64,000 bases of DNA from a virus: positions 62,001-126,000 of IMG/VR virus record IMGVR_UViG_3300032770_000002, one strand, 5' to 3'. Of the stretch, positions 1 to 64,000 are shown one piece after another. A model generated the notes under the pieces. That model did no database searches and had not been told where the DNA came from. It was given only the letters and a program-made list of their open reading frames with translations. The first letter of the stretch is position 1. Every line of letters begins with the position of its first letter. The position numbers and the translations under genes are program-made.

Positions 1-1329
1 ACGCCCATTGAGCGCGTTGCGATCAACAAAAACGGCCACCTTGAGGAGCTGTGGTATCCATTCGACATCTTGCACTTTCGCCGCCTCGCCAGAAACCGAG
101 AGACTGAACATGGTGAGCCCATCTGTGCGGAAGCCGAAGGCATCTATCGAAAGCTGCGAATGGGCCTTGACCAGATGGTCGTTCACCGGTGCCAGGTTCA
201 GCCCGACCGATACGTCATTAACATTGACACGCAAGAGCAACCGCCGACAGAGCAGATCAAGACGGTCAATGCGTGGCGGCGGTCGATGCGTTCACGCCAG
301 TCATTCGGCCAGGGCGGCGGGACCAACCTCAGTGACCCAACAGACTTTCGGTCATTCTACAACCCACTCGCGTTGGACACCATTCTGTGGGTGGCGAAGC
401 CAAAAGGATTTGAGCACTCGATTACCAAACTTGGCGGAACGACACAAGTTCCTGACGTCTATGACCTCGAGCTGCTGACCGACCTATTTTTTTCGATTGT
501 TGGCGCGCCGAAGATGTGGTTCGGCCTTGGGTCAAAAGATGGCGAGAACCCACCTTCTGGCCGAGCGTTGCTTGCGTCAGACATTCGCTCACTGCGCAAG
601 GTTCGGTCGATTCGCCGCCCGCTTCTTGCCGGTTACCTGTGGCTTGGCTACTTCCACGCTGTGCTGCGTGGCAAGGACCCAAGGGAGTTGACGATTAACG
701 TCAAGATGAGCGACATCGGCGGCCTCGAGGACCAGATGAAGCTCGAGCTGTTGAACTCAAAGGCCGAACTTCTCGCCTCGCTCGGCGGTGTGATGGAGCA
801 ATATAACTTGCCAAAAGACGCTTGGATTGACTTGGTCTTTCGCCGCTACCTTCACCTCCCTGATGAGGTGGTCAACACGTTCTTGACTGCGCTGCCTTCA
901 CCAATGCAGCCCATGGAGATGGAGTCCATCGCCAGTGGCCAGTTCAAGAACGTTTCGACGCGAGCGTTGCTTGACGCGATCGACATTCAAATTCGCAACA
1001 ACCCCAGGTGCCGCGGTCTAGTTCGTCAGATCAAACAGCTGGTTGAAGGTGAGGAGGACGGCTTGACCCCGCTTCCACGCTACGAGTCAGTCGAAGACGT
1101 CCTGTCAATGGGTCAAACCTTGAACGAGGAAGTCGTCAAGTCACCTGAAGACAGCTATCGCCTCAGCTTGATTGAACGCAACGACAACGCCGCGTCAGAC
1201 GCGAAGCGTAAAATCCACTTCCTCCAAGACTCAAAGATGACAAATGGCAACGGTTCCCAGAAGACGGTCTGGGAGTCAACGAGCTGGCGCAAGTTCATGC
1301 CGAAGCGGACCACGCAACTTCACGGATGA
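1..1329 (+). CDS. Portal protein, T4 gp20-like (5' partial)
   Basis: The frame is open from base 1, so the N-terminus lies outside the window; 442 residues are visible. The product would form the dodecameric portal through which DNA enters the head. Portal-like features are the segment 'EGIYRKLRMGLDQMVVHR' followed by a strand 'RYVINID', the position where T4-type portals carry a helix and then 'VFYVDTG'. A helical region follows around 'LLAGYLWLGYFHAVLRG' and then 'LELLNSKAELLASLGGVMEQY', as in the portal stem and wing. The stop overlaps the next start (ATGA). The adjacent gp25-type gene supports a structural block. The assignment rests on pattern and context; the fold is typical but the sequence is divergent. 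Confidence 0.75.
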   Translation, partial: TPIERVAINKNGHLEELWYPFDILHFRRLARNRETEHGEPICAEAEGIYRKLRMGLDQMVVHRCQVQPDRYVINIDTQEQPPTEQIKTVNAWRRSMRSRQSFGQGGGTNLSDPTDFRSFYNPLALDTILWVAKPKGFEHSITKLGGTTQVPDVYDLELLTDLFFSIVGAPKMWFGLGSKDGENPPSGRALLASDIRSLRKVRSIRRPLLAGYLWLGYFHAVLRGKDPRELTINVKMSDIGGLEDQMKLELLNSKAELLASLGGVMEQYNLPKDAWIDLVFRRYLHLPDEVVNTFLTALPSPMQPMEMESIASGQFKNVSTRALLDAIDIQIRNNPRCRGLVRQIKQLVEGEEDGLTPLPRYESVEDVLSMGQTLNEEVVKSPEDSYRLSLIERNDNAASDAKRKIHFLQDSKMTNGNGSQKTVWESTSWRKFMPKRTTQLHG

Positions 1330-2024
1330 TCACGATTACCCACAGCGAGACGCTTGTTGGCCGCAAGCTGGCCGTTCAACTGGCCGCGACGGACGACGTT
1401 GTCCTATACACCAATGCCCTGGACGTCAGCATCTCGTGGGGCGACGGAACGGCCGTCCAGGTAATCTCAGGGTTTAGCCCATTTGAGTCGGCCGTTTACC
1501 ACACTTTTCAGGCCGACGGGCTCTACCTCATCCAAGTCACGGCCAAAAATCACCGCGCTCCAACCCCAGATGCCTCAACAGTCAGCATTCCACTGACCAT
1601 TCGAACGCGCCCGCCCATTCAGCTGTCCACGCAGGTTTCAAATGGGTTCATCTTTGGCCCAATCATTCCACTTCAGCGTCGATTTCCAAATCAAGACCAG
1701 TGGTGTTTCAACATTGGCAGTGACTTGCAGGTGCTTGAGTCAAATGTGACGCTCCTGGCCTTGACGTCATACGGTGAGCGCTTGATGAACCCGACATACG
1801 GGACGGGGTTGCGCCAGCTTATTTTTGAAAAGGACCTGCAGTTTGTCGAGACTGTCGGCAAGGAGCAGCTAAGCATTGCCGTCAATCAATTCGAGCCTCG
1901 AGTCAACGTCGAGTCCGTCACGGTCAAGAGCCTCAGCGACACGTCGGCCATGATCACGCTGCAGATTTCCCCGAAGGACAATCTTGGCCAAGCAATCGAG
2001 ATTAGTTCAACGCTTTCTCAATGA
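1326..2024 (+). CDS. Baseplate wedge protein gp25-like with N-terminal PKD-like domain
   Basis: 232 aa. The C-terminal half (about residues 120-232) matches the gp25/GPW family that forms the sheath-initiating part of the contractile-tail baseplate. It contains 'GERLMNPTYGTGLRQLIFE' and the 'EPRV' turn followed by a beta strand, both typical of gp25. The N-terminal part (about 15-95) looks like a PKD or Ig-type beta sandwich ('SISWGDGTAVQV', then 'VYHTFQADGLYLIQVTA'). Canonical gp25 is about 130 aa, so this is a two-domain version. It starts inside the portal stop codon and ends overlapping the HU-like gene, so it is translationally coupled. Confidence is high for the gp25 part and moderate for the PKD label. 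Confidence 0.85.
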   Translation: MITITHSETLVGRKLAVQLAATDDVVLYTNALDVSISWGDGTAVQVISGFSPFESAVYHTFQADGLYLIQVTAKNHRAPTPDASTVSIPLTIRTRPPIQLSTQVSNGFIFGPIIPLQRRFPNQDQWCFNIGSDLQVLESNVTLLALTSYGERLMNPTYGTGLRQLIFEKDLQFVETVGKEQLSIAVNQFEPRVNVESVTVKSLSDTSAMITLQISPKDNLGQAIEISSTLSQ

Positions 2025-2359
2025 GCACAACGGTCAACCCACCTAAGCGAAAAGCCGTCACGCGAAATGACTTTATTCGACGATTTCACCACTGTGGTCT
2101 GACCTACCGCCAGGCGACTGAGATTTATGACCAAGTCATTGACTTGGTAGGCGTCGCCGTCTTGAACCGGCAGCAGGTTGAGTTTGGAAAGGTCGGCAAG
2201 ATAGTTCCGATCGTGGCTCCGTCTAAGACGGTCAGCATGAATTTTCCAAATCGTCGGAGACAGATCATTTTGGGTCAGAGGATTCGGTTCAAGTTTAAGG
2301 TTCACCGAGCATTCCTTGAAAACCACCCGATTGACTGGTGGCCGCGCGGTGCTATTTAA
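2021..2359 (+). CDS. HU/IHF-like DNA-binding protein
   Basis: 112 aa. The pattern follows the HU/IHF fold: an N-terminal helix 'TRNDFIRRF', a helix-turn '[18 protein letters not shown]', then strands '[18 protein letters not shown]' in the place of the HU 'KVQLVGFGTF' stretch, and a final basic part '[17 protein letters not shown]'. Family members bend DNA as dimers. The gene is coupled to the gp25 gene by an ATGA overlap, so expression with the structural block is likely. It could package or bend DNA in the virion or serve late transcription; neither is shown by the sequence. The opposite-strand frame at 2018-2326 is considered a shadow. Confidence 0.65.
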
Positions 2360-2364
2360 CCCAT

Positions 2365-3513
2365 ATGGACCAGATCAACACGGTCAATCTTCCGTCGGCT
2401 GGCGGCATTGACTTTAACCAAGGCGACGTTCGCCACATCGGGCCGACGTCAGCATTGGACTGGGAGTCAATTTCATTTGCCACACGGTGCCTTGCCAAGC
2501 GTGACGCCATATTGCGTGACGCGCTTAACACCGTCATTGCGTCATGGAACAATTTTGAGCCGCCTGTCTACCTGCCAATCGTAAAGACGCGCATCCGCGT
2601 TGGAGGGACCGAGCAGGTCTCAAACTACCGCATTCCAGACGGCTATCAGGCCCGTGTCAGCAACGCCATCGTGGCGTCAGTTCCGGCCAACTCAGTCAGG
2701 CTGGACGTCCTCTATAGCACCAACACGTTTGGGGCCAGTTCTGGCACGACCATAGCGACCACGGCGACCGAGTTGACGTCTCCGACGGCATTCTTCAATG
2801 GACCTGGTGAGCTCATTGTGGTGTTGACCAACATTGGGACGTCTGACGCTGACGTGGTTGGAAGCATCCTCGTCGGTGTGCGCTCACTCGTCGTTGAGCG
2901 AAGCCAGCTTTCAGCCATCACGATTTCCAACACCACGCAGGTGGTTGTTGGGCCAAAGGGCGACCAAGGGCCGCGTGGCCTTCAGGGCGACCAAGGGCCG
3001 CGGGGTTACCAGGGAATACAGGGCCCGCAGGGGTCGATTGGTCCAGCGGGGATACAAGGGCCACAAGGTTCGATCGGTCCAGCAGGAAGTGGGATCACGG
3101 CCACGACCGCGGCGGTCTCTGGAACGTTGATCGCGTGGGATGACTTTTCATCGACCAGCTCACCCTACCTCGACTACCAGTCCGGTGGCACTATCGGTGG
3201 AACGTATTACCTGCCGATGCAGCAGACCAAGGTGGCTGGCGACACGACGTCGCTGGACATGCTGATGTGGACATACCACCACATCTTCAGTGGCTCAGTC
3301 CTTGTCAGGCTTCCGACGCAGGCCTATGGGGCCGACATTGACTGGAGTGTGTCGCAGACAGTTTGCATCGCCGTGGCGAGCACGGTTGGCGGCGATGTCA
3401 CGACTCAGGCCGTTGTGTCACAGTATGACAACAACACCTGGCAGATTGACGTGGACGCTCCGACCGAGCAGCTAGTGGCCGTGACCATTGTCGGTCAGAT
3501 TGCGGTCATTTGA
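2365..3513 (+). CDS. Collagen-like fibre or virion surface protein
   Basis: 382 aa from ATG 2365; an upstream in-frame start at 2338 would overlap the HU-like gene and is less likely. Residues about 200-245 are Gly-X-Y triplets ('[19 protein letters not shown]', continuing with [11 protein letters not shown] units), which form a collagen triple helix in phage fibres. The N-terminal part (about 1-190) is a beta-rich head with '[23 protein letters not shown]'. The C-terminal part is a beta-rich, Thr/Val-rich knob. It is probably a fibre or head-decoration protein. Its 3' end overlaps the convergent GT9 gene by 42 bp, and collagen-like fibres with neighbouring glycosyltransferases are a known theme. 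Confidence 0.8.
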
Positions 3514-4632
3514 CATGGCCCGTTCAACGGCTGAGATGACGTCAGCCGGTTGAATGTGTGAGATGACTTCACACTGGTTTCTAGGGCCAGTCGTTGACGT
3601 TGGGCAGAAGTGCGGGAAGTTTTGCAGGAAAGTGTAGCATGGGCAGTGCGGGCAAGCTTCCTTTGGCCAAACTGGGTGGTGATTTTTATAGTAGGCCACA
3701 CGAGAGTCTGGGTTGGTCGGTCCCCACAGCCCAACACACGGAACTTCAAGGACTCCAGCGATGTGGACCATCATGCTGTCTGGGCACACCACGACCTTGG
3801 CCCGTTGCGCAAGCGCCCACAGGAGCCTGAGTTTTCGCGTGAAGCAAATCTGAATGTTTTCAGGGAGCGCGTCCTTGGTTAGCTCCTTCCGGTGGCTTTC
3901 ACCCATGAGGTTGTCGTGGATGGCGACCCAAGCTATGGTCGGAAATGTTTCAGCGAGCTTTTTCAAGAGGTAAACGCTCTCAGACGCAATCAATGACCGA
4001 GTTACCGAGCCACTGTGCAGCTGAAAGATTGCGACGTGCTGCCCTTTAAACAGGGCCGCCTCTTCGTCCATCTCAGCCGCTGAGAAAAATGGCTTGACTG
4101 ACTTCCTGCTTACGTCAATAGTCGTTGGGTCAATGCCGATCTTGTGGAGCATTGCGTCCACCGGGTGGGCCTGGTCTTGGTGTTCGTCCATGTTTGAGAC
4201 GATCTCAAAGAAGGCGTGGTGGTCAAACAGCTCGAGCATTGAAAATTGAATTGGAAGAACGTGAATGCCCTTGACCCACGGAAACAGCTGCCAGCAAATG
4301 TCGTTTCCAGGGTCGGCTAGGACGTGCACCTCGTAGCCATAGTCATCGAGGATCTTGGAGATTGGCCACGTCAAAATTTGGTCGCCAAAACCTCCGCACC
4401 CGTTATACAGAAGGACCCGGCCCCGCTTGGGGTCGTTGACGTTGAAGTTTTTCAACCTTGGCTCGAGGGACGAAGACCGGAACACCTTTCCTTTGACTTG
4501 CGGGAGCGTTAGGGCCGCGTGCTGCGGTCTGGCGAAGACGTAAGGAACGTAAGGGTGACACGTGACCGGGAATGTTCCGATGCTTCGCGTAAATGCGAGG
4601 TTCACTGTGTCCGACATTGTCAACAGATTCAT
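3472..4632 (-). CDS. Glycosyltransferase family 9 (heptosyltransferase-like)
   Basis: 386 aa. It has the GT-B fold signature of ADP-heptose:LPS heptosyltransferases: '[20 protein letters not shown]' near residue 72 (the N-terminal G-G-x-G-D loop), and '[31 protein letters not shown]' in shortened form around 290-320 (donor-binding region, D-S-x-x-x-H-x-A-G and G-L-W-G-P). A Cys-rich stretch follows ('CPHCPCYTF'). The enzyme likely transfers a sugar to a host or virion glycan. It is transcribed against the structural genes and overlaps the collagen-like gene tail. A GTTCTAG promoter candidate at 4866-4872 points toward it. The true start could be ATG 4632 or Met6 (4617). Confidence 0.85.
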
Positions 4633-4843
4633 GGTAATTTCGTCCGCGTGGTGTCAGTTCAAAGTTTTCAACTGGGCCTAGTTTTTCAACGTCGTCCATG
4701 TCATTTAACACGTCGCTGTCTTTGTTCAAACATCGAATTAGCCTGCGATGACGCATTGCTAGCCGGATGTTGTCATCGTTTGGTTCTGCTCGGCGGCGGC
4801 GAATTAGCGCAATGAGCCGATCAAGTGGCGACGGTCGAGTCAC
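4403..4843 (-). CDS. Doubtful ORF upstream of and overlapping the GT9 gene
   Basis: 146 codons from GTG 4843. The first 80 or so residues ('DRLIALIRRRRAEPNDDNIR', 'DVLNDMDDVEKLGPVENFELT') look like real protein, while the last 65 are an out-of-frame reading of the GT9 N-terminus and look random. It may be a short gene, a frameshifted leader, or simply the 5' untranslated leader of the GT9 mRNA. The stretch 4633-4880 holds nothing else except the GTTCTAG motif at 4866-4872. Confidence 0.25.
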   Translation of the reverse strand: MTRPSPLDRLIALIRRRRAEPNDDNIRLAMRHRRLIRCLNKDSDVLNDMDDVEKLGPVENFELTPRGRNYHESVDNVGHSEPRIYAKHRNIPGHVSPLRSLRLRQTAARGPNAPASQRKGVPVFVPRAKVEKLQRQRPQAGPGPSV

Positions 4844-4865
4844 AGGTTAAGTTACGACACGATAC

Positions 4866-4872
4866 CTAGAAC
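4866..4872 (-). promoter_or_regulatory. GTTCTAG promoter candidate (toward GT9)
   Basis: The minus strand reads GTTCTAG in the gap between divergent genes. With initiation about 7 nt after GTTCT, the mRNA would begin near 4860 and cover the doubtful ORF and the GT9 gene. Confidence 0.4.
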
Positions 4873-4880
4873 AGAAACTT

Positions 4881-5399
4881 ATGCACATCACGAAAGTCAA
4901 CGACAGCTACGACGATTACAAGATGGAGTTGAGCTGGTCGGAGCTGAAGGCCATTGAGGGCGCGCTTTCACAGCACCACGTTGGGGCCATTGCTGACGAG
5001 ACTTATGCCAGGTTGAAATTTTACATGCCCCGTCTGCCCGGTCCTGGCCAAGAGAAGGAAAAGGGCGATGGCCAGACGTTGGAGCAAACTCGAGCCAAGG
5101 AGGAACTCGCGGCGTCGCGTGAAACCACGCCGCAGGAGTTGCTCAATCCAGACGAGGTGCCGATGCCTCCAGGTTCTTCTGAGGGAGCGGAAGCAGGGTC
5201 GCGCGGCGGTGAGAACTTTCCACTGCCTGTAGGTTCGCGTGAGGCCGAAGGGTCACCACCGACACATGAGGAGTCAGCCACAGTTCCAGCGGCCGTCAGG
5301 GTTCCAGCACGAAGCCTCGTTGAATCGACGAGTGAGATTACCGTCGACAGCATTCCAATGCCAGGTAGTCGACCGGGCAGTCTACGACGCTTGTTCTAG
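4881..5399 (+). CDS. Hypothetical protein with disordered Pro/Glu-rich tail
   Basis: 172 aa, not recognised. Residues 1-50 may fold ('YDDYKMELSWSELKAIEGAL', 'HHVGAIADETYARLKFYM'). From about residue 52 to the end it is low-complexity, rich in Pro, Glu, Ser and Gly, with repeated 'PMPPGSSE', 'PLPVGSRE' and 'PMPGSRPG' segments. The opposite strand carries an open frame (5021-5353) that is a by-product of this low complexity. It sits between the GT9 gene and a structural pair, so a virion-associated role is possible but unproven. Confidence 0.6.
   Translation: MHITKVNDSYDDYKMELSWSELKAIEGALSQHHVGAIADETYARLKFYMPRLPGPGQEKEKGDGQTLEQTRAKEELAASRETTPQELLNPDEVPMPPGSSEGAEAGSRGGENFPLPVGSREAEGSPPTHEESATVPAAVRVPARSLVESTSEITVDSIPMPGSRPGSLRRLF
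5393..5399 (+). promoter_or_regulatory. GTTCTAG promoter candidate
   Basis: GTTCTAG overlaps the stop codon of the upstream gene and lies 9 nt (after GTTCT) before ATG 5407. It would give a transcript with a leader of about 2 nt. Confidence 0.4.
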
Positions 5400-5406
5400 C
5401 CATTGA

Positions 5407-6033
5407 ATGGAGTCCAAAGCGGTCATCGCCGAGTCAGCGGCGGAGTCGGCGACCAACCAGTTGCTCGACTTAAGCGAGCTGTTTACAGTCCACGTCAATT
5501 CTGGCCTTGAAGCCCACTCTGATTCCCTGCTTTTGACCGGAGTCCCGTGGAAGGACAACAACGGCATCGTTGTAACTCCCGACACGTTTCGTTTCCGAAC
5601 TGTCACACAGTCTGGAACGCTTGTCCTCTTGGACATGCCGATCTTTGCCCTTGGCTCCACCGTCCTGAACAACCCAATCACTGAGCCTGCACCGCCTGGA
5701 GCTCCACAGACTGGCTTACGTCCAACGACGTTCGACGCGACGACAACCGTGGCGGGAACACTTTCGCCAACGTCGTTGATCACTGAGGCCGAAATTGACG
5801 AGTTTCAAGACGCCATCAACCAGCTTGAAACAGCCATTCGGGCGCACGTCATCGCAGCCATTGGGAACGTCCACGTTCCAGGTGGTGAGGAGGTCGCCAT
5901 CACGAGCGGCACGAACTACACCAACTCTGACCACGTCGGCCTCGGCAATGCCCTTGTGGTCATCACGTTCAACCCGACGCCTCCGGCCGTTCAGCCAACG
6001 GTGCTTAACATTCCAGCAAGGATAGTGGTATGA
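5407..6033 (+). CDS. Putative virion structural protein
   Basis: 208 aa, not matched to a named family. It is beta-rich with Thr/Val/Pro runs, has a central linker 'ITEPAPPGAPQTGLRPT', and an acidic helix 'TEAEIDEFQDAINQLETAIRAHV' around 125-150. Composition and position (overlapping the next structural gene by ATGA) suggest a tail or baseplate component. A GTTCTAG element lies just upstream. Confidence 0.55.
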   Translation: MESKAVIAESAAESATNQLLDLSELFTVHVNSGLEAHSDSLLLTGVPWKDNNGIVVTPDTFRFRTVTQSGTLVLLDMPIFALGSTVLNNPITEPAPPGAPQTGLRPTTFDATTTVAGTLSPTSLITEAEIDEFQDAINQLETAIRAHVIAAIGNVHVPGGEEVAITSGTNYTNSDHVGLGNALVVITFNPTPPAVQPTVLNIPARIVV

Positions 6034-7133
6034 CTGAACGACGTGTTGGACTGGCGACTGAGAACATTGTCAGCAGCGTCCCGATTCTCATTGACACGCT
6101 TAATGGACAGTTAGCGGACCACAGCCGACTGGACATTGGAAACTCACACGGTGGCTTAGCGGCCGCTCCGCTTAGTCTTTACGACGAAAACACGAATTGG
6201 TATGATTCAAACCACGCCGTTCGTGGAAAGAAGGTAGGGACGTATGGGATTCAGGTCTTGATCGGCGGGCAGAAGTGGCTGTTCCCGGCGGCCATTGACG
6301 CAACTGGCCCTGGTAAAGTTCCTCGGCTTGGGGCATTCAGCCCTTCGTTTTTCAGCTGGTCAACGACCGGTCCAGGTGAGTCGTTTTACAATGAATTTCA
6401 CCCTACGCCCAATGTCTTGGGTGGCACTGGGCCGTTTACGTATCACTACGACTACTACCTCAATGGCAATTGGATTACGTGGCCGTCAGTCGAACAGGGC
6501 GGCGCTCCTGCAACGCTCTTTTTCACGGATGGAACTGGATTCTACGGGCAGTATAGCGGTAGCAACGGGGTCATCACGTTTGGTGGCGGTGGCGACGGCA
6601 CCCACACATTCATTGCCAGGTTGACCGTGACCAATGCTTACGGCAAGGCGGACACGATCTGGCCCGATAACACGACGGCGTGCACGTTTCAATATCAGTT
6701 CACGCACAACCCGAGTGGAAGCTGGATCATCTTCGAGACGAACAAGGTCAGGCAGCTAAGCAGCACTGAGATTTTTCGAGTTCACAAGTTGAAGTCGTGG
6801 GCCACAAAACACCACCCCGTTGAGACGGCCTTTTACACTGGCCCAGATGGAAAACGCCTTGTGGAGCGGATGGTTGCGGCCAACCATGACTTTAATACCA
6901 CTCTTCCCGTCGTGGAGGTCATCCTCAGCGACGCTTCTTACGAAGACCGATTCGCGGCCTTTAGGGACCTTGTGCTTGAGTCAGTGGCGAGATACTGGCC
7001 AGAGTGCCAACACCCAGTTTGGCTTGTAAACAAGCCAAGAATTTTGCACCAAATCAGGATGGGCCAGTTGGCTACACCGCTTCTTCAAACGACTTCAGGC
7101 CCGGTTCGATTGGAACCCACCGATTCCCTTTAA
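6030..7133 (+). CDS. Putative baseplate/tail protein with PKD-like domain
   Basis: 367 aa. The middle (about 95-215) resembles a PKD domain: 'LGGTGPFTYHYDYYLNGNW' and the closing strand 'DGTHTFIARLTVTNAYGKAD'. The N-terminus is 'LATENIVSSVPILIDTL'. The C-terminal 150 residues are mixed alpha/beta with 'DRFAAFRDLVLESVARYW'. Together with the gp25 fusion it is the second protein with PKD-like repeats in the structural block, consistent with an outer baseplate or fibre-attachment role. Its 3' end overlaps the convergent Tat-signal gene by 62 bp. Confidence 0.55.
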   Translation: MTERRVGLATENIVSSVPILIDTLNGQLADHSRLDIGNSHGGLAAAPLSLYDENTNWYDSNHAVRGKKVGTYGIQVLIGGQKWLFPAAIDATGPGKVPRLGAFSPSFFSWSTTGPGESFYNEFHPTPNVLGGTGPFTYHYDYYLNGNWITWPSVEQGGAPATLFFTDGTGFYGQYSGSNGVITFGGGGDGTHTFIARLTVTNAYGKADTIWPDNTTACTFQYQFTHNPSGSWIIFETNKVRQLSSTEIFRVHKLKSWATKHHPVETAFYTGPDGKRLVERMVAANHDFNTTLPVVEVILSDASYEDRFAAFRDLVLESVARYWPECQHPVWLVNKPRILHQIRMGQLATPLLQTTSGPVRLEPTDSL

Positions 7134-7701
7134 GTTCGCGGCCCGTTCCACGGTCAACGAATCGTAGTCGGCCAGAGTCGTCGGTCATGAACTCCCACTC
7201 GGTTGACTTGTCACCGCGAGGTTGGTCCTTGATCAGGTCAAAGCCGGTTTGGCGTGCAACGATGCCGCGTTGTTCCAGGAATTTTAGCTGAGCTTCGACT
7301 TGCTCAGGCGGAGTGGCGTGGGCAATGGCTAGATTCGGCCTGCTTGACTTTGCCAGCAACACCACCTTATAGGCCGTCGGGAACATGCGCCTGAAGGCGC
7401 TTAAGTTTTGAACGGTCACGTCGACAAGACCTTTGGCCTTGTTGTCGACATTCAGCAGCACTTCATTGCCAAACAGGTCAATGGCCTTGTAGCCAACGAT
7501 GGCCGTGGCAAACGGGTGGTGCAGTGTGGCGGTTCGACCACCGACAACGGTCGTGACGTAAGCTTGATTGGCGCGAACTCCACCGCCTGGCGGTAAGATT
7601 GGGGTCTTGTCAAGTTCCTTGTGAACGTGCGTAATGGCCGGTTTGATTGAAAAAGCCGCTCCGGCCAACGCCAGTGACTTGATAAAAGTTCGACGTTTCA
7701 T
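7072..7701 (-). CDS. Tat-signal exported protein of unknown function
   Basis: 209 aa from ATG 7701; an in-frame ATG six codons upstream is less likely. The N-terminus 'MKRRTFIKSLALAGAAFSI' is a twin-arginine leader (R-R-x-F-I-K, then a hydrophobic stretch), so the protein should be folded in the cytoplasm and exported by the host Tat system. The mature part is not recognised ('YVTTVVGGRTATLHHPFATA', 'LSAFRRMFPTAYKVVLLAKS'). Phage-encoded Tat substrates are uncommon. On the minus strand a TATAAT lies 6 nt before the ATG and a GTTCTAG about 35 nt upstream, so either could drive it. Confidence 0.7.
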   Translation of the reverse strand: MKRRTFIKSLALAGAAFSIKPAITHVHKELDKTPILPPGGGVRANQAYVTTVVGGRTATLHHPFATAIVGYKAIDLFGNEVLLNVDNKAKGLVDVTVQNLSAFRRMFPTAYKVVLLAKSSRPNLAIAHATPPEQVEAQLKFLEQRGIVARQTGFDLIKDQPRGDKSTEWEFMTDDSGRLRFVDRGTGRELKGNRWVPIEPGLKSFEEAV

Positions 7702-7705
7702 AGTG

Positions 7706-7733
7706 TGATTATACATCACTTTTGATTATACAT
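7706..7733. repeat. Direct repeat TGATTATACAT x2 between divergent genes
   Basis: Identical 11-mers at 7706-7716 and 7723-7733 (period 17) sit between the Tat-signal gene and the helicase. On the minus strand each reads ATGTATAATCA, so both contain TATAAT. They could be a double -10 element or an operator. Confidence 0.5.
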
Positions 7734-9466
7734 TGCTAGAACAATTCTTTTCTGGTGTGGTCAAGATCAAAGAATCGGCGATCAAGATTTACCTTTCGGG
7801 TGAAAGGGCCGAAATCTACCAAATCTGTGATGGGCTGAAGTTTCGGCCACCCGACTACTGGCGTTCGGACGCCTACGTCCTCTACAAGCAAAGTGGTGGA
7901 AAGGTGGGGTGGAACGGATACACGTATCCAATCAAGTTCGTGCCTGGCACGAAGGACAGGGCCGTCGGCCTTCGTGGTTTTTTGGGCGACGTCAAGTCAC
8001 TATGCTCAGCTCACTCCATCACGCTTGACCTCTCGCAGTGTATGACCAGTCCATTTGCTGGCATGACAGTTGATGACATCCCTGACGACGTCATCAAGGC
8101 CCCGTTCCTTCTCGACTACAACCAGCTCCGGTGCATCGTGGCTTGGTTGACTGAGGCCAACGGGGTTTGCCACGCGGCCGTCTCGTCAGGAAAGACGGCG
8201 ATGTTTGCCGCGGCGGCTGAGATGGTCTTGCGCAAGTTTCCAACGGCTAGGCTGCTCTATTTCACGCCAACTGAGCGGCTCGTCCGGCAGAGCTTCGCTG
8301 AGATGAAGAAGTTCCTTCCAGGCCGCTCAATCAGCCAGTTTGGTGGAGGTGAGCATGACAAAGACGGTCAGATTGTCGTCGCCACGAACGCCATCCTCTG
8401 GAAGCACTTCAAGAACCTGCGTGAGAAGTGGCTTAAGTCGTTCATGGTCGTGCTGGCCGACGAGTCACACCACGTCTGCTCACCGTCAGTTGAGAAGATC
8501 CTGCTCGAGATGCCGGCCTACTTCCGATTCGGCGCGTCTGACTCAAAGAAGGAAGCCGACCCGGTCAAGTATCACAAGATTGTCGGCCTGCTTGGGCCAT
8601 ACCTCGAGACGATTGAGACGAGCGAATTGATTGACGCTGGCCGAACCGCGAGGCCAATCATCTACATCGTCGACGTCCCAGCTTGGAAGGACAAGCACAA
8701 GGAACTGGACCACACGCCACAGCCTGACACTGACGCGTGGGCTTTGATTGGTGGGCAGTGGAAGCGGGGTGTCTACGTCGGGCCTGCATTTGAGCCACAG
8801 GAGAAGCCAAGTGACGAGCCAGTTCGGATTCCGAACGTTCACCTCATCCAGATTGATGGCGAGGTCCTGCAGCTTAACTCACGGTGGTGCCTCCTCAACA
8901 GGCTCTATGACAAGGCCATCATTCGCTTCAAGGAGCGCAATGAGCTCATTGCTCAGTGGGCCGCGCACTATTCAGGGCTTGGCTATCAAACGCTGGTGGT
9001 GGCAACCAGGACGCTCCACGTCTACATCCTGGAGAGCCTCATCGCGCAGAAGGTTCATGGCAGCATGGTCCGCGTGCTGTTTTCAGAGCATGACTCAAAG
9101 GCCCGCGACCAGACGTTTAATTGGCTCAAGAAGACGCCTGGAGCCATCTTAGTCAGTCCGCTGGTCAAGGAGGGTGTCAGCATCAATGAGCTGCGGGCCG
9201 GCGTGATAGCGGACCCGATAGCCGACTTTGAGGTGGCCCGCCAGCTCATTGGGCGGTTCATTCGAAAGAAGGTTGACGGCGTTGACAACGTCGCTCACAT
9301 CACCTGGTTCCTCGACAGGCAGCACCCGACGCTGCGCCAAAATGGGATGAAGTTGTTCAGGTCGCTTGAGACAATCAGGGGATTTACGTTCCTGCACCCA
9401 GTGACGACGCCAGACTCAATTTCAAGCGCCACGCGATTTGAGCCTGTCATTATTCCACGGCCATAG
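7733..9466 (+). CDS. SF2 DNA helicase, UvsW-like
   Basis: 577 aa from TTG 7733; GTG 7757 is an alternative start. Motifs of superfamily 2 are in order: motif I 'AAVSSGKTAM' near residue 150, motif Ia 'LLYFTPTERLVRQ', motif II 'VVLADESHHV' (D-E-S-H, as in UvsW/RecG-type enzymes), motif V 'ILVSPLVKEGVSI', and motif VI 'ARQLIGRFIRK' (Q-x-x-G-R-x-x-R). The N-terminal 130 residues lack helicase motifs, and T4 UvsW has an N-terminal substrate-binding domain in the same place. The likely role is branch migration and replication-fork regression in recombination-dependent replication. It fits with the RuvC-like resolvase at 16.3 kb. Confidence 0.85.
   Translation: MLEQFFSGVVKIKESAIKIYLSGERAEIYQICDGLKFRPPDYWRSDAYVLYKQSGGKVGWNGYTYPIKFVPGTKDRAVGLRGFLGDVKSLCSAHSITLDLSQCMTSPFAGMTVDDIPDDVIKAPFLLDYNQLRCIVAWLTEANGVCHAAVSSGKTAMFAAAAEMVLRKFPTARLLYFTPTERLVRQSFAEMKKFLPGRSISQFGGGEHDKDGQIVVATNAILWKHFKNLREKWLKSFMVVLADESHHVCSPSVEKILLEMPAYFRFGASDSKKEADPVKYHKIVGLLGPYLETIETSELIDAGRTARPIIYIVDVPAWKDKHKELDHTPQPDTDAWALIGGQWKRGVYVGPAFEPQEKPSDEPVRIPNVHLIQIDGEVLQLNSRWCLLNRLYDKAIIRFKERNELIAQWAAHYSGLGYQTLVVATRTLHVYILESLIAQKVHGSMVRVLFSEHDSKARDQTFNWLKKTPGAILVSPLVKEGVSINELRAGVIADPIADFEVARQLIGRFIRKKVDGVDNVAHITWFLDRQHPTLRQNGMKLFRSLETIRGFTFLHPVTTPDSISSATRFEPVIIPRP
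7736..7742 (-). promoter_or_regulatory. GTTCTAG promoter candidate (toward Tat-signal gene)
   Basis: The minus strand reads GTTCTAG. Initiation about 7 nt downstream would give a leader of roughly 29 nt before ATG 7701. It overlaps the likely start of the divergent helicase. Confidence 0.35.
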
Positions 9467-9473
9467 TTAGTGC

Positions 9474-10316
9474 GTGAACGCAAGATTGGTTATTGACGAG
9501 CACTGCGGCTTCTGTCCGGACGACCGTGTGGGTGACACTGTTTTGGAGAAGTGTCCAAAGTGCCACTCAAAGACGATCTTCAAAGGGCACAGCGGCAAGG
9601 CCTCAAAGTTTGAGTGCCCGAAATGCGGGCATAAGTTTCAAAAGGAACTAGCAAGTCACAAAGAAGCACACGAGTCATTGTTGACTGAGTTCGGAAATGT
9701 GCAGGCATGTCGACAATGCCGTATTACTTTTCCACACTACAGTAATAAGCATGGTCCGATTACACGATGTCCAGATTGTGGAAGCACTGATTTAGTTCAA
9801 TCTTCTGAGTTTTCGTCCTTACCGCCACATTCCAGAGAATATAACTGGAGCCAGACTCTTTATGGCCCATATCCAAAATCTGGTGAGCAGCTTCCAAAAC
9901 CTATTCAAAAACTATCTGATAATCCGTATAATTTAGCGCCAGACATCATTGCAGGACTACGTCGGAGTGCGGGGCTTAAGGAGACCCAGTTACTGGAGCG
10001 TAACTGGAGGTTTGGCCTGGACATCGACCTTGGGTCTCCTGAGTTTGAGGACGTTGACCCGGGTGAGGCTCGCCGGCTTGTCGTTGAGAGGCTTAGGCGC
10101 AAGATGAATGACGTGTCCAAGCTGGAAGCCTACGCGAAGAGCCAATACGAGGACATCATCGACGAGTTTGAGATGCTCAACGACGAGGCCGATGAGGATG
10201 AGTTCAACTACGTCATGCAGCGGCTCTATGACTGGGCCGACGACAATGAGATTTGGGTCGGAACTTTGACAAAAGGAACTGGTCCGAAAAGCGAGCAGGG
10301 CACGATTGAACTGTGA
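9474..10316 (+). CDS. Zinc-ribbon protein with N-terminal IDE tag
   Basis: 280 aa from GTG 9474. It begins with the tag 'MNARLVIDE' shared by many proteins here. Two zinc-ribbon units follow: CPKC (about residue 28) with CPKC (about 49), and CRQC (about 80) with CPDC (about 100). The C-terminal half is acidic and helical ('YEDIIDEFEMLNDEADEDEF'). The coding region about 9660-9940 is clearly richer in A+T than its flanks, as if a segment had been exchanged. The function is unknown; nucleic-acid binding is likely for the ribbons. The stop overlaps the next gene. Confidence 0.7.
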   Translation: MNARLVIDEHCGFCPDDRVGDTVLEKCPKCHSKTIFKGHSGKASKFECPKCGHKFQKELASHKEAHESLLTEFGNVQACRQCRITFPHYSNKHGPITRCPDCGSTDLVQSSEFSSLPPHSREYNWSQTLYGPYPKSGEQLPKPIQKLSDNPYNLAPDIIAGLRRSAGLKETQLLERNWRFGLDIDLGSPEFEDVDPGEARRLVVERLRRKMNDVSKLEAYAKSQYEDIIDEFEMLNDEADEDEFNYVMQRLYDWADDNEIWVGTLTKGTGPKSEQGTIEL

Positions 10317-10735
10317 GGGCCCGTGACGTCATTGATGAAGTTCACGACCACGCGCTTGGCGAGGTCCTCGTCCCATTCACGGCTGATGACCTGATAGAGA
10401 TCAGCCAGCTCGTTCACGACCTCATGGCCGACAGTGCTTACTACATCAGTGACCTGATGGCTAGTCAATATCGCCTGAAGTTCACCCTTGACGACGTGAA
10501 CTACCAGCGTGAACGGGTAAAATACTCGCTTGAAACAGGGCACGAGCTTCCGCCACTGTTTGGAGTCGTTGGGGCTTTCTCGTGGGCGCTTCTTAAGACC
10601 GACAAAGGGTGGACGTCAGCCGTCCTCGGACCAACTTCGGCTACTATTCCTCGGGATTCAACTTATCACCGTGACTTGCGCAGAGCTTTTCTCGATTTTG
10701 TCAATCACCAAGATTCCATAGACTTAAGCCAATGA
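10313..10735 (+). CDS. Hypothetical protein with N-terminal IDE tag
   Basis: 140 aa from GTG 10313. It starts with the tag 'MRARDVIDE'. The rest ('ADDLIEISQLVHDLMADSAYY', then a beta region 'FSWALLKTDKGWTSAVLG') is not recognised. Both ends overlap neighbours by 4 bp, so it is coupled to the zinc-ribbon gene upstream and the small gene downstream. Confidence 0.65.
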   Translation: MRARDVIDEVHDHALGEVLVPFTADDLIEISQLVHDLMADSAYYISDLMASQYRLKFTLDDVNYQRERVKYSLETGHELPPLFGVVGAFSWALLKTDKGWTSAVLGPTSATIPRDSTYHRDLRRAFLDFVNHQDSIDLSQ

Positions 10736-10920
10736 AGGCTCGTGAACTCATTGACCACCTGACGCACACGTCCGTTCGCACGTTGCGGCGTGACTTGTTC
10801 GCCAAGACACTGGGTGATTTGGCCATTGAAAAACGAAGCCAGAAGGACAGAGATCGTGAGCGAGTTTGGCGGGCCATCTCAACTGGACAGCGGCAACTAC
10901 GATATCGACGGCGCCACTAG
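10732..10920 (+). CDS. Small basic protein with N-terminal IDH tag
   Basis: 62 aa. It begins 'MKARELIDHL', a variant of the shared tag, and ends very basic ('STGQRQLRYRRRH'). The start overlaps the preceding stop by 4 bp. Its 3' end overlaps the convergent NlpC-like gene by 4 bp. Function unknown. Confidence 0.6.
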   Translation: MKARELIDHLTHTSVRTLRRDLFAKTLGDLAIEKRSQKDRDRERVWRAISTGQRQLRYRRRH

Positions 10921-11435
10921 ACAGGCGGCGGGCGGTGCAGTTTAAGCGCTCTCTTCAGCCAACCATCCTTGATCCATATCGTCTCCAAGACTCCGGTCTG
11001 CCACAACTGAGCCGGCGCGATCTCGTCAGCATCCACGCGGCTATTGAAGGGTTCGATGCCACCGCCACGAAGATAGAGTGTCACGATGCTTGAACAGATG
11101 CGGCTCGCCTTTCGATGTTTGGACCACGGGTTGAAGAAGCGCTCAAGGGCTGAAATTTCATAGGGCGTTCCGAGAAACGGCCTGATGGCTTCATGCCCGT
11201 TTTTGACGTTAAATGAGTGCGGACGCCTGATGCACACGAGGTGCTTGTCGACGCGAGCTGAGTAGATGTTGACCCCGTTAATCCGGGCGGCAACGACGTC
11301 GTCATCACGCCAAACTGACTCAACGTGAGCGAGCCACGTCCACGTCTTGATGGCGATGAGAAGTCCGACTAGTTCACTCGGGGAGTAGAAGAGAACGTCA
11401 CCCGGTAGGAGGTCAGGAATGTCCGCTATTTCCAT
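10917..11435 (-). CDS. Permuted NlpC/P60 (YiiX-like) papain-fold enzyme
   Basis: 172 aa. The order of motifs is that of circularly permuted NlpC/P60 enzymes: 'LLPGDVLFYSP' near the N-terminus, a His in 'WTWLAHVESV' (about residue 37), then the candidate nucleophile Cys in 'ASRICSSIVTLYL' (about 113), followed by 'PAQLWQ'. Such enzymes cleave amide or ester bonds in peptides, peptidoglycan or lipids. It is the last gene of a minus-strand operon that begins with a papain-like peptidase at 14047; its start overlaps the fusion gene stop by 23 bp. Host wall or lipid modification is a reasonable guess. Confidence 0.65.
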   Translation of the reverse strand: MEIADIPDLLPGDVLFYSPSELVGLLIAIKTWTWLAHVESVWRDDDVVAARINGVNIYSARVDKHLVCIRRPHSFNVKNGHEAIRPFLGTPYEISALERFFNPWSKHRKASRICSSIVTLYLRGGGIEPFNSRVDADEIAPAQLWQTGVLETIWIKDGWLKRALKLHRPPPV

Positions 11436-12735
11436 TTGCCTTGTTGGTCAACGGATATGGTTTGTCTGGATTTGGAACATTTAAAAACCTGCACAGTTCG
11501 CTCCAGTCACCGCCCTTGCCCATGTCCATGACCAACAGGTCCTCGGGCCGGTCTTTGAAGTGCTCAATGACTTCGGCGTTGTGTCTTCGATAACGTTCCA
11601 AAAATACGGTCGGTTCAAAGTCCGTTCTACCATAAAGTATTTGGTGGACACGGTTGGAAAAAGGGTCGTTGTCCCAAGCCGCGCGAAACGGGTTGAGCCT
11701 AGGGTCCCAATGGTTTCGCACGCTAGTCAACCAGTCTTGCTCATCGCGAATTGTCAGGATAAATTTGGACCTAGGGTATGCGGCGTCAAGCTTTCGAAAG
11801 AGCATCGGGATTGGCAGGTCCGTGGCCGCGTAGCACCTTTCGAGTGTGGGTGACCTTCCAAACTGGTTCATCTCACGCCAAACGGCTTTGGCCCAGTGCG
11901 CACTCGGCCAATGAGCGCACTTGAAGCCAAGTATCGTCAGGGCGTGGTGCAGGCTGGTCGTGGCCGTCTTGTGCATGCCTATGCCGAAGACGCGCGTTGG
12001 AACTGGATTGACGTGAATCACGCCGTCGCCAAAGTTTTTGAACACTGCCCCGCACCCGATGACGCCGCTGTTGGCTACCGTGGCGTGTGGCTCAATGTGA
12101 AAGTCTTCGCTGATGTTGAAAGCGGCTTCAGGGTAGTCCTTAAACCGCATCTTGTCATTGTGCAGGATGGCCTGCAGAAAGCGTGGGTCAATTTCACGGC
12201 CGTCAAAGCCAAGCCGGCGCAGCCTTGCATTGAAGTCCTTGTCATCCGGGCTGTAGGTGTGATATTTCTCATCATAGCCACCGGCTATGAAAAAGGCCGA
12301 ACGTGAGACGGCGATTCGGCCACTAATTCCGCGTGGCAGACGGTTTTCACCTTCCTTGACCATGCGCGACCACAGGAAGATGTCATCGCCGCTTTGAAAC
12401 TGCTCCCTGACATAGTCGGCAAAGCCTTCACCTGTAAAATTGTCCGCGTCTAGGTTGACCAAGACGTCACCGCCCTCGATCGCCCCAAGCCGGTGGGCAA
12501 GGTTCTTCGCGTGAGCCATGTGGAACGCAACAGGTTCCTTATACTGGTAGACGACGAGCCGACCACTTTCGATGTCCTTGGCGTGATTTGACTTCAAGTA
12601 ACTGGTCAAGCCGTCTTGATCATTGTAATCCACGACTACGAAGCGAGCTTCGGGATTGTGGGCCAAATTCCGAGGCAGCGTTCGTTCGAGGTGCTGCACC
12701 CGGCCTTTGCACGTGGTGCAGAAGACGATGTTCAT
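11413..12735 (-). CDS. Glycosyltransferase-sulfotransferase fusion
   Basis: 440 aa with two domains. Residues 1-245 are a GT-A type glycosyltransferase ('MNIVFCTTCKGRVQHLERTL', 'VLVNLDADNFTGEGF' with a D-x-D, and the acceptor region 'AGGYDEKYHTYSPDDKDFNARL'). Residues about 248-440 form a sulfotransferase-type P-loop: 'VFGIGMHKTATTSLHHAL' matches the 5'-PSB loop that binds PAPS, and 'FILTIRDEQDWLTSVRNHW' the 3'-PB region. The protein could add a sugar and sulfate it. It lies between an FkbM methyltransferase and the NlpC-like gene, so a decorated glycan is the likely product. I know of no standard phage family with this fusion. Confidence 0.8.
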   Translation of the reverse strand: MNIVFCTTCKGRVQHLERTLPRNLAHNPEARFVVVDYNDQDGLTSYLKSNHAKDIESGRLVVYQYKEPVAFHMAHAKNLAHRLGAIEGGDVLVNLDADNFTGEGFADYVREQFQSGDDIFLWSRMVKEGENRLPRGISGRIAVSRSAFFIAGGYDEKYHTYSPDDKDFNARLRRLGFDGREIDPRFLQAILHNDKMRFKDYPEAAFNISEDFHIEPHATVANSGVIGCGAVFKNFGDGVIHVNPVPTRVFGIGMHKTATTSLHHALTILGFKCAHWPSAHWAKAVWREMNQFGRSPTLERCYAATDLPIPMLFRKLDAAYPRSKFILTIRDEQDWLTSVRNHWDPRLNPFRAAWDNDPFSNRVHQILYGRTDFEPTVFLERYRRHNAEVIEHFKDRPEDLLVMDMGKGGDWSELCRFLNVPNPDKPYPLTNKANGNSGHS

Positions 12736-13289
12736 AGATTTCTTAATATGAATAAGCTGTCCCAGTAATTTAGTGAGTTCGGCTTTCCATAGAGCCGGTG
12801 TTGCCGCACGTTATACCACCGCCGAAGTTTTTGAACGAGCTCAGCCATAAACTCCTTGCTGCGTCGTGCGGGAGTGTGCTGGTGAAATTCCACCGTGATT
12901 TGGTCGGCTGGTGGGTGTTCCAAGTTCCACAGGATCTCATATTCGCCTCCTTCGCAGTCTAACTTAATAGCGTCCCAATGGGCTACGCCGACAATTTCGC
13001 TGAAAGACTTGATGGTCCAAACATTGAGGCGATCGCCACTGACGAGTTGACGGGCTAAAGGGTCCGGGTCATGGCTGACGTCACCATAACCGTCAGCCGC
13101 GGCGATGCCACAGCGGTAATAGTGCTGGGAATTGCCGAGGTCATCAATGTCAACCTCGTAGACCCTGGCATGAAAACGCTTGCGCAATTCATTTCCAAAG
13201 CCAAAGCCACGGCAACCGACGTCGAGCACGGTGCAACCGGGTTTCAAGAGCGCCGTGTCCAACGTGTGCTCTTGAAACGTTTCCAACAT
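12732..13289 (-). CDS. FkbM-family SAM-dependent methyltransferase
   Basis: 185 aa. Motif I is 'TVLDVGCRGFGFGNEL' (SAM-binding loop) near residue 21, and the FkbM signature 'DAIKLDCEGGEYEIL' lies around 105-120. FkbM enzymes O-methylate sugars and other small molecules. It overlaps the downstream glycosyltransferase-sulfotransferase gene by 4 bp and follows the papain-like gene by 2 bp, so all are cotranscribed. A role in capping or modifying the glycan made by the neighbouring enzyme is inferred. Confidence 0.85.
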   Translation of the reverse strand: MLETFQEHTLDTALLKPGCTVLDVGCRGFGFGNELRKRFHARVYEVDIDDLGNSQHYYRCGIAAADGYGDVSHDPDPLARQLVSGDRLNVWTIKSFSEIVGVAHWDAIKLDCEGGEYEILWNLEHPPADQITVEFHQHTPARRSKEFMAELVQKLRRWYNVRQHRLYGKPNSLNYWDSLFILRNL

Positions 13290-13291
13290 AG

Positions 13292-14047
13292 TCAGGTTTT
13301 GGTTTTGTTGCTGCCGTGGTGGTGATGGTGGTGTTGACGTCGAGACCTTCTTGGAATGCCTGTGGTAGGCGGCATCAGGATAATCACATCACCGTCATTG
13401 TTCAGCAGGCTCTCAAAGTCTTTAAGCGTTAAATAGAATCGTCCTCGCAGGCCCCAAGATTCGCCCCACGAGTTGTCAAAAATCAGTCTTTCACCGTTTT
13501 GGTCGAACTCACGACACAGTATCTCATGGCCACCGGCTATGGCCCCAGTTGGACGCACTCGGCCATCAGCGTCTGGCGTAAACATTCTCTCGTGCCAGTC
13601 ACACCCGAACAAAAACGGATACGCTGACAACGCCAGCAAAACAGAACTAATGTCAAAGCAGTGCTGATAGCTGGTAATCACGCCAGCGTGGGCCAGGACC
13701 TTTGCGCACGTCAAACCACTGCTGCCGTTGTCATTCGGCGGATACGGGCCGTCACCGTCAAGGTTCTCCTCGTCATTGTAAAGCTTCAAGACTCCGGCCT
13801 GGTCGAGTGAGTATGGGTTGTGCGCCAGGTTGTCGAAGAGTGGGCTTGTGCCAAGGTTGCCTATCCCGGCGTCTCCAGTGCATGAGCCAACTTCGCCTTG
13901 ATCGAGGATTGGGATGTGCCTTTGGTGGACAACACTCTTGATCTGCAGGCCCTCCGTTCGGAAGGTAAATCGACGGCTTTCACTGTCGTGGTTGACGTGC
14001 CGGCCAAGTTTCGGGTGTGGGTGTGCGTAACGTCTTTTGGTGATCAT
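13292..14047 (-). CDS. Papain-like (C1A-type) cysteine peptidase with natural His6 tail
   Basis: 251 aa. The catalytic set of papain-family enzymes is visible: oxyanion Gln and nucleophile Cys in 'PILDQGEVGSCTGDAG' (about 47-62), His in 'AIAGGHEILCREFD' (about 173), and Asn in 'FDNSWGESWGLRGRFYL' (about 192). There is no obvious signal peptide. The C-terminus is 'RRSRRQHHHHHHGSNKTKT', a genuine run of six His encoded by mixed CAC/CAT codons. It is first in the minus-strand operon ending at 10917. It may process phage or host proteins or peptides. Confidence 0.8.
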   Translation of the reverse strand: MITKRRYAHPHPKLGRHVNHDSESRRFTFRTEGLQIKSVVHQRHIPILDQGEVGSCTGDAGIGNLGTSPLFDNLAHNPYSLDQAGVLKLYNDEENLDGDGPYPPNDNGSSGLTCAKVLAHAGVITSYQHCFDISSVLLALSAYPFLFGCDWHERMFTPDADGRVRPTGAIAGGHEILCREFDQNGERLIFDNSWGESWGLRGRFYLTLKDFESLLNNDGDVIILMPPTTGIPRRSRRQHHHHHHGSNKTKT

Positions 14048-14053
14048 AACACG

Positions 14054-14061
14054 CTAGATAC
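14054..14061 (-). promoter_or_regulatory. GTATCTAG promoter candidate for minus-strand operon
   Basis: The minus strand reads GTATCTAG six bases before ATG 14047. It differs slightly from the GTTCTAG element that faces the other way at 14080. The spacing predicts a leaderless or nearly leaderless mRNA. Confidence 0.3.
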
Positions 14062-14079
14062 ATCAATTTTTGGTTCAAC

Positions 14080-14086
14080 GTTCTAG
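14080..14086 (+). promoter_or_regulatory. GTTCTAG promoter candidate
   Basis: GTTCT is followed after exactly 7 nt by ATG 14092, but that ATG opens only a 16-codon frame. A purine-rich AGGAAG lies 2 nt before GTG 14111. This case therefore fits a promoter with a short leader rather than a translation signal. Confidence 0.45.
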
Positions 14087-14110
14087 GCTGCATGACTCAG
14101 TCAGGAAGCC

Positions 14111-14383
14111 GTGTATCTCGCGCTGTGTTTTACGCAGACTGAGTGCCATGACGAGTGGCTGGTGGTTCAACGACGCCTGCTGCCAATGATTCGAACTCGG
14201 GCCCGATTTAAGGAGCGTGTGCCACCGTCAGTCGAGTGTGAGTTGGCCCACATCGGGTCGATTGGCAATATCCAAGTTTTCCTTGAGCTTAAGGCCGACT
14301 CCTTTTCCTATGACTTCATGTGTGGCAGCAACCTTGGAGCGGCCGTTGGACAGGTCATCAACCACCCGCACTTCGGAGCCTGA
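14111..14383 (+). CDS. Hypothetical protein
   Basis: 90 aa from GTG 14111, preceded by AGGAAG as a ribosome-binding site; ATG 14186 would give a 65-aa form. It has an alpha/beta look ('IGSIGNIQVFLELKADSF') and no recognised motif. It stands just before the neck-like gene, 11 bp away, so it may be a small structural or chaperone protein. Confidence 0.55.
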   Translation: MYLALCFTQTECHDEWLVVQRRLLPMIRTRARFKERVPPSVECELAHIGSIGNIQVFLELKADSFSYDFMCGSNLGAAVGQVINHPHFGA

Positions 14384-14394
14384 TTGTTAGGCTG

Positions 14395-15132
14395 ATGACG
14401 GTTCAAGCAGACCAAAGCGTCAACCAAGACACGCTGCCGTATCCCTACACTCGGGAACAGCTCAAGGACTTTATCTTTCGCCAGCTTGGCAGTCCGCAGT
14501 GGACGATTGAGTTGACAACTCAGCAAGCTTACGACGCGATCTCAGTCGCATTTAACGAGTATTGCATCTGGCGGCCACGCATTCGCTATGGCTCGGTTCG
14601 CCTGATTCGCAACGTCGTGATGTATATGAAGGGCCAGGACATTGGCACTGTCGTCAATGTCGATTTTGTCGATACCCTGCCGACCCCAACTGAGATCTTT
14701 TACGGCAACTTGATTTCGCCGGCTCCTCTGCTGCGGACTGGCCTTGATGAGTATGCCAACTTCCTCAACTGGAGAAGGACCTGGCAGCGCGTGACGTCAG
14801 TGTTGCCTGACTGGCTCTACGACGACCAGGAGAAGGTGCTTTACGTCCACAACCCTGTTGAACGCTACCACTGTGGCATCACGGCCCACCAGCGATATAC
14901 TGACGTGAACGTCCTGGACTTCGTTGGGGCCAACTGGGTTCGTGACTACGCCTTGGCAAGGGCGCGTTACATCTACGGGGAGTTTCTGGCCAAGTTTGGC
15001 AACGCCATTCCTGCGCCATTCAAGGACCTGTCACTTGACAACCAGAAGCGTCAAGAGGCCAACACTCAGATGAAGGACCTGATGGAACACTTGAAAGCCA
15101 TGCAGGTTCCTGTTCCTTTCTACACAGACTAG
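14395..15132 (+). CDS. Neck/head-completion protein, T4 gp13-like (tentative)
   Basis: 245 aa from ATG 14395. The N-terminus 'YPYTREQLKDFIFRQLGSP', then 'IELTTQQAYDAISVAFNEY', matches the usual opening of T4-type neck proteins (helix 'TreelkdyilrrLG', then 'iel...qle.aI..Al..f'). The C-terminal half also fits: 'WVRDYALARARYIYGEFLAKFG', then 'QKRQEANTQMKDLMEHLKAM'. Such proteins sit between portal and tail. It converges with the minus-strand gene at 15129 with a 4-bp overlap. The match is by pattern only. Confidence 0.55.
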   Translation: MTVQADQSVNQDTLPYPYTREQLKDFIFRQLGSPQWTIELTTQQAYDAISVAFNEYCIWRPRIRYGSVRLIRNVVMYMKGQDIGTVVNVDFVDTLPTPTEIFYGNLISPAPLLRTGLDEYANFLNWRRTWQRVTSVLPDWLYDDQEKVLYVHNPVERYHCGITAHQRYTDVNVLDFVGANWVRDYALARARYIYGEFLAKFGNAIPAPFKDLSLDNQKRQEANTQMKDLMEHLKAMQVPVPFYTD

Positions 15133-16253
15133 TGGGCCTCTTCCTTTTGGGCCGCCGACTTCTTCTTGGCCGTGGCGCTGGGAGTTTTTGGGATGAGCGA
15201 CATGACCACTTCGTATTGGTCCTTGTGGTGCCGCTTCACGTGGTCATCAAGCTGCGACCGAAAATTGTAGGTCGTCTTTTCACTCGAACAGATTGGGCAA
15301 CTAAATCGCCGCTTTCCACCGGGTTCTGTGGCAGGAGGTTGGGCCTCTTCCGCAGCGGGTGGTTCACTAGTAGGCTGGACTTCAGCCGTCGCTGGCTGAT
15401 TTAAAGTCGGCGAAGGAAGGTCCGTCGGCGGCTTAAACCCAGAAATTTCTTCAACCACAGCGGCTGAAGGAGCTACTTGTTCCACGACTGGAGCTTCGTC
15501 GACTGCGCCGACAACAGGCGATTCGGACGCTTCGGCCAAGGCTTGAGTTTCAGCTTCTTGCTGCATTCGTTGGGCTTCAAGTTCCTGTCGGCGTGGTGAG
15601 ATGACGGCCATCGGCACGCCCTTTGGGGTGCCTGGAGGCAACCTGACGCCCTGTGATTCTTGTTGTGGCTGCGGTTGTTTCGGCGGAACGGTGATGACTG
15701 TCGGGGTCAATGGCCGACCGTCCAAGTTTGGCCTGTGTGACACGTCGCGGTCTGATACCGTCGAGGCCAGCGTCTGACGTGACTCATAGAGTTCGGCTGG
15801 AGGCAGTCCAGTCGTCTCCTTGATGGGTGATTCAGGCGCCATCTGACCACGTCCACGAATGAACCCGGCCTTGACGGCGTCGTCAAAATTTTGAAACGCA
15901 ATGACGCCTGATTCAGCATGGGCGTTTGGGGACGGGTGTTGGGTCCCATGCATTGAAGTTCCAGCAAAGCCTACGTTTCCTTGCCCAACTTGGCGCGGTC
16001 GTGGACAGAGAACGAGTGGAACTGGCGTTGGTGAGACTTCCTTTTGAAGACCGCCTGGCCGAACGTAGCGTTCGAAAATCGGGTCATTGATCTTGACTTT
16101 CGACTTGGTCGTAATCGGCTGGCCCGGGTCGAGTTGAATAAACCCGCCGCCAAGGGCCGGAATTGGGCCGATGTTGATTGGGTGTTTGTGCGGGTTGATA
16201 TACCCGACCGTGAGCGTGGTCTTCTGTGTGGTCTTCTGTTCAGTAGAAGGCAT
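15129..16253 (-). CDS. Proline-rich protein with C-terminal C2H2 zinc finger
   Basis: 374 aa. Residues about 1-90 may form a small beta domain ('LTVGYINPHKHPINIGPIP', 'KINDPIFERYVRPGGLQ'). About 90-310 is low-complexity, rich in Pro, Gln, Glu and Val. Residues about 318-345 contain a C2H2 finger: CPIC, then a spacer with F and L, then 'HVKRHH'. The end is Lys/Ala-rich. C2H2 fingers are unusual in phage. Function unknown; it may be a virion protein with a flexible linker. A GTTCTAG element 31 nt upstream may drive it. Confidence 0.6.
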   Translation of the reverse strand: MPSTEQKTTQKTTLTVGYINPHKHPINIGPIPALGGGFIQLDPGQPITTKSKVKINDPIFERYVRPGGLQKEVSPTPVPLVLCPRPRQVGQGNVGFAGTSMHGTQHPSPNAHAESGVIAFQNFDDAVKAGFIRGRGQMAPESPIKETTGLPPAELYESRQTLASTVSDRDVSHRPNLDGRPLTPTVITVPPKQPQPQQESQGVRLPPGTPKGVPMAVISPRRQELEAQRMQQEAETQALAEASESPVVGAVDEAPVVEQVAPSAAVVEEISGFKPPTDLPSPTLNQPATAEVQPTSEPPAAEEAQPPATEPGGKRRFSCPICSSEKTTYNFRSQLDDHVKRHHKDQYEVVMSLIPKTPSATAKKKSAAQKEEAH

Positions 16254-16283
16254 ATGCGTTTTGGCGTATTGGTTGCCTGGTCT

Positions 16284-16290
16284 CTAGAAC
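16284..16290 (-). promoter_or_regulatory. GTTCTAG promoter candidate
   Basis: The minus strand reads GTTCTAG in the gap before the gene at 16253. A start 7 nt after GTTCT would give a leader of about 25 nt. Confidence 0.35.
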
Positions 16291-16324
16291 ATGACAACCT
16301 GCGCGGGTTCAGCGAGATGTGACT

Positions 16325-16900
16325 TTATTGAACTTCAACTTCTTTGGACGCGGCTTTGCCACACTTGACGATGTAGAGAATTGCGGCAAGTGAGTCAGCA
16401 ATGCCTTCGGCCAAAGCTGAGTTGATCCCCTTCTTTCGTTTCATCGTAGGCCAAGGGACATTCGGAAAGAATTTTGAGACGGCCTTGATGACTTCATCCT
16501 TTTCAGCATGCCGGTCTCCGCAGCACCACAGCTTTGAATCGTAAGGGCTGATGAGCTCAAGCTTGTCATGCTTGAAATAAGACTCGACGGTGGCGATCGT
16601 AAGGGCCGTCGCGAACCCCATTCCCTTGATGGCGAGAGCCGACCTGGCTCCAGACGTTGGCAGTTCCAACACGACGAGTGACGGTCGAAACCTGTCATGG
16701 GTCTCACGGAGCCACTTGCTGATCATTGAAATGCGGCGGTGGTCGTCCAAGATCACAGACACCCGGTCTTCACGGCGTTCCGTCTCAAGTGTTTCACCGT
16801 GCTTGAAGTCTAGTATGGGCTGGTCGGCCGATGTGTTGTCAAAGTCAACAATGGCGCACCCAGGGTGGGTGTATCCACAGTCAATTCCCATGATGATCAT
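16325..16900 (-). CDS. RuvC-like Holliday-junction resolvase (RNase H fold)
   Basis: 191 aa. The RuvC pattern is visible: first acidic residue in 'IMGIDCGYTHPGCAIVDFD' (Asp7), second in 'SLVVLELPTSGARSALAIKG' (Glu), a Lys-Asp-Glu-Val segment 'AEKDEVIKAVSKFF', and the last acidic residue in 'LAEGIADSLAAILYIV'. The product would cut branched DNA before packaging and pairs functionally with the UvsW-like helicase. Its start overlaps the upstream gene by 4 bp. It ends a four-gene minus-strand operon from 17728. Confidence 0.8.
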   Translation of the reverse strand: MIIMGIDCGYTHPGCAIVDFDNTSADQPILDFKHGETLETERREDRVSVILDDHRRISMISKWLRETHDRFRPSLVVLELPTSGARSALAIKGMGFATALTIATVESYFKHDKLELISPYDSKLWCCGDRHAEKDEVIKAVSKFFPNVPWPTMKRKKGINSALAEGIADSLAAILYIVKCGKAASKEVEVQ

Positions 16901-17103
16901 AGTGGCGTCAGTTCCTCAGGAGCAAATGTAATCGGGGCCGCGTTAAGCCACTCGTCAAGCCTGACTTTTATGACGACGTAGCCGAGTTCGCGGCAAACTT
17001 TAGTGACGGTGCCCACTCGGCGTAGGTGGCGTTCAGTGACGCTTCGATTAACTTTGACCTTGGAGTTGACCAAGAATCGTCGCTTGGCTTCTTCAAGGCT
17101 CAT
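16897..17103 (-). CDS. Small KOW-like basic protein
   Basis: 68 aa from ATG 17103, chosen because it overlaps the upstream stop as ATGA; an in-frame ATG four codons earlier also exists. The sequence 'RRVGTVTKVCRELGYVVIKV' resembles a KOW or SH3-like beta barrel. The function is unknown; RNA or DNA binding is possible. It is coupled to the RuvC-like gene. Confidence 0.55.
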   Translation of the reverse strand: MSLEEAKRRFLVNSKVKVNRSVTERHLRRVGTVTKVCRELGYVVIKVRLDEWLNAAPITFAPEELTPL

Positions 17104-17327
17104 TTTCGATTCCAAATCTCATTGGCAATCGACTTGATCGTCGAGGCGTAGTGAACGGCTTCAAGCCCTTCGATGGGCCGACCATTGACGATTGGACGTT
17201 TTGGCTTGGACTGGGCCTTAAGAGACTTTTCAAAGGCGTCGCGAGGATACATGCGCCCTGGCCATGATCGGGTTGTGGCTCGGGCTAGGACTCCTTTAAT
17301 AACGTGCTTTACCGCGTCGTCGCTCAT
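17100..17327 (-). CDS. Hypothetical protein
   Basis: 75 aa, basic, with 'VKHVIKGVLARATTRSWPGR' and a C-terminal helix 'AVHYASTIKSIANEIWNRK'. Not recognised. It overlaps both neighbours by 4 bp in the operon that ends with the RuvC-like resolvase. Confidence 0.55.
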   Translation of the reverse strand: MSDDAVKHVIKGVLARATTRSWPGRMYPRDAFEKSLKAQSKPKRPIVNGRPIEGLEAVHYASTIKSIANEIWNRK

Positions 17328-17728
17328 TTTGTCGTGGGCGTGTTCGTCATGCTCAAGAACTTGGCCAGTTGCGGTGACGCCTGCAACTGTCCTTTGGCGT
17401 CACGGGCAAAAAGCATCGTTTGACCGGCTGCTGAGCAAGCTTCTGGGCCGACGGCCAAGCGTTGGCTAAAGCTGCCTGATGGCAAGCCACCGAACGTGAT
17501 TTCAAACATGACGTCTGTTCTGGGCACCCCATTGGTGTTCGTTGGAATGAGCCCAATTTCCGTTCGCGCGTAGCCCAATTTTGCTTCGTAAAGTTGTGTC
17601 GCTGGATTCTGGGCGACTGAAAACCCGAGCACCGTCCCAGAAGCGACAAAAACGTGGTCCTTGACCGCCGCACACCCGGCTTGAAGAATCAACGCCAGGA
17701 GCGCCACATATTTTAATGATTTTGTCAT
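17324..17728 (-). CDS. Predicted lipoprotein
   Basis: 134 aa. 'MTKSLKYVALLALILQAGC' is a lipoprotein signal peptide with lipobox L-Q-A-G-C (Cys19), so the protein should be lipidated and membrane-anchored. The mature part is beta-rich ('VASGTVLGFSVAQNP', 'EAKLGYARTEIGLIPT') and unrecognised. It is first in the minus-strand operon. A role at the host envelope, such as surface exclusion, is only a guess. It is one of three lipoproteins in the window. Confidence 0.7.
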   Translation of the reverse strand: MTKSLKYVALLALILQAGCAAVKDHVFVASGTVLGFSVAQNPATQLYEAKLGYARTEIGLIPTNTNGVPRTDVMFEITFGGLPSGSFSQRLAVGPEACSAAGQTMLFARDAKGQLQASPQLAKFLSMTNTPTTK

Positions 17729-17765
17729 ATTGTCTTATCTACTTGCGATTTTGTGAAATTTTTTG

Positions 17766-17794
17766 TTTACAAATCACGGCCATTGTGGTATATT
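17766..17794 (+). promoter_or_regulatory. Sigma70-like promoter P1 (TTTACA-17-TATATT)
   Basis: TTTACA (17766-17771) is separated by 17 bp from TATATT (17789-17794). The preceding TTTTTG and the spacer text AAATCACG...TTGTGG recur in the other promoters of this class. The first base of the next gene is 11 nt after the -10 box, so the leader is about 4 nt. Confidence 0.75.
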
Positions 17795-17804
17795 CACACC
17801 AACG

Positions 17805-17948
17805 ATGAACACGACAACGCTCACTTTAACGCCGGCAATGCAGATCGCGCTGCATTTCAGCTGCCTAGCCCACGGCAACATTTTTCACCCACGTCGGCTC
17901 GTTTTTCACCTGTGCGGCATTCGCCGAGCAATCCTTGAGGTCATATGA
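17805..17948 (+). CDS. Small hydrophobic/basic protein
   Basis: 47 aa from ATG 17805, directly after promoter P1. It contains 'TLTPAMQIALHFSCLAHGN' and 'VFHLCGIRRAILEVI'. Its stop overlaps the next start (ATGA). No family recognised. Its position as first gene after an early-type promoter suggests a host-takeover peptide; this is inference. Confidence 0.5.
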   Translation: MNTTTLTLTPAMQIALHFSCLAHGNIFHPRRLVFHLCGIRRAILEVI

Positions 17949-18430
17949 GTCAAGTCGCCAAAATCATCGAAGGTTGGCACCTCCTCTTTCGTGGAAGCCA
18001 CGGAGTCCCGACCATCGGGATCAAGGTCAAACTTCTGAAATACGACCCTGTGGCCGATCGGGCCTATCGCGAGGTCTGGGAGATGAATGAATACACGTTC
18101 ACGGTCAATCCGCGAAGGACTAAGGAATTTCTCGGCCTGACTGACTCCGATTACAAAAAGCTTCGCGAGGAGATGGAGGCAAAAGAGCGCGAGGTTTGGC
18201 CGCCTAGTGTCGTGCTGAACCCCCGCGAACCACTCAAGGGATTATCCGCCGGGTTTTGTGTCTTTTGCGGCGGCTCCCTCGGGGCACCGTATCAGGAAGA
18301 CCTGTATCACGAGGAGTGCCTTAAGGAGGAAGAGTCGAAGAGGTCACTGACACCAGAGACCCTGAACCAGTGCGTCATACCAAGAAAGAGACCCCATCAT
18401 GAGTTCATACTTCGACGCATTCGACCGTGA
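17945..18430 (+). CDS. Hypothetical protein with C-terminal zinc motif
   Basis: 161 aa. It has a beta-rich N-terminal half ('GSHGVPTIGIKVKLLKYDP', 'WEMNEYTFTVNPRRTKEFLG') and a zinc-binding cluster 'GFCVFCGGSLG' followed by 'LYHEECLKEE' (C-x2-C, H-x2-C) around 103-128. It is second in the P1 transcript and overlaps the next gene by 32 bp. Function unknown. Confidence 0.6.
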   Translation: MSQVAKIIEGWHLLFRGSHGVPTIGIKVKLLKYDPVADRAYREVWEMNEYTFTVNPRRTKEFLGLTDSDYKKLREEMEAKEREVWPPSVVLNPREPLKGLSAGFCVFCGGSLGAPYQEDLYHEECLKEEESKRSLTPETLNQCVIPRKRPHHEFILRRIRP

Positions 18431-18917
18431 GGTCGCCGAACTGGCCAGAGCCTGCAAGTCAGACGAGGACTTTCTTAAAAACCTCGAGCTTCTGGAACAG
18501 CGGATGGTCAACGACTGCGAACTGTTCGCTGGCGACATTGAGACGCCAGAGGACGTTCGTCAGTGCATCATGGCCGTCATCTCACTTCAAGGCATTCGTT
18601 CCGACAAGAGTGGAAGCGCCAAAGCCAAGGAGATGGCCGTGTGCTGCAAGACGTCACCGCTCAGCCGAGACATGCACAGCCTGTGGCACGACATTGCCAG
18701 GATGCGTTATGAGTTTCGCTACGCGATGGTCTTCGATGACCCAGCCACGGCGGTCAAGCACCGTGACGAGTATGAGTGGGATGACAAGCCACTCAATCGA
18801 ACAGTCCGGCCATTTGAGATTCGAGACGCACCTGCTTATTGCAAGAAGGTGCTTGAAAAACTGGCCCATGGCCAAGACCCTGACTGGGAGGACATGAACA
18901 AGCAATATTATCCATGA
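18399..18917 (+). CDS. Hypothetical protein
   Basis: 172 aa, largely helical and acidic ('AFDREVAELARACKSDEDFL', 'ETPEDVRQCIMAVISLQGIR'). Not recognised. The last codons (MNKQYYP) lie in a 20-bp unit that is duplicated across the stop codon. It belongs to the P1 transcript. Confidence 0.6.
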   Translation: MSSYFDAFDREVAELARACKSDEDFLKNLELLEQRMVNDCELFAGDIETPEDVRQCIMAVISLQGIRSDKSGSAKAKEMAVCCKTSPLSRDMHSLWHDIARMRYEFRYAMVFDDPATAVKHRDEYEWDDKPLNRTVRPFEIRDAPAYCKKVLEKLAHGQDPDWEDMNKQYYP

Positions 18918-18933
18918 ACAAGCAATATTATCC
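18894..18933 (+). repeat. Perfect 20-bp tandem duplication at gene junction
   Basis: ATGAACAAGCAATATTATCC occurs at 18894-18913 and again at 18914-18933, followed directly by ATGAAC of the next gene. The stop codon of the upstream gene is formed inside the second copy. It looks like recent slippage. Confidence 0.85.
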
Positions 18934-19248
18934 ATGAACCAGAAACCACACCCACTCTTTTTCGTGCTGAGCCAGAACAACGGTGAAGCCGACTTTGAGA
19001 TATATGACCCTAACAATGTCCGTTCGGCCGTTCAGTCAATGTATGCTGAAGAAGGCAACGAATGTTCCGGAAATATCATCCTGTCGGTCATGGTTCGTGA
19101 TGTTAAGACGAATCGACCAGGACACCTGGAGTTGATGGCCGTCGTTGACGGCGAGGTTCAGGTCTTCGACGACCATTTTGCCCAAGTTGAGATGGACCCC
19201 GCATTGTGTTCAAACCCTAATCCACGGCAGAATTCCGAAAAACGCTAA
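18934..19248 (+). CDS. Hypothetical protein
   Basis: 104 aa. 'HPLFFVLSQNNGEADFEIYD' and 'GHLELMAVVDGEVQVFDD' suggest a small alpha/beta fold. It starts right after the 20-bp duplication and its stop overlaps the start of the cyclotransferase gene by one base. Function unknown. Confidence 0.55.
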   Translation: MNQKPHPLFFVLSQNNGEADFEIYDPNNVRSAVQSMYAEEGNECSGNIILSVMVRDVKTNRPGHLELMAVVDGEVQVFDDHFAQVEMDPALCSNPNPRQNSEKR

Positions 19249-19799
19249 TGAAAGCACTATTCTACGGCTCACTACGAAACGGTTTCCGCAATCACGACGT
19301 CGCCAGGGGAGCTAAGCTCGTTGGGCCTGGCAGGACGCTCCAGAACTTTAGGCTCTTTGTTCACTTTCGCGGCGGCGAGATGGGCATCCCCACGGCCATC
19401 CCAGACGAAACGGGCTATCCCCTGGTCGGTGAGGTCTATGAACTGCCACCGGCCGTTGCCGAGACTGTCGACTGGCTTGAGCATGGCTATTCCAAGAAGC
19501 ACGTCGACGTCAAGTTAAACGGTGTCCTTACCAGCGAGCCTGGGTCAAAGTTCAGCGTGGTGACTGATGGTGACGTCATTCCAAACGTGCTCGTCTATTG
19601 CTGCGAGTCGCTCGACTTGTCCGGATACCGAACGGCCGAAGAGGTCGAAGCCACGACGGGTGATTATGCTGACGTCTGCACCAAGTATGGCAAGCGGATT
19701 CAGACGCCCATTGACTGGCAGGTTCAGCCCATCCGGTCGACCGAACTTTTTCAGTGTGACATTGACGACAATGAAAACGAAGACATACACGCACGTTGA
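19248..19799 (+). CDS. Gamma-glutamylcyclotransferase (GGCT/AIG2-like)
   Basis: 183 aa. The family signature is clear: 'MKALFYGSLRNGFRNHDVA' (Y-G-S-L loop at 6-9), 'GYPLVGEVYELPPAV' around 65-80, and the catalytic-Glu segment 'VDWLEHGYSKKHVDV' around 83-97. Family enzymes act on gamma-glutamyl amines, releasing 5-oxoproline. An amidoligase-type gene lies 185 bp downstream. Pairing of cyclotransferases with carboxylate-amine ligases has been described from comparative genomics of amidoligases (Iyer and co-workers). A peptide-tag cycle of making and removing gamma-glutamyl bonds is inferred. Confidence 0.8.
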   Translation: MKALFYGSLRNGFRNHDVARGAKLVGPGRTLQNFRLFVHFRGGEMGIPTAIPDETGYPLVGEVYELPPAVAETVDWLEHGYSKKHVDVKLNGVLTSEPGSKFSVVTDGDVIPNVLVYCCESLDLSGYRTAEEVEATTGDYADVCTKYGKRIQTPIDWQVQPIRSTELFQCDIDDNENEDIHAR

Positions 19800-19938
19800 C
19801 CAGTCTGGAATGAAATGGCGCTTTGAAGGCGCCCGGCCTGTTTCTGAGCTTGCGGACTCCGTGATGTCTGGCGTTCACTCTCTCAGGCCCATAAAACCTC
19901 TCTGGAGACAGCGGAGGCGCAAAGCGGCCAGGCGGTGA
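19771..19938 (+). CDS. Small basic protein overlapping the GGCT gene
   Basis: 55 aa from ATG 19771, overlapping the GGCT 3' end by 29 bp in another frame. It reads 'TYTHVDQSGMKWRFEGARPV' and ends 'PLWRQRRRKAARR'. It stops just before promoter P2. The N-terminal part looks coding; function unknown. Confidence 0.4.
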   Translation: MKTKTYTHVDQSGMKWRFEGARPVSELADSVMSGVHSLRPIKPLWRQRRRKAARR

Positions 19939-19947
19939 AAATTTTTG

Positions 19948-19976
19948 TTTACAAAGCGCGGCAATTGTGATATAAT
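19948..19976 (+). promoter_or_regulatory. Sigma70-like promoter P2 (TTTACA-17-TATAAT)
   Basis: TTTACA (19948-19953), 17-bp spacer AAGCGCGGCAATTGTGA, perfect TATAAT (19971-19976). ATG of the ligase gene begins 8 nt after the -10 box, at the expected +1, which predicts a leaderless mRNA. Confidence 0.8.
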
Positions 19977-19983
19977 CCACTCC

Positions 19984-20817
19984 ATGAAGATTGGCTTTGA
20001 ATACGAAGGCGTCATCCTTGACGAGGACAACAAAATCGTTCGGTGGACCAAAATTCCACTCAAGCGGCAGTTCCGGATCAAGACCAAGATGGACATGATG
20101 GACGTCAAGCAGGACCCGATCGACACCTACGATTGCCTGGCTGAAGTCAGAACCGAGCCGCTGGAAAACAAGACTCCACGTGAGCTTGTCGTCGCCTTGC
20201 GCGACGCAATTCAAACGGCCGATCGGGCATTTAGCTCTGAGGGCTACAGCATCTTCTGGGGTGAGATGCGAGTTCCAAAGTCACTCCACAATGAAATTTT
20301 AGCACACATCGAATTTACTAAGGAGTTCAAGAAAGAAACACGCACGCTCGACCACGGGTGTGACCAACATTACGAGTCTGAAGGAAACGTTTGGCGCGGT
20401 GGTGGCCTGCACGTCAACGTCAGCCCAATGCCAAAGCCGATGGTGACGGCGATGGCCGTTAATCTTCACACTGTGCTGCACGACCTGATTGATAATTGGG
20501 CACTCAACTCAAACTATCGGAATAACCTTCTCTGGCGTCATCGCGAAGTGCGTGACAAAGAAGGCGTCGTGACCGACAAGATCGGTGAGTATATGTCATT
20601 CGGGTTTAACCTCGAGGACGTTGGCCCATTGGATATTTGGGAGGAGGCCTCGTCACACTGGTCAAGTTATTATCCGATCCAGTGGATGACTAAGATTCAC
20701 AACGAACTTATGCTGCTCGTCCACGGCGAAGACAACACTGAGTGGGTTGATCACGAGACCACTGAGGCGTATCTTCGCCTTAAGAAGGCCGAAGTTGAAG
20801 TCCTCCAAGACGCATGA
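19984..20817 (+). CDS. Carboxylate-amine ligase-like enzyme (COOH-NH2 ligase / amidoligase)
   Basis: 277 aa from ATG 19984 behind promoter P2. Motifs of the glutamate-cysteine-ligase/amidoligase superfamily appear in order: 'MKIGFEYEG' (E-x-E metal site), 'YDCLAEVRTEPLEN' (acidic residue and R around 48), and 'RGGGLHVNVSP' (G-x-H-x-N, usually H-x-H) around 129-138. Related phage enzymes were proposed to join amines to carboxylates in peptides or the cell wall. The nearby GGCT gene supports a gamma-glutamyl substrate. The last four bases overlap the next gene. Substrate unknown. Confidence 0.65.
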   Translation: MKIGFEYEGVILDEDNKIVRWTKIPLKRQFRIKTKMDMMDVKQDPIDTYDCLAEVRTEPLENKTPRELVVALRDAIQTADRAFSSEGYSIFWGEMRVPKSLHNEILAHIEFTKEFKKETRTLDHGCDQHYESEGNVWRGGGLHVNVSPMPKPMVTAMAVNLHTVLHDLIDNWALNSNYRNNLLWRHREVRDKEGVVTDKIGEYMSFGFNLEDVGPLDIWEEASSHWSSYYPIQWMTKIHNELMLLVHGEDNTEWVDHETTEAYLRLKKAEVEVLQDA

Positions 20818-21014
20818 CATTGCCACTTGAAATACTGAAGAAGGCCATCGAGCGCGGCGTTGTAGTCAGCCTCTGGAAAGACAGGCGTGGCCAATACACG
20901 TGTGAGATGAGCTATCCACGTTGGGCCGGTAGCGTGTGCGTGTCATCGAAGACGCTTAAGAAGGCCATCAAGCAGGTTTGGAAGGACGTGCGTAACCTTG
21001 ATTCAGCCGATTAA
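20814..21014 (+). CDS. Small hypothetical protein
   Basis: 66 aa: 'LPLEILKKAIERGVVVSLWK' followed by 'CEMSYPRWAGSVCVSSKTLK' and a Lys-rich helix. It looks like a small beta-beta-alpha fold. Coupled to the ligase gene by ATGA. Function unknown. Confidence 0.55.
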   Translation: MTLPLEILKKAIERGVVVSLWKDRRGQYTCEMSYPRWAGSVCVSSKTLKKAIKQVWKDVRNLDSAD

Positions 21015-21456
21015 AAAGCGAAGTCAGTTTGACGGCTTCTTCATCAGCCAAGAAGTTGACAGTTTTCTTGATGAGTTACGGAAAATCGGTGAAGAGCCTG
21101 GGGCTTTCAAACACTACCGCATTGCCATCGACTCTGACCGACGCCAGTTGGAAGAAGGACGAGTGCTACTCAAGACGTGGGCCGAGGCCGATAAGGTTGG
21201 TGATTTTGTCGCCATTGTGGACCGCCGAGGGACGGCTGGAAAACACCGCACCATCATGCTCAAGGACATCCGCGTCTTTGGCGTCAAGTTCGTCCTGGAG
21301 CATCACATCTGGGTCCACTATACAAAACTATGGCAGCGGGTCGAACCGTTCGTTCAGGGTCAAAAGGTGCTGGTCCATGGACGCGTCATTCCCTATGAGC
21401 GCGAGGACGGAAGCGTCGACTACACGATTCTTCCTGAAAAGGTCATCAAACTATGA
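20998..21456 (+). CDS. OB-fold-like protein (possible nucleic-acid binding)
   Basis: 152 aa with TTG 20998 as likely start, overlapping the preceding stop. The C-terminal half is beta-rich and resembles an OB fold: 'DFVAIVDRRGTAGKHRTIML', 'EHHIWVHYTKLWQRVEPF', 'GQKVLVHGRVIPYEREDG'. A small replication or recombination accessory protein is possible. Downstream overlap of 4 bp. Confidence 0.5.
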   Translation: MIQPIKKRSQFDGFFISQEVDSFLDELRKIGEEPGAFKHYRIAIDSDRRQLEEGRVLLKTWAEADKVGDFVAIVDRRGTAGKHRTIMLKDIRVFGVKFVLEHHIWVHYTKLWQRVEPFVQGQKVLVHGRVIPYEREDGSVDYTILPEKVIKL

Positions 21457-21758
21457 ACGTTCCTAAACCAGATCCGAATGTTGAAGCTCCTTCCTTTGAA
21501 TATCAAAGTTGGGGATGTGATCCTAAACTGGCTGAGAAAATGAACAAGAAAAGTAATTCAAAAACCAAAGGCCCGTATTTCCAAGGGCAGCAGACATCAG
21601 CGAACTGTGGTTGCTACTACCCTGACGTTTCTCGCACGCCAAGTGGCGGCTTGTATTGTTTCGAACATGGCTGGATTCGCGGCCCAATAAATGAGGACGA
21701 GAAGCCAACTGAAGCGTGGCGTAACATTGAGCTTAAGCGCTTGGAAGAGGAAGGGTGA
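21453..21758 (+). CDS. Hypothetical Cys-containing protein
   Basis: 101 aa. 'TSANCGCYYPDVSRTPSGGL' followed by 'CFEHGWIRGP' suggests a small metal site (C-x-C ... C-x2-H). The coding sequence is richer in A+T than its neighbours. It is the last plus-strand gene before a minus-strand block. Confidence 0.55.
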   Translation: MNVPKPDPNVEAPSFEYQSWGCDPKLAEKMNKKSNSKTKGPYFQGQQTSANCGCYYPDVSRTPSGGLYCFEHGWIRGPINEDEKPTEAWRNIELKRLEEEG

Positions 21759-21759
21759 C

Positions 21760-22887
21760 TTACGGGTTTCCAACCGGCATCTTCTGCATAAAGCCTTCGT
21801 CACTTCCTGAAACGTCAATCTTGCCAGCGGCCACGATCTTCTCCACGTCTTCTTCCGGCGCGTAGTTGACGACAATCAGCCCTTCAGGTTCATTTTGCCA
21901 GTAGTCCAGGTTCATTGGGTCATCGTAAATCATCTGGGAAATCTTGGCTCCTGCCGCGATCTCAAGTGACTTTACCTTGACTGGCATGCTACGTGGGACG
22001 GCCGCGCTACGCAACGTTGCGGCTGCGTTGCATGTTATCTGAGCTTCAGCGCCCGGACCGCTTGGCCCGGTGGCGCCTTGGTTGCCACTTTGAAACTTCA
22101 AACTGGAGGCAAATGTTACTGGACCGGCCGTGTATGTGTGGGTTCCTATTGACTTATCGTAAAGGACGTTGTCCGTGAAATAGGTGGAGTCACCACCGAC
22201 TGGCGTGTCCTCGCTTAATGAGCACAATCCTCGTGTGACCACCCGCTCGACAGGCCGCTGTTCCTTTGAGAGGAAGAAGCTGATCCCAATGGCGAATACC
22301 CGGTCGGCCTTCAGGATCGCCTTGGCCACACTCCGGACTTCATTGGCCGTAAAGACATACTGACGTATGGCCCCGTCTTCAGCGCGAAACCCGTCAATCC
22401 AGAGGCCACCTCGTGGCGTCCCTGTGCTGCAGAGGTAATTTTGCTTTGGCCACTTAAAGTTGCACTGGGCACAAAATCGGTCAGGTCCAAACGGCTTCTT
22501 GTGTTTTGGGCACTCGTCACGATATTGCTCAAGCGTCGCGTCCTTACATGGAAGCCCAGTGATGGCGTTGACGCCTTGGATGCTGACGACGATGGCCGCG
22601 TGATTCGTCGTGTGGTGAAGGCAGTCATTGAAGTCAAGCCACAGCCCACGGTCTTCCTTGACGGCGACGAAGTAGGATTTGACCCGGCCTGAGCTGCGCA
22701 TCCAGTGCGGTGGACATGCTGGGTATTCATCGACCAAGAAAGCGCGGCGAGGGTGGTGAGGTGGAAGGCCGTGCACCTGTTCCACGCTACCTTGCACTAG
22801 AGACTTCAGAGCAGCTGGCAGGTTGAGGACGGCGGTTAGTCCATTGACGGACATGAATCGGTCATTTGTGGAAGAGTCAAAGTTCAT
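21760..22887 (-). CDS. Large uncharacterised protein
   Basis: 375 aa; no known domain recognised. It has conserved-looking segments: 'LPPHHPRRAFLVDEYPACPP', 'GLWLDFNDCLHHTTNHAAIV', a four-Cys cluster 'DECPKHKKPFGPDRFCAQCN', 'GTPRGGLWIDGFRAEDGAI', and an acidic end 'YAPEEDVEKIVAAGKIDVSG'. A Gly/Pro-rich segment occurs around 275. There is no signal peptide or membrane segment. It stands next to another unknown minus-strand gene; the two may function together. Confidence 0.6.
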   Translation of the reverse strand: MNFDSSTNDRFMSVNGLTAVLNLPAALKSLVQGSVEQVHGLPPHHPRRAFLVDEYPACPPHWMRSSGRVKSYFVAVKEDRGLWLDFNDCLHHTTNHAAIVVSIQGVNAITGLPCKDATLEQYRDECPKHKKPFGPDRFCAQCNFKWPKQNYLCSTGTPRGGLWIDGFRAEDGAIRQYVFTANEVRSVAKAILKADRVFAIGISFFLSKEQRPVERVVTRGLCSLSEDTPVGGDSTYFTDNVLYDKSIGTHTYTAGPVTFASSLKFQSGNQGATGPSGPGAEAQITCNAAATLRSAAVPRSMPVKVKSLEIAAGAKISQMIYDDPMNLDYWQNEPEGLIVVNYAPEEDVEKIVAAGKIDVSGSDEGFMQKMPVGNP

Positions 22888-22944
22888 GGCATATGAGCGA
22901 AGCTGGCCGCCAAGAGTGACGACCAGCTTCTTTTGGGTTGAGGT

Positions 22945-23817
22945 CTAGTAGTTGCGTTTAACGCCAAACGGGTTGTTTGATTTGACGTCGACGTTGCGTA
23001 ATGAAACGCGGAGCTTAGGCAACTCATCACGCTGCTTGAGCTGGCGGAAGTTTAAGTCAGCTTCCGGGTAGGCGTTGGCCAGGTTTGAGGTGTCATCATT
23101 CGGGTTTGTGGCCCGCTCGATGAGGCGAAGGACGGCTTCAGTGTTGTTGGTGTCAATTTCACCGCGCTCGACGACGATTCTGATGAACTTCCGGCAGTTT
23201 GGCTGCACGTTATTCCAGTTGCGGTGGTTGACGGTGCTGTAGCCGCCACGAAGCGGCTTGCCAGGGAACATCGGGTCCTCATCGACCATCTCGTTTGGAA
23301 GGACACCCGCGGGATAGAGCGTCACCAAGCGGCCGTCCACCAACGTGGCCGTGACGCCTTCGGTCACCAGTCCCTGTTCGAAGTCGTTGATGAAGTTAAG
23401 CGTCTCCTCAACGGCGACGGTGCCGTCATCGTGGAAGGCGATGAATGGCCTGTCACCGAATCGCTTCTTCAGCGCGACGGTGATGGGGTCCGACGGCTTG
23501 CCAGGCAGGTAGTTCCGCAATAGCTCATCGACCCCGATGGTGTCGAGATTGGGCTTGATGCCCATGTTTTTGAGCACCTCAGTGCGGTTGCCAGATTTTT
23601 CACCAGCTTTTCCACCCTTGAGGGCCGAAAAGGCCATGCGAGCCACGATGGGCGACTTGTCCTTGAAGACCTCGCGAAACTCACCGAACTTGAGGTCATC
23701 ACCATCGAGGGCTTCAACACCCATCTCGGGTGTGAGTCCACTGATCTCTTGAAACTTTTCGATGGAGAGTCCGAGAAGCTTTGCGGCCTTGGAGACACGG
23801 TCATTCCAGTCATTCAT
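22945..23817 (-). CDS. Uncharacterised protein
   Basis: 290 aa from ATG 23817 ('MNDWNDRVSKAAKLLGLSIE'); a longer frame from 23889 begins with an unlikely peptide. The protein is mostly hydrophilic with a helical N-terminus, a central 'FIAFHDDGTVAVEETLNFIN' segment, and 'GKPLRGGYSTVNHRNWNNVQ'. Not recognised. Same strand as the gene at 21760 with a 57-bp gap, so probably cotranscribed. Confidence 0.6.
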   Translation of the reverse strand: MNDWNDRVSKAAKLLGLSIEKFQEISGLTPEMGVEALDGDDLKFGEFREVFKDKSPIVARMAFSALKGGKAGEKSGNRTEVLKNMGIKPNLDTIGVDELLRNYLPGKPSDPITVALKKRFGDRPFIAFHDDGTVAVEETLNFINDFEQGLVTEGVTATLVDGRLVTLYPAGVLPNEMVDEDPMFPGKPLRGGYSTVNHRNWNNVQPNCRKFIRIVVERGEIDTNNTEAVLRLIERATNPNDDTSNLANAYPEADLNFRQLKQRDELPKLRVSLRNVDVKSNNPFGVKRNY

Positions 23818-23914
23818 ACAGTCATTCACTTTCAATCGCGTCGATGTGTTTTGGCCAGTTCCCGCTCGACGGCAACGGCTGGCTGACACCGTTAAAGTGT
23901 CACTCCTAAGAACA

Positions 23915-24163
23915 CTATTGTGAGACGACTACATTAGTTGCAGACGTGGAGACAACCTTGGACGACGTGAAACCGATGGAGGTTGAAAACGTGGGAGCCG
24001 ACGTGATGACGGCTCCCACGGCCACAGTTTTTACGGCCTGCGTTACTTGATTCGTGCCACTAGAAACCAGGCCAATGCCGATAATGAGCGTGCGATGTTG
24101 ACCGATCGGGACGCACCCGGTGAGCAGCAGGCTCAAACCGACGATGATCCTTATCGAGGACAC
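23915..24163 (-). CDS. Small predicted lipoprotein
   Basis: 82 aa. 'MSSIRIIVGLSLLLTGC' is a lipoprotein signal with lipobox L-L-T-G-C (Cys17). The mature part is Ser/Thr/Val-rich ('TLIIGIGLVSSGTNQVTQAV'). It overlaps the 3' end of the next lipoprotein gene by 13 bp. Confidence 0.6.
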   Translation of the reverse strand: MSSIRIIVGLSLLLTGCVPIGQHRTLIIGIGLVSSGTNQVTQAVKTVAVGAVITSAPTFSTSIGFTSSKVVSTSATNVVVSQ

Positions 24164-24720
24164 GGACGCGGTAAGATGTGCTGCGCCTGCGATTCAGGCC
24201 GAATGGCCGATTTTAGGCCAATTGAGCGTGAGAGCACTTGGCGTCCAAGCGCCTGGTTAAAGCCGTCTTGGATTGCCGTTGCGAACTCGACGACAACCGG
24301 CGCGTTGCTGGCCAGGTTTGACTGGACATACTGGCCGTAGTAGAGCTGGTAGAGGTCAACGACCGAACCGATTGCAATTTGGACGTAAACGTCGTGGAGC
24401 ACCGGGACGTTGATCGACAACAGGTCTTGTTGAAGAGCACCTGGCGTGTAATTCGTCCTGGAGATAAACGTGCCAAGCGCGTCGCTTGCGGCAGCGAAAT
24501 AAGCGGCGTTATTGGTCTGACCGGTTGGCGGCGTAATTGCGGCAAGTGCTCCGGCTCGAGCGACGCCTCGAAGGACGACGGCCGCCGCGTCGATGTTGGC
24601 CTGACTTGGAGGTTGATTTGACCCCGGTGGCATGGTTGTGCAGGCTTCAAAGACGGATGCGGTGATGATGGACGCAAGGCTCAAGACGACGATGGAGACG
24701 AGTTTCACAGTGTTTTTCAT
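24151..24720 (-). CDS. Predicted lipoprotein
   Basis: 189 aa. A signal peptide ends at 'ASVFEACTTMPPGS', with a plausible lipobox F-E-A-C (Cys27). The mature region is helical and Ala-rich ('AAAVVLRGVARAGALAAITP', 'YVQIAIGSVVDLYQLYYGQY'). The C-terminus is basic. Function unknown. It pairs with the smaller lipoprotein downstream, which may indicate an envelope complex. Confidence 0.65.
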   Translation of the reverse strand: MKNTVKLVSIVVLSLASIITASVFEACTTMPPGSNQPPSQANIDAAAVVLRGVARAGALAAITPPTGQTNNAAYFAAASDALGTFISRTNYTPGALQQDLLSINVPVLHDVYVQIAIGSVVDLYQLYYGQYVQSNLASNAPVVVEFATAIQDGFNQALGRQVLSRSIGLKSAIRPESQAQHILPRPCPR

Positions 24721-24736
24721 ATGTGGCTAACTACCG

Positions 24737-24949
24737 GTGCGGGTTCTTGAAGATCAAGTGAAATTTGTGATTAAGCAGGCCAATGCGGACCAGTTTATTG
24801 GCGTTTACGAAGGCCGATACTTCTGGACACCTTCACTGATTACCCGGCGATTCTTTGGGTCGCGTGCCGAGGCCCAAAGGTTCATCCGAAAACACTCCTT
24901 AAGCGGGGTTGAACTCGTTGAGGTCCCATGCCCGGTAAGCGCTACCTGA
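24737..24949 (+). CDS. Small hypothetical protein
   Basis: 70 aa from GTG 24737. 'KQANADQFIGVYEGRYFWTP', then 'FFGSRAEAQRFIRKHSLSGV', is a compact alpha/beta pattern seen in small phage proteins. It overlaps the Dam gene by 22 bp. Confidence 0.5.
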   Translation: MRVLEDQVKFVIKQANADQFIGVYEGRYFWTPSLITRRFFGSRAEAQRFIRKHSLSGVELVEVPCPVSAT

Positions 24950-25887
24950 AGTTTTTCAACTGGCCTGGATCGAAAGTTCGTGTCCTTCCATGGCTGTTGC
25001 CAAAATTTGAGATAGCCGATCGTGGACTTTACGTCGAGCCATTTCTTGGCTCTGGGAACGTGTGGCTGAATGTCCCTGAAAAGTTCAGCCAATACATCCT
25101 GAATGACAAGGTCCCCTACGTCATTCGGTTCTTCAAGGCCATGGCCGACGTTTCATGCCGCGTGGCCTTGCTTGAACAACTTGAACGATTGCGGGCCACT
25201 TACCCAGTAAAACCGTCGCCTAAGTTAAAGCAAAAAATTGTCAACCACGCTGAGTTGACGCCTGATGAAGTAGAGCAGCGCAACACGTTAAAGCAAAGCT
25301 ATTACAATCTTCGTGACAAGTGGAATGGGCATCGGCGTGAAAACCTTAATAACGCGGCAAATTTAACCTGGTCTAACGCGGCCTTTGCGTATCTCTGTGG
25401 GGCCTGCATCAACAACCTTGTCAGGTTTGGAAGCAACGGAAACTTTAATCAAGGGTGGGGACAGCGAGAGCTTGACTTGAATTCATTCGGATTGGTTGCC
25501 GACCGAGTCGCCCACCGAAATAATCGGACGTGGTTTCACACGCATGACTTCAACAGTCTGCTCAGCAACATCAGTGTGAGAGGCCTGCTTTCACGGAGCG
25601 TGGTCTACCTTGATCCGCCGTATGGCACGCGGTCCGAGGCGAGGGTCAACGGGCTTTACGGATTGGAAAATTCATGGACGGCTGAAAATGACCAAGCCGT
25701 CATGGCATGGTGTCTGGCCATCCACAAGGCTGACGGGCTCTTTGTCCTGTCAAATTTGATGGAGAATCCAGGCGTGGCGAGACTGATTCAGGAGTTCAAC
25801 GTCCAAGTCGTGCCAATCAAGTATAAGGCGTCCGTTGGACGGCACGAAGTTCGTGAACAAACTGAGGTCATCATCTCGAATTTCTAA
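24928..25887 (+). CDS. dam: DNA adenine methyltransferase, Dam/D12 class
   Basis: 319 aa. D12-class features are in order: 'FFNWPGSKVRVLPWLLPKF' (the G-x-K motif near the N-terminus), 'YVEPFLGSGNVWLN' (motif I, F-x-G-S-G), 'NNLVRFGSNGNFNQGWG', and the catalytic D-P-P-Y in 'VVYLDPPYGTRSE' near residue 230. The enzyme methylates N6 of adenine, probably in GATC, by analogy with Dam; the exact site cannot be read from the sequence. Possible roles are evasion of restriction or timing of replication or packaging. The stop overlaps the next frame (TAATG). Confidence 0.85.
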   Translation: MPGKRYLKFFNWPGSKVRVLPWLLPKFEIADRGLYVEPFLGSGNVWLNVPEKFSQYILNDKVPYVIRFFKAMADVSCRVALLEQLERLRATYPVKPSPKLKQKIVNHAELTPDEVEQRNTLKQSYYNLRDKWNGHRRENLNNAANLTWSNAAFAYLCGACINNLVRFGSNGNFNQGWGQRELDLNSFGLVADRVAHRNNRTWFHTHDFNSLLSNISVRGLLSRSVVYLDPPYGTRSEARVNGLYGLENSWTAENDQAVMAWCLAIHKADGLFVLSNLMENPGVARLIQEFNVQVVPIKYKASVGRHEVREQTEVIISNF

Positions 25888-26171
25888 TGGCGTGGGACCC
25901 AATAGTCAAAGTCACCAGCGATGATTATTCCTGATATGGCAAGATCGTCAAGGACGACGAGAATGGCCTGGTAATTGACGGCATTTGGCCTCCTGATCCT
26001 GACACTGCCAGACGGTGGGTCTTTGCGCCACACCAGTCTGGGGAGTTTGTCACAACGGCTTCCATGTCCATGGGTTTTCGATACCCATTTCGACATTCGT
26101 TAAAATTCAAGGCATCATTGGAGATGGTCAATGAAATGAGACGGGCCGTAAAGGCCATAATGTCAACGTGA
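25887..26171 (+). pseudogene. Small gene interrupted by an in-frame TGA
   Basis: From ATG 25887 the frame reads MAWDPIVKVTSDDYS, meets TGA at 25932-25934, and then stays open for 78 more codons to TGA 26169. The downstream part has normal coding composition ('KDDENGLVIDGIWPPDPDTA', 'WVFAPHQSGEFVTTASM'). A single change from TGG to TGA would explain it. Alternatives are a sequencing error or read-through. No good start lies just after the TGA. Function unknown. Confidence 0.6.
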
Positions 26172-26207
26172 CAAACATTTTCGATGTCAACGTGGCGAAC
26201 ATTGTTC
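26160..26207 (+). repeat. Imperfect 24-bp tandem repeat
   Basis: The unit beginning ATGTCAACGTG(A/G)C appears at 26160-26183 and 26184-26207 with four differences. It covers the stop of the interrupted gene and the gap before the tagged gene at 26238. Confidence 0.6.
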
Positions 26208-26237
26208 TCACCCGCGTTATTGGCGTAGTTATGACAA

Positions 26238-26456
26238 ATGGACGCCCGAGCGACGATTGACCACCTCATTGAGCAGGACCACTTGCGCTCCCTGCAGAAG
26301 AGCCTCTTTGCCCGGGCCATGCGTCTCTTTGATGACGGTTACACCCCCGACGAGATCTTCCAAGTCGTCAAGAAAACTGACGGACAGTTACCGGCTCACT
26401 TTGTCGACACGGTCAAGTCCGCGTGGCAGGAATATCGAAGGCGCGGGTTCGCATGA
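26238..26456 (+). CDS. Small protein with N-terminal IDH tag
   Basis: 72 aa. It begins 'MDARATIDHLIEQDHLRSLQ', a variant of the shared tag, followed by helices 'LFARAMRLFDDGYTPDEIFQ'. The C-terminal helix is basic. It is preceded by TTGGCGTAGTTATGACAA, nearly identical to the text before the gene at 62486. It is coupled by ATGA to the amidoligase gene. Confidence 0.6.
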   Translation: MDARATIDHLIEQDHLRSLQKSLFARAMRLFDDGYTPDEIFQVVKKTDGQLPAHFVDTVKSAWQEYRRRGFA

Positions 26457-27535
26457 GGGCCAGAGACTCCATTGACGTCCTCTTCGAGTCGATTGAGGGT
26501 CTTGGCTCACGCAAGGTTGGGATTGAGCTTGAGATTCTCGTCCTCAGCAAATTCAAGCGTCAGTTTCAACAGCTTGCCAGAAGCTTGGACATTGGCGTTG
26601 GCTCAGACTTTTCAATGGAAAAGCGGCACGAAGGGTTTGAGCAATTTTATGGGACGGTCGAAATTGACATCGGCCGACGCCCATGGACTGAGATCGAGGG
26701 CCGACTGACTCAACTGACAAGTTGGCTGCGCCACGAGGTGCCAATAAAATTCAAGTCGCAAGCAAGGCCGCGAGTTCCAGCGCGAGAGCATGAAATTCAC
26801 CTTCCAATTGGTCGCGTCTCGCAGACCATGACCGGCGCGTTGCACATTCACTTTGACATCGATGATTGGTTTCGTGACCACGACCACTTTCGCTCGTTTT
26901 TGGCCGTGTTCAACGAGTTCCTCGACCGCGGCGACCTCGAGTCGATGGTGGCCAAGTCGCGCTACGCCGTTGCGCCAAAGAAGTCCAAGTTCGACACCTC
27001 GAGCCCATATGGACAGGGACACGAGTATGCCAAGCCTTGGCCAGCTCCAGTTCCAAGGCCAACTGACGTAAAGCGATTTCAGAACCTTCCATCCGACGAG
27101 CTGACGACGATGTCTGCCGGGTCCAAGACCGTTCGGCGCAAGTTGACGTTTGACACGTCTCGCGTGCGTGACTTTGTCCGGTGGTGGGCCAAGGAGATGG
27201 ATGTGGACCGGCTTCAGGCGGTAAATCTGCTGTCGTCATGGGACCACGGCACGCTGGAGTTTCGATTCCCAAACGCGACGCTCAGCATCAGCGCAATTTC
27301 AGGGTGGGTGGAATTTCTGGCTGGTCTCATCAACTTTAGCCGCGACAAGAATTACGGCCAGTTTTTGTGGGCCTCACGGCGAGGTGAACACAAGACAATC
27401 GGTCAGTTCATGGACAAGCGCAAGGCGGCCCATGGGCACCCACAGTTTCCGCCGCCGTGGGACAGGTATGACTACGAGGTGCCAAGGTCTTATCGGAAAT
27501 TGGGCCTCGAGTCATTGCAGCCGCTGTCAATGTAA
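26453..27535 (+). CDS. Amidoligase_2-type enzyme with N-terminal tag
   Basis: 360 aa from ATG 26453 (overlaps the preceding stop). The first residues 'MRARDSIDVLFESI' are a form of the shared tag. The amidoligase signature follows: 'KVGIELEILVL' (E-x-E, about 24), 'TGALHIHFDIDDWF' (H-x-H, about 135), and 'LQAVNLLSSWDHGTLEFRFPN' in shortened form, here around 256-275, with 'ATLSISAISGWVEFLAGL'. Family enzymes form amide bonds from a carboxylate and an amine using ATP. The tag suggests that it may travel in the virion. Closest relative in the window is the protein at 38080. Confidence 0.75.
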   Translation: MRARDSIDVLFESIEGLGSRKVGIELEILVLSKFKRQFQQLARSLDIGVGSDFSMEKRHEGFEQFYGTVEIDIGRRPWTEIEGRLTQLTSWLRHEVPIKFKSQARPRVPAREHEIHLPIGRVSQTMTGALHIHFDIDDWFRDHDHFRSFLAVFNEFLDRGDLESMVAKSRYAVAPKKSKFDTSSPYGQGHEYAKPWPAPVPRPTDVKRFQNLPSDELTTMSAGSKTVRRKLTFDTSRVRDFVRWWAKEMDVDRLQAVNLLSSWDHGTLEFRFPNATLSISAISGWVEFLAGLINFSRDKNYGQFLWASRRGEHKTIGQFMDKRKAAHGHPQFPPPWDRYDYEVPRSYRKLGLESLQPLSM

Positions 27536-27597
27536 AATTTCTTCAAGCAGGCCTTTAAAGTCACGCCCCAGTCGTAAAATTTTGTTTACAATTTCTG

Positions 27598-27626
27598 TTT
27601 ACAAAATCGTGTCGTCATGGTAGAGT
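27598..27626 (+). promoter_or_regulatory. Sigma70-like promoter P3 with doubled -35 box
   Basis: TTTACA at 27598-27603, 17-bp spacer, TAGAGT at 27621-27626. A second TTTACA lies 13 bp upstream (27585-27590). ATG 27636 is 10 nt after the -10 box. Confidence 0.65.
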
Positions 27627-27635
27627 ATTACCACG

Positions 27636-28568
27636 ATGACAAACACGACCAAACTGCCAAAAAACCTGAAATTCACTCGAAGCGGCCAGCAACTTTCTGG
27701 CATTGTCACCCGCATCTCTGCCGAAGTCCAGCTCCAAGACGGCCGCCGCGTTTTCAAGACCCTGACTGACGAAGACCTCTGCCCGACTGAACCAGCGCTC
27801 GCTCCGACCGATGACTCCCAAGCGCAAGTCATGGTCGAGACGCCGACGTGGACGATCATGCAGAAGTTTGACTTCATGGCCAACCTCATCCGCATGGTCA
27901 TTGACGACGTGACGTGCTCCCTGGTCATCACCGGGTCTGGCGGCCTTGGCAAGACCAGCAGCGTCTTTGAAGCGCTGAAGCGGGCGAGCCTGACAGCCGA
28001 CCGCGACTTTGTCGTCCTGAAGGGCTACACCACGCCACGCGGTTTTTACGAATATCTGTATCGCAACAATGGCCGGCTCATCATCGTTGACGACTGCGAC
28101 GCCGTCTTCAAGACGCAGACCGGCGTGAACATCCTCAAGGCGGCGCTTGACTCTTTCGAAGACCGCACCGTCAGCTGGCAGTCGCGTGAGCGCGCCGCCT
28201 CGAGCGAGGACGAAGAGGGTGACGACTCGGTCCCCAACTCCTTTGAATTTTCCGGCCGAATCATCTTCATCAGCAACCTGTCACACGACGACGTCCCACA
28301 GCCTGTTCGCAGCCGCTCGATGAACATCGACCTGACGATGAATGTCCAGGAACGCCTTGACCGAATCAACTACCTGATGCCGGTTCTCGCCAGCAACGAG
28401 GAAGTGACGATGGACCAAGCCAAGGAGTGCTTCGACCTCATCGTGGCGAATCAGAGCCTCATCAAGGACATCAACATCCGCACGGCCATCATGACGCTGC
28501 GCATTCGGAAGACCAACAGCGACGTCATCTGGAAGGACATGGCCACGTTCCAACTGCTGCACAATTAA
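27636..28568 (+). CDS. AAA+ family ATPase
   Basis: 310 aa. Walker A is 'VITGSGGLGKTSSVFEAL' around 103-113, Walker B 'RLIIVDDCDAVFKTQ' around 153-160, a sensor-1-like Asn occurs in 'GRIIFISNLSHDDVPQPV', and an arginine-finger-like 'VRSRSMNIDL' follows. It resembles the AAA+ proteins found in many large phages with unknown targets; a clamp-loader or remodelling role is possible. Its own promoter (P3) and a near-leaderless start suggest strong early expression. Confidence 0.75.
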   Translation: MTNTTKLPKNLKFTRSGQQLSGIVTRISAEVQLQDGRRVFKTLTDEDLCPTEPALAPTDDSQAQVMVETPTWTIMQKFDFMANLIRMVIDDVTCSLVITGSGGLGKTSSVFEALKRASLTADRDFVVLKGYTTPRGFYEYLYRNNGRLIIVDDCDAVFKTQTGVNILKAALDSFEDRTVSWQSRERAASSEDEEGDDSVPNSFEFSGRIIFISNLSHDDVPQPVRSRSMNIDLTMNVQERLDRINYLMPVLASNEEVTMDQAKECFDLIVANQSLIKDINIRTAIMTLRIRKTNSDVIWKDMATFQLLHN

Positions 28569-28591
28569 AACGACTGACCTGAAAAATTTAC

Positions 28592-28807
28592 ATGAAAACT
28601 TCCCTTACTCAAATAAATTTGGCCGTCGGAATGGCGTTGCCGTTAGCTTTTACAACGCCTGTTCCAGGATTCGGCAATGATTGCTTGCCTGCTCGCATCG
28701 AGGAAATTAGGCCTGACGGTAGGGTGAAAGTTCAGTGGCTTCATCGCGATGGCGACTGGTCACCGCGGTGCGTTATCCACCCGTCTAAACTGTTTACGAA
28801 GGTCTAA
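28592..28807 (+). CDS. Small SH3-like hypothetical protein
   Basis: 71 aa. 'CLPARIEEIRPDGRVKVQWL' and 'RDGDWSPRCVIHPSKLF' resemble a Tudor/SH3-like barrel. Followed after 1 bp by the next start. Function unknown. Confidence 0.5.
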   Translation: MKTSLTQINLAVGMALPLAFTTPVPGFGNDCLPARIEEIRPDGRVKVQWLHRDGDWSPRCVIHPSKLFTKV

Positions 28808-28808
28808 T

Positions 28809-29093
28809 ATGAAACCAGCTGAATACTTCCAACTTGTGGTTGAGACCATCGCAACCCACGGTCACCGTGACAACGACCACTTTAAGTCGGCCTTCTCGAT
28901 CGCCCAACAGGCCCTGGCAGCCAGATTCTCTGACGAGGTCATGCTTTACGAGTCGATGCGTGTCAGAGACCAGCTCACGGAAGGAAGGTTGACGTATCGG
29001 CCCGGGTGCGACTGGTATGACCCTCGGACGAGCGCTCAATATGAATTTCTCGAGCTTTCTGAGGTGTCCCTCAAAGAGAAGGAGGCCGTATGA
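28809..29093 (+). CDS. Hypothetical protein
   Basis: 94 aa from ATG 28809. Helical ('AEYFQLVVETIATHGHRDND', 'SIAQQALAARFSDEVMLYE'). Not recognised. It ends with a 4-bp overlap to the next gene. Confidence 0.55.
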   Translation: MKPAEYFQLVVETIATHGHRDNDHFKSAFSIAQQALAARFSDEVMLYESMRVRDQLTEGRLTYRPGCDWYDPRTSAQYEFLELSEVSLKEKEAV

Positions 29094-29347
29094 CCAGCGC
29101 CAAGTTCAATCAGTTTGTTAAAGGATCCACGGCAAAGGTCCCAGTCTTTCGGTCTAAAGTCACCAGGGATGACATCTCCAAGGGCGATGAAGTTGTCTAC
29201 ATGACCGACGTTGACGCGTTTTTCGGTGTGCGGTTCGACGGTGAAAGTGTCACTATTTTGTCAGGGCATGGCACCGAGCTTGGTCCAAAACACGTCGAAT
29301 TCTTGACTTGGAAAGTTGTCAATTTGGAGGAATGGATAAGTTTATGA
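29090..29347 (+). CDS. Small hypothetical protein
   Basis: 85 aa, beta-rich ('SKGDEVVYMTDVDAFFGVRF', 'LGPKHVEFLTWKVVNLEEWI'). Coupled to both neighbours by 4-bp overlaps. Function unknown. Confidence 0.55.
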   Translation: MTSAKFNQFVKGSTAKVPVFRSKVTRDDISKGDEVVYMTDVDAFFGVRFDGESVTILSGHGTELGPKHVEFLTWKVVNLEEWISL

Positions 29348-29703
29348 AAACAGTTCAAATGACCAATACTGAGCATCGTGAGCTCGTGCTCCTGCTCAAG
29401 GGACAATGCGACTCACGTCCACTGGCCGAATTGCTTTACCGCATAACGTCAGTGTCACCAGCCGCCCGCAAGAAGGTCTTAATTGACCGCAACGGCCAAG
29501 AAATCAAGACCGGCACCACGGTCCGTTATCGTGACGGTTGGATGTCCGTGGCGTCAGTTTTTGTCGGCTCACAGCGCGTCAATCTGAAGGGCATCTTTGG
29601 GAGCCGCATTGTTCATAAACGTGTTCCACTCAGCGAGATCTACGAGGACTATGAAAACTGGTCCGTCGCGTGGAGCAAGTCCGAAACATACCGATCAATG
29701 TGA
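29344..29703 (+). CDS. Hypothetical protein
   Basis: 119 aa from ATG 29344, chosen for the ATGA overlap. The C-terminal half has an SH3-like look ('IKTGTTVRYRDGWMSVASVF', 'QRVNLKGIFGSRIVHKRVPL'). The N-terminal helix contains 'TEHRELVLLLKGQC'. Function unknown. Confidence 0.55.
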   Translation: MKTVQMTNTEHRELVLLLKGQCDSRPLAELLYRITSVSPAARKKVLIDRNGQEIKTGTTVRYRDGWMSVASVFVGSQRVNLKGIFGSRIVHKRVPLSEIYEDYENWSVAWSKSETYRSM

Positions 29704-29708
29704 GACTC

Positions 29709-29921
29709 ATGATCAAAGAAACTCCCATCTCATCGCTGCTTATTGAGCGCTACGGCCGTGACTTCCGACAGAAGTTGAACTACTACCGAACGGCTTCTTG
29801 GAAGGGCCAGCCGGTTGCGATCATGGAGGTGGACACGCGGACGCTAGCGGCCCTGGTCAAGATAGCGGATGGGAAACACCACAGCGTTTCTGTCAATGAC
29901 CTAACTGACTTTGTCTTATGA
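29709..29921 (+). CDS. Small hypothetical protein
   Basis: 70 aa from ATG 29709: 'SLLIERYGRDFRQKLNYYRT', then a beta part 'WKGQPVAIMEVDTRTLAALV'. Five bases after the previous stop and 4-bp overlap with the next gene. Function unknown. Confidence 0.5.
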   Translation: MIKETPISSLLIERYGRDFRQKLNYYRTASWKGQPVAIMEVDTRTLAALVKIADGKHHSVSVNDLTDFVL

Positions 29922-30268
29922 ACCAAGATAATTCCTGCCAATGTAAAATTTGTGGAGCGACGACCCTCATGACGTCGACGCGGCTTTGCAACGCCTGCTG
30001 GCAAGGCACCCGAGGGCTTGAGCACTTTGCCAAGCTTATTCGACACACCGACCAAGCAGGCACCGTGGCGAAAGCGATCATCGACATGTTGGCATCAAGG
30101 CCAGCGGCATCAGTGCCAACGAAACTCTACATCGCGGTCATTCCGTGGGACCACAACGACGCCATCGTCGAGGTGTGTTCGACACGCGCGGAAGCGGAGC
30201 AAGTTATCGAAGAACGGGCAGAAGACAACAAGGCTAACGCCAAGGTCATTGAGCACGTCGTTGCATGA
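29918..30268 (+). CDS. Small zinc-ribbon protein
   Basis: 116 aa. A ribbon near the N-terminus has Cys8, Cys10 or Cys13 with 'CKICGATTLM' and 'RLCNACWQGTRG' (C-x2-C twice). The rest is 'LYIAVIPWDHNDAIVEVCST', then a helix. Function unknown. Confidence 0.55.
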   Translation: MNQDNSCQCKICGATTLMTSTRLCNACWQGTRGLEHFAKLIRHTDQAGTVAKAIIDMLASRPAASVPTKLYIAVIPWDHNDAIVEVCSTRAEAEQVIEERAEDNKANAKVIEHVVA

Positions 30269-30335
30269 CCCGTCCTCCTTGGAAGCGGGTCTGAGAATCT
30301 GTTGGCAAAGCAAAGAACATAGAAAGGACCAAAAC

Positions 30336-30716
30336 ATGATCGGCTCATCTACACTTATCGTGAAACAGGCTGGAAAGTATCACCTCCACGTTTACAATGG
30401 GGGTCTTTGCTTTGCCTGCTTTGGCAACGAAAAAGCCACCAAACAGGATTATTTCGAGGCCATGAAGCTCAACAACTCTGAGTGGGGCAAACCGGACAGG
30501 GTGAATTTGACCCAAGAGGAAATTGATTCGATTCGAACGTCACACCAGTGCATCAACCCGAAAGAGCCAAACTACAGCGAATTTGCTGGTGATACCGTCG
30601 GCCTGTTGGACCTCGACGCTGGCGTCCTCTACGGCCGAAATGGGCGCGACAACGGCGACCAATGGGTTGAGTATGACCCTAACCCAAGTCCAAAACTTTC
30701 CGTGGAGCGAGTTTGA
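30336..30716 (+). CDS. Hypothetical protein
   Basis: 126 aa from ATG 30336, preceded by AGAAAGGA as a clear ribosome-binding site. Segments 'AGKYHLHVYNGGLCFACFGN' and 'AGDTVGLLDLDAGVLYGRNG' suggest a compact alpha/beta protein. Not recognised. The 67 bp upstream hold no other feature. Confidence 0.6.
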   Translation: MIGSSTLIVKQAGKYHLHVYNGGLCFACFGNEKATKQDYFEAMKLNNSEWGKPDRVNLTQEEIDSIRTSHQCINPKEPNYSEFAGDTVGLLDLDAGVLYGRNGRDNGDQWVEYDPNPSPKLSVERV

Positions 30717-30718
30717 AA

Positions 30719-31105
30719 ATGCAATCGTTGTCACTACCATTTCTGCCAGAGTCATTTGAGCTGGTCAAATCGAGATTTGACCGAGCCATCGCCAAGTCGG
30801 TTACAGCCGGGGAGATGTTGGACAAGGCGTTAAAGACACTTGAGAGTGGCGTGCCACCACAAGACCGCGAGCATGTCTTTGACTTTGACAGTGGGCTTCG
30901 CATGATTGCTGACAAGGAGAGTCTGATGGGGCTGGAGATCATTCACTTGTCGTTCGGCCTGTGGAACCACAAGTCTGGCGGGTTTCTGGATGAGGAAGCT
31001 TTCATTCAGGAGACGAGCAAGATTATGGCTCAGCTGTTGAATCGGGCCGACCCATTCAGGTCTTTTCGTTCAAATAACGTCGTTCACTTTTTCTTCAAGG
31101 TGTGA
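30719..31105 (+). CDS. Hypothetical protein
   Basis: 128 aa from ATG 30719; TTG 30713 is an alternative. Helical ('LVKSRFDRAIAKSVTAGEML', 'MLDKALKTLESGVPPQ') with a C-terminal beta strand 'NNVVHFFFKV'. Not recognised. Confidence 0.55.
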   Translation: MQSLSLPFLPESFELVKSRFDRAIAKSVTAGEMLDKALKTLESGVPPQDREHVFDFDSGLRMIADKESLMGLEIIHLSFGLWNHKSGGFLDEEAFIQETSKIMAQLLNRADPFRSFRSNNVVHFFFKV

Positions 31106-31112
31106 TTAGGAT

Positions 31113-31646
31113 ATGATTGACATTGGAGACAGGATAGAGTTTAACGCCCGTGGCCGAACCATCCAAGGAACGGTGACTGACGTCACGTTCACAAAGCGTG
31201 GTTCGCGCAACGCGCTTGTGCGGGCCTACAACCTCCACGTGCCGTCGACGCGCGTGCTCGTGGTCTTGCCCGATGACGGTGGTGGGGTGTGGAAAATTTC
31301 TGAGCAGAGCGCCAAGGTCATTGGAAAAGCCAAGGACCCAAGGGTGGCCCAGTCCAAGGCTGGTGAGATCATCAACCAGATCCACTCACAACGCTACCAA
31401 AGGGCTTCCCAGGGACGTGAGGCGGCCGCCAACGCAGGTTTTTATGACCTCAAGCCCGGTGACGCGATTGAGGTCAAATTCCGCGACCGTGGGTGGCAAC
31501 CAGCGTTCTTCGCCAAGTTGACGCACAACGGGAGAGTGGGCTTCACACTTGGAAAACCGGGTGAACGCGGCGAGCTGTGGACCGAGGAAGTCAGGTTCTC
31601 ACACCCGCAGTTCGTTCGCCGCCATGGAGGTTCTGAGCAGACATGA
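31113..31646 (+). CDS. Hypothetical protein with two SH3-like segments
   Basis: 177 aa. Two beta-rich regions, 'IEFNARGRTIQGTVTDVTFT' and 'GDAIEVKFRDRGWQPAFFAK', are separated by a helix 'AGEIINQIHSQRYQRASQGR'. Each resembles a small barrel domain. Function unknown. 4-bp overlap with the next gene. Confidence 0.55.
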   Translation: MIDIGDRIEFNARGRTIQGTVTDVTFTKRGSRNALVRAYNLHVPSTRVLVVLPDDGGGVWKISEQSAKVIGKAKDPRVAQSKAGEIINQIHSQRYQRASQGREAAANAGFYDLKPGDAIEVKFRDRGWQPAFFAKLTHNGRVGFTLGKPGERGELWTEEVRFSHPQFVRRHGGSEQT

Positions 31647-31957
31647 GTGGCCCGGTTAAAATCAAGACCTACGACGACACCCACAATGACCACTGTCCGA
31701 GTTGTGGAAACAAGGTCGACGCCGTCACATCAGTCGGCCCGAAAGGCGGCAAGTCTTACCCAGGAGCCATCACCATCTGCTTGAAGTGCGGTGAGGTCAT
31801 GAAGTTCGACGAGAATTTGAAGCTAGTGATGTTTCCACTGAATGAGTTGGTGAAGCTGTCACTAGACCAACGGCGCTTGCTTAACATTCTTCAACAATTC
31901 GTGAAAAACAATGCGAAAGAGCGATCTGATTCGGATTCTCAACGACATTCCGGGTGA
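31643..31957 (+). CDS. Small zinc-ribbon protein
   Basis: 104 aa. 'DHCPSCGNKVDAV' and 'TICLKCGEVMKF' form a C-x2-C pair typical of zinc ribbons (about 18-21 and 48-51). The C-terminus is helical. It overlaps the next gene by 47 bp. Nucleic-acid binding is possible. Confidence 0.6.
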   Translation: MSGPVKIKTYDDTHNDHCPSCGNKVDAVTSVGPKGGKSYPGAITICLKCGEVMKFDENLKLVMFPLNELVKLSLDQRRLLNILQQFVKNNAKERSDSDSQRHSG

Positions 31958-32153
31958 CCCTGAAATTGGGATGCCACACCCGGCGATTGTCGGGGCCTTA
32001 ACCACGTCCCTGCACGTCCACGAAGACCGTGCTGGCAAGAAGTCTGGTTTTGCTCCGACGGCGTTTCCGACTCTCTACCTTCAACGATACTACTCGACCG
32101 TCATCAAGAATGCCGCGCCAGTGATCATCCTCTCAACGTGGCCAAAAATTTAG
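31911..32153 (+). CDS. Small phage protein of the 'xLIxxLxxxPxDxE' type
   Basis: 80 aa. The start 'MRKSDLIRILNDIPGDPEIG' matches a very common opening of small phage proteins of unknown function. The stop codon TAG is the first triplet of a 9-bp hairpin. Confidence 0.55.
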   Translation: MRKSDLIRILNDIPGDPEIGMPHPAIVGALTTSLHVHEDRAGKKSGFAPTAFPTLYLQRYYSTVIKNAAPVIILSTWPKI

Positions 32154-32172
32154 CGGTGGTATGCCACCGCTA
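32151..32172. terminator. Perfect 9-bp hairpin over a gene junction
   Basis: TAGCGGTGG, loop TATG, CCACCGCTA. On the minus strand the stem is followed by an AATTTTT tract, which fits a terminator for leftward transcription. On the plus strand the loop carries a possible start codon (ATG 32161). Confidence 0.5.
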
Positions 32173-32181
32173 GTTAGCTTG

Positions 32182-32565
32182 ATGACACTCTCTGAGCGAA
32201 TGGTTGTCGTGATGCTTGGCAAGCCTGAAGTTGGCACGTGCCCATGTTGTAACAAGTCTGACCAAGAGCTCCGGCCATACGGGGAGAATGGGTCGATGAT
32301 TTGCCATGAGTGCGCAATGAAAGACGAGCAGGGCACGGCTAAACGCTTTGACGCCATCATTCAGCAAGCAGTCGCAGCCGCTGAACAGGCCGAACAAGGC
32401 CAAGAGCAACCTTCAATTGAGGACGTTCCGCACCCGCTTTTCAAGCAGGCTATTGAGCACCCGACGGATGTCTCGACCAAGATGATGCAAGACAGTATTT
32501 TTCGCTTAACCCACCCATTATTCGAAGTTCCATCTAAGAAAAGTGATCCTCCAGTAAATGGTTGA
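32182..32565 (+). CDS. Zinc-binding hypothetical protein
   Basis: 127 aa from ATG 32182; ATG 32161 in the hairpin loop is the alternative. A zinc motif 'GTCPCCNKSDQE' and 'MICHECAMKDEQ' (C-x2-C twice) lies at about 18-45. A Gln/Glu/Ala-rich helix and 'HPLFKQAIEHPTD' with a second 'HPLFEVPS' follow. Function unknown. Confidence 0.55.
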   Translation: MTLSERMVVVMLGKPEVGTCPCCNKSDQELRPYGENGSMICHECAMKDEQGTAKRFDAIIQQAVAAAEQAEQGQEQPSIEDVPHPLFKQAIEHPTDVSTKMMQDSIFRLTHPLFEVPSKKSDPPVNG

Positions 32566-32577
32566 TTCTACGTAGAC

Positions 32578-33291
32578 GTGAGATTTTATGTCTATGTGTT
32601 GATTGTTCGTCCTGGTGGCACCGTTTGCTACGTTGGTAAAGGGACCAAGAATCGGATGCACGTTCATCGTAAAGCCACATTTCAGACGTCTCGTCAAACC
32701 ATCAGTCTCTATCGCCGTCTTCGTGAGTTAATCATTTCTGGCAAAGATTTTGAACCGGTTAAGGTCTTTGAAAGTGACGATGAATTTAGGGCTTTGCAAG
32801 AAGAGAAACGCTTAATCGACATTTACGGATTAGACAATTTGTTTAATTCAACCAATGTTAACTGGGCCGTTGACTGGACCGAGGCTAGACGCCAAGCTAT
32901 TTCGCTTGGCGTCAAAAGATACGCGGAAAGATGTAGACAACTTTACGGTAAAGGAGTTTCACCCGAACATTCAATTGCAATCTCACGTGGTCACATTTAT
33001 AGAGTTCCAGTTAGTCAAGAAACACGCCAAAAGATGTCAATGTCTAGTCGCCATAAGCATTATCCGCGTAAGTTGCAGACACTCCCAATTAATCGAAAGC
33101 CAGTCAATTCAAAATCAAAGTTTAAAGGAGTGAGCTGGAATAAGCCACACTGTCGATGGGTGGCCAGGCTGTGGTCGCCTGAACTTCGAAAAAACCTTGT
33201 GCTTGGAAGTTCCAAAACTGAAACTATTGCGGCCACTATTTACGATGATGTTATTGAAAAACTATTTGGTTTGAGACCGAATCAAACATGA
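32578..33291 (+). CDS. GIY-YIG homing endonuclease with AP2-like domain
   Basis: 237 aa from GTG 32578. The N-terminal nuclease shows 'VYVLIVRPGGTVCYVGKGT' (the G-x-Y...Y-x-G core with substitutions) and a conserved 'EEKRLIDIYG' Glu. The centre has a NUMOD-like 'ISRGHIYRVPVSQETRQKMS'. The C-terminus has an AP2-like DNA-binding domain: 'SKFKGVSWNKPHCRWVARLW'. Such genes are selfish mobile nucleases. The coding sequence is richer in A+T than its neighbours, which supports recent entry. No intron boundary was recognised. Confidence 0.8.
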   Translation: MRFYVYVLIVRPGGTVCYVGKGTKNRMHVHRKATFQTSRQTISLYRRLRELIISGKDFEPVKVFESDDEFRALQEEKRLIDIYGLDNLFNSTNVNWAVDWTEARRQAISLGVKRYAERCRQLYGKGVSPEHSIAISRGHIYRVPVSQETRQKMSMSSRHKHYPRKLQTLPINRKPVNSKSKFKGVSWNKPHCRWVARLWSPELRKNLVLGSSKTETIAATIYDDVIEKLFGLRPNQT

Positions 33292-33647
33292 GCCGAGCCA
33301 AGGCCATAGTCGAAGAGGAGTTTTTTGCCAACTACCATGATTGGCAAGCTCGCATGGCTTTGCGCAACTTCATTGAGGAGCACATTGAAGATTTGGTTGA
33401 CCCGCCTTATGCTTTTGAAGGTTACGACGAGTTGGCCGAGTTGATGTGTGGGGTTAGGGCTGCCACACTCATTGAACAAGGCGTGATGAATGAACCGAGT
33501 CTTTTCGTAAACTTGCTTGTCGGCGGCATTGACCGGACGGAGCTAGTCAATGCCATTACGGCTGTGGCTGGCAAGATTGGCGGTGCCGACGGACAAGAGT
33601 TGCTGCGCAAGTTCGTTGGTCGCTCTTTGGAGGGTCCAAGTGAGTAA
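33288..33647 (+). CDS. Hypothetical protein (possible tag variant)
   Basis: 119 aa. The opening 'MSRAKAIVEEEFFANYHDW' may be a diverged form of the shared tag. The rest is helical ('ALRNFIEEHIEDLVDPPYAF', 'VNAITAVAGKIGGADGQELL'). Coupled to the endonuclease gene by ATGA. Function unknown. Confidence 0.5.
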   Translation: MSRAKAIVEEEFFANYHDWQARMALRNFIEEHIEDLVDPPYAFEGYDELAELMCGVRAATLIEQGVMNEPSLFVNLLVGGIDRTELVNAITAVAGKIGGADGQELLRKFVGRSLEGPSE

Positions 33648-33987
33648 TTGGAAAGGCATCAACTTCAGGAAGATCGTTGAGAATGCCTTGACGGTCCTTG
33701 TGACGTCGGTGTTTCTTGGTGCCGGAGTCATCGTGTGGAATGGGGCGACAACGGTTGACCAGCGAGTCAGGTCCACTGAAGACGGTTTAAAGTCGTTGAT
33801 CGACAACCTCTCGACCAAATTATCAAGCTATGAAGTCCAACTCCAGGCCCAGAGCAACCAGCTAGCCGAAGTCTACGCTGAAGTCAAGCGGTTGCACCCG
33901 ACTCACACTTACACCAACGCCCCGCGTGAGTTTATGCAACAGCGTGCCGTCGAACAGGACATTCGACGGCAACTGTTGAAGAAGTAG
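33640..33987 (+). CDS. Membrane-anchored coiled-coil protein (possible spanin-like)
   Basis: 115 aa from GTG 33640. One membrane segment 'ALTVLVTSVFLGAGVIVW' (about 15-33) is followed by a coiled-coil-like region 'LKSLIDNLSTKLSSYEVQLQ'. This layout fits an inner-membrane spanin subunit or another lysis accessory. A holin-like gene converges on it from the minus strand. The assignment is tentative. Confidence 0.45.
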   Translation: MSNWKGINFRKIVENALTVLVTSVFLGAGVIVWNGATTVDQRVRSTEDGLKSLIDNLSTKLSSYEVQLQAQSNQLAEVYAEVKRLHPTHTYTNAPREFMQQRAVEQDIRRQLLKK

Positions 33988-33991
33988 CGCG

Positions 33992-34450
33992 TCACGCTGG
34001 TGGTGCCGGAGGTGGTTGCGGAGGCTGAATTGGTTGCGGTGCGGGCGGGGTCGCCTTTGACGCAAAATACTGGCGCAGTTGGTCGATGACCTCGCGCACG
34101 CCAACGCCAGCGGCTCCACACATCGCCCCTAATTGCCAGCTGCTTGCCGGCATCTTGCCCGCTTCGGCTATGAGCCAGTTGGCCAACACGCCAAGCATCG
34201 GGGCCACAATCGGCCAGATGGTGCCTGAGATGTTCACGTTAACCTTAGACGCGGCCCACTTAATCCCGGCGATGACGAGTGGGACGATGGCGATGATGAG
34301 TGCATTCCACATCCCGACCATGCCCAAGATGTCTGGGTTGGCCGGTGGCATAGGTGGCGCGTTGGTTCCTGGCGTGTTGGTCTGAGCGACTGCCCAGCAA
34401 GTGGACAACGTAAGCAACATCACGAACGCTACGAATCGTTTCGTTTTCAT
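33992..34450 (-). CDS. Exported membrane protein, holin-like (tentative)
   Basis: 152 aa. A signal peptide 'MKTKRFVAFVMLLTLSTCWA' ends near AVAQ. Two hydrophobic helices follow: 'NALIIAIVPLVIAGIKWAAS' (about 50-68) and 'IWPIVAPMLGVLANWLIAEA' (about 78-97). The C-terminus is Pro-rich. Size and two helices are compatible with a holin or a similar membrane protein; a cleavable signal is unusual for one. It follows a Tat-signal gene on the same strand. Confidence 0.45.
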   Translation of the reverse strand: MKTKRFVAFVMLLTLSTCWAVAQTNTPGTNAPPMPPANPDILGMVGMWNALIIAIVPLVIAGIKWAASKVNVNISGTIWPIVAPMLGVLANWLIAEAGKMPASSWQLGAMCGAAGVGVREVIDQLRQYFASKATPPAPQPIQPPQPPPAPPA

Positions 34451-34453
34451 GGT

Positions 34454-34981
34454 TTACGTATCAACTTTTGCGAGTAAGCTCGGCCAGTCAACAATTTCTC
34501 CTTTGACGTGACGCAGTCGGATGTCATTTGAGGTCGGTGACGGTTTTTCGACTGAGATGTAAAAGGCATTTTCAGCAAGATTTCGGTCGTAAACCACCGT
34601 GTGGTAAATTAAGGTTCCTAAAATGGCTCGCCCTTGGTCATCGGCTTCGAAGAGTCCATCCTTGCACTTCGCATAGACCATATGCGGCAAGGACATAGTG
34701 ACAACTCTCGCTTGGTTGCCAACAATGAGCAACACCTTTTCTTGAGTAAAATCACGGTTGAGCAGACCGCTCCCTGATTCGACGGCATCGATGAAACTGA
34801 ACTTGTGAGTCTGATAACAAATTCCTGGAGGAACAGTTGCTGACCACTGGACGGTCCCACAGCATCGACTGTCAGGGCTAACGCCTCCAGCTCTTGGCCA
34901 AGGTTGACTAGGAAGGACGTGGTCGGCTGTTGTCGCGATTGCCACGAATCCAAAAGCTTTAAGAGCATCACGACGGTTCAT
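34454..34981 (-). CDS. Tat-signal exported protein of unknown function
   Basis: 175 aa from ATG 34981. The leader 'MNRRDALKAFGFVAIATTA' has the twin Arg and a hydrophobic stretch. The mature part has several Cys ('SRCCGTVQW', 'GICYQ') and beta-rich segments ('QEKVLLIVGNQARVVTMSLP'). The chosen start is supported by a GTTCT element exactly 7 nt upstream. It is the second Tat substrate of the window and is not clearly similar to the one at 7072. Confidence 0.65.
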   Translation of the reverse strand: MNRRDALKAFGFVAIATTADHVLPSQPWPRAGGVSPDSRCCGTVQWSATVPPGICYQTHKFSFIDAVESGSGLLNRDFTQEKVLLIVGNQARVVTMSLPHMVYAKCKDGLFEADDQGRAILGTLIYHTVVYDRNLAENAFYISVEKPSPTSNDIRLRHVKGEIVDWPSLLAKVDT

Positions 34982-34988
34982 ACGAATA

Positions 34989-34993
34989 AGAAC
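34989..34993 (-). promoter_or_regulatory. GTTCT promoter candidate (N7 before ATG)
   Basis: The minus strand reads TTAGTTCT, then seven bases, then ATG 34981. The fixed spacing predicts a leaderless mRNA for the Tat-signal gene. Confidence 0.45.
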
Positions 34994-35562
34994 TAAGCAT
35001 TGCGCCACCGGCCATCTGAAAGAGACTCGATAGCTGGTGGCTTTTTCACGAACATCCTCCTTCTGGACCGTTTTTGTTTCTCCCTTTTCGGACGAACTGG
35101 GTAGCCGTTAGGGTGTGGGTTTGAAGGCAGCAAAACCGGCGGTTTCGTCGCAATCGACGAACCCCGTAAGAGGACTGTCCTATCAACTAGATGATGGTTA
35201 GATGATGGTTCAAGGGCTGTCACGTGATGACAGCCCAGGCTGACACCCTGGTGGCAGCCCACCTCCACATGGGCTGTCTTGGTGACAGCCCACCTCTTTA
35301 GTCTGTAGGAATTTGATTCTTGTGAACCGTTTTTTCGAAGTGAATGATTGACTTCGATCCAACCGAGTTCGGCCATGGACTTAAGTCGACGTTCAACCGT
35401 TCGTCGAGAAACTTTGGATTTTTTGGTTATGATTTTAAGTCCAGGCCAACATTCCCCTTTGTCATTTGCGTGATCGGCTAAAATAAGAAGGATAAGGAGA
35501 TCGGATTGATCGTGGATATTTTCGGCATCAGCCCAGACGGCTGACATTAGTTGGATGCTCAT
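34993..35562 (-). CDS. Helix-turn-helix protein, replication-initiator-like
   Basis: 189 aa. The N-terminal 90 residues look like the winged-helix domain of phage replication initiators and HTH_36 proteins: 'SDLLILLILADHANDKGECW', then 'TKKSKVSRRTVERRLKSMAE' (recognition helix), then 'LGWIEVNHSLRKNG'. The C-terminal half is basic and unstructured ('RPKREKQKRSRRRMFVKKPP'). The middle of the gene holds a dense cluster of inverted repeats (35214-35292), a layout like lambda O with ori inside the gene. This suggests origin binding but is not proven. Confidence 0.6.
   Translation of the reverse strand: MSIQLMSAVWADAENIHDQSDLLILLILADHANDKGECWPGLKIITKKSKVSRRTVERRLKSMAELGWIEVNHSLRKNGSQESNSYRLKRWAVTKTAHVEVGCHQGVSLGCHHVTALEPSSNHHLVDRTVLLRGSSIATKPPVLLPSNPHPNGYPVRPKREKQKRSRRRMFVKKPPAIESLSDGRWRNA
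35189..35292. repeat. Iteron-like repeat cluster inside the initiator-like gene
   Basis: TG(A/G)CAGCCC occurs in both orientations: GGGCTGTCA at 35214-35222, TGACAGCCC at 35228-35236, TGGCAGCCC at 35252-35260, GGGCTGTC at 35271-35278 and TGACAGCCC at 35283-35291. Two near-perfect hairpins result (35214-35236 and 35270-35292). A tandem TAGATGATGGT pair lies just left (about 35189-35210). It could be a replication origin or a self-regulatory operator. Confidence 0.6.
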
Positions 35563-35606
35563 AATCTGTCATGAAATTTCGTAGCGGACTTTGTTTAGAA
35601 AGAGTC

Positions 35607-35697
35607 GGCGAGCAGATTGCTCCACTCGCCGGGCACAGGCACTAGTGGCCCGTTGACCGCAAAGAGTTGGGACCTCGTGGTCCGAAGGCCGCGGTCC
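35607..35697. ncRNA. Possible structured RNA in a 230-bp gap
   Basis: The gap 35563-35796 has no convincing gene. It contains successive stems: GGCGAG (35607-35612) with CTCGCC (35625-35630), GGGC (35631-35634) with GCCC (35648-35651), and GGACC-TCGT-GGTCC (35670-35683), followed by GGCCGCGGTCC. Strand and boundaries are unknown. It lies upstream of promoter P4 and upstream of the initiator-like gene on the other strand. Confidence 0.35.
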
Positions 35698-35796
35698 TAA
35701 GAGCATGGCCTGCGCTCAGCAGAACACCGACAGGTTTTTCGACATCGTGCATTGTTTTGTAAACAGATTTGTCGCCAGGCACGATTAAAATTTTTG

Positions 35797-35825
35797 TTTA
35801 CAAAATCACGTTGGCGTGGTATATT
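35797..35825 (+). promoter_or_regulatory. Sigma70-like promoter P4 (TTTACA-17-TATATT)
   Basis: TTTACA (35797-35802), 17-bp spacer containing the palindrome CACGTTGGCGTG, TATATT (35820-35825). ATG 35832 begins 7 nt after the -10 box, which predicts a leaderless mRNA. Confidence 0.75.
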
Positions 35826-35831
35826 TCTGGC

Positions 35832-36035
35832 ATGAATGAAGACGAAGTCAGGCTTCTCCTTGAGCAGCATGGCCTGCGATTTCACAAACGCTCGAACGGG
35901 CTGGTCGTCGTTTCAGGGCAACCGGCCTTAGACACATTGGTGAAGGCCGTCAACGCGGCGATTGAACGGACGCTTCGCGCTGATGCCAGCTCGAACCTTT
36001 CACACATTATGGCTCGATTGCAAAATTTTCCGTAA
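35832..36035 (+). CDS. Small HicA/YcfA-like or hypothetical protein
   Basis: 67 aa from ATG 35832. 'DEVRLLLEQHGLRFHKRSNG' with 'LVVVSGQPALDTLVKAVNAA' gives a helix-strand-strand-helix pattern somewhat like small RNA-binding folds, but the conserved HicA features are not clear. First gene after promoter P4. Function unknown. Confidence 0.5.
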   Translation: MNEDEVRLLLEQHGLRFHKRSNGLVVVSGQPALDTLVKAVNAAIERTLRADASSNLSHIMARLQNFP

Positions 36036-36046
36036 AGTCAAACCGC

Positions 36047-36523
36047 ATGAAATCCAACGACGTCAGTGCCAGAACGGGTGTGGTTATCTCAATGAAAACA
36101 TTAACGGACATCTGCAGCAAGCTTGTGACCGCACTGCGTGACGTTAGAGCCCGCCTGCCGTTGGATGGCGCTGACAAGGTGCAATACGTGCAGGAGGTGC
36201 TTGACAGGGCCGACCGCGTCGTTGACGACTCGAAGATGTTCCTCGAGGCAAGAAAGAAGGTCATGACCTTCCGTGAGTTTTTCGACTCCCACTTTGCGAC
36301 GGCTTCGGCTTGGTGCGTCATCACCATCAAGCACCCAAACTTGGCCGCTTGCTCCGCCATCGTGCTCCAGTGGGAGCCGAGCAACTACAAGTGGTATCGG
36401 CCAAATCCAATTGAAGGCCGCGAGGAGTGCGGCTCTTACGACAGCATCGGCCCAATCCCCGAATATGGCGGCATCAAAGGTGAGGTCGAAGGAATTCGCG
36501 TTCTCGTTTCTGACATTGTCTGA
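36047..36523 (+). CDS. Hypothetical protein
   Basis: 158 aa. N-terminal helices ('LTDICSKLVTALRDVRARLP', 'VQYVQEVLDRADRVVDDSKM') are followed by a beta part 'AWCVITIKHPNLAACSAIVL' with 'GSYDSIGPIPEYGGIKGEVE'. Met16 is an alternative start. In the P4 transcript. Function unknown. Confidence 0.55.
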   Translation: MKSNDVSARTGVVISMKTLTDICSKLVTALRDVRARLPLDGADKVQYVQEVLDRADRVVDDSKMFLEARKKVMTFREFFDSHFATASAWCVITIKHPNLAACSAIVLQWEPSNYKWYRPNPIEGREECGSYDSIGPIPEYGGIKGEVEGIRVLVSDIV

Positions 36524-36546
36524 CCACCAACAAAAAGGAAAATAGT

Positions 36547-36759
36547 ATGATGAAGTTCATCGCAGTCTGCCTCGACGTCCTTGTCCAGGCCCAAAAGGAA
36601 GGCGCCTCCATGCGCGACCTCTACAAGATCGCTCAAGCCGCTGACATGCCGAAAGGCCCGTTTAGCACCTTCTGCACCTACTACTGGACCATTCGCAAGA
36701 TGCCGGCCAAGCGGCGCAAGGACATCCTGAAGCCGAAGATGGAAGTGGTCAGGGATTGA
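36547..36759 (+). CDS. Small hypothetical protein
   Basis: 70 aa, preceded by AAAAGGAAAA as a ribosome-binding site. It is helical: 'FIAVCLDVLVQAQKEGASMR', then 'FSTFCTYYWTIRKMPAKRRK'. Followed closely by the structured element at 36766. Confidence 0.55.
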   Translation: MMKFIAVCLDVLVQAQKEGASMRDLYKIAQAADMPKGPFSTFCTYYWTIRKMPAKRRKDILKPKMEVVRD

Positions 36760-36765
36760 ATTTTA

Positions 36766-36849
36766 GGGAGCGCGCGTTCCGCCGTGATCCCACAATCCCG
36801 GACCCGCCGTTGGCGAGCTAGCCGGGCTTCACAAAGGAACCGCGCTCCC
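36766..36849 (+). ncRNA. Compact three-stem RNA-like element, possibly a terminator
   Basis: An outer stem pairs GGGAGCGCGCGTTCC (36766-36780) with GGAACCGCGCTCCC (36836-36849), one bulge. Inside, CCCGG (36797-36801) pairs with CCGGG (36822-36826), and CGCC-GTT-GGCG (36805-36815) forms the inner hairpin. GCTCTTTTG follows, so termination is possible. It lacks a T-loop and anticodon layout, so it is not a standard tRNA. Confidence 0.45.
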
Positions 36850-36869
36850 GCTCTTTTGAGATACACCCA

Positions 36870-37343
36870 ATGAACAAGGACAAGTGCCCAAAGTGTGGCG
36901 GAACTGGCCAACTTTTACAGGATGAGGTCGACATTGGAGTCGGCATGCAGCGAGTGACCACCGGCTTTGAGTGCGACACCTGTGGCCAAATTTCATATTG
37001 CTCGTCATGCGGCGCGTGGGACTTTCAACCGCACGCCAAGTGGTGTGCTGCCAAGGTGGACGACGTGGATGAAAAATTGGTCCGCGAGATGGTCCTCTTT
37101 GCGTGGGTCGGCGAGGACGAAATGGGCAGCGGTGAGTTCGGCTTAAAGCAAGGATTGACCCAACTCGGACTCATTCCACTCGTCGCCTGCAAGGAAGGCA
37201 AGATAGACCAGCTTACCTTGATCGAGCAGTTGAAAAATCAAGCCAAGCTCTTTAAGAAGACCATTCGCCTCGCCAAGTTCAAGTTCGACTCAATCGAAAT
37301 TACCATCACGCCTGACGGAGCGGCGCAGCGAACTGACAGTTAG
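36870..37343 (+). CDS. Zinc-binding protein with three C-x2-C motifs
   Basis: 157 aa. The N-terminus has CPKC (6-9), CDTC (about 35) and CSSC (about 44), plus 'HAKWC', giving one or two zinc sites. The C-terminal half is a helix-rich domain ending 'AKFKFDSIEITITPDG'. Function unknown. Near-butt junction with the next gene. Confidence 0.6.
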   Translation: MNKDKCPKCGGTGQLLQDEVDIGVGMQRVTTGFECDTCGQISYCSSCGAWDFQPHAKWCAAKVDDVDEKLVREMVLFAWVGEDEMGSGEFGLKQGLTQLGLIPLVACKEGKIDQLTLIEQLKNQAKLFKKTIRLAKFKFDSIEITITPDGAAQRTDS

Positions 37344-37346
37344 GCT

Positions 37347-37832
37347 GTGAAATCGCGTTCGCTTATCGACGCACTGGTGTTCAACAACCCGTCCGACCTT
37401 GTGTCGATGACGGAGTCGTTTGACCTTCATCCAAAAAATGACTCGTCAAGATTCAGTGTTTCGAGTTGGGTGTGGAAGGCCCTGCTGTGGGTGATCGAGA
37501 GTTCGGCCGCGCTCGCTGGGCTCGCCATTGACTTTGACTACTGGGACTCCAATGACAACCGCGGACTAGGAACCCAGGCCGAGTGCGATGAACTGGCCGA
37601 CGCCATTGAAAAGTTTATTCGCGGCCGGTCAGATGACTTCGTCTTTCACCGCCCATTCAGTGAGGGTGAAAAGCAAAGCATCGTCTTGATGCTCATCAAC
37701 AGCACCGGGTCAACGCAAGCTGACGCTGAGGACTTTGTTCGGCGTGAGACAAAACACTACGTCGTTGACGTCGCGACGATTCGCGAGTTCATCGCATTCC
37801 TACGCCAGTGCGGCGGCTTCGAAATCGGCTGA
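37347..37832 (+). CDS. Hypothetical protein with N-terminal tag
   Basis: 161 aa from GTG 37347. It begins 'MKSRSLIDALVFNNPSDLVS', a form of the shared tag. A segment 'WKALLWVIESSAALAGLAID' is hydrophobic but short for a membrane helix. The rest is acidic and helical ('AECDELADAIEKFIRGRSDD'). Its stop overlaps the next start. Confidence 0.6.
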   Translation: MKSRSLIDALVFNNPSDLVSMTESFDLHPKNDSSRFSVSSWVWKALLWVIESSAALAGLAIDFDYWDSNDNRGLGTQAECDELADAIEKFIRGRSDDFVFHRPFSEGEKQSIVLMLINSTGSTQADAEDFVRRETKHYVVDVATIREFIAFLRQCGGFEIG

Positions 37833-38083
37833 TGAAGGCGTGGCACTTATACATTGTCCGGTGTGTGGACAACTCGCTTTACACAGGCATCACGACTGAC
37901 GTGGCCCGCCGAGTCGTGGAGCACAACACGTCGCCACGTGGCGCCCGCTACACGCGGTCAAGGCGGCCGGTAGAGCTGGTGTGGAAGAGCCTTGGCGTTG
38001 AGCGGTCATTTGCGGCCAAGGCAGAAGCGAAGTTTAAGACCTACTCGAAGCGGCAGAAAGAGGAATTTCTGAAGATGCTATGA
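37832..38083 (+). CDS. GIY-YIG nuclease-like protein (UPF0213/YhbQ type)
   Basis: 83 aa from ATG 37832. 'HLYIVRCVDNSLYTGITTDV' is the Y-I/Y-T-G core, followed by 'ARRVVEHNTSPRGARYTRSR' and 'RSFAAKAEAKFKTYSKRQKE' with the conserved Glu. This matches the small stand-alone GIY-YIG family. DNA cleavage or repair is likely; the exact role is unknown. Coupled to the amidoligase gene. Confidence 0.8.
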   Translation: MKAWHLYIVRCVDNSLYTGITTDVARRVVEHNTSPRGARYTRSRRPVELVWKSLGVERSFAAKAEAKFKTYSKRQKEEFLKML

Positions 38084-39141
38084 TCCTTCACGAGGTCAAC
38101 CTCAACCAAGGCCGAATTGGCGTCGAGATGGAAATGCTCATTCGCCTCGACCTGTCACGCGACGCGGACACGCACGTGACTGACCCTCGTTTCAGGGCCA
38201 AGATGCGCCAGGTCTTCACTGACTGTGGCTTCACCCTCGGTGATGACCCAACGGTCATTCAGCACAGCCTCTCAACGGACATCTTTTACGCCAGCTTTGA
38301 GACGGCCAACCAGGAGCTTGAGGGCGCGGCGTGGAGCGACCTTGAGCCAAGGCTGACGGCGCTCCTTTCATGGCTGAAGCGCAACGACCGAGTTTGGGTT
38401 GACCGGATGTCTCACGCTGTCACCACCATACCGCAGTCTGGAGCGTCCTGGGCTGACACGGTGCTGCCGAGGGCCAAGATGCCGAACAACACGACGTGTG
38501 GGCTGCACATTCACTTCCACGCTGAAGACTGGTTCGGTGACTTTGACCACGCCATCCGCTTTGTCCAGCTGTGGAACCGCTCACGCGACTTCTTCAAGAA
38601 ACTGGCCCACCCGGCTCGGTATAAGACTGGCCAAGGCTACGTGGCCACCGGCGACGAGCACGCCGACATCAGCAAGCCGATGAGCGTCCCAACACCAGAC
38701 ACGGTGCGCAGGCTGAAGGCCGAGTGGGAAATGACGCCGACTGGCTATCAGGTTCGTAAAATCCTCAAGTGGATGTCACTGCACCGGTGGACGGCGCTCA
38801 ACACGACGCGGGTTGAATTTCGCAAGGACATTGAGTTTCGGCTGGCCCATGGGACGATGAACATTGGCACCATCACGCACTGGGTGAGCATGTTCGCGTC
38901 GCTCATTGAAGCCGCGAAGGAGACACGCATGCCGTCAACCTTTACGCGATACATGTGGAGTGAGGAGCGCCCGCTGATGGTTGACTACCTCAAGCGCAGT
39001 GGAAAGCTGGCCAAGGCCGACACGTCACACGCCGCGCCCTATGACCTTCCAAAGCGAATGGGCCGTCCCATTCGCCGACTGCTCTACCCGCAAAACGCCA
39101 AATTTATCCCAGTCAAAAGTGAAGGCGCGGCAACTCATTGA
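38080..39141 (+). CDS. Amidoligase_2-type enzyme
   Basis: 353 aa. Signature segments: 'GRIGVEMEMLIRLDLS' (E-x-E near residue 15), 'TTCGLHIHFHAEDWFGDF' (H-x-H around 144), and 'IEFRLAHGTMNIGTITHWVS' around 249-268. It shares this order with the tagged enzyme at 26453, but its start 'MILHEVNLNQ' lacks the tag. It should ligate an amine to a carboxylate. Overlaps the next gene by 23 bp. Confidence 0.75.
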   Translation: MILHEVNLNQGRIGVEMEMLIRLDLSRDADTHVTDPRFRAKMRQVFTDCGFTLGDDPTVIQHSLSTDIFYASFETANQELEGAAWSDLEPRLTALLSWLKRNDRVWVDRMSHAVTTIPQSGASWADTVLPRAKMPNNTTCGLHIHFHAEDWFGDFDHAIRFVQLWNRSRDFFKKLAHPARYKTGQGYVATGDEHADISKPMSVPTPDTVRRLKAEWEMTPTGYQVRKILKWMSLHRWTALNTTRVEFRKDIEFRLAHGTMNIGTITHWVSMFASLIEAAKETRMPSTFTRYMWSEERPLMVDYLKRSGKLAKADTSHAAPYDLPKRMGRPIRRLLYPQNAKFIPVKSEGAATH

Positions 39142-39760
39142 CGACGTGAATGACCAGGAGCTGCTCGTCCGGGCTCACCGGCTCGTGCTCGCCCGTGGGA
39201 TGGGCGAACAGATTCCGGCGAACGACCCAGTCCTTGCCCAGCTAACTCAAGCCGTCATTCAGTGGATGGATGAAATACAGGTCCCGGCCAGTGAGCGAAT
39301 GCGCTATCTCTACTTCGCGATTTTAAACAACACATCCGAGCACATTCGAGCGCGATTGAGCCGCAACCCACTCGAAGTCGTCTTTTACGAACTGCTACGA
39401 ACAAACCTATCGTTGCTGTGGACGGCTTATGCTAAACAAGCCGACTTTCACGAGCAGCGCAGGCTGTGGCGCAGCGCGATGCACAAGATCGCCTCAGTCA
39501 AGCGGAGTGGGTGGCAGGTGTGGCATTGTTCGCCGCGGTATCGCGACGACTCACGTATGAGCGCCAGTAGTGATGACTGCGTGGCCGTCATCCACCCGGC
39601 TTTCTTCCCATTCATTCAAACATGTCAAGGCGCTGAGCAGGTCACTGATGAGCGAGCAAGCAACATCATGGAGCCTGACGCTGGCGAATTAGAAGGACCG
39701 GATGAACCGCCATTTAACGAGACAGGTGACGTGGCTGGTGGTTATCTTGATGACGAATGA
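39119..39760 (+). CDS. Hypothetical protein with N-terminal IDD tag
   Basis: 213 aa from GTG 39119, giving the tag 'MKARQLIDDVNDQELLVRAH'. Helical core ('FYELLRTNLSLLWTAYAKQA') with an acidic C-terminus ('AGELEGPDEPPFNETGDVAG'). The start overlaps the amidoligase end. Function unknown; could be packaged with its neighbours. Confidence 0.6.
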   Translation: MKARQLIDDVNDQELLVRAHRLVLARGMGEQIPANDPVLAQLTQAVIQWMDEIQVPASERMRYLYFAILNNTSEHIRARLSRNPLEVVFYELLRTNLSLLWTAYAKQADFHEQRRLWRSAMHKIASVKRSGWQVWHCSPRYRDDSRMSASSDDCVAVIHPAFFPFIQTCQGAEQVTDERASNIMEPDAGELEGPDEPPFNETGDVAGGYLDDE

Positions 39761-40521
39761 CAGCACGAGCTAAAATTGACGAGATGGCCGAATACATGAT
39801 GGGCCAGCATAGTGAGCGCCAGAAGGCCAGGCGAAAGGTCTCCGTTGGCAAGGTTCGGCTTACCTTGGGCAAGGGGAGGTTCGGAAAGCCAGAACAGGCC
39901 ACGAAGTGGGAGCTTCGTTTCACCATTTATGGGAAGAATTACTCGATCAAGTCCTATGAAGCCTCCGGCCACTTGCCAGCATCGATAGTTCGACGCTACG
40001 GCCTTGAGGTTGGCACCGCCATAGACCCAGCGCCGGCTTACGGCCCGGCGATTGACTACCCCACGCTTAATTTTGGCGGTTGGAACAAGAATTCAACTGT
40101 CAACTCCGTCATGGACGAGATCGCCGCTGATCCAGGCAAGGGCGACGTCCTTCGGTTCTTTATTGAGCGCATCGTCCCGCTCATCAAGCAGACCGTTGAC
40201 ACGTTCAGCGTTGAGGATGACCTGCCAAAGGTCTTCATGGGAAAGGGCTCAAGGGCCGACTTGCGGTTCACCGCCCGCGGCCGCGGCTTTCGCCTCGCCT
40301 TGAACAAGTATCGCTTTACGCGTGCGGGTCCTGGCGCTCAGCTTGAGCGGTTTGTCCAAGTCGCCCGCAAGCCTGAAGACGTCCTCGCCAAGGTGGAGAT
40401 TGCCGACCAAGGGTTTCCGAGCACCTTCTGGGTCCTGCTCAACCCTGAGGAGCTTGACAGCTTTAAGGTTGACATTCAACGAAACGCGCGTGAACACGTT
40501 GGAGGCATCCTCGGCCGATGA
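39757..40521 (+). CDS. Tagged 'NPEE' family protein, paralogue 1
   Basis: 254 aa. It starts 'MTARAKIDEMAEYMMGQ'. The C-terminus 'FWVLLNPEELDSFKVDIQRN' defines a family of four in this window (with 40518, 46972, 48577), all ending in a strand, N-P-E-E and a basic helix. The central region is alpha/beta. No known domain recognised. The paralogues carry tag plus 'MA-x-Y', which argues for common descent. Function unknown; virion cargo is proposed. Confidence 0.65.
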   Translation: MTARAKIDEMAEYMMGQHSERQKARRKVSVGKVRLTLGKGRFGKPEQATKWELRFTIYGKNYSIKSYEASGHLPASIVRRYGLEVGTAIDPAPAYGPAIDYPTLNFGGWNKNSTVNSVMDEIAADPGKGDVLRFFIERIVPLIKQTVDTFSVEDDLPKVFMGKGSRADLRFTARGRGFRLALNKYRFTRAGPGAQLERFVQVARKPEDVLAKVEIADQGFPSTFWVLLNPEELDSFKVDIQRNAREHVGGILGR

Positions 40522-41330
40522 ATGCACGAAACTTCATAGATTTTGTTTACAAATCACGGATTTGTGGTATGATCCGTGAGATGGCCGAGTATCGCATGCC
40601 TGACGAGCCAAAACACGTGATCACCGTGTCGACCGGCGTAAAGATTGGCGATGAGTATCTCTCACTTCGCCACTCGCGTGGCTGGTCTAATTTGTCGTGG
40701 CGCACTACAGGTCCTGCAAACGCGCAAAACATCTCCGTTTTCGCTAATTCTAGCGTGCAACTGTCTGATCGGCGTGAGCGGTCGTTTCAGGTTATTCGCC
40801 CGCCTTCGACTGAGTTTGCCACGGCTCTTCGCGAGCTCTTGCAAAAATTTTTCACAGCCCGAGGCCGTGGGATCTCACGTTTTTCATTTCCGTGGTCAAG
40901 GCACCTTAAGGCATTGAACACCAAGTTTCCAAATGCCCTCGATGACGTGAAGGCCGAGGCCTACGAAAAGGCCGAGGCGTGGGTGGCGGAAAATGAGTTT
41001 CCAAGCCATGAGCTAGAGCCAGTTGAAAAGATCGAGCTTCCAGAGCCAGTTGATGACAACCCTGAGAGGTTTTGGCCTTATCTCGCGCCGCTCATTCAAG
41101 ACATTCGCTTCATCACCCACACTAATGAAAAGAAAATTGCGGCCTTTCTCAAGTTAAAAGGGCCTGACGATGACGTTGTCCGAGTTGACATAGGCTTTCA
41201 CGAGGTTTACTTCTTGGTCAACCCCGAGGAGCGTGAGATGCTCAGGCGCGCCATCACCTTGGCGCTTCGCAAGTTCATCGAAGAGGTCGGACTTGGCCAG
41301 CGTGAAGAGGAGAACGATGAGGTCCGATGA
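40518..41330 (+). CDS. Tagged 'NPEE' family protein, paralogue 2, with internal promoter
   Basis: 270 aa from ATG 40518 ('MNARNFIDFVYKS'). Residues 9-21 are encoded by a sigma70-like promoter (40546-40573), and Met22 (ATG 40581, 'MAEYRMPDEPKHV') falls at its expected +1. So a tagged 270-aa form and an untagged 249-aa form may both be made. The C-terminus 'VYFLVNPEEREMLRRAITLA' is the family hallmark. Function unknown. Confidence 0.6.
   Translation: MNARNFIDFVYKSRICGMIREMAEYRMPDEPKHVITVSTGVKIGDEYLSLRHSRGWSNLSWRTTGPANAQNISVFANSSVQLSDRRERSFQVIRPPSTEFATALRELLQKFFTARGRGISRFSFPWSRHLKALNTKFPNALDDVKAEAYEKAEAWVAENEFPSHELEPVEKIELPEPVDDNPERFWPYLAPLIQDIRFITHTNEKKIAAFLKLKGPDDDVVRVDIGFHEVYFLVNPEEREMLRRAITLALRKFIEEVGLGQREEENDEVR
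40546..40573 (+). promoter_or_regulatory. Sigma70-like promoter P5 (TTTACA-16-TATGAT) within a coding region
   Basis: TTTACA (40546-40551), 16-bp spacer AATCACGGATTTGTGG, TATGAT (40568-40573). The preceding TTTTG and the spacer match promoter P1 closely. ATG 40581 lies 8 nt after the -10 box and is in frame with the tagged gene. Confidence 0.65.
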
Positions 41331-41695
41331 TGCGAGCCAAGCACCTCATCGACGAGATCAATCGTGACAAGGTAGTCATGCTTCAACGGTTGGGGGCCGG
41401 GCTTAGTGTTTGTGATGAGCCGCCGTGGTTTGGCCAGATAACTTCCATCAAGTCTGGTGTCTTAGGCATCGAGCTTGACGACTGCGCCAACTTGCTTGAC
41501 CACTGGTGGCTGCACCACGCCACATTTAGCCCAAGCACAATCGGTGAGTCTGGCGTCTACGTGTCCAAGAGCTGGCATCATGGGAGCGTGGAAGAGGACA
41601 TTCGCCAGAATTTCAAAAACGGAATGCCAATCTCATTCTGGCTTGTCAAGTTCAACGCCTCGCGTGACAAGGTCAACTTCTTTCTCAACCAATGA
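41327..41695 (+). CDS. Hypothetical protein with N-terminal IDE tag
   Basis: 122 aa (ATG 41327 or the adjacent ATG 41330). The opening 'MRAKHLIDEINRDKVV' is a tag variant with A and K exchanged. The rest, 'EPPWFGQITSIKSGVLGIEL' and 'CANLLDHWWLHHATFSPSTI', is not recognised. Coupled to both neighbours. Confidence 0.6.
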   Translation: MMRAKHLIDEINRDKVVMLQRLGAGLSVCDEPPWFGQITSIKSGVLGIELDDCANLLDHWWLHHATFSPSTIGESGVYVSKSWHHGSVEEDIRQNFKNGMPISFWLVKFNASRDKVNFFLNQ

Positions 41696-42039
41696 CTCAG
41701 TATGTCAAGGCAGTTCGCACGCCCGTTGCGTGGCATGAGGCGCACGCTAGGACGGACCGGTTCCTGGTTGAGGAGGTCACCCGACACGGGCGTGAGCGGA
41801 TGTCCAAGGGCGAGGACGTGCTTTACGGCGAGGACGTCGACGGGCTCATCCACCTCAAGCCAGAGCCGAACGGGAACGGGATAAGCCGAGTGCTGCGGAA
41901 GAACTCCATCGTTCGCAACGCGACGACGGCCATCTACGTCTGTGACTTCGATAAGCCAACGTGGGGCGTCCGTCAAGCTTACTACTACGTCGAGTTCATC
42001 AGCCCGCAGGAATATGTCAGGCACCTACTTAACTCATAG
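41692..42039 (+). CDS. Hypothetical protein
   Basis: 115 aa. Basic N-terminal half ('EVTRHGRERMSKGEDVLYGE') and 'TTAIYVCDFDKPTWGVRQAY' in the C-terminal half. No tag. Function unknown. Four-base overlap with the preceding gene. Confidence 0.55.
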   Translation: MTQYVKAVRTPVAWHEAHARTDRFLVEEVTRHGRERMSKGEDVLYGEDVDGLIHLKPEPNGNGISRVLRKNSIVRNATTAIYVCDFDKPTWGVRQAYYYVEFISPQEYVRHLLNS

Positions 42040-42042
42040 AAA

Positions 42043-42597
42043 ATGAGCGACTCAGTCAAGCGCATCTTGGGCGAGGCGAATTACACGCGCCTTGGCATGG
42101 CTTCATTCGTCAACAAGGTCAACGGCGTGTTGAAGCAGCTTGACGGGCTTAACGACGAGCACGTCAAGCAAGCTGCCAATGACCTGCGCCAAGCGATGGG
42201 ACGATACGTCGTCAGCCAAAACCTTGAAGGAAAAGAGGAAGGGCATCGATTTACGCCGCATGAACTCCAGGTGGCCACGATGGCCGCGACCGGGTCAAAG
42301 AACTGGGTAATTTCCGCTAACGCGGCGATGATAACAATGGAGTATGATGATGTCATCAATGCCCTCAGTGACTCTGGAGTTTACGCCGATGAGGAGGACG
42401 TCGACTTCATCATCTTGGCGAATAGACCACAAGACATCCTCATCACCACGGCCACCGTCCCAGGGACAATTTTAGTCCTGACAGTCAACAAAGGTGACTC
42501 CGTGTCGGACTACTTCATCGCGGCCGACCTCGAGTCCTACAAGGCCCAGCTTCAAGACACGATAGCGGAGCTCACGCAAAATTTGGAAACTGACTGA
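42043..42597 (+). CDS. Hypothetical protein
   Basis: 184 aa. Helical N-terminus ('LGMASFVNKVNGVLKQLDGL', 'HVKQAANDLRQAMGRYV'), a central 'VATMAATGSKNWVISANAAM', and a beta-rich C-terminus. The segment 'ATG(S/K)(K/R)NW' also occurs in the protein at 63134, so they may be distant relatives. Function unknown. Confidence 0.55.
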   Translation: MSDSVKRILGEANYTRLGMASFVNKVNGVLKQLDGLNDEHVKQAANDLRQAMGRYVVSQNLEGKEEGHRFTPHELQVATMAATGSKNWVISANAAMITMEYDDVINALSDSGVYADEEDVDFIILANRPQDILITTATVPGTILVLTVNKGDSVSDYFIAADLESYKAQLQDTIAELTQNLETD

Positions 42598-42610
42598 ACT
42601 CCACAAACTA

Positions 42611-44719
42611 ATGATCCCACTCAAGACATTCAAGGAAGGCATGATGATGCGGCTCTTACCGCGCGTCATCAGCCAAGCGGACAAGCGGGGGCAAATTGAG
42701 GCCGCCATCTCGGGTTTCCAGGACCGCATTGAGCAGCTCCGAGCCCTCGTCGACGGCTACCAGTCGCTGATCGACCCAACGATCGACCAGGGGCGCACCC
42801 CAAACGCCATCATCGTCACCTTTACCTCGAGCTTTGGGAAGACCGTTCGCCGCTCCCTGTGGCTCACCCCATACCTTGACACGGTCGCCACGCTCCTCGG
42901 TTACCAGAACGTGGACAAGGCGCCATTGCTGGCGTGGGCCGAGAGCCTGTTAGGGCTCAACACGGGGCAGGTGACCGACGTCGCCCTCGGGCATGACCAA
43001 GCCATGGCGCCACTGCAGTCGACGGCGCGCCTCCTCGCGAAGACCCTCGGCGTGATGGAGCTGCCTGACTCCACGCCTGACTCAACGGTCCGCCTCCTCG
43101 CCCGAGACCAGCTCCAGTATGCGCAGGCCAAGGGCACCCCTCGGGCGCTGAGCCAGAGGCTGTTTGCGCTCGGCTTCCAGGACGCCATCTTGAGCCCGCT
43201 CTGGTGCAGGTTGGCAGTCCGTGGGGACAATTCTCTGCTTCCTAGGGAAGCAGTGGTCGCCGGCGCAGAGTTGGACCGGCGCCCAACGGCCGACCAAGTT
43301 CCAGAGGACGCAACCTACGACATCACGGCTCTCCGGGACGGCGTGTTCTCACTGTGGAGCCAGACCTGCTCACTCCAAGACTCAACGCAAGCTTATACAA
43401 GCGTCAACGGCGACTCCCCGTTCGTCCAGGTCGCGCTCCTCGGCAATTCCAATCCAAACTATCGCGGCGAGTTCTCCACGCGCGAGCAATACGGCCTGGG
43501 CGACGTGGCGACACTGTCCGGCTCAACATACCTGGCGACGGCATACCCGCCAGGAACCCCCGGCGCCGACAACTCCGGCTGGACTCGAATCAAACAACCT
43601 GCAGCTGAAGCAGTCCCAGAGGACCAGCCGGTTGAATACACGCTTGCAGGCGGAACCCCTTCGGAAGAAGCAACCGCCGAGCTGCTGGATGAGGACGGCA
43701 ATGCAACGGGCATCACGCTGTCGGCCATTGCGCCTGGAACGGCCTTCAACGGCCTGCGCGTCAAGCTGTCGGCGTGGTCGCTTAACAACCTCTCCACGCT
43801 GCCGAGCGTCACGTCGGCCCAGCGCGTCAGCATGGGGTCGTATGGGCCAGGCACTTTTAGGCTGTCCTATGTCGGCGGCGCGTGGCAATACTACCCGAAC
43901 CGGTGGGTCGTCACCAAGCAGCCGACCGGTTCGCCGGGTTGGTTCATCACATTTTACGCCGGCAGCGTTGCGAATGCGGTCAACCTGCCAGAGCCAGACA
44001 CGACGAGCGGCTACTCCAGTTTGGCTGACGCAAAGGCTCACGTGCGTGACGCGTCGGTCACCTTCGATCACCCTGGTGGTGAGATCTGGTTCGAGTTCAC
44101 TGACGTGGTTGACGGGTATGCCAACAACGCGGTAGGAATGCCAATGCCGACCTTCAAGCTTGAGGACTTCTCACCTGAGCGCCGGAGCCTGACGGTGTTT
44201 GACCGGTTGAGCAAGGTCAAGTTTCGGTCGAGTAACTTTGACGCGCTGGCGGCACCAGCAGCAATACCCGTTGAGCCAATCCAACCGAACGAGCTGCTGC
44301 GTGACAACCCGACCTTGATTCCAGGCTACACGGCTGTCGCGCCTTACCGGCCATTTGGCGGCGCCAGTTTTACCCAGGTCGATGCGACGGCCGTCCAGCT
44401 GGCAGACGACAAGCTGTCTGACGAAGACGCGCTGGTGAACTCGGTCATTGAGGACTGGCGGCCGGCAACTAGGACTCCAAGAAGGAGCGGCATTGCCATC
44501 CCAATCGTTGATGAAGAACGGATTGCACCATATGACATGAGCGAGATCCTGTTCACGACGAACGGTGAGACTGAGGTCTTTTCTGGGACGTCGACCGACC
44601 CGCTTCCACCGAAGTTTATCGACTCACTGAGCGGGGTGTCACTCGACATCGTTGACTTGGCAACGGAAGACCTAGCCATTTTCATCACGGAAGACGGTAA
44701 GATTCTGATCACCGAATGA
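42611..44719 (+). CDS. Large fibre/baseplate protein
   Basis: 702 aa, the largest protein here. The N-terminal 230 residues are helical ('QADKRGQIEAAISGFQDRIE', 'TARLLAKTLGVMELPDSTPD'). Around 280-325 there is a small carbohydrate-binding-like fibre module: 'NYRGEFSTREQYGLGDVATL', then 'STYLATAYPPGTPGADNSGW' (a W-x-G / Y-x-x-G-D-x-V / G-x-x-Y pattern). Beta-rich regions follow, and the C-terminus has acidic repeats 'LATEDLAIFITEDGKILITE'. A tail fibre or baseplate spike is likely. Several antisense frames inside (e.g. 43523-44071) are shadows. Confidence 0.6.
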   Translation: MIPLKTFKEGMMMRLLPRVISQADKRGQIEAAISGFQDRIEQLRALVDGYQSLIDPTIDQGRTPNAIIVTFTSSFGKTVRRSLWLTPYLDTVATLLGYQNVDKAPLLAWAESLLGLNTGQVTDVALGHDQAMAPLQSTARLLAKTLGVMELPDSTPDSTVRLLARDQLQYAQAKGTPRALSQRLFALGFQDAILSPLWCRLAVRGDNSLLPREAVVAGAELDRRPTADQVPEDATYDITALRDGVFSLWSQTCSLQDSTQAYTSVNGDSPFVQVALLGNSNPNYRGEFSTREQYGLGDVATLSGSTYLATAYPPGTPGADNSGWTRIKQPAAEAVPEDQPVEYTLAGGTPSEEATAELLDEDGNATGITLSAIAPGTAFNGLRVKLSAWSLNNLSTLPSVTSAQRVSMGSYGPGTFRLSYVGGAWQYYPNRWVVTKQPTGSPGWFITFYAGSVANAVNLPEPDTTSGYSSLADAKAHVRDASVTFDHPGGEIWFEFTDVVDGYANNAVGMPMPTFKLEDFSPERRSLTVFDRLSKVKFRSSNFDALAAPAAIPVEPIQPNELLRDNPTLIPGYTAVAPYRPFGGASFTQVDATAVQLADDKLSDEDALVNSVIEDWRPATRTPRRSGIAIPIVDEERIAPYDMSEILFTTNGETEVFSGTSTDPLPPKFIDSLSGVSLDIVDLATEDLAIFITEDGKILITE

Positions 44720-44943
44720 TACGCCTTTACAAGTTTAACCTGACCAACCAGGTCAAGGTCACGTGTGAGCGGCCCGAGATCTCGGTTGTCAAGGCTTTAG
44801 TGGCATTTAACTGTGGCCGCCACATCTTAAGCGGCTGGGTCAATGGGCTTGAGACAGCGCTCTTCAGGTTTGACGATTCAAGCGACACCGAAAAGTTTAT
44901 GAACCAGCTATCAGCAAGGTGCGACGTCCTGCGTCTTAATTGA
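44716..44943 (+). CDS. Small 'NGG' family protein, untagged paralogue
   Basis: 75 aa. 'VVKALVAFNCGRHILSGWVN', then 'TALFRFDDSSDTEKFMNQLS' and a final 'ARC', matches three other proteins (46607, 49389, 49687) that share an A/L-N-x-G-x-x-x-x-S-G segment and F-x-F-D-x-x-x-D-x-x-x-F-x-x-Q. Coupled to the fibre gene by ATGA. Function unknown. Confidence 0.55.
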   Translation: MIRLYKFNLTNQVKVTCERPEISVVKALVAFNCGRHILSGWVNGLETALFRFDDSSDTEKFMNQLSARCDVLRLN

Positions 44944-44945
44944 AA

Positions 44946-45437
44946 ATGAAAGCACGCGACGTCATTGAGCAGTCAATTCGGTGGTCCAAGCCTAATCCGG
45001 TCATCACGGTTGTTCCGATGGAACCAGAGGAGGTGGAACTTGTCGCGTCACTGGCCAATCGACGAGTCAAGCGAGTCGATAGCCTCTTCTTTTGGGATGA
45101 GGCCATCGGGTCTCATTTGATTGTTGGCGACCAACAATTTAAAATCATCCACTCACAGGATTATCTGCGAAGAAAGTTCAAAAATGTCTTGAACACTGGG
45201 CACGGTGGAGAGAATTTAGGATTTGGCCGGCAAACGTTTCTTACCTCTCAGCCGCCTGGTCCAGGTCAATTCCAAGAGCTTAACCCTGGGATTTACATCA
45301 TGGTGTTCAAGACTGAACAGGGTTGGGTTGTGCTTCGAAAAGTTTCAGGGTTGGATGACGTGCAGTCTTACGGCCATCCTATTCCGGACTTGAAGCAAGC
45401 AATCGACGTGTTTCTCAGCCTGTTGAAGAACCCGTAA
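44946..45437 (+). CDS. Hypothetical protein with N-terminal IEQ tag
   Basis: 163 aa from ATG 44946 ('MKARDVIEQSIRWSKPNPVI'). The remaining sequence has 'EEVELVASLANRRVKRVDSL' and a C-terminal 'GIYIMVFKTEQGWVVLRKVS'. Not recognised. Confidence 0.6.
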   Translation: MKARDVIEQSIRWSKPNPVITVVPMEPEEVELVASLANRRVKRVDSLFFWDEAIGSHLIVGDQQFKIIHSQDYLRRKFKNVLNTGHGGENLGFGRQTFLTSQPPGPGQFQELNPGIYIMVFKTEQGWVVLRKVSGLDDVQSYGHPIPDLKQAIDVFLSLLKNP

Positions 45438-45453
45438 ATGCGTGATTTTCAAA

Positions 45454-46221
45454 ATGAAGGCCCACCACATCATTGAGATGGCCATGCGCAAGGCGCGCAA
45501 GGTCAAGTATCATGCCATTGACAGCACGGACGTTGGTGGCCGAGGAAACTATGGCACCAGCGAGTATGATACGGTTCACGCCGACCAAGTCTTGAAGCTG
45601 TTGAAGAAGATTGACTGGAGCCGAGGACCAGCCGCTGAACTCTTGGCCTATGCGGCTAGGGTCGCCAAGGGTTGGCGTGACAACCCGCGAAAACCAGATG
45701 ACGATGACATGGTCACACCTAAGCTGCGGCGTGAGTTCAGCCAGTTAACGATGAACTTGGAGGGTTCACACATTCTCGGCCTCGCTCTCCACCCGGCGAT
45801 GGTCTACAAGATTGGGCGCGGCGGAGCCTTGCATCCAAATCAATGTTTTGGCCACGCCCGTGACGAGGCTAAATCTTCCGGCTCGGACGTCGTCGTTGGA
45901 CTCTTGGTCGACCAGAACAGTCTGCCATACAAGTTCAAGAAATCTCTCGTCCCGCTCATTGGCGGTGACCGTTACCCGGAAGACCCAGACTGGGTTGTCC
46001 ACGCGTGGAACCAAAAAGACGGCAAGATGTATGACGTCACGCGGAGCGGCGGCTACGCTTACTACCCGGGCCGAATTATCCCGGCGGCTGAAGCCGTCGG
46101 CATGACTGAGATGGGGATAGCTCAGGCGGCGTGGCAGTTTAGCACCGCGTGTGAGATGGCCGTTGACACGTATCGCAGGACGCCGGAGTTTCAAGCCATT
46201 TTACGAAAGGCCATGGAGTGA
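45454..46221 (+). CDS. Tagged protein, possible transglutaminase/papain-like fold
   Basis: 255 aa from ATG 45454 ('MKAHHIIEMAMRKARK'), GTG 45442 alternative. A candidate catalytic set is Cys in 'GALHPNQCFGHARDEAKSSG', His in 'DPDWVVHAWNQKDGKMYDVT' (H-A-W), and Asp in Y-D-V-T. This spacing is common in transglutaminase-like proteins. The match is by eye and weak. If correct it could cross-link or hydrolyse peptide amides. Overlaps the next gene by 4 bp. Confidence 0.5.
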   Translation: MKAHHIIEMAMRKARKVKYHAIDSTDVGGRGNYGTSEYDTVHADQVLKLLKKIDWSRGPAAELLAYAARVAKGWRDNPRKPDDDDMVTPKLRREFSQLTMNLEGSHILGLALHPAMVYKIGRGGALHPNQCFGHARDEAKSSGSDVVVGLLVDQNSLPYKFKKSLVPLIGGDRYPEDPDWVVHAWNQKDGKMYDVTRSGGYAYYPGRIIPAAEAVGMTEMGIAQAAWQFSTACEMAVDTYRRTPEFQAILRKAME

Positions 46222-46610
46222 AAGCTAGGCGGGTCATCGACGAGGACCGTAGCCCGATCCAAGCTTGGTTTCGGGTAAAGGCAAGCGAAGCTTTGAAAGG
46301 GAATGAGTTGTCCTTTACGGAAGTCCTTGAGTGGATCATGACCTACGACTCAAATCCTGACTTATATCTCGAAGAGCCGTCACGCGATCTAATGGTCGCG
46401 TGGGAGTTTATCAAAAACAACATTCGGAGCCACGTCAGTGAACCGTGTGACAGCGAGGAGTTGGCCAAATTTGCGGCGTGGTCACACTCTTGGCTGGGCA
46501 CCGGATATGACATCTTTACCTGTGCTTTTGGCGAGGACGTGGCGGCATTCGCAATCAACCCAGCGCTCAGCCCACTTTTTAAGGCTGAAGGACTTCATCA
46601 GGCCACGTGA
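46218..46610 (+). CDS. Hypothetical protein with N-terminal IDE tag
   Basis: 130 aa from GTG 46218 ('MKARRVIDEDRSPIQAWFRV'). Helical, with 'LSFTEVLEWIMTYDSNPDLY' and 'AFGEDVAAFAINPALSPLFK'. Function unknown. Coupled on both sides by 4-bp overlaps. Confidence 0.6.
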   Translation: MKARRVIDEDRSPIQAWFRVKASEALKGNELSFTEVLEWIMTYDSNPDLYLEEPSRDLMVAWEFIKNNIRSHVSEPCDSEELAKFAAWSHSWLGTGYDIFTCAFGEDVAAFAINPALSPLFKAEGLHQAT

Positions 46611-46975
46611 AAGCTGTAGCGCGCGTCATCGACAAGTTCAAGCGTTGGATTAAGTCGCACAAGCTTGGTGAACCTTATGTCGTGACCACGAGCTACGTCC
46701 ACGACATGCCACTTCTCCCGGGCGTTTATCATCGATACATGATTTCTGGCGGCGATTTTCCACTGGACATGCGGACTGACTTCTGTCAGGTCGATGATAA
46801 GGTTGACTCGCTCATTCACTCACTGGCCACGCTTAACGGCGGAAGTTACCTCAAGAGCGGTATGATTAACCACGACCGCCTCATCGTCTTTACGTTCGAT
46901 GACCTCGCCGACGTGGACAACTTCAAGCTTCAACTGGACCGACGGGCACCGAAGGTCGTGGTTAGGGTGAAATGA
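46607..46975 (+). CDS. Tagged 'NGG' family protein
   Basis: 122 aa from GTG 46607. The opening 'MKAVARVIDKFKRWIK' is a tag with two extra residues. The C-terminal half 'SLIHSLATLNGGSYLKSGMI', 'LIVFTFDDLADVDNFKLQLD' is the family hallmark shared with 44716, 49389 and 49687. Function unknown. Confidence 0.6.
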   Translation: MKAVARVIDKFKRWIKSHKLGEPYVVTTSYVHDMPLLPGVYHRYMISGGDFPLDMRTDFCQVDDKVDSLIHSLATLNGGSYLKSGMINHDRLIVFTFDDLADVDNFKLQLDRRAPKVVVRVK

Positions 46976-47805
46976 ACGCGCGCACGGTTATTGACGAGAT
47001 GGCGCAATATTATGTCGGCCCGATGCGACCTTACGACGAGACTCACGTTGAGGATGTCGAGCTGAAGTTTTATGACCGCAGGCGCTTTGACCAGAAGTGG
47101 TATTTCACAGCTACTGTTTATCACAAAGGGAAGATTTACAGGTATCGAATTAATGGCAGTCTGTCAGAGCGGCTGATCAATAAAGTGAAGACAGTGTCAT
47201 CGCGGACGTGGAAAGGCTTTGAAGATAAGATTCAATTAAACCCACTCCTTTGGAAGCTTTACACCGAGAATATCAAGCCGCAGTTTACAGCGGCGCTTAA
47301 TGACGTGAATGCGCACTTGTCGCTTCACCCAGAACGCCGGTTCGACGGCTTCAAGTTTATAGGGATGCCACATAACAGGGACAAGCCAATTGAGTCGTAT
47401 CAATTTCTTGGGCCATCCGTCAGGTTGACACCAAGGAAGCCAGACGAGGTGTTGACCTACCCATGGCTAACTCGCAAGGAGCTAATCGATTTCCTTGACG
47501 TTGAAGGTTTTCGCTATATAGACACCATTAGCCAATACGGTATCGAAATGTCAACTCGACGTGGCCGCGAGATTGGAGCAAAAGATCCACAACATCGTTT
47601 GGCTACCTTCCTTAACAAGCTTGAAAGACCGGGTGATTCACTTTTAACAATCAAATCCTCGCAAAGTGTGGGAGAGCTTTGTTGGGTCCTGATGAATCCT
47701 GAGGAGCGTAAGCGGTTTGGCCTTGAAATTAAGAGAATGGCCCGTAACAGAGTTAAAGATCTGTTGAGTCATGAAGATAATCCAGATTTAGACTTAGAAT
47801 ATTGA
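46972..47805 (+). CDS. Tagged 'NPEE' family protein, paralogue 3
   Basis: 277 aa. 'MNARTVIDEMAQYYVGPMRP', then 'YDETHVEDVELKFYDRRRFD', is very similar to the protein at 48577. The C-terminus 'LCWVLMNPEERKRFGLEIKR' shows the family end. The last 300 bases are richer in A+T. Function unknown; the pair flanks an HNH endonuclease gene and probably arose by duplication. Confidence 0.65.
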   Translation: MNARTVIDEMAQYYVGPMRPYDETHVEDVELKFYDRRRFDQKWYFTATVYHKGKIYRYRINGSLSERLINKVKTVSSRTWKGFEDKIQLNPLLWKLYTENIKPQFTAALNDVNAHLSLHPERRFDGFKFIGMPHNRDKPIESYQFLGPSVRLTPRKPDEVLTYPWLTRKELIDFLDVEGFRYIDTISQYGIEMSTRRGREIGAKDPQHRLATFLNKLERPGDSLLTIKSSQSVGELCWVLMNPEERKRFGLEIKRMARNRVKDLLSHEDNPDLDLEY

Positions 47806-47807
47806 AC

Positions 47808-47812
47808 GTTCT
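47808..47812 (+). promoter_or_regulatory. GTTCT promoter candidate (N7 before ATG)
   Basis: AACGTTCT, seven bases (GCAAGGC), ATG 47820. Part of the recurrent spacing series. Confidence 0.45.
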
Positions 47813-47819
47813 GCAAGGC

Positions 47820-48053
47820 ATGACTATCGCTGAACTCTGCAGCACCTATCGGACTTGGGTCTCGGCAACCCAAAAGGATGAACAGCGTGACCACGTCCTC
47901 TGGATGCTTGATGAAATTCCAAAGATGCCAACGGCCGATCGCGGCAAGGCAAACCGCTGGCTCGGGTTTGTCCAAGGCTGGCTGTGGACCAAGGGTTGGA
48001 GCATCGACCAGATGAGGAAGGACGTCCGCTCACTTGACAGCGGACAGTTATAG
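47820..48053 (+). CDS. Small hypothetical protein
   Basis: 77 aa from ATG 47820; TTG 47802 is possible but the GTTCT spacing favours the ATG. 'MTIAELCSTYRTWVSATQKD', then 'RHVLWMLDEIPKM'-like helix and 'ANRWLGFVQGWLWTKGWSID'. Function unknown. Confidence 0.55.
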   Translation: MTIAELCSTYRTWVSATQKDEQRDHVLWMLDEIPKMPTADRGKANRWLGFVQGWLWTKGWSIDQMRKDVRSLDSGQL

Positions 48054-48067
48054 CGTGACGACCGCAC

Positions 48068-48072
48068 GTTCT
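48068..48072 (+). promoter_or_regulatory. GTTCT promoter candidate (N7 before ATG)
   Basis: CACGTTCT, seven bases (GTCATTT), ATG 48080 of the HNH endonuclease gene. Confidence 0.45.
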
Positions 48073-48079
48073 GTCATTT

Positions 48080-48577
48080 ATGTCATATAAGCAAAAACAA
48101 GCGTGTAGACGACGAATGGTTCGGTTGTGGAAAGATCAAAATTGGCGTAAGAAGATCGCCAAATCTACGAAACGTCAATGGTCCAACCCTGATTTTGCAT
48201 CACGCGTAAGAAACCCGATGGTGTTTTTCAACTATCTTCGCAGTAATTACAGATGCGGAGCGGCCAGACGAAATCTTCCGTTTGAATTAACCCCTGAACA
48301 AATAGCCGAGATAGTGATTCGTCCGTGTTTCTATTGCGGTTCCATGCCGGAAAAGTCAAAGTGGGCCGTCTTTATTGAACGTGGTCGAGCAGTCTACAGG
48401 CGATTTAGCGTTGTTCCGGATCATCACGGGATTGATCGTGTTGAAAATTCAAAGGGTTACACTCTCGACAATGTTGTAAGTTGTTGCAGTATTTGTAACG
48501 TCGCTAAAAGAACGATGTCGAAAGATGCATTCTTAGAGTGGGCAAAAAGATTGGCCCATCATCAAGGTTGGATTTAA
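48080..48577 (+). CDS. HNH homing endonuclease
   Basis: 165 aa. The HNH core is 'PCFYCGSMPEK' (zinc Cys pair), 'VVPDHHGIDRVENSKGYTLD' (catalytic H-H and D), then 'NVVSCCSICNVAKRTMSKDA' (N and second Cys pair). The basic N-terminus 'KQKQACRRRMVRLWKDQNWR' is typical of phage HNH genes. The region is A+T-rich relative to flanks. It sits between two paralogues, which share homology across the insertion. Confidence 0.85.
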   Translation: MSYKQKQACRRRMVRLWKDQNWRKKIAKSTKRQWSNPDFASRVRNPMVFFNYLRSNYRCGAARRNLPFELTPEQIAEIVIRPCFYCGSMPEKSKWAVFIERGRAVYRRFSVVPDHHGIDRVENSKGYTLDNVVSCCSICNVAKRTMSKDAFLEWAKRLAHHQGWI

Positions 48578-49392
48578 TGGACTCACGCCAAACTATTGAT
48601 AGGATTTTTGAGATGGCGCGATACTACATCGGCCCGATCAAGCCGTATGACGAGATTCACCTTGAAAACGCTGAGCTGAAGTATTACGACCGCAAGCGTG
48701 GGCCACAGAAGTGGTATTTTCGGGTCAATGTCCTCTATCAAGGGCGGGTCTTTGAATATAGGAATTGGGGAGACCTTGCGAAGCGCCACACGAGTAGCAT
48801 TGATTGGGAGAAGCGGCGTGAGCTGAAGCAGACCAACCAGCCGAAGGCCATCTTCTCAATGTCTTCAATGACGTTGAAGAAGTGGGAGGAAAAGGCCGCC
48901 AAGAACCCAGACGTCTGGAAGCTCTACACCGAGACCATCAAGCCGCACCTCGACAAGTCACTTGAGGACTTTGAGAAGATGTCTGGCAAGCCAACGATTC
49001 AGCCCGACCAATTTCTTTCAGGAACTGCTAACCGGCAAGACGACGACACGTGGGCCGATCCAGAGCGTTGGAGAAGAGCGGCGAATCCGCGCGATTTTTC
49101 ATGGCTGTCGAACGATCAGTTTCGACAGGTTCTCGATGATGAGGGCATTCGCTACATGCAGGACATCGCCGAATATGGTGTGGAACGCTACGCCAAGTAT
49201 TGGCAAATGGACGATTGGAAGCGTGTGGCGGTGTTTATCGACAAGCTGATGAAGCCAGACGACAAGTTGTTCGACATCAGAACGGCTCAGCGTCACCACG
49301 ACTACGTCCTGATGAACCCAGAGGAGCAGGAGCGGTTTGAAGCGCGCATTCAACGGCTGGCCCGCCAGAATGTCAGCGGCATGCTCTCATGA
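48577..49392 (+). CDS. Tagged 'NPEE' family protein, paralogue 4
   Basis: 271 aa from ATG 48577 (TAATG junction). 'MDSRQTIDRIFEMARYYIGP', then 'IKPYDEIHLENAELKYYDRK', parallels the protein at 46972. The end 'DYVLMNPEEQERFEARIQRL' is the family hallmark. The two share also 'WKLYTE(N/T)IKP'. Function unknown. Confidence 0.65.
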   Translation: MDSRQTIDRIFEMARYYIGPIKPYDEIHLENAELKYYDRKRGPQKWYFRVNVLYQGRVFEYRNWGDLAKRHTSSIDWEKRRELKQTNQPKAIFSMSSMTLKKWEEKAAKNPDVWKLYTETIKPHLDKSLEDFEKMSGKPTIQPDQFLSGTANRQDDDTWADPERWRRAANPRDFSWLSNDQFRQVLDDEGIRYMQDIAEYGVERYAKYWQMDDWKRVAVFIDKLMKPDDKLFDIRTAQRHHDYVLMNPEEQERFEARIQRLARQNVSGMLS

Positions 49393-49700
49393 AAGCGCGT
49401 GACATCGTTGATGATGGCTTCAAGAAGCTTCGGCGTTTTTACATGGAGGTGGGTTTTCCAGCCGACTCAGACGACCTAATCGGACCTACTGTTCACGCCA
49501 TTGCGGCGTTAAATGGTGGCCAGCACATGGCTTCTGGCTTCAGTAACAAACGAAGACACATTGTCTTCGTGTTTGACAGCGAACCTGACGCCAATTCGTT
49601 TCAAGAGCAAGTTCACAAGCGGTGTCCATCCGTCGATTTCTATGGGCGCGGCGGCATGCTTCCGACGCGTTTTTCATTGCCATTTCATGACTCCCCGTGA
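49389..49700 (+). CDS. Tagged 'NGG' family protein
   Basis: 103 aa. 'MKARDIVDDGFKKLRRFYME' followed by 'AIAALNGGQHMASGFSNKRR' and 'HIVFVFDSEPDANSFQEQVH', the family hallmark. Four-base overlap upstream and 14-base overlap downstream. Function unknown. Confidence 0.6.
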   Translation: MKARDIVDDGFKKLRRFYMEVGFPADSDDLIGPTVHAIAALNGGQHMASGFSNKRRHIVFVFDSEPDANSFQEQVHKRCPSVDFYGRGGMLPTRFSLPFHDSP

Positions 49701-50034
49701 CGTCATTGAGTTGCTGAACTTGGACTCGCGGTTCGTGGTTGTCTACACGCCAGGGTCGGAGAGGTCGGGTGGGTCAGATAGCATTGCGACAGTTCTGATT
49801 GGACTTTCAGCCATGAACGACGGCTATTTTTGGGCCGGCTCATTCTCTAGCTTAAACAAAGAACGGGCGTTCCTGTTTGAATTTAAAGACCCTAACGACG
49901 CCTTGAACTTCAAGAAGCAGGTCTTGTCACGCTGTCCAGACGCTGACGTGGTAACCCGGCCGTTCTGCGGCTTGGCTCCGACCACGTTCAGGGAGAAGCA
50001 GGTTCAGTCGATCGTCGTGCGAAAATCAGGGTGA
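49687..50034 (+). CDS. Tagged 'NGG' family protein
   Basis: 115 aa from ATG 49687 ('MTPRDVIELLNLDSRFVVVY'). The family part is 'VLIGLSAMNDGYFWAGSFSS', then 'FLFEFKDPNDALNFKKQVLS' and 'RCPDADV'. Function unknown. Confidence 0.6.
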   Translation: MTPRDVIELLNLDSRFVVVYTPGSERSGGSDSIATVLIGLSAMNDGYFWAGSFSSLNKERAFLFEFKDPNDALNFKKQVLSRCPDADVVTRPFCGLAPTTFREKQVQSIVVRKSG

Positions 50035-50050
50035 AAGTTATACTTTATTC

Positions 50051-50314
50051 ATGGCAGCAGTCAAGCCATGGTCATATGCCGTAGACCTGCTGCAAAACAG
50101 CCCGTTGAGGACCAATCCTCAGGACTGTATGGAGAAGTTCACATCAAACCGCTGTGCAACCCAGTGCCCAATATTGACGGGCACTAACTCAGTTTTAACG
50201 ACACGTGGAGCGGCAGGCTGGGAATTAGCAGCCATCATGCCTCTCGCCGGCCGTTGCCACGTCTTTGAGGGTTGCGCCAATGCGTGCTGTGTTCTGATCT
50301 TCAAGAAACAGTAA
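50051..50314 (+). CDS. DUF4177-like small protein
   Basis: 87 aa. The C-terminal 40 residues contain 'RGAAGWELAAIMPLAG' and end 'CVLIFKKQ', the pattern of DUF4177-type proteins (G-x-x-G-W-E-L and a final hydrophobic strand). The upstream GTTATACTTTATTC may act as a -10-like sequence. Function unknown. Confidence 0.55.
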   Translation: MAAVKPWSYAVDLLQNSPLRTNPQDCMEKFTSNRCATQCPILTGTNSVLTTRGAAGWELAAIMPLAGRCHVFEGCANACCVLIFKKQ

Positions 50315-50346
50315 GGGTAAGGGTCGCGGCTTCGTTGGGAATAGGA

Positions 50347-50688
50347 ATGAACGACGCCATTCCAGTCAAGGCCATTGAAGGCCATTGCCAGGCCATTTTT
50401 CGGTGCCCGAAGTGCTGGGTTCAACTGCTTACTGAGGAGTGGTGCATCCCGCCTTACGTCCTGCGGCACTCCACGTGCCCAGACCATGGTCCAGTGTGGG
50501 ACATCATGGAAGGCGTCCCAGAAGCAGTCAGGAACGAAGTCTTGGCCATCCCTGCACCACACTATCGTTGGACGGTCCCTCAGCTTGGGCCGCTGTATGA
50601 GCAGTGGGTGGCTAGGTTGCGGGTCACTTGGGCGCTCAACGGTGAGCCAGAGGGACCTTTTGGGTGTTATTTTAGGCATGGCACGTGA
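50347..50688 (+). CDS. Hypothetical Cys-containing protein
   Basis: 113 aa from ATG 50347, with AGGA just upstream. 'AIEGHCQAIFRCPKCWVQLL' and 'VLRHSTCPDHGPVWDIME' suggest a zinc site (C-x2-C and C-x2-H). The rest is unrecognised. Overlaps the next gene by 11 bp. Confidence 0.55.
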   Translation: MNDAIPVKAIEGHCQAIFRCPKCWVQLLTEEWCIPPYVLRHSTCPDHGPVWDIMEGVPEAVRNEVLAIPAPHYRWTVPQLGPLYEQWVARLRVTWALNGEPEGPFGCYFRHGT

Positions 50689-50953
50689 CGTCAACATCCA
50701 GTTCACAACGGACGAGCACACCCTCCTTCATGGGCCGCCGGGCATGGCGCGGTGGTGTGACGACTTTACCCGGTTGGAGTTCATGTGCCCGTGTGGGAAC
50801 GACCACCTTGCTGGTGTGAGGTTCCAGCCTGCGTTTCAACAAGGGTGGAAGTGGGACGGCGACAAGGAGAAGCCAACGGTCACGCCAAGCATCCTCATCA
50901 ACCCCTGTGGGTGGCACGGCTACCTCACGAAGGGCCAGTTCAAGGAGTCTTAG
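50678..50953 (+). CDS. DUF6527-like protein
   Basis: 91 aa from ATG 50678. 'FMCPCGNDHLAGVRFQPAF', 'GWKWDGDKEKPTVTPSILIN' and 'CGWHGYLTKGQF' follow the DUF6527 pattern (C-P-C-G, W-x-W-D-G, P-T-x-x-P-S-I, C-x-W-H). A related protein is at 58740. The invariant Cys and His suggest a metal site. The biochemical role here is unknown. Confidence 0.6.
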   Translation: MARDVNIQFTTDEHTLLHGPPGMARWCDDFTRLEFMCPCGNDHLAGVRFQPAFQQGWKWDGDKEKPTVTPSILINPCGWHGYLTKGQFKES

Positions 50954-50962
50954 CGAGCGCAA

Positions 50963-50967
50963 GTTCT
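50963..50967 (+). promoter_or_regulatory. GTTCT promoter candidate (N7 before ATG)
   Basis: AAGTTCT, seven bases (GTCAGGC), ATG 50975. The 12-mer AAGTTCTGTCAG also precedes the start at 59722. Confidence 0.5.
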
Positions 50968-50974
50968 GTCAGGC

Positions 50975-51154
50975 ATGGGCCTGAACGTCACGCACACCTT
51001 CGTCAAGCTGCCAGTCAGCGAGCGAACATTCAACGAAATTTACGCGAAGCTGCTGGCGGCTCACTACGTCGACCAGATCCACAACGTCGACGGCGACACG
51101 CTGATTGACATGCACGGGCTCGCCATCACCAAGAAAAAGAAGAGGCGCAAATGA
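50975..51154 (+). CDS. Small hypothetical protein
   Basis: 59 aa: 'MGLNVTHTFVKLPVSERTFN', 'LLAAHYVDQIHNVDGDTLID', ending in a Lys/Arg run. The stop overlaps the next ATG. It follows a GTTCT element at the standard spacing. Function unknown. Confidence 0.55.
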   Translation: MGLNVTHTFVKLPVSERTFNEIYAKLLAAHYVDQIHNVDGDTLIDMHGLAITKKKKRRK

Positions 51155-51372
51155 AGGAGTTTATGTTCACGTCCGTGACCGACCTCGGGTCAATCACCGC
51201 GGATGACCTCGCGAAGGAGCTTGGCAAGGACGTCAAGGACCTGACCTACGCTGACGTCAACGCCTATGGCGTCAAATTAGAGTTGACCTACGTTAATCCT
51301 AACGGCGCCCAATTGAACCCGCCTGGCGGCAAGCGGCTCGTCATCTCGACGTCATCCACGGACTCAAGGTGA
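51151..51372 (+). CDS. Small hypothetical protein
   Basis: 73 aa: 'TADDLAKELGKDVKDLTYAD', then 'GVKLELTYVNPNGAQLNPPG'. Coupled to both neighbours by 4-bp overlaps. Function unknown. Confidence 0.55.
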   Translation: MKEFMFTSVTDLGSITADDLAKELGKDVKDLTYADVNAYGVKLELTYVNPNGAQLNPPGGKRLVISTSSTDSR

Positions 51373-51608
51373 AACTGAGCGACTTAACTGACTTGGCTAA
51401 GAGGATGGCCGACACTCACAGTGAAGCTGAGGTCGCGGTGTTAGTCAAGCGGGCCGACGGCAGTTACGTCATTGCCAATCCTGTCTTCGTCACCACATTT
51501 ACGGTTTCTTCGACCCTGTCCGGGCGACCTGGGATTCTATTTCACTGCAACGAGTTGGGACTTCCAATCGATGATAAGACTACCGACATTTGCCAAGAGC
51601 AAGGTTGA
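51369..51608 (+). CDS. Small hypothetical protein
   Basis: 79 aa from GTG 51369. 'LTDLAKRMADTHSEAEVAVL' and 'RPGILFHCNELGLPIDDK'. Function unknown. The 3' end overlaps the next gene by 38 bp. Confidence 0.5.
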   Translation: MKLSDLTDLAKRMADTHSEAEVAVLVKRADGSYVIANPVFVTTFTVSSTLSGRPGILFHCNELGLPIDDKTTDICQEQG

Positions 51609-51840
51609 GTCGTTAAGCGCGGAGTGGGAAACCTTGCGGGTCATTGAGCATGAAGTTGGCTCGATCGCTGATTGGGATGAGGCTAGGCTTTTGAAGCTGA
51701 TTAGCGATTACAATCACTACGCCGTCACGACGGCGGATCGCGGGTCATGGCGGTTTCGGTGGACCGCCGAGGAACTGGCGGAGATTCGCCAACAGCTCGC
51801 TCGAATTATGGTCAAAAAAGAACTCAACCATGAAAGCTAA
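51571..51840 (+). CDS. Small hypothetical protein
   Basis: 89 aa from ATG 51571, the first good in-frame start. Helical: 'LSAEWETLRVIEHEVGSIAD', 'WTAEELAEIRQQLARIMVKK'. Function unknown. Confidence 0.5.
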   Translation: MIRLPTFAKSKVESLSAEWETLRVIEHEVGSIADWDEARLLKLISDYNHYAVTTADRGSWRFRWTAEELAEIRQQLARIMVKKELNHES

Positions 51841-52030
51841 AAAGGTCAGGATTAAAGTCTGGACGGTCACTGGTGAAACCCAAGTCTATGGGCCGTTCTT
51901 CTCGAAGAAAGAGGCCGACGAGTGCCGGTCTTACAACACTAACGGCTGGGGCACGGTGAGGTCAAAGACGGTCATGGCCGTTGTCGCGAGCGACCGAAAG
52001 ACACCGCGTCGTCTAGCCATCGCCGCCTGA
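51830..52030 (+). CDS. Small basic hypothetical protein
   Basis: 66 aa. 'RIKVWTVTGETQVYGPFFSK' and 'KEADECRSYNTNGWGTVRSK' form a strand-helix-strand pattern. It overlaps the preceding gene by 11 bp and precedes the nucleotidyltransferase by 3 bp. Function unknown. Confidence 0.5.
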   Translation: MKAKKVRIKVWTVTGETQVYGPFFSKKEADECRSYNTNGWGTVRSKTVMAVVASDRKTPRRLAIAA

Positions 52031-52033
52031 TTT

Positions 52034-52480
52034 ATGGGCCAAGCCACAATCCTGACAAACGGGTGCTTTGACATCATCACCGTCGCCCACGTCCGCGTCA
52101 TCCAGTATGCGTCGCTCTTGCGCGGGCAGTTTGGCAAGCTCATCGTCGCGGTCAATGATGACGCGTCGGTCGCGTATCTCAAGGGACCAATGCGGCCGAT
52201 CAACACGTGTTCCTTGCGAATGGAGGTCGTGTCAGCGTTGAAGGGCGTCGACCAGGTCGTGAGCTTCAATGAGCCGACCATCACGCACCTCATCCACAAG
52301 TTCAGGCCAACGCACTGGGTCAAGGGCGGCGACTACACGCTTGACAAGCTCAACGCTGAGGAGGTCAACGCGGCTAATGACGTTGGCTGCAAGATCGTCC
52401 TCATTCCACGCGTGGATGGGGTCTCGACGACTGAGATTGTTGAGCGGCTCAAGGAGCACGCGTGGCCAGACCATGGTTGA
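52034..52480 (+). CDS. Nucleotidyltransferase, HldE/RfaE C-terminal-domain type
   Basis: 148 aa, a full-length cytidylyltransferase-type domain. 'ILTNGCFDIITVAHVRVIQY' carries the G-x-F-D and (H/V)-x-x-H-like region (here T-V-A-H), 'LIVAVNDDASVAYLKGPMRP' the D-x-S-V and K-G-x-x-R-P motifs, and 'HWVKGGDYTLD' and 'VDGVSTTEIVERL' the substrate and S-T-T motifs. Bacterial relatives form ADP-heptose. With the exostosin-like gene downstream it may supply an activated sugar. Confidence 0.8.
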   Translation: MGQATILTNGCFDIITVAHVRVIQYASLLRGQFGKLIVAVNDDASVAYLKGPMRPINTCSLRMEVVSALKGVDQVVSFNEPTITHLIHKFRPTHWVKGGDYTLDKLNAEEVNAANDVGCKIVLIPRVDGVSTTEIVERLKEHAWPDHG

Positions 52481-52482
52481 CT

Positions 52483-52851
52483 ATGCCCGAATACGTGACG
52501 TTTTTCGACAAGTTTGGGACGGCCGTCTACGAGTGGCCAGAAAGGACGGAAAACATAATTGGCGACTTTTGGGGCCGAGAGAAGGTCATCCTGCCACCTG
52601 GCCGATACGCCGTCGAGTTTGACGCGCCACGTTCGCTCATCCTGTTAACGGACTCCGCTAACCGCACATTTGTCATCCAGCAAAGCGCCTATAAGACGGC
52701 TCTCGTAAGTTTGAACGCGGTCTTGGATAGCCGCGCCAAGAAGTGGCTTGAGCACCTGAAGCGCGTTCCAATCTTCAGTGATGAGGCCAGTGCATTGCTG
52801 CAAAAGCTCGAACGTGAACGCGTGAAGGCCACGCTGGACGTCGCGACGTAG
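52483..52851 (+). CDS. Hypothetical protein
   Basis: 122 aa from ATG 52483. 'VTFFDKFGTAVYEWPERTEN', 'PGRYAVEFDAPRSLILLTDS', and a C-terminal helix 'SDEASALLQKLERERVKATL'. Not recognised. It lies between sugar-metabolism genes and may belong to that operon. Confidence 0.55.
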   Translation: MPEYVTFFDKFGTAVYEWPERTENIIGDFWGREKVILPPGRYAVEFDAPRSLILLTDSANRTFVIQQSAYKTALVSLNAVLDSRAKKWLEHLKRVPIFSDEASALLQKLERERVKATLDVAT

Positions 52852-52877
52852 GCCATTGACAAGGCAATATGTAATGC

Positions 52878-53849
52878 ATGCCGTCATGTTTTGCGCCCCA
52901 ATCGAAGCTCCTCTTCTACCCGACCCAAGTAAAAGCCTTCGTTGACGACCACTCCGCACCGCCAGTCAACATTGAAATCAGCCCGACCCATGACTGCCCA
53001 GCTCGTTGCCCGTGGTGCTGGTTTGTGTCGTCAAAGGCGAATCACCCGCGCCACGTGAAGGAGGAGCTGAAATTTTCAGTGCTTGCGCAGACAATCGACG
53101 CCATGGCCCGAATGGGCGTCAAGGCCATCACGTGGACTGGAGGCGGCGACCCGTCGGTCTATTCGGCGATCAACGAGGCGATTGACCTCACAGCCAGTTT
53201 TGGCCTCGAACAGGGGATGTTCACCAACGGCTACAAGCCGATCAACCACCCTGAGAAGCTGGCGTGGATCCGCCTGACTGTGACTGAGCAGTTCAGGGTG
53301 CCAAAGTCAGCGAGTGGCTACGCGGCCAAGACCAAGGTCGGCGTCAACTTCAACCTGTGCCAGGAGAACGCGACGCACCTGCGCGCGATGGTTGAGGCGG
53401 CTCGCAGTTCTGGCGTGCACTACTTCCAAGTGCGCCCAGCGTTGGCCACAAGCGCTGAGAAACAACTTCCAGTTGAGTTCCCTGAGTGGCTGCAGGACTA
53501 CTCGACTGAGAACTTTGAGGTCGTCACGACCGACTACAAGTTCAACGACTACCTCAAGCCACACGGCTATCCGCTTTGCCACGGCCACCGGCTCGTTCCA
53601 TTTGTCTGGCACAACGGTGACGTGGCCGTTTGCGCCTACCACTTCGGGAAGCCTGAGTTCATCTTCGGCAACTTGAACGAGCAGTCATTCGAGGAGATTT
53701 GGAACGGTGAGCGGCGCGCGACGATGCTCAGGGATGGCGTCGCCGTCATCCCGGCCTGTCAACGCTGCTGCAAGAACCACGAGATCAACAAGGCCCTTGC
53801 CGCCTTGCGTGGTGAGTATGCCCTGGTCAAGGACCAAAAGTTCCTATGA
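52878..53849 (+). CDS. Radical SAM / SPASM-type enzyme
   Basis: 323 aa. The radical SAM cluster motif is 'HDCPARCPWCWFVSSKANHP' (C-x3-C-x2-C around 38-45), with 'AITWTGGGDPSVYSAINEAI' (the G-G-G-D/E-P loop). The C-terminal region has Cys in 'YPLCHGHRLVPFVWHNGDVA', 'VCAYHFGKPEFIFGNLN' and 'VIPACQRCCKNHEINKAL', as in SPASM domains with auxiliary clusters. Such enzymes modify peptides or sugars. It overlaps the glycosyltransferase-like gene by 4 bp. Confidence 0.8.
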   Translation: MPSCFAPQSKLLFYPTQVKAFVDDHSAPPVNIEISPTHDCPARCPWCWFVSSKANHPRHVKEELKFSVLAQTIDAMARMGVKAITWTGGGDPSVYSAINEAIDLTASFGLEQGMFTNGYKPINHPEKLAWIRLTVTEQFRVPKSASGYAAKTKVGVNFNLCQENATHLRAMVEAARSSGVHYFQVRPALATSAEKQLPVEFPEWLQDYSTENFEVVTTDYKFNDYLKPHGYPLCHGHRLVPFVWHNGDVAVCAYHFGKPEFIFGNLNEQSFEEIWNGERRATMLRDGVAVIPACQRCCKNHEINKALAALRGEYALVKDQKFL

Positions 53850-54592
53850 GGCCGATGCGGTGGGAGGACTTCAGGCCGGCGGTGCTGGCCTTGGGCAACA
53901 CGCTCTACACGAGGGACCATGTCCAGGAAAAGCTGGGCATCATCCGCGGGCAACCCAACAAGCGGTGGGCCTTGGTGACGATGGGGACTGACCCGCCAGT
54001 TGGCGACCAGCACGCCTTGCAGTTGCCTGAAAACGCCACGTGGTTCGCGCAGAACTGTTGGACAAAGATGCGGCGGATGCAAGGCATCCCAATTGGCCCG
54101 CCTTGGGGAGCCGACAATAAGTTCGAGAACATAACAGCCAACGTCAACACGCCCAAGACTAAGCGGCTCTTCGCTTGCCTGTCCATCGGCAACAACCCAG
54201 GCCAGCGAGTTCCAGCAATGGCGGCCGCTGAGAAGGTCAAGTCGGCCACGCTTCGGCCATACGCCAACAACCACCCAAAGCTGATGGGCCACCTTGAGTT
54301 CATCAAGCTGATGGCACAGCATGAGTTTGTCCTGTGCCCGCCAGGAGCTCACGACAGTGACACCCACAGGACGTGGGAAGCGCTGCACCTTGGCTGCGTG
54401 CCGATCTGCAAGCGCTCACCCGTGTTGGACTGGTTCGTCGACCTTCCGATCATGTTTGTCGACGACTGGTCTGAGCTGACCGACGCGGCGATGGACCGGG
54501 CCAAGGCGGAGCTCGAGCCGAAGTGGCCCAACTGCAAGACGATGCTGTGGACCGACTACTGGCTCGAGAAGGTGAAGCGTGCGATCGCCTAG
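53846..54592 (+). CDS. Exostosin-like glycosyltransferase
   Basis: 248 aa. 'QHEFVLCPPGAHDSDTHRTW', then 'EALHLGCVPICKRSPVLDWF' and 'LPIMFVDDWSELT', is the donor-binding region of exostosin/GT47-like enzymes (S/D-x-R-x-x-E-A-L-x-x-G-C-x-P-I). The N-terminal half is less typical. It converges on the beta-helix spike gene with 1 bp between stops. Likely substrate: a sugar activated by the upstream nucleotidyltransferase. The target could be a virion protein. Confidence 0.65.
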   Translation: MRPMRWEDFRPAVLALGNTLYTRDHVQEKLGIIRGQPNKRWALVTMGTDPPVGDQHALQLPENATWFAQNCWTKMRRMQGIPIGPPWGADNKFENITANVNTPKTKRLFACLSIGNNPGQRVPAMAAAEKVKSATLRPYANNHPKLMGHLEFIKLMAQHEFVLCPPGAHDSDTHRTWEALHLGCVPICKRSPVLDWFVDLPIMFVDDWSELTDAAMDRAKAELEPKWPNCKTMLWTDYWLEKVKRAIA

Positions 54593-54593
54593 C

Positions 54594-55403
54594 TTACTGG
54601 TAGAGCCCGTTGGACGCCGTCGCGCCGGCGATGCTGCCGGGCAAGGTCACGCCCGAGTTGATGATCCCGCCAAGCACGGCGGTGTATCGCTGGCCCGTCG
54701 CGCTCCCGCTGTAGGTGTTTCCAGTCAAGAGGATGTTTGAGACCATTTGGCAGTAGACGAACGCGCCAGTGTAGGCCGGCGTCCCGGTCAGGGTCACGGT
54801 CGTGTTGATGATTTGAACGATGCCGCCGTAAGACGCGAGGATGTGCGTGCTCCCTCCGCCAGAGATGGAGTAGTTGCCATTCGACATGAGGACGCTGGCG
54901 TTGGTGACGACGATTTGGTTCGACAGGCCAGTGTTGAAGTCAATGGCTGAGAACGTGACACGAGCGCCATAGGACAGGAGCAGCCCTGACGGCGAGCCGC
55001 CGGTCGCCTTGAGCCGAAACCCTTGGATGAGGTAACTCTGGCCGCCAGAAAAGCTGAAGATCTGGCCGATGGCCGAGCCAGTTTGAATGACGACGTTCGA
55101 CGGTGTCGTCGTGTTGCCAATGACGGCGATCGTCCCACCGCCCGAGCCCCGGTCACAGGTGATTGAGGCCGAGACGTTGTAGGTGCCATCGGCGAGCTGG
55201 ATGGTCGCCTGAACGCCGCGAAGAATCTCATACATGTTGACAGTGTCAATGGCTTGTTGAATCGTCAGGAATGGGTAGCTTGACGAGCCGTCATGGCTGT
55301 CGTCCCCACCAGGTGAAACATACCACGTTCGGTTGGACGTGAGGATGTAAGAGCTTTGGCCATCGGCCTTCATCGGATTTGGAACTGGTGTTATTGGTAA
55401 CAT
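54594..55403 (-). CDS. Right-handed beta-helix protein (tail spike-like)
   Basis: 269 aa. 'TWYVSPGGDDSHDGSSSYPF', then 'LTIQQAIDTVNMYEILRGVQ', is the usual opening of phage pectate-lyase-fold spikes (Y-V-S-P-x-G-x-D-x-x-D-G). Repeating beta-helix coils follow, with 'GSGGGTIAVIGNTTTPSNVV' and 'LIQGFRLKATGGSPSGLLLS'. The short N-terminus lacks a clear attachment domain. It probably binds or cleaves a polysaccharide. It is transcribed leftward. Confidence 0.7.
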   Translation of the reverse strand: MLPITPVPNPMKADGQSSYILTSNRTWYVSPGGDDSHDGSSSYPFLTIQQAIDTVNMYEILRGVQATIQLADGTYNVSASITCDRGSGGGTIAVIGNTTTPSNVVIQTGSAIGQIFSFSGGQSYLIQGFRLKATGGSPSGLLLSYGARVTFSAIDFNTGLSNQIVVTNASVLMSNGNYSISGGGSTHILASYGGIVQIINTTVTLTGTPAYTGAFVYCQMVSNILLTGNTYSGSATGQRYTAVLGGIINSGVTLPGSIAGATASNGLYQ

Positions 55404-55528
55404 GGTGACTTAAATAACGTCCAGAGACGTTCTTAGCCACATGACAACAAACGGGCTACCCAGTCAGGCTGCTGCCACTGCCCAGTGAGATCACGTCGTC
55501 AAAGTCTGGCCAGTTGACGAAGCCGTGA

Positions 55529-55741
55529 TTAGACATTCAGGTTTCTCTGCGTGAAGGTTCGTTTGGGTGACGTCTTAACGAAGGGCGCAGGTTCCCAAAT
55601 TCTGCGCCCTTCAAATATGAGCTGCTTGACCCGCAACCTCAAGTGAACCCCTGTCCAATAACTAAGGCGCCGAATTGTTCGACAACGAAGCCGGTTTCGA
55701 AAAGCTTGCTCGAGTTTCCACTCAATGCGGTTGGCGTTCAT
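55529..55741 (-). CDS. Small basic protein (low confidence)
   Basis: 70 aa from ATG 55741, just below the NADAR gene on the same strand: 'MNANRIEWKLEQAFRNRLRC', 'YWTGVHLRLRVKQLIFEGRR'. The 3' half contains the inverted repeat at 55580-55612. The rest of the gap 55404-55745 holds nothing recognisable. It may be a real gene or only the untranslated 3' region of the NADAR transcript. Confidence 0.4.
   Translation of the reverse strand: MNANRIEWKLEQAFRNRLRCRTIRRLSYWTGVHLRLRVKQLIFEGRRIWEPAPFVKTSPKRTFTQRNLNV
55580..55612. terminator. Perfect 11-bp inverted repeat, terminator-like
   Basis: GAAGGGCGCAG (55580-55590), 11-nt loop, CTGCGCCCTTC (55602-55612), followed by AAATAT on the plus strand. A strong stem without a clean U tract. 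It lies between leftward transcription units. Confidence 0.45.
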
Positions 55742-55745
55742 GCTT

Positions 55746-56258
55746 TTACGGGTCGCGCAGCTCTTCGGGCATGTGGTGATCTGGCCGTGTCTCGCGAATG
55801 ACGGAACGCACAACCATCAGCAACCGGCCAAGGTGGTTTTTGCCACGCCAAGTCGTGTCGTCACAACCCCAGAAGCGGTCGTTCCAACTGTTGCCCTCAA
55901 TTAGCTGTGCATCCCCAGTCTCTAGGAGCTTATGGCGCAATATCGGGTCGCTGAACTTAATCATGAGCAGGTTGAACATGACTTCCAGCTTCACCTCTTC
56001 CCAATCGGCGCGTAGGGTGCAGTGCTTGCCTTTGGCCTTAGCCTCGCCGGGTGTTGCAGTCAGGCGGATGTCCTCGATCTCGTCCTCGTTGAGCGTCTTC
56101 GCGGCTTGATAGGCGTGCTCTACGCTTGGGTAGAACTTTTCAGTTTCGTGCGCGCCTTCGACCCGAATGACTCCCATGTGGAAGTTTGACAGAAAGCGGT
56201 AGTCACCCCTGAAGTGCTTGATTGGCCCTGGGCCAATCGTGCTTGTTTCGTGTTCCAT
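55746..56258 (-). CDS. NADAR-family protein (YbiA-like)
   Basis: 170 aa. The family pattern is complete: 'FRGDYRFLSNFHMGVIRVEG', 'YPSVEHAYQAAKTLNEDEIE', 'PGEAKAKGKHCTLRADWEEV', 'VMFNLLMIKFSDPILRHKLL', 'TGDAQLIEGNSWNDRFWGCD', 'GKNHLGRLLMVVR'. NADAR proteins act on ADP-ribose-type N-glycosidic bonds, and some are reported to reverse ADP-ribosylation of guanine in DNA. In a phage this could counter ADP-ribosylating or NAD-based defence. It lies next to a phosphatase gene (3-bp gap). Confidence 0.85.
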   Translation of the reverse strand: MEHETSTIGPGPIKHFRGDYRFLSNFHMGVIRVEGAHETEKFYPSVEHAYQAAKTLNEDEIEDIRLTATPGEAKAKGKHCTLRADWEEVKLEVMFNLLMIKFSDPILRHKLLETGDAQLIEGNSWNDRFWGCDDTTWRGKNHLGRLLMVVRSVIRETRPDHHMPEELRDP

Positions 56259-56261
56259 ATG

Positions 56262-56747
56262 TTAGACGACCCACTCCCAAAACAACATCAAGCCGAGCAG
56301 CTCCTCATGAAAACCGTTCTTTTTCATCTCGGTCCAAGCGTCGTCCTTCGTCCACCCCTGTTCCCAAACTCGGTAGCACCCGATGACAAGGCCAGTTCGG
56401 TCTTGGCCATGCTCACAGTGGACGAACACGCTCGTTGGGACTTCAAAGGCCGTTGTGATGATGGACGTGGCCGCGACGACGAGGTCCTTGCGCGGCTTGA
56501 AGACGAGTTGGTCTTCAAGCGGGATCGGCATGTAGTGGACGCGAATGCCAAGGGCCTCAGCCGCGACGTCAGACGATTCACCCTCAGTGTTGAGCTTGAC
56601 GACGTCCGTCACGCCTTTGTCCTTGAGCCACTTAAAGCCGTCATTGTCGGGCTGCCCGCCACGGTAGATGAATTTCCCTGGCGGTGCGCTGATGGCTCCC
56701 TCAACGGTCATTAGGTTAGGGATTCCTACGTCTGGCATGATGTTCAT
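56262..56747 (-). CDS. Protein tyrosine / dual-specificity phosphatase
   Basis: 161 aa from ATG 56747. A longer frame to 56840 would collide with the divergent gene, and the GTTCT element at the standard N7 spacing supports 56747. The active-site loop is 'VFVHCEHGQDRTGLVIGCYR' (H-C-x5-R), with the general-acid region near 'YMPIPLEDQL'. The N-terminal 'FIYRGGQPDNDGFKWLKDKG' is typical of DSP-like enzymes. It would remove phosphate from proteins, nucleotides or other substrates. Cotranscribed with the NADAR gene. Confidence 0.8.
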   Translation of the reverse strand: MNIMPDVGIPNLMTVEGAISAPPGKFIYRGGQPDNDGFKWLKDKGVTDVVKLNTEGESSDVAAEALGIRVHYMPIPLEDQLVFKPRKDLVVAATSIITTAFEVPTSVFVHCEHGQDRTGLVIGCYRVWEQGWTKDDAWTEMKKNGFHEELLGLMLFWEWVV

Positions 56748-56752
56748 GGGAC

Positions 56753-56759
56753 CTAGAAC
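56753..56759 (-). promoter_or_regulatory. GTTCTAG promoter candidate (N7 before ATG)
   Basis: The minus strand reads GTGTTCTAGGTCCC then ATG 56747, i.e. GTTCT plus exactly 7 nt. It would drive the phosphatase and NADAR genes as a leaderless mRNA. Confidence 0.5.
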
Positions 56760-56780
56760 ACCGACCCTGTTCTTCTGGCC

Positions 56781-56999
56781 ATGGGCAATGGATTTGACGA
56801 ACCGAGTGAGCATGTCAAGAACACCTGCAAGGTTGGCCAAGACAACGTGACCTGCCGATACCTGGCATTTTCCGGCGGGTTCAGGTGCGTCAAGTTAGAC
56901 CCAGGCCTCAAGGCTCAGCTGGACAAGCGCGTGGCTGAAGACAGCATTGGCGCCCAAGGTGACAACTGCCCTGGAAAGCCGTTTGACTCCAAGTTATGA
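56781..56999 (+). CDS. Small Cys-containing hypothetical protein
   Basis: 72 aa. 'GQDNVTCRYLAFSGGFRCVK' and 'IGAQGDNCPGKPF' contain three Cys with repeated Q-D-N-x-C / G-D-N-C text. Divergent from the phosphatase gene with a 33-bp gap once the shorter phosphatase start is used. Overlaps the next gene by 4 bp. Function unknown. Confidence 0.5.
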   Translation: MGNGFDEPSEHVKNTCKVGQDNVTCRYLAFSGGFRCVKLDPGLKAQLDKRVAEDSIGAQGDNCPGKPFDSKL

Positions 57000-57277
57000 C
57001 CACGAAGGAAGCGACCATTGCCGGGGTGATCCTCGGTGTCACTGCCGGTTTTGTCTTGACGCTTCACACGCTGTATGTCACCCACCGTGACGCGAAGACC
57101 TTTGCGTCAGACGGAACCGCCGCACTGTGGGAGGCCATCAGCTCGAGCTCGACGACTCAGCTCAACTTCTTCATGGCCCATGGTGGAATTGTCTACACAG
57201 CCAAGGGCAGTTCCTCCAATGGCGTCTACGAGATCCGGCTCTCGCCGATTTGGACAAACAAGTCAGGTCACCAGTGA
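56996..57277 (+). CDS. Small membrane-anchored protein
   Basis: 93 aa. A single N-terminal membrane segment 'IAGVILGVTAGFVLTLHTLY' (about 8-27) precedes a soluble part 'TTQLNFFMAHGGIVYTAKGS'. Function unknown. Its 3' end overlaps the convergent DUF3307-like gene by 10 bp. Confidence 0.55.
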   Translation: MTTKEATIAGVILGVTAGFVLTLHTLYVTHRDAKTFASDGTAALWEAISSSSTTQLNFFMAHGGIVYTAKGSSSNGVYEIRLSPIWTNKSGHQ

Positions 57278-57633
57278 CCAATCAGGAGGACGAGCTCCCA
57301 CATAAACCCGATGTGGAAAGCCTGGTCAACGCAGAACGGGCCAGTGGGCCACTTCGTCACCGGTGATTGCCCGAATCGCCTCATCCACCACAGGTGCAGC
57401 GCATATCGGTCTTGAAGCCAGTGCTCAACCAAGATGGCCAGGACGATCGGCCACGTGACAACGTTGCAGGACCACAAGGTCCAGAATGGGATTGAATAGG
57501 CAACCACGTGGACGGTGCAGGTGAAGCTGCTCTTCGACTTGGCTTGCATCCAGTGATTTTGCAGGATCAAGTCGCCAATGAGGTGGGCACCGATGAGCAT
57601 CGCGAGCATACTCAATGCCAGAACAGCAACCAT
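57268..57633 (-). CDS. DUF3307-like membrane protein
   Basis: 121 aa. 'LIGAHLIGDLILQNHWMQAK' and 'IVLAILVEHWLQDRYALHLW' with 'FCVDQAFHIGFMWELVLLIG' match the DUF3307 pattern (H-x-x-x-D-x-x-L-Q, E-H-x-x-x-D, D-Q-x-x-H). Three or four hydrophobic segments make it an integral membrane protein. The invariant His and Asp suggest a metal site. Function unknown. Confidence 0.65.
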   Translation of the reverse strand: MVAVLALSMLAMLIGAHLIGDLILQNHWMQAKSKSSFTCTVHVVAYSIPFWTLWSCNVVTWPIVLAILVEHWLQDRYALHLWWMRRFGQSPVTKWPTGPFCVDQAFHIGFMWELVLLIGHW

Positions 57634-57645
57634 ACTTAGGAACGT

Positions 57646-57975
57646 ATGGCCGTTGACGAGCGAGTTCCATTTTCAGGTCTTACCGCGGCAGACCCGGTAA
57701 CGCCGTTCAAGCTGACTGACATCATTGCGAAGTCTGACGTCGCGATCGAAACTCCACAGAGCCAGCGCGCGACGATTGACCAGCTGATTACGTTCATTCA
57801 GCAAAACATCATCACGTTCATTCAGCAGAATGCGAAGCAGGTCTACGACTACGTTTCTGACCCAAACACTGAGGGCATCGTTCCAGTCAACCAGGACGTC
57901 CCGAACATCGCATATCCAGCAAGTGGCGTTGGCTCAATCATGGTCTGGAACAAGACGTCGAAGATATGGATATGA
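57646..57975 (+). CDS. Short virion-type protein
   Basis: 109 aa. 'VPFSGLTAADPVTPFKLTDI' and 'NIAYPASGVGSIMVWNKTSK' resemble short fibre or head-decoration proteins. A DNA direct repeat (57790-57806 and 57814-57830) encodes two copies of T-F-I-Q-Q-N. Divergent from the DUF3307-like gene; 12 bp separate the starts. Confidence 0.5.
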   Translation: MAVDERVPFSGLTAADPVTPFKLTDIIAKSDVAIETPQSQRATIDQLITFIQQNIITFIQQNAKQVYDYVSDPNTEGIVPVNQDVPNIAYPASGVGSIMVWNKTSKIWI

Positions 57976-58106
57976 AATCTCGCTCAAGAACTGTTCGCAT
58001 CGGCCTCATTCAACGGCAACTGACGGCCCTGCGAAAGCAGTTGAAGCGTCTCCTCACCTCACGTTCTACTGGGCATGGAAAGAGACGAGCACTCCGCCCG
58101 CGTTAA
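57972..58106 (+). CDS. Very small basic peptide (low confidence)
   Basis: 44 aa from ATG 57972: 'MKSRSRTVRIGLIQRQLTAL', 'RKQLKRLLTSRS'. It is strongly basic and helical and overlaps both neighbours. It fills the gap between the virion-type gene and the gene at 58075. Could be a spurious frame. Confidence 0.3.
   Translation: MKSRSRTVRIGLIQRQLTALRKQLKRLLTSRSTGHGKRRALRPR
58063..58067 (+). promoter_or_regulatory. GTTCT promoter candidate (N7 before ATG)
   Basis: CACGTTCT, seven bases (ACTGGGC), ATG 58075. Standard spacing. Confidence 0.4.
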
Positions 58107-58308
58107 GGCCTGGGTAAAGTCCGGCCAGTCAGTTGACCTCGACATCATTCAATACCGCCACGACGTTCGCAACGCGGTCTTTGTCTTAGACCAACTGCAC
58201 GCGTGGCCTGATTCGGTTGACAGCGTGTCGGTTGAGCAGGTCTTGTTTTGCTGGCAGTTGATTGAGCGGCTTCGCAGCCAGAAGTTTCCAGAGGAGCTGC
58301 GGATGTGA
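58075..58308 (+). CDS. Small hypothetical protein
   Basis: 77 aa: 'VKAWVKSGQSVDLDIIQYRH', 'VSVEQVLFCWQLIERLRSQK'. Helical, unrecognised. Its start is set by the GTTCT spacing. The 91 bp after it hold no feature that I recognise. Confidence 0.5.
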   Translation: MERDEHSARVKAWVKSGQSVDLDIIQYRHDVRNAVFVLDQLHAWPDSVDSVSVEQVLFCWQLIERLRSQKFPEELRM

Positions 58309-58399
58309 GTGGTAGGTGATTACCCCATTTAAACCACGCAATAAGTCATGTAATGATTAAAGAATGGCGTGGGGTCGGATGTAACTAAGAGCAGACAGC

Positions 58400-58756
58400 A
58401 TGGCGAAAAACATTTGGAACCACCCAATTTTTAGCCGCATCAGCGGGCTTCTCGGCCTGTTTGTAGTCGCCCTCTCGACTTACGCCATGCTGTCACACTT
58501 GATGGCTGACATGAAGCCGCCTGTCTCCATCCAAACCGCCATCGGGTTCTTCATCATTGGGTGTGCCATCTTCATCCTGGCCGCGCGGAAGCGAGCGGCC
58601 ATCCATGTCATCGAGGGCCGGATTGAGATTGATGAAAATCGGTTGGACAAGATTGAGGCGGCCCTTAATGACCTTGCGCTGATCGTCCATGAGCTGAAGC
58701 TGAGCATCGCGTCATTCCACGACGACAAAGACCACCACGATGCCCGCGCTGCGTGA
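58400..58756 (+). CDS. Two-pass membrane protein with C-terminal coiled coil
   Basis: 118 aa. Membrane segments 'ISGLLGLFVVALSTYAMLSH' (about 13-31) and 'AIGFFIIGCAIFILAARKRA' (about 46-66) precede a coiled-coil-like region 'EIDENRLDKIEAALNDLALI'. The C-terminus is His/Asp-rich. A lysis accessory or host-membrane protein is possible. Overlaps the next gene by 17 bp. Confidence 0.55.
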   Translation: MAKNIWNHPIFSRISGLLGLFVVALSTYAMLSHLMADMKPPVSIQTAIGFFIIGCAIFILAARKRAAIHVIEGRIEIDENRLDKIEAALNDLALIVHELKLSIASFHDDKDHHDARAA

Positions 58757-59066
58757 GCTCGACGCTGAATTTCTCAAGCACCACGAGGACGGCCACACCC
58801 GAGTTGAGACACTGGCCGAGGCCGACGGCATCTACTTCCTCTGCCCAAAGTGTTTCCGCCAGCTAGGCAGTCGAGTCGGCTGCCACGGCGTCATCTGTTG
58901 GTTTACTGGGAAGGTCCCGAACGGGCTTTATCCAGGTCCTGGGAGGTGGAACCCAAGTGGAACTGGGATGGATGACCTGACGTTCGTGCCGCCCGGCGCC
59001 TTTTCAGTCCAGCTTGTCGGCGGCTGCGGGTGGCACGGTTACGTCAAGAACGGGTCGGCCGATTGA
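58740..59066 (+). CDS. DUF6527-like protein, second copy
   Basis: 108 aa. 'GIYFLCPKCFRQLGSRVGCH' and 'ICWFTGKVPNGLYPGPGRWN', 'GTGMDDLTFVPPGAFSVQLV', 'GGCGWHGYVKNG' are a familiar phage protein type related to DUF6527 (CP-x-C, P-G-R-W, C-x-W-H-G). It is related to the protein at 50678 through the C-terminal C-G-W-H-G-Y. Function unknown; a metal site is likely. Confidence 0.6.
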   Translation: MPALRELDAEFLKHHEDGHTRVETLAEADGIYFLCPKCFRQLGSRVGCHGVICWFTGKVPNGLYPGPGRWNPSGTGMDDLTFVPPGAFSVQLVGGCGWHGYVKNGSAD

Positions 59067-59068
59067 CA

Positions 59069-59683
59069 CTATGGCCCAGTGACGTGGAAGTTGCCAGGGG
59101 CGACCGGGATGACTGAAAGCGTTGCCGGTGCACTGGTTGCCGACCCACCAGGGTTGGTCACCTTGACGGTGTAGACGCCGTTGTCAAGGCCGGTGACTGC
59201 CGTCAGCGTCAACGTCGCGGTCGTCGCCCCACTGACCGTTCCACCATTCGAGAGGTTCGTGCCGTTCTTGAGCCACTGGTATGTCAGGTTAGACCCGCTC
59301 GCGCTGACTGACAGGGTGATCGTTGAACCAGAGTTGTTGGTCAAGCTTGTCGGGCTGGTCAGGATGACTGGCGCCGCAAACGGCACTTGGTAGCTGATCT
59401 CTGACGAGTATGTGCTCTCCAGTCCGTTTGTCGAGACCGACGTGGCCGCGAAATAATAGGTGGCGCCCTCAACCAAGCCGGTAAACTGGGCCGTCGTGGT
59501 GTTGCGTCCTGAGACGGCGACCTTGTTTGTGTAGGTGTGCGAGGCGCCGCCCTCATAGACGTTGTAACCAGAGACGGTCACGTCCGACACGGCCGTCCAA
59601 CCTAGCGTGACGGTGTTCGCTTTGGCCGTAAAATTGAGTGCAAGGAGGAGCGTTGCTGCGAGTATTAGTCGTGAAGGTTTCAT
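59069..59683 (-). CDS. Secreted FN3 plus Ig-like protein
   Basis: 204 aa. A signal peptide 'MKPSRLILAATLLLALNFTA' (cleavage near AKA-N) is followed by a fibronectin type III domain ('TLGWTAVSDVTVSGYNVYEG', 'FTGLVEGATYYFAATSVSTN', residues about 24-100) and an Ig-like domain ('NLTYQWLKNGTNLSNGGTVS', 'LDNGVYTVKVTNPGGSATSA', about 105-195). The Y-Q-W-x-K-N-G Ig style is frequent in Verrucomicrobiota secreted proteins. It may bind surface carbohydrate. Possibly host-derived. Confidence 0.75.
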   Translation of the reverse strand: MKPSRLILAATLLLALNFTAKANTVTLGWTAVSDVTVSGYNVYEGGASHTYTNKVAVSGRNTTTAQFTGLVEGATYYFAATSVSTNGLESTYSSEISYQVPFAAPVILTSPTSLTNNSGSTITLSVSASGSNLTYQWLKNGTNLSNGGTVSGATTATLTLTAVTGLDNGVYTVKVTNPGGSATSAPATLSVIPVAPGNFHVTGP

Positions 59684-59710
59684 ATTGGCTACATACGCAA
59701 GGACGTTGAA

Positions 59711-59715
59711 GTTCT
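59711..59715 (+). promoter_or_regulatory. GTTCT promoter candidate (N6 before GTG)
   Basis: AAGTTCTGTCAGG then GTG 59722. It shares AAGTTCTGTCAGG with the site before 50975; spacing is one base shorter. Confidence 0.4.
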
Positions 59716-59721
59716 GTCAGG

Positions 59722-60102
59722 GTGACGGCAAACTGGCACTTTATGAGTGACTTTGACCCGACAAAACTGGCCCAGATGCCAATCGCAGAACTGCTTGACA
59801 AAGTGGGCGCCTACATCAAGCACGTTCGGAAGACGCGCTACCCGCTCCTGGCTATTTTGACGTGGGTCAATGAGCAAATGCCTGCGACGTTGACCGACGG
59901 CCGCCACGTCTGGCTGAGTCGGCTTATACCGCACACGCTCGGGCCGAACAACGATGTCATTGCCACGTCAATCATGGCCGCGTATACTGATAACCCACTC
60001 AAGACAAACAAGCACCAAATTGAACTGATTGCAGTGAAGGTCAACGAAATTGCCAAATTAGGCCACGAGATCGACGACGGCGAGGAGAAGCCAAAGCCAT
60101 GA
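59722..60102 (+). CDS. Hypothetical protein
   Basis: 126 aa from GTG 59722, or 119 aa from ATG 59743. 'KLAQMPIAELLDKVGAYIKH', 'LLAILTWVNEQMPATLTDGR' and 'HQIELIAVKVNEIAKLGHEI' indicate an alpha-helical protein. Not recognised. The GTTCT spacing favours the GTG. Confidence 0.55.
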   Translation: MTANWHFMSDFDPTKLAQMPIAELLDKVGAYIKHVRKTRYPLLAILTWVNEQMPATLTDGRHVWLSRLIPHTLGPNNDVIATSIMAAYTDNPLKTNKHQIELIAVKVNEIAKLGHEIDDGEEKPKP

Positions 60103-60233
60103 AAATCAGCTTCATTTTTGCGTGGTATGATTTGTGGGTCGGCGCTTATTGGGACAAGAAGAATCGTCGGCTTTACATTTTGCCATTGCCGACGATTGGA
60201 CTATGTATCGAAATCACTAAAACCACAAAGTAG
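60099..60233 (+). CDS. Very small hydrophobic/basic protein
   Basis: 44 aa: 'MKISFIFAWYDLWVGAYWDK' and 'RRLYILPLPTIGLCIEITKT'. Coupled to the previous gene by ATGA. This text ('WYD..VG.YWD....LY..P+P..G') is common to small phage and bacterial proteins of unknown function. Confidence 0.55.
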   Translation: MKISFIFAWYDLWVGAYWDKKNRRLYILPLPTIGLCIEITKTTK

Positions 60234-60234
60234 T

Positions 60235-60414
60235 ATGCACAGCGAGCACTCATCAAAAGGTGACAGAGACCCGGAGCCTAGAAATGAACAAGCCGAACGG
60301 GCACGGGAATTCTATTTCCACAAGGACAAAGCAGAGGACGCCAGAAAGCGCGGTGACTACGAATCTGCACGCTATCATGAACGTGAAGAAGCAAGGTTAT
60401 TCAGGGGTGATTGA
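60235..60414 (+). CDS. Very small hydrophilic protein
   Basis: 59 aa from ATG 60235: 'DPEPRNEQAERAREFYFHKD' and 'DARKRGDYESARYHEREEAR'. Charged and helical. One base after the previous stop. Function unknown. Confidence 0.45.
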   Translation: MHSEHSSKGDRDPEPRNEQAERAREFYFHKDKAEDARKRGDYESARYHEREEARLFRGD

Positions 60415-60630
60415 TTGATTTTTATTTGCCAAGAACCAGCGCGCCACAAGCCGCCCGGACCATACTGGTCTGGAAGTCACTGGTGCGGCGTTGAGTCACG
60501 AAAGACCTACTTGAACGAGGCGCTCGCCTGTGAGGAAGCTTGGAAGATCTTCAAGACATCTCAACGCCCGGTGCTTGTCATGAACGACAACACGCTAGTC
60601 CTGCGAATTCGGCCGCGTCGTGGAGTATGA
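60415..60630 (+). CDS. Small hypothetical protein
   Basis: 71 aa from TTG 60415. 'PPGPYWSGSHWCGVESRKTY' and 'ACEEAWKIFKTSQRPVLVMN'. Function unknown. Its stop overlaps the next start. Confidence 0.45.
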   Translation: MIFICQEPARHKPPGPYWSGSHWCGVESRKTYLNEALACEEAWKIFKTSQRPVLVMNDNTLVLRIRPRRGV

Positions 60631-61040
60631 ACAACAGCCAAAAGTTAGCGGCCATTGACGCCGTCTATGCGTCCTTGCCGAAGTTGGAGTGCCAGCGAAA
60701 GTGCATGGCATGTTGCCAGACATTCGGCATGACCGGCATTGAACTGAAGCGGCTCCAAGCGGTTGTCGGCCCACTCAAGACGCGGAAGACGCGGTGCTAC
60801 ACCGAGAACCCGCTCACCTTTCGCGGCGTGCTGATTGGCGTCCAAGAGGTCCTTCACTGTCGGACTTGCCCAATGCTTCAAGGCGACACGTGCTCAGTCT
60901 ACGCCATTCGTCCACTCGTGTGCCGCATCTGGGGACTGACGGAGCGCACCCGGTGCTCATTTGGTTGCGTGCCAGAACGCTGGTTGACTGACGAAGAGGC
61001 CTATGCCATTGCGATTCGTGTCCAACAGCTGAGTGCTTAG
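60627..61040 (+). CDS. YkgJ-type cysteine-cluster protein
   Basis: 137 aa from ATG 60627. 'LECQRKCMACCQTFGMTGIE' (C-x3-C-x2-CC), 'HCRTCPMLQGDTCSVYAIRP' and 'LVCRIWG' form the iron- or zinc-chelating cluster of the YkgJ/CxxCxxCC family (P-C-x-F-L-x-x-x-x-C-x-I-Y-x-x-R-P). A C-terminal Cys in 'RCSFGC' may add to the cluster. Function in phage unknown. Confidence 0.75.
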   Translation: MNNSQKLAAIDAVYASLPKLECQRKCMACCQTFGMTGIELKRLQAVVGPLKTRKTRCYTENPLTFRGVLIGVQEVLHCRTCPMLQGDTCSVYAIRPLVCRIWGLTERTRCSFGCVPERWLTDEEAYAIAIRVQQLSA

Positions 61041-61043
61041 TCC

Positions 61044-61451
61044 ATGCACGCCATTCAACTCGGCCCTAGCCAGCCACCGCTTGAGGGCGAGTTGCCGAAG
61101 GACTTCATCCGGTGGCTCATCCTTGAAATCAATGGGCGTGTCGCTAGGGTCGGTTCAAAGTGTGAGGCTGACATAACTTGGCCGAATCGGGAAGCCCAGA
61201 AAAAGCTCGAAGAGCGTTACATTGCCATCATTGTTGAGCCAAGCTATGATCGCAATGGCTACTATGACCCGGGGGCTGGGTTTGTGTGGGAGGACGAGTA
61301 TCAGGAGCACGTTCAGAAGTTGACGGAGATGATTGGGGTTGTCTTGCCACAGTCTTTTTTCCAGTGCCCGAGGTGTTCGAATGTTCACACGGCGCCGACG
61401 CGGCATTGTCGCGAATGTGGATTTTCGCTCGGCGAGCCGCCCAGTGCCTGA
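61044..61451 (+). CDS. Hypothetical protein with C-terminal zinc ribbon
   Basis: 135 aa. The C-terminus 'FFQCPRCSNVHTAPTRHCRE', 'CGFSLGEPPS' is a zinc ribbon (C-x2-C and C-x2-C). The N-terminal part is alpha/beta ('LPKDFIRWLILEINGRVARV'). Its 3' third overlaps the convergent gene at 61228 by 224 bp; codon quality favours this frame in the overlap. Confidence 0.55.
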   Translation: MHAIQLGPSQPPLEGELPKDFIRWLILEINGRVARVGSKCEADITWPNREAQKKLEERYIAIIVEPSYDRNGYYDPGAGFVWEDEYQEHVQKLTEMIGVVLPQSFFQCPRCSNVHTAPTRHCRECGFSLGEPPSA

Positions 61452-62187
61452 TTCGGTCATAGCGACGATACCGTTCTTTTACGCTTTCACTTTGGCTCGC
61501 CCACCAAGTCTTCCAACTTATCCTGCGTCGGTTACGGCGCTCTGGATTTTCACGATACCTCATTCGGTCACGCTCACGGATGACCTCGCGATTTTTGTAG
61601 TAAGAGCGCCGCGCCTGTGCACGGATTCGGCAGACTGAGGAGTGATACCGCTTGCCATGCTTTGGCTTGAACCTGACGTTGCACTTCTTCCAAGCGCACT
61701 TGACCAATGGTCGAGCTTGCAGCTCACGCCGGCGCCGCTCGGCTGACGTCCACTTCATCCTGCACCTTGCCTTGCAAAACTTTTGCTGTAATCGATATGG
61801 GTCGAATGGCATGCCACAGCCTTTGCATAACGGCTTCTTCTCCATGGACATGCGGATTCTGGCCGGTTGGTGCGGGCGGTTGGACATCAGCGCTGGGCAG
61901 AAGTGTGTCATGAACCGTCGCTTGATGAGCTGCCACAGGGCGTGAAGCTCTTGCGCCGGCCGGTGGTCATCATTTTCAGTTCTTGGGTGGAGTTTGACCT
62001 TCAACCTGTCATAGAGTTTTTTCGCGTCATCAAACAGATACTCGAGCTCGGCTCTCGAGCGGTCCCAGAAGTGGCCATGGTTGTGCGGGACACGCACGCC
62101 AAGCTGCGCCAAGAGGGCCTTCGTTTGGACGTGGCGACGTGGCTTGTGGTTCGGTCGTTGATACTCGACAACGGCATGTTTCGTCAC
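61228..62187 (-). CDS. J-domain-like plus double zinc-finger protein
   Basis: 319 aa from GTG 62187. Residues about 45-92 resemble a J domain ('LFDDAKKLYDRLKVKLHPRT', with H-P-R instead of H-P-D). About 117-190 are two zinc-finger units: 'LCKGCGMPFDPYRLQQKFCK' and 'KCAWKKCNVRFKPKHGKRYH' with following Cys. A very basic helix 'YRENPERRNRRRISWKTWWA' comes next. The final 60 residues are low-complexity and antisense to the gene at 61044, so the true end may be less conserved. DNA binding is likely. Confidence 0.55.
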   Translation of the reverse strand: MTKHAVVEYQRPNHKPRRHVQTKALLAQLGVRVPHNHGHFWDRSRAELEYLFDDAKKLYDRLKVKLHPRTENDDHRPAQELHALWQLIKRRFMTHFCPALMSNRPHQPARIRMSMEKKPLCKGCGMPFDPYRLQQKFCKARCRMKWTSAERRRRELQARPLVKCAWKKCNVRFKPKHGKRYHSSVCRIRAQARRSYYKNREVIRERDRMRYRENPERRNRRRISWKTWWASQSESVKERYRRYDRIRHWAARRAKIHIRDNAASAPCEHSNTSGTGKKTVARQPQSSPSTSERAPDTRPPTQTQPPGHSSHCDHSLAQQ

Positions 62188-62235
62188 AGTCTACTATACG
62201 GGTTCAACCGACGATGAGTTGAGGACGACCTTCGA

Positions 62236-62240
62236 GTTCT
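62236..62240 (+). promoter_or_regulatory. GTTCT promoter candidate (N7 before ATG)
   Basis: GAGTTCT, seven bases (TGTTTAC), ATG 62248. Standard spacing. Confidence 0.45.
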
Positions 62241-62247
62241 TGTTTAC

Positions 62248-62466
62248 ATGAAAAAACTTTCGATAACTCGTCAAAATATCCACAAAGGAATAGAAGCTTC
62301 GTGTCAGGCCTTAGCTAAAGCTGAAGGAACTGACGTTGTCGAAGAGAGGGCCAGAGTTGCCAGGTTCGTTTATACTTCGATTAAAACGACGCAGCGTAGT
62401 CAATTTCACGAAATAAGTGGACTTCAACCGGCTTGCGGTCGACCCGGGCATCGTCATTGCGGGTGA
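62248..62466 (+). CDS. Small hypothetical protein
   Basis: 72 aa, A+T-rich at the 5' end: 'MKKLSITRQNIHKGIEASCQ', 'ERARVARFVYTSIKTTQRSQ'. The start is supported by the GTTCT element. The last part may be read by chance. Function unknown. Confidence 0.4.
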   Translation: MKKLSITRQNIHKGIEASCQALAKAEGTDVVEERARVARFVYTSIKTTQRSQFHEISGLQPACGRPGHRHCG

Positions 62467-62485
62467 TTTGACGTAGTTATGCCAC

Positions 62486-62767
62486 ATGAGCACTGGCATC
62501 AGTCGGATTCTCGAGTCGAAGGACAACACCAAGCGTGTCGGGCGTGACCTCGTCGACGCGCTAAACAAGCTGAAGGAGTGCGTCCGAGTTCAGCTCGTTG
62601 ACAACCAAGAAGAAGAGGTGGAGGGCCGCGAGCTTGCCATTGGCCGGCGCATCCTCGAAATCTGTGGTGGCACAATGTCCCACAAGGAAGTGGCTGAAAT
62701 TCGAGAACTGGCCCAAGAGCTCGTCAACATTCACTCGCCCACCGGTCCTGAACCGGTTCTTCAATGA
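62486..62767 (+). CDS. Hypothetical protein
   Basis: 93 aa, helical and charged: 'VGRDLVDALNKLKECVRVQL', 'RRILEICGGTMSHKEVAEIR'. Preceded by TTGACGTAGTTATGCCAC, nearly the same as before the gene at 26238. Function unknown. Confidence 0.55.
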   Translation: MSTGISRILESKDNTKRVGRDLVDALNKLKECVRVQLVDNQEEEVEGRELAIGRRILEICGGTMSHKEVAEIRELAQELVNIHSPTGPEPVLQ

Positions 62768-62768
62768 C

Positions 62769-63134
62769 GTGAGACATTCTCGTGGTTTAAACTCTGATCG
62801 ATATCGTCAATATAGCAAACAATGGAATTTAAGAAACAAGGAATATGGCAGCAACTGGCGACGTGAACGGCGAGCGGCCAATAGAAAATTTCTCTTTGAA
62901 TATCTTAAAACTCATCCGTGCGTAGATTGCGGTGAGGACGACTTTGTTGTCTTAGATTTTGACCATGTATACGGAAAGAAGACCGTTGGCTGGAATCAGC
63001 TTATGCCAGGAAGTCGCTTCAGGCTTTTGCAAGAGATTCAAAAATGTGAAGTTCGATGTGCAAATTGTCATCGACGTAGACACTATCGAGAAAAATCAAG
63101 AGGAGCTAGATTTCGAGGATTGGTGCCTATTTAA
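62769..63134 (+). CDS. HNH endonuclease
   Basis: 121 aa from GTG 62769. The zinc/HNH core is 'HPCVDCGEDDFVVLDFDHVY' (C-x2-C and D-H) and 'CEVRCANCHRRRHYREKSRG' (C-x2-C-H). The N-terminus 'NSDRYRQYSKQWNLRNKEYG' is the basic DNA-binding part seen in phage HNH genes. A+T-rich relative to neighbours, consistent with a recent mobile gene. It ends at the start of the next gene (TAATG). Confidence 0.8.
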   Translation: MRHSRGLNSDRYRQYSKQWNLRNKEYGSNWRRERRAANRKFLFEYLKTHPCVDCGEDDFVVLDFDHVYGKKTVGWNQLMPGSRFRLLQEIQKCEVRCANCHRRRHYREKSRGARFRGLVPI

Positions 63135-63772
63135 TGACCCGCAACCCGCATAACGCCATCAAGCGACTCGTCGAAGGGCCGGCTGAACTGACGAAGTATT
63201 CTTCGGTCAGGACGGAGCTTGACTTCGCCCTCGGTGAAATCCGTGACAAGATCACCACGCTGCTCAAGCTGCCTGTCAGCCAAGACCTGAAGGACGCCGC
63301 AAAGCTCTTCATCCAGCACCTTGAGCGCTATACCGTCAAGCGGTCGCTCGACCAAGACTCCGAATTGAGGACGGCGACAAAATTCTCATCGTCAAAGGCC
63401 GCCGGACGGGTTTACTCCTCGGCGGTGATCTTGCAGGCCATCAAGAAAGCCACTGGCAAGCGAAATTGGAGACAAGTTGAGGATGACGAGGAGTATGAGG
63501 CGGAGATGGTCGGTGAGACGATTGCCCACCTCTATGACGACTATGGCATCGAGGTCACGACGCAGGAACTCGTTCACATGGCCTTCGAGCGTGAGACTGA
63601 CAATCGCAGCGCTTTGGCCTACGTCTCAGTCTGGCTATTTCCTGGCGGCATCTACATTCAAGACCTTGCCACAGACCGCGTCAGCGGCTACGACAGCATT
63701 GTGAAGACGCCGCGCGAACTTGAGAAGGAGATTCGTCACTTTAGTGCCTATGATGGAGATGATTGGGAATGA
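63134..63772 (+). CDS. Hypothetical protein, MTRNPH-type N-terminus
   Basis: 212 aa. It begins 'MTRNPHNAIKRLVEGPAELT' and shares its first 18 bases exactly with the next gene. A helical N-terminal half precedes 'AVILQAIKKATGKRNWRQVE' and a beta-rich C-terminus 'ALAYVSVWLFPGGIYIQDLA'. Function unknown. It may be distantly related to the protein at 42043. Confidence 0.55.
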   Translation: MTRNPHNAIKRLVEGPAELTKYSSVRTELDFALGEIRDKITTLLKLPVSQDLKDAAKLFIQHLERYTVKRSLDQDSELRTATKFSSSKAAGRVYSSAVILQAIKKATGKRNWRQVEDDEEYEAEMVGETIAHLYDDYGIEVTTQELVHMAFERETDNRSALAYVSVWLFPGGIYIQDLATDRVSGYDSIVKTPRELEKEIRHFSAYDGDDWE

Positions 63773-64000
63773 CCCGCAACCCGCATCACCACTATCACAA
63801 GGCCTTACATAACTTGGACACCCTTATTGACACGACTAAGGGTCAACTCGCGATATTTGTGGAGTTGGCCGAGGGCCCGTGGAACCGAGTCATTGATGAT
63901 GACTGGAAAGCAGACTTAGAGTCCATGACCTTGCTTCAGCGAAAGGTCAAGCGCATCCTGTTGAAACGTGAGTTGAACCGGGAGTTTAGCCGTGCGACTC
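63769..64000 (+). CDS. Hypothetical protein, MTRNPH-type N-terminus (3' partial)
   Basis: 77 codons visible and open to the end of the window. It starts 'MTRNPHHHYHKALHNLDTLI', sharing the first six residues with the preceding protein. The visible part is helical ('MTLLQRKVKRILLKRELNRE'). The shared opening could be another N-terminal signal. Confidence 0.5.
   Translation, partial: MTRNPHHHYHKALHNLDTLIDTTKGQLAIFVELAEGPWNRVIDDDWKADLESMTLLQRKVKRILLKRELNREFSRAT

Follow-up and report, generated by a model that had tools for sequence, protein, structure and literature searches.

A short N-terminal peptide common to many otherwise unrelated proteins of a metagenome-derived 230-kb phage is very probably a removable targeting sequence for the capsid, on the T4 principle but with another sequence and on an unusually large cargo set, as judged from sequence comparison. 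The preliminary description had proposed a T4-like packaging signal, and this proposal is strongly supported by the protease/capsid gene pair, the LxE-ended tags of relatives, a predicted cut site whose position depends on which protein end carries the tag, and preserved tag-body junctions. The extent of the tag, the protease and capsid homologies, the lineage-specific LxE-ended versions and the end dependence of the predicted cut site are established at the sequence level; we infer packaging, cleavage and a binding partner and, by analogy with T4 only, injection into the host. We also lean towards a broader reading, in which the tag is a position-independent, removable capsid-import code that each lineage has for itself, the site always separates the tag from its body, and certain cargo proteins are polyproteins cut into effectors only in the prohead.

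Tagged genes in the window and across the genome

Within the window, the whole 64-kb stretch of DNA analyzed, all 18 starts named earlier are ORF openings that match or come near M-x-A-R-x-x-I-D, with gene starts taken from a simple home-made caller. The tagged genes and one untagged paralogue are as follows (a slash marks the junction with the body):

9474-10316, +, VNARLVIDE, zinc-ribbon protein, 280 aa
10313-10735, +, VRARDVIDE, 140 aa, body without assigned function
10732-10920, +, MKARELIDH, 62 aa
26238-26456, +, MDARATIDHLIE, 72 aa, predicted cut site LIE
26453-27535, +, MRARDSIDVLFE/S, amidoligase-like (PF12224, E=1e-7), predicted cut site LFE
37347-37832, +, VKSRSLIDA, 161 aa
38080-39141, +, no tag, amidoligase-like paralogue of 26453-27535, a natural untagged comparison
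39119-39760, +, VKARQLIDD, 213 aa
39757-40521, +, MTARAKIDE/MAEY, C-terminal NPEE-type module (residues 214-254)
40518-41330, +, MNARNFIDF, NPEE-type module near the C-terminus (residues 228-252)
41330-41695, +, MRAKHLIDE, second in-frame ATG at 41327
44946-45437, +, MKARDVIEQ, 163 aa
45454-46221, +, MKAHHIIEM, 255 aa
46218-46610, +, VKARRVIDE, 130 aa
46607-46975, +, variant VKAVARVIDK, 122 aa, body paralogous to 49389
46972-47805, +, MNARTVIDE/MAQYYVGP, NPEE-type module (residues 226-267), paralogue of 48577
48577-49392, +, MDSRQTIDRIFE/MARYYIGP, tag 3 residues longer with the same IxE/MA junction, C-terminal NPEE-type module
49389-49700, +, MKARDIVDD, 103 aa
49687-50034, +, MTPRDVIEL, 115 aa, body paralogous to 49389

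The core M-x-A-R-x-x-I-D holds, but the E once given as its end does not: residue 9 is E in only six of the 18 (9474, 10313, 39757, 41330, 46218 and 46972), which rules out I-D-E as a universal cut site. S replaces A at 37347 and 48577, K replaces R at 41330, E replaces D at 44946, 45454 and 49687, and V replaces I at 49389, while the tag at 46607 reads MKAVARVID, with a two-residue insertion. Six of the 18 ORFs start with GTG. The count of "eighteen different proteins" stands for tagged ORFs but falls to roughly 14 unrelated bodies once the paralogues 39757/46972/48577 and 46607/49389/49687 are merged. As had been stated, the bodies are unrelated in most cases (zinc ribbon, amidoligase, very short proteins), so that, as in T4, a short leader is common to otherwise unrelated proteins. 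The A, R, I and D residues are encoded by varying synonymous codons, in keeping with the earlier claim of selection on the peptide, and the upstream DNA of the tagged genes has no 6-mer in common; what is conserved is therefore the peptide, and we rejected a regulatory or DNA-level element as its explanation.

A motif search of the entire genome extended the tag well beyond positions 9474-50034 of the window, with about 37 N-terminal copies, four C-terminal copies and further copies within two multi-domain proteins; one C-terminal tag sequence is LLSESSARRLIDSQLEM. The tag is thus mainly N-terminal, as first described, but occurs also at C-termini and between domains. The pattern [AS]R..ID was observed 23 times anywhere in the phage proteins (1.8 +/- 1.4 expected), and 14 proteins have AR..ID within their first 18 residues, where 0.16 would be expected by chance; the best four-residue pattern of shuffled proteomes reached only 3-5 proteins. 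The phage has no DNA similarity to sequenced phages, and homologue scans with three cargo proteins (46972-47805, 26453-27535 and contig gene 232, a conserved tagged protein) returned nothing, so that most cargo bodies are private. Structure predictions, of low confidence (pLDDT 62 for 46972-47805 and 49 for gene 232), suggest that the tag is a helix. Separately, we observed that a C-terminal NPEE-type module is common to 12 proteins.

Head genes and the predicted cut site

The gp21-type prohead protease that the proposal called for is present as a Peptidase_S77 match (PF03420, E=3.9e-16), and its gene directly adjoins that of a gp23-type capsid protein (Gp23, PF07068, E=1.1e-23):

contig 15553-17388, protease-scaffold gene
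contig 17422-18873, capsid gene

The protease of this phage and its relatives also carries, in fusion, a coiled-coil domain that resembles a scaffold. Right before the capsid domain, a predicted LDE cut site is present in 6/6 aligned phages and in 24 of the 25 loci read, the exception being MDE in the most distant (L034). In most of these 25 loci, the protease-scaffold gene ends in a C-terminal tail of the form xE[SA]xx[LMI]VxRLS. Scored with the tag profile, this tail ranks in roughly the top 2-25% of C-termini, a weak resemblance to the C-terminal tag that is suggestive only, and we do not claim that the tag is a copy of it.

The idea of a cut right after I-D-E would need a looser form: in this phage, [ILVMF]xE coincides with IDE or follows a few residues further, but about one-third of the tags have no nearby site. 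In this phage, the motif follows 18/33 called N-terminal tags (22 if VIE/IIE are included) compared to 16% of its untagged proteins (p=4e-6 for the count of 18). Using a core-only profile that ignores the flanks, and leaving out a near-duplicate record, we found E at +9 in 47/52 N-terminal tags of relatives (mostly LLE) but in 2/14 C-terminal tags (p=1e-7), whereas E-S/A stands right before the tag in 8/14 C-terminal and 1/52 N-terminal cases (p=4e-6). The predicted cut site therefore falls between tag and body at either end of the protein. Likewise, the paralogues 46972 and 48577 retain I-x-E/MA[QR]YY across a 3-residue indel. Fused multi-domain genes have LGE/S, LPE/S or LGE/A junctions, one of them followed by SARSVVDE; contig gene 214 (138790-140415) has two LGE/S joints. 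In one relative (G001), the acidic tag element of that phage occurs six times within a 1145-aa protein.

Related phages and alternative readings

Relatives whose capsid proteins are 66-70% identical have lineage-specific tags of their own, such as MxAxx[IL]VxxLLE, which end in [IL]-x-E and thus in the LxE motif cut by gp21. An unbiased pattern search returned A..IV..LLE as the N-terminal tag in G012, G008, G007 and G004, and I...LLE in G001; these peptides differ from that of the window phage yet are alignable with it. Several relatives have one to three dozen tagged proteins each, while the G002 and G003 fragments have few or none. As controls, the search recovered the T4 internal-protein leader, and when the same pipeline was applied to parts of the SPO1 and phiKZ sequences, nothing similar emerged. 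We did not count as cargo the primase-like G012_239 or G008_94, the latter with orthologues in all relatives; their loose-profile matches within conserved enzymes are probably due to chance.

Tagged proteins of the relatives include a NUDIX/kinase fusion, HAD and 2H phosphoesterase enzymes and a lysozyme domain, all of which could act in the cell without being packaged. The peptide might accordingly dock proteins to a non-capsid assembly or compartment, such as a replication, transcription or membrane site, with the LxE endings coincidental. We regard this as unlikely, given that [ILV]xE separates tag from body at either end by the same logic as the LDE of the capsid protein, that internal copies lie at domain junctions, and that T4 packages by the same design.

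Far less credible still is an origin in which the 5' ends of genes were recently duplicated, or a promoter or translation enhancer over the start codon. True paralogy among several tagged genes, some of them neighbours that overlap, is what such an origin would have, but synonymous codons vary and no upstream 6-mer is shared, as described, copies of the peptide are found at C-termini and between domains as well, and the relatives' peptides differ while obeying the same rule. A single, very divergent family with the tag as its N-terminal helix, its body homology now invisible, is hardly tenable: small paralogue groups and the NPEE-type module of 12 proteins point that way, but the bodies include a zinc ribbon, an amidoligase and very short proteins, one amidoligase paralogue has no tag, HAD-type enzymes related to one another have the tag in G004 and G001 but lack it in G012 and G008, and C-terminal tags contradict a family N-terminus.

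Proposed mechanism and known packaging systems

As a capsid targeting sequence, the tag would be a short, probably helical peptide on an unrelated body, with a core of A-R-x-x-I-D in this phage and A-x-x-[IL]-V-x-x-L-L in relatives, that the prohead catches during assembly through its scaffold core or inner shell. The gp21-type protease would cut at [ILV]-x-E between tag and body, freeing the cargo inside the capsid. The tag may serve at the N-terminus, at the C-terminus (after xE-S/A) or between domains, and the protease would split multi-domain cargo with internal tags into its parts. The cargo, its function mostly unassigned, would then presumably be injected with the DNA.

Little is known of the proteins that large phages carry into the bacterium, and in uncultured viruses they are difficult to measure; here, such a set could be guessed from sequence alone. 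T4 internal proteins are anti-restriction proteins. Should the tag prove to address proteins to the capsid, the candidates for injected host-takeover or counter-defence factors would number about 40 in this phage and one to three dozen per phage in several relatives. The pattern search is usable on any phage with a gp21/gp23-type head and, if each lineage has its own code, the injected repertoire of many uncultured large phages would become readable. For the loading of phage heads with foreign proteins, both polyprotein cargo and a tag that functions at either terminus would be of use.

T4 provides the precedent for targeting, cutting and the C-terminal processing of Alt and gp21, and D at the cut-site position of its leader blocks cutting while still allowing targeting (PMC9026906). 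Its leader, on IPI, IPII and IPIII (MKTYQEFIAE) and on the Alt propeptide, resembles the present tag in being short and joined to unrelated bodies, alongside a gp21-type protease, a gp23-type shell and a cargo set that differs between related phages; gp21 cuts it after [IL]-x-E, the motif that also ends the tags of the relatives here. Unlike in T4, the peptide has no similarity to MKTYQEFIAE beyond the cut-site logic (the window-phage profile found no tag in the T4 stretch with the IP genes), occurs at both termini and between domains, often lacks a clear cut site, and marks about 40 proteins compared to three IPs and Alt; at least 10 IPs are reported for T-even phages overall (PMC12373910).

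The ejection-protein propeptides of phiKZ and SPN3US, which a prohead protease removes from large-phage head cargo, are cut at S/A-x-E and are often >100 residues long (PMC5694885). Here, tags have about 9-14 residues, and tag ends and capsid site read [ILV]-x-E and LDE, not A/S-x-E. The N-terminal signal of P1 DarB suffices to send a reporter into the phage head (PMC9024508). It differs in its length of ~30 residues, in being described for one protein and in having no described gp21-type LxE logic. Encapsulation peptides of bacterial microcompartments and encapsulins, which are short, often helical and found at either terminus, also load cargo into a shell, but their shells are unrelated and no protease removes them, so we consider them an analogy only. 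Finally, in SP-15, a phage of B. subtilis W23 and the nearest lead in culture, Pfam gave no matches for the tagged proteins, to which we assign no function; five SP-15 proteins start with or near IxFLRE or IxFVRE.

Extent and nature of the terminal tag

The preliminary description listed 18 window starts reading M-x-A-R-x-x-I-D-E, and all 18 begin open frames with this motif or a near-variant. The M-x-A-R-x-x-I-D portion held, whereas the final E did not, residue nine being E in only 6 of 18. These are 18 frames but not all unrelated proteins: two paralogous sets (39757, 46972 and 48577; 46607, 49389 and 49687) are among them, therefore leaving about 14 unrelated bodies.

We then read the whole 230,253-base IMG/VR virus record, of which the window is bases 62001–126000, as overlapping pieces with approximate gene calls (contig coordinates and gene numbers refer to this record). 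The genome-wide search that the preliminary description had proposed found the motif across the entire record: at the N-terminus of 33 called proteins and of four more starts missed or shortened by the gene caller (window 9474, 10732 and 37347; contig 176918), at the C-terminus of four proteins and internally in two. The pattern [AS]R..ID was observed 23 times, against 1.8 ± 1.4 in shuffled proteomes, and in an unbiased search of all four-residue patterns within the first 18 residues, AR..ID reached 14, against a shuffle maximum of 5. The tag signal is real and strong.

As judged from sequence, the conserved signal is the peptide. Synonymous codons differ at conserved tag positions, as originally claimed, and comparison of the DNA upstream of tagged genes revealed no common 6-mer; their starts mostly overlap or abut the preceding gene. 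The amidoligase-like protein at 26453 is tagged, and its paralogue at 38080 is not. Besides amidoligase, the recognisable bodies in the window phage include a zinc ribbon; the majority of tagged bodies have no assignable family. A second common element is a C-terminal module of ~40 residues, FWVLLNPEE..xF..I.R.AR..V..LL, found in 12 proteins, most of them also tagged:

NPEE-type module: window 40396-40518, 41199-41273, 47647-47772, 49270-49389; contig genes 13, 214, 216, 222, 224, 225, 235, 300

Counterparts in related and control phages

We read eight more large records with the same capsid gene, their capsid proteins mostly 66–70% identical. Unbiased pattern searches returned N-terminal A..IV..LLE in G012, G008, G007 and G004, which G005 nearly duplicates. 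In G001 they returned N-terminal I...LLE, with an acidic stretch, DDFDLKDL, frequently behind it; few or no tags occur on the fragments G002 and G003. The relatives' tags can be aligned to the window tag, with A at position 0, hydrophobic residues at 3, 4, 7 and 8, and often E at 9. The window-phage tag profile gave at most two weak matches per relative; the stretches from T4, SPO1 and phiKZ gave no match. The relatives appear to use the same idea with different residues. As a control, the same pattern procedure retrieved the known internal-protein leader from T4. In Bacillus phage SP-15, whose capsid protein is distantly related to that of the window phage, IxF[LV]RE stands at or near the start of five proteins; here a phage that can be cultured offers a candidate tag for capsid targeting. 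A Pfam scan of four of the five bodies returned no matches.

SP-15 proteins with an IxF[LV]RE start (L-numbers are stretches read): L103:34806-35339, L103:45365-45982, L103:42624-44051, L100:15673-16365, L103:46812-47120

Recognisable domains in the relatives' tagged proteins comprise 2H phosphoesterase, NUDIX, HAD, PDZ, lysozyme and ParE-like. Among related HAD-type enzymes, those of G004 and G001 have the tag and those of G012 and G008 lack it. Of 152 tagged proteins, only 52 find a match in a second phage of this group, a low sharing that recalls the variable set of T-even internal proteins. Across different phages, tagged proteins or polyproteins repeatedly contain a domain of the 2H phosphoesterase (2'-5' RNA ligase family) or NUDIX type; these proteins are candidates for injected counter-defence or RNA-repair enzymes:

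2H phosphoesterase / NUDIX recurrences: L040:16634-19006 and L059:14163-15473; L041:12236-16765 and L074:17741-18853

Predicted cut sites at tag–body junctions

If the tag were removed by a protease requiring [IL]-x-E, the site should follow an N-terminal tag and precede a C-terminal one, and this was observed. Among copies collected from G004, G012, G008 and G007 by a profile limited to the tag's nine-residue core, flanks ignored, E directly followed the tag in 47/52 N-terminal versus 2/14 C-terminal copies (p=1e-7), and E-S or E-A lay within five residues ahead of it in 8/14 C-terminal versus 1/52 N-terminal copies (p=4e-6). In the window phage, E-S precedes all four C-terminal tags (LSE/S, LTE/S, IGE/S and QHE/S, the slash marking the predicted cut), and a predicted site adjoins 18 of 33 N-terminal tags (22 including VIE/IIE), against 16% of untagged proteins; the remaining N-terminal tags may be uncut or cut further in.

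Junctions between tag and body are kept even where lengths change. A three-residue insertion within the tag distinguishes paralogues 46972 and 48577, yet both retain I-x-E directly before MA[QR]YY[VI]GP. Contig gene 232, the sole broadly conserved tagged protein, reads VFE/MALDPG in the window phage and LTE/MALDLG, LTE/MAMDL or LTE/APIDFG in relatives.

Multi-domain genes (214, 224, 226 and 228) carry LGE/S, LPE/S or LGE/A at inter-domain joints; gene 214 has two, one followed by SARSVVDEMAQ. The following G001 protein is comparable:

L042:7573-11010: 1145-aa protein with six internal [DE]DFExKDL copies, at 14, 148, 376, 473, 644 and 953

Each acidic copy lies shortly behind a glutamate (LVE, LSE, LPE, ALE, GQE and CLE), so that three of six fit LxE strictly. 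All these proteins look like cargo polyproteins, the G001 protein probably being one.

Protease, capsid genes and the T4 leader

A gp21-type prohead protease, whose presence the preliminary description had proposed checking, was found beside a gp23-type capsid gene:

Contig gene 18, 15553-17388: prohead protease, T4 gp21 type (PF03420, 3.9e-16)
Gene adjoining contig gene 18: gp23-type capsid protein (PF07068, 1.1e-23)

By these matches, the machinery that would use the tag is present in the window phage. Inspection of the sequence and alignment revealed in gene 18 a long C-terminal extension resembling a coiled-coil scaffold domain; this scaffold tail is similar to the C-terminal tag, but not decisively. 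Directly ahead of the capsid protein's conserved domain, G[RQ]LDE occurs in all aligned relatives, which fits the gp21 specificity [IL]-x-E; one distant locus has MDE at this position.

In T4, a 10-residue leader is enough for packaging, its residues 4 and 7 serving targeting and 8 and 10 cutting; D at the cut position stops cutting with targeting unaffected, Alt and gp21 undergo a further cut close to their C-termini, and internal proteins co-purify with scaffold (PMC9026906). The best interpretation of the window-phage tag is a capsid targeting sequence specific to its lineage, one that would function like the T4 leader but is dissimilar in residues and broader in cargo number and placement. 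By analogy we infer packaging, cutting and injection in the window phage: the tag would bind the core, the protease would cut the tag from the body, and the cargo would remain inside and then be injected.

Outside the tag, two adjoining frames appear to be partial second copies of structural genes, and one untagged window gene gave a weak match:

Contig 136625-138028, minus strand, outside the window: 80-aa frame similar to a major capsid protein segment (DFPRWIFPVIQNMSECDVIDQLISVQPMS), adjoined by a 344-aa frame whose start resembles tail sheath
Window 52878-53849: weak radical SAM-type match (phrog_21308, E=3.6e-8)
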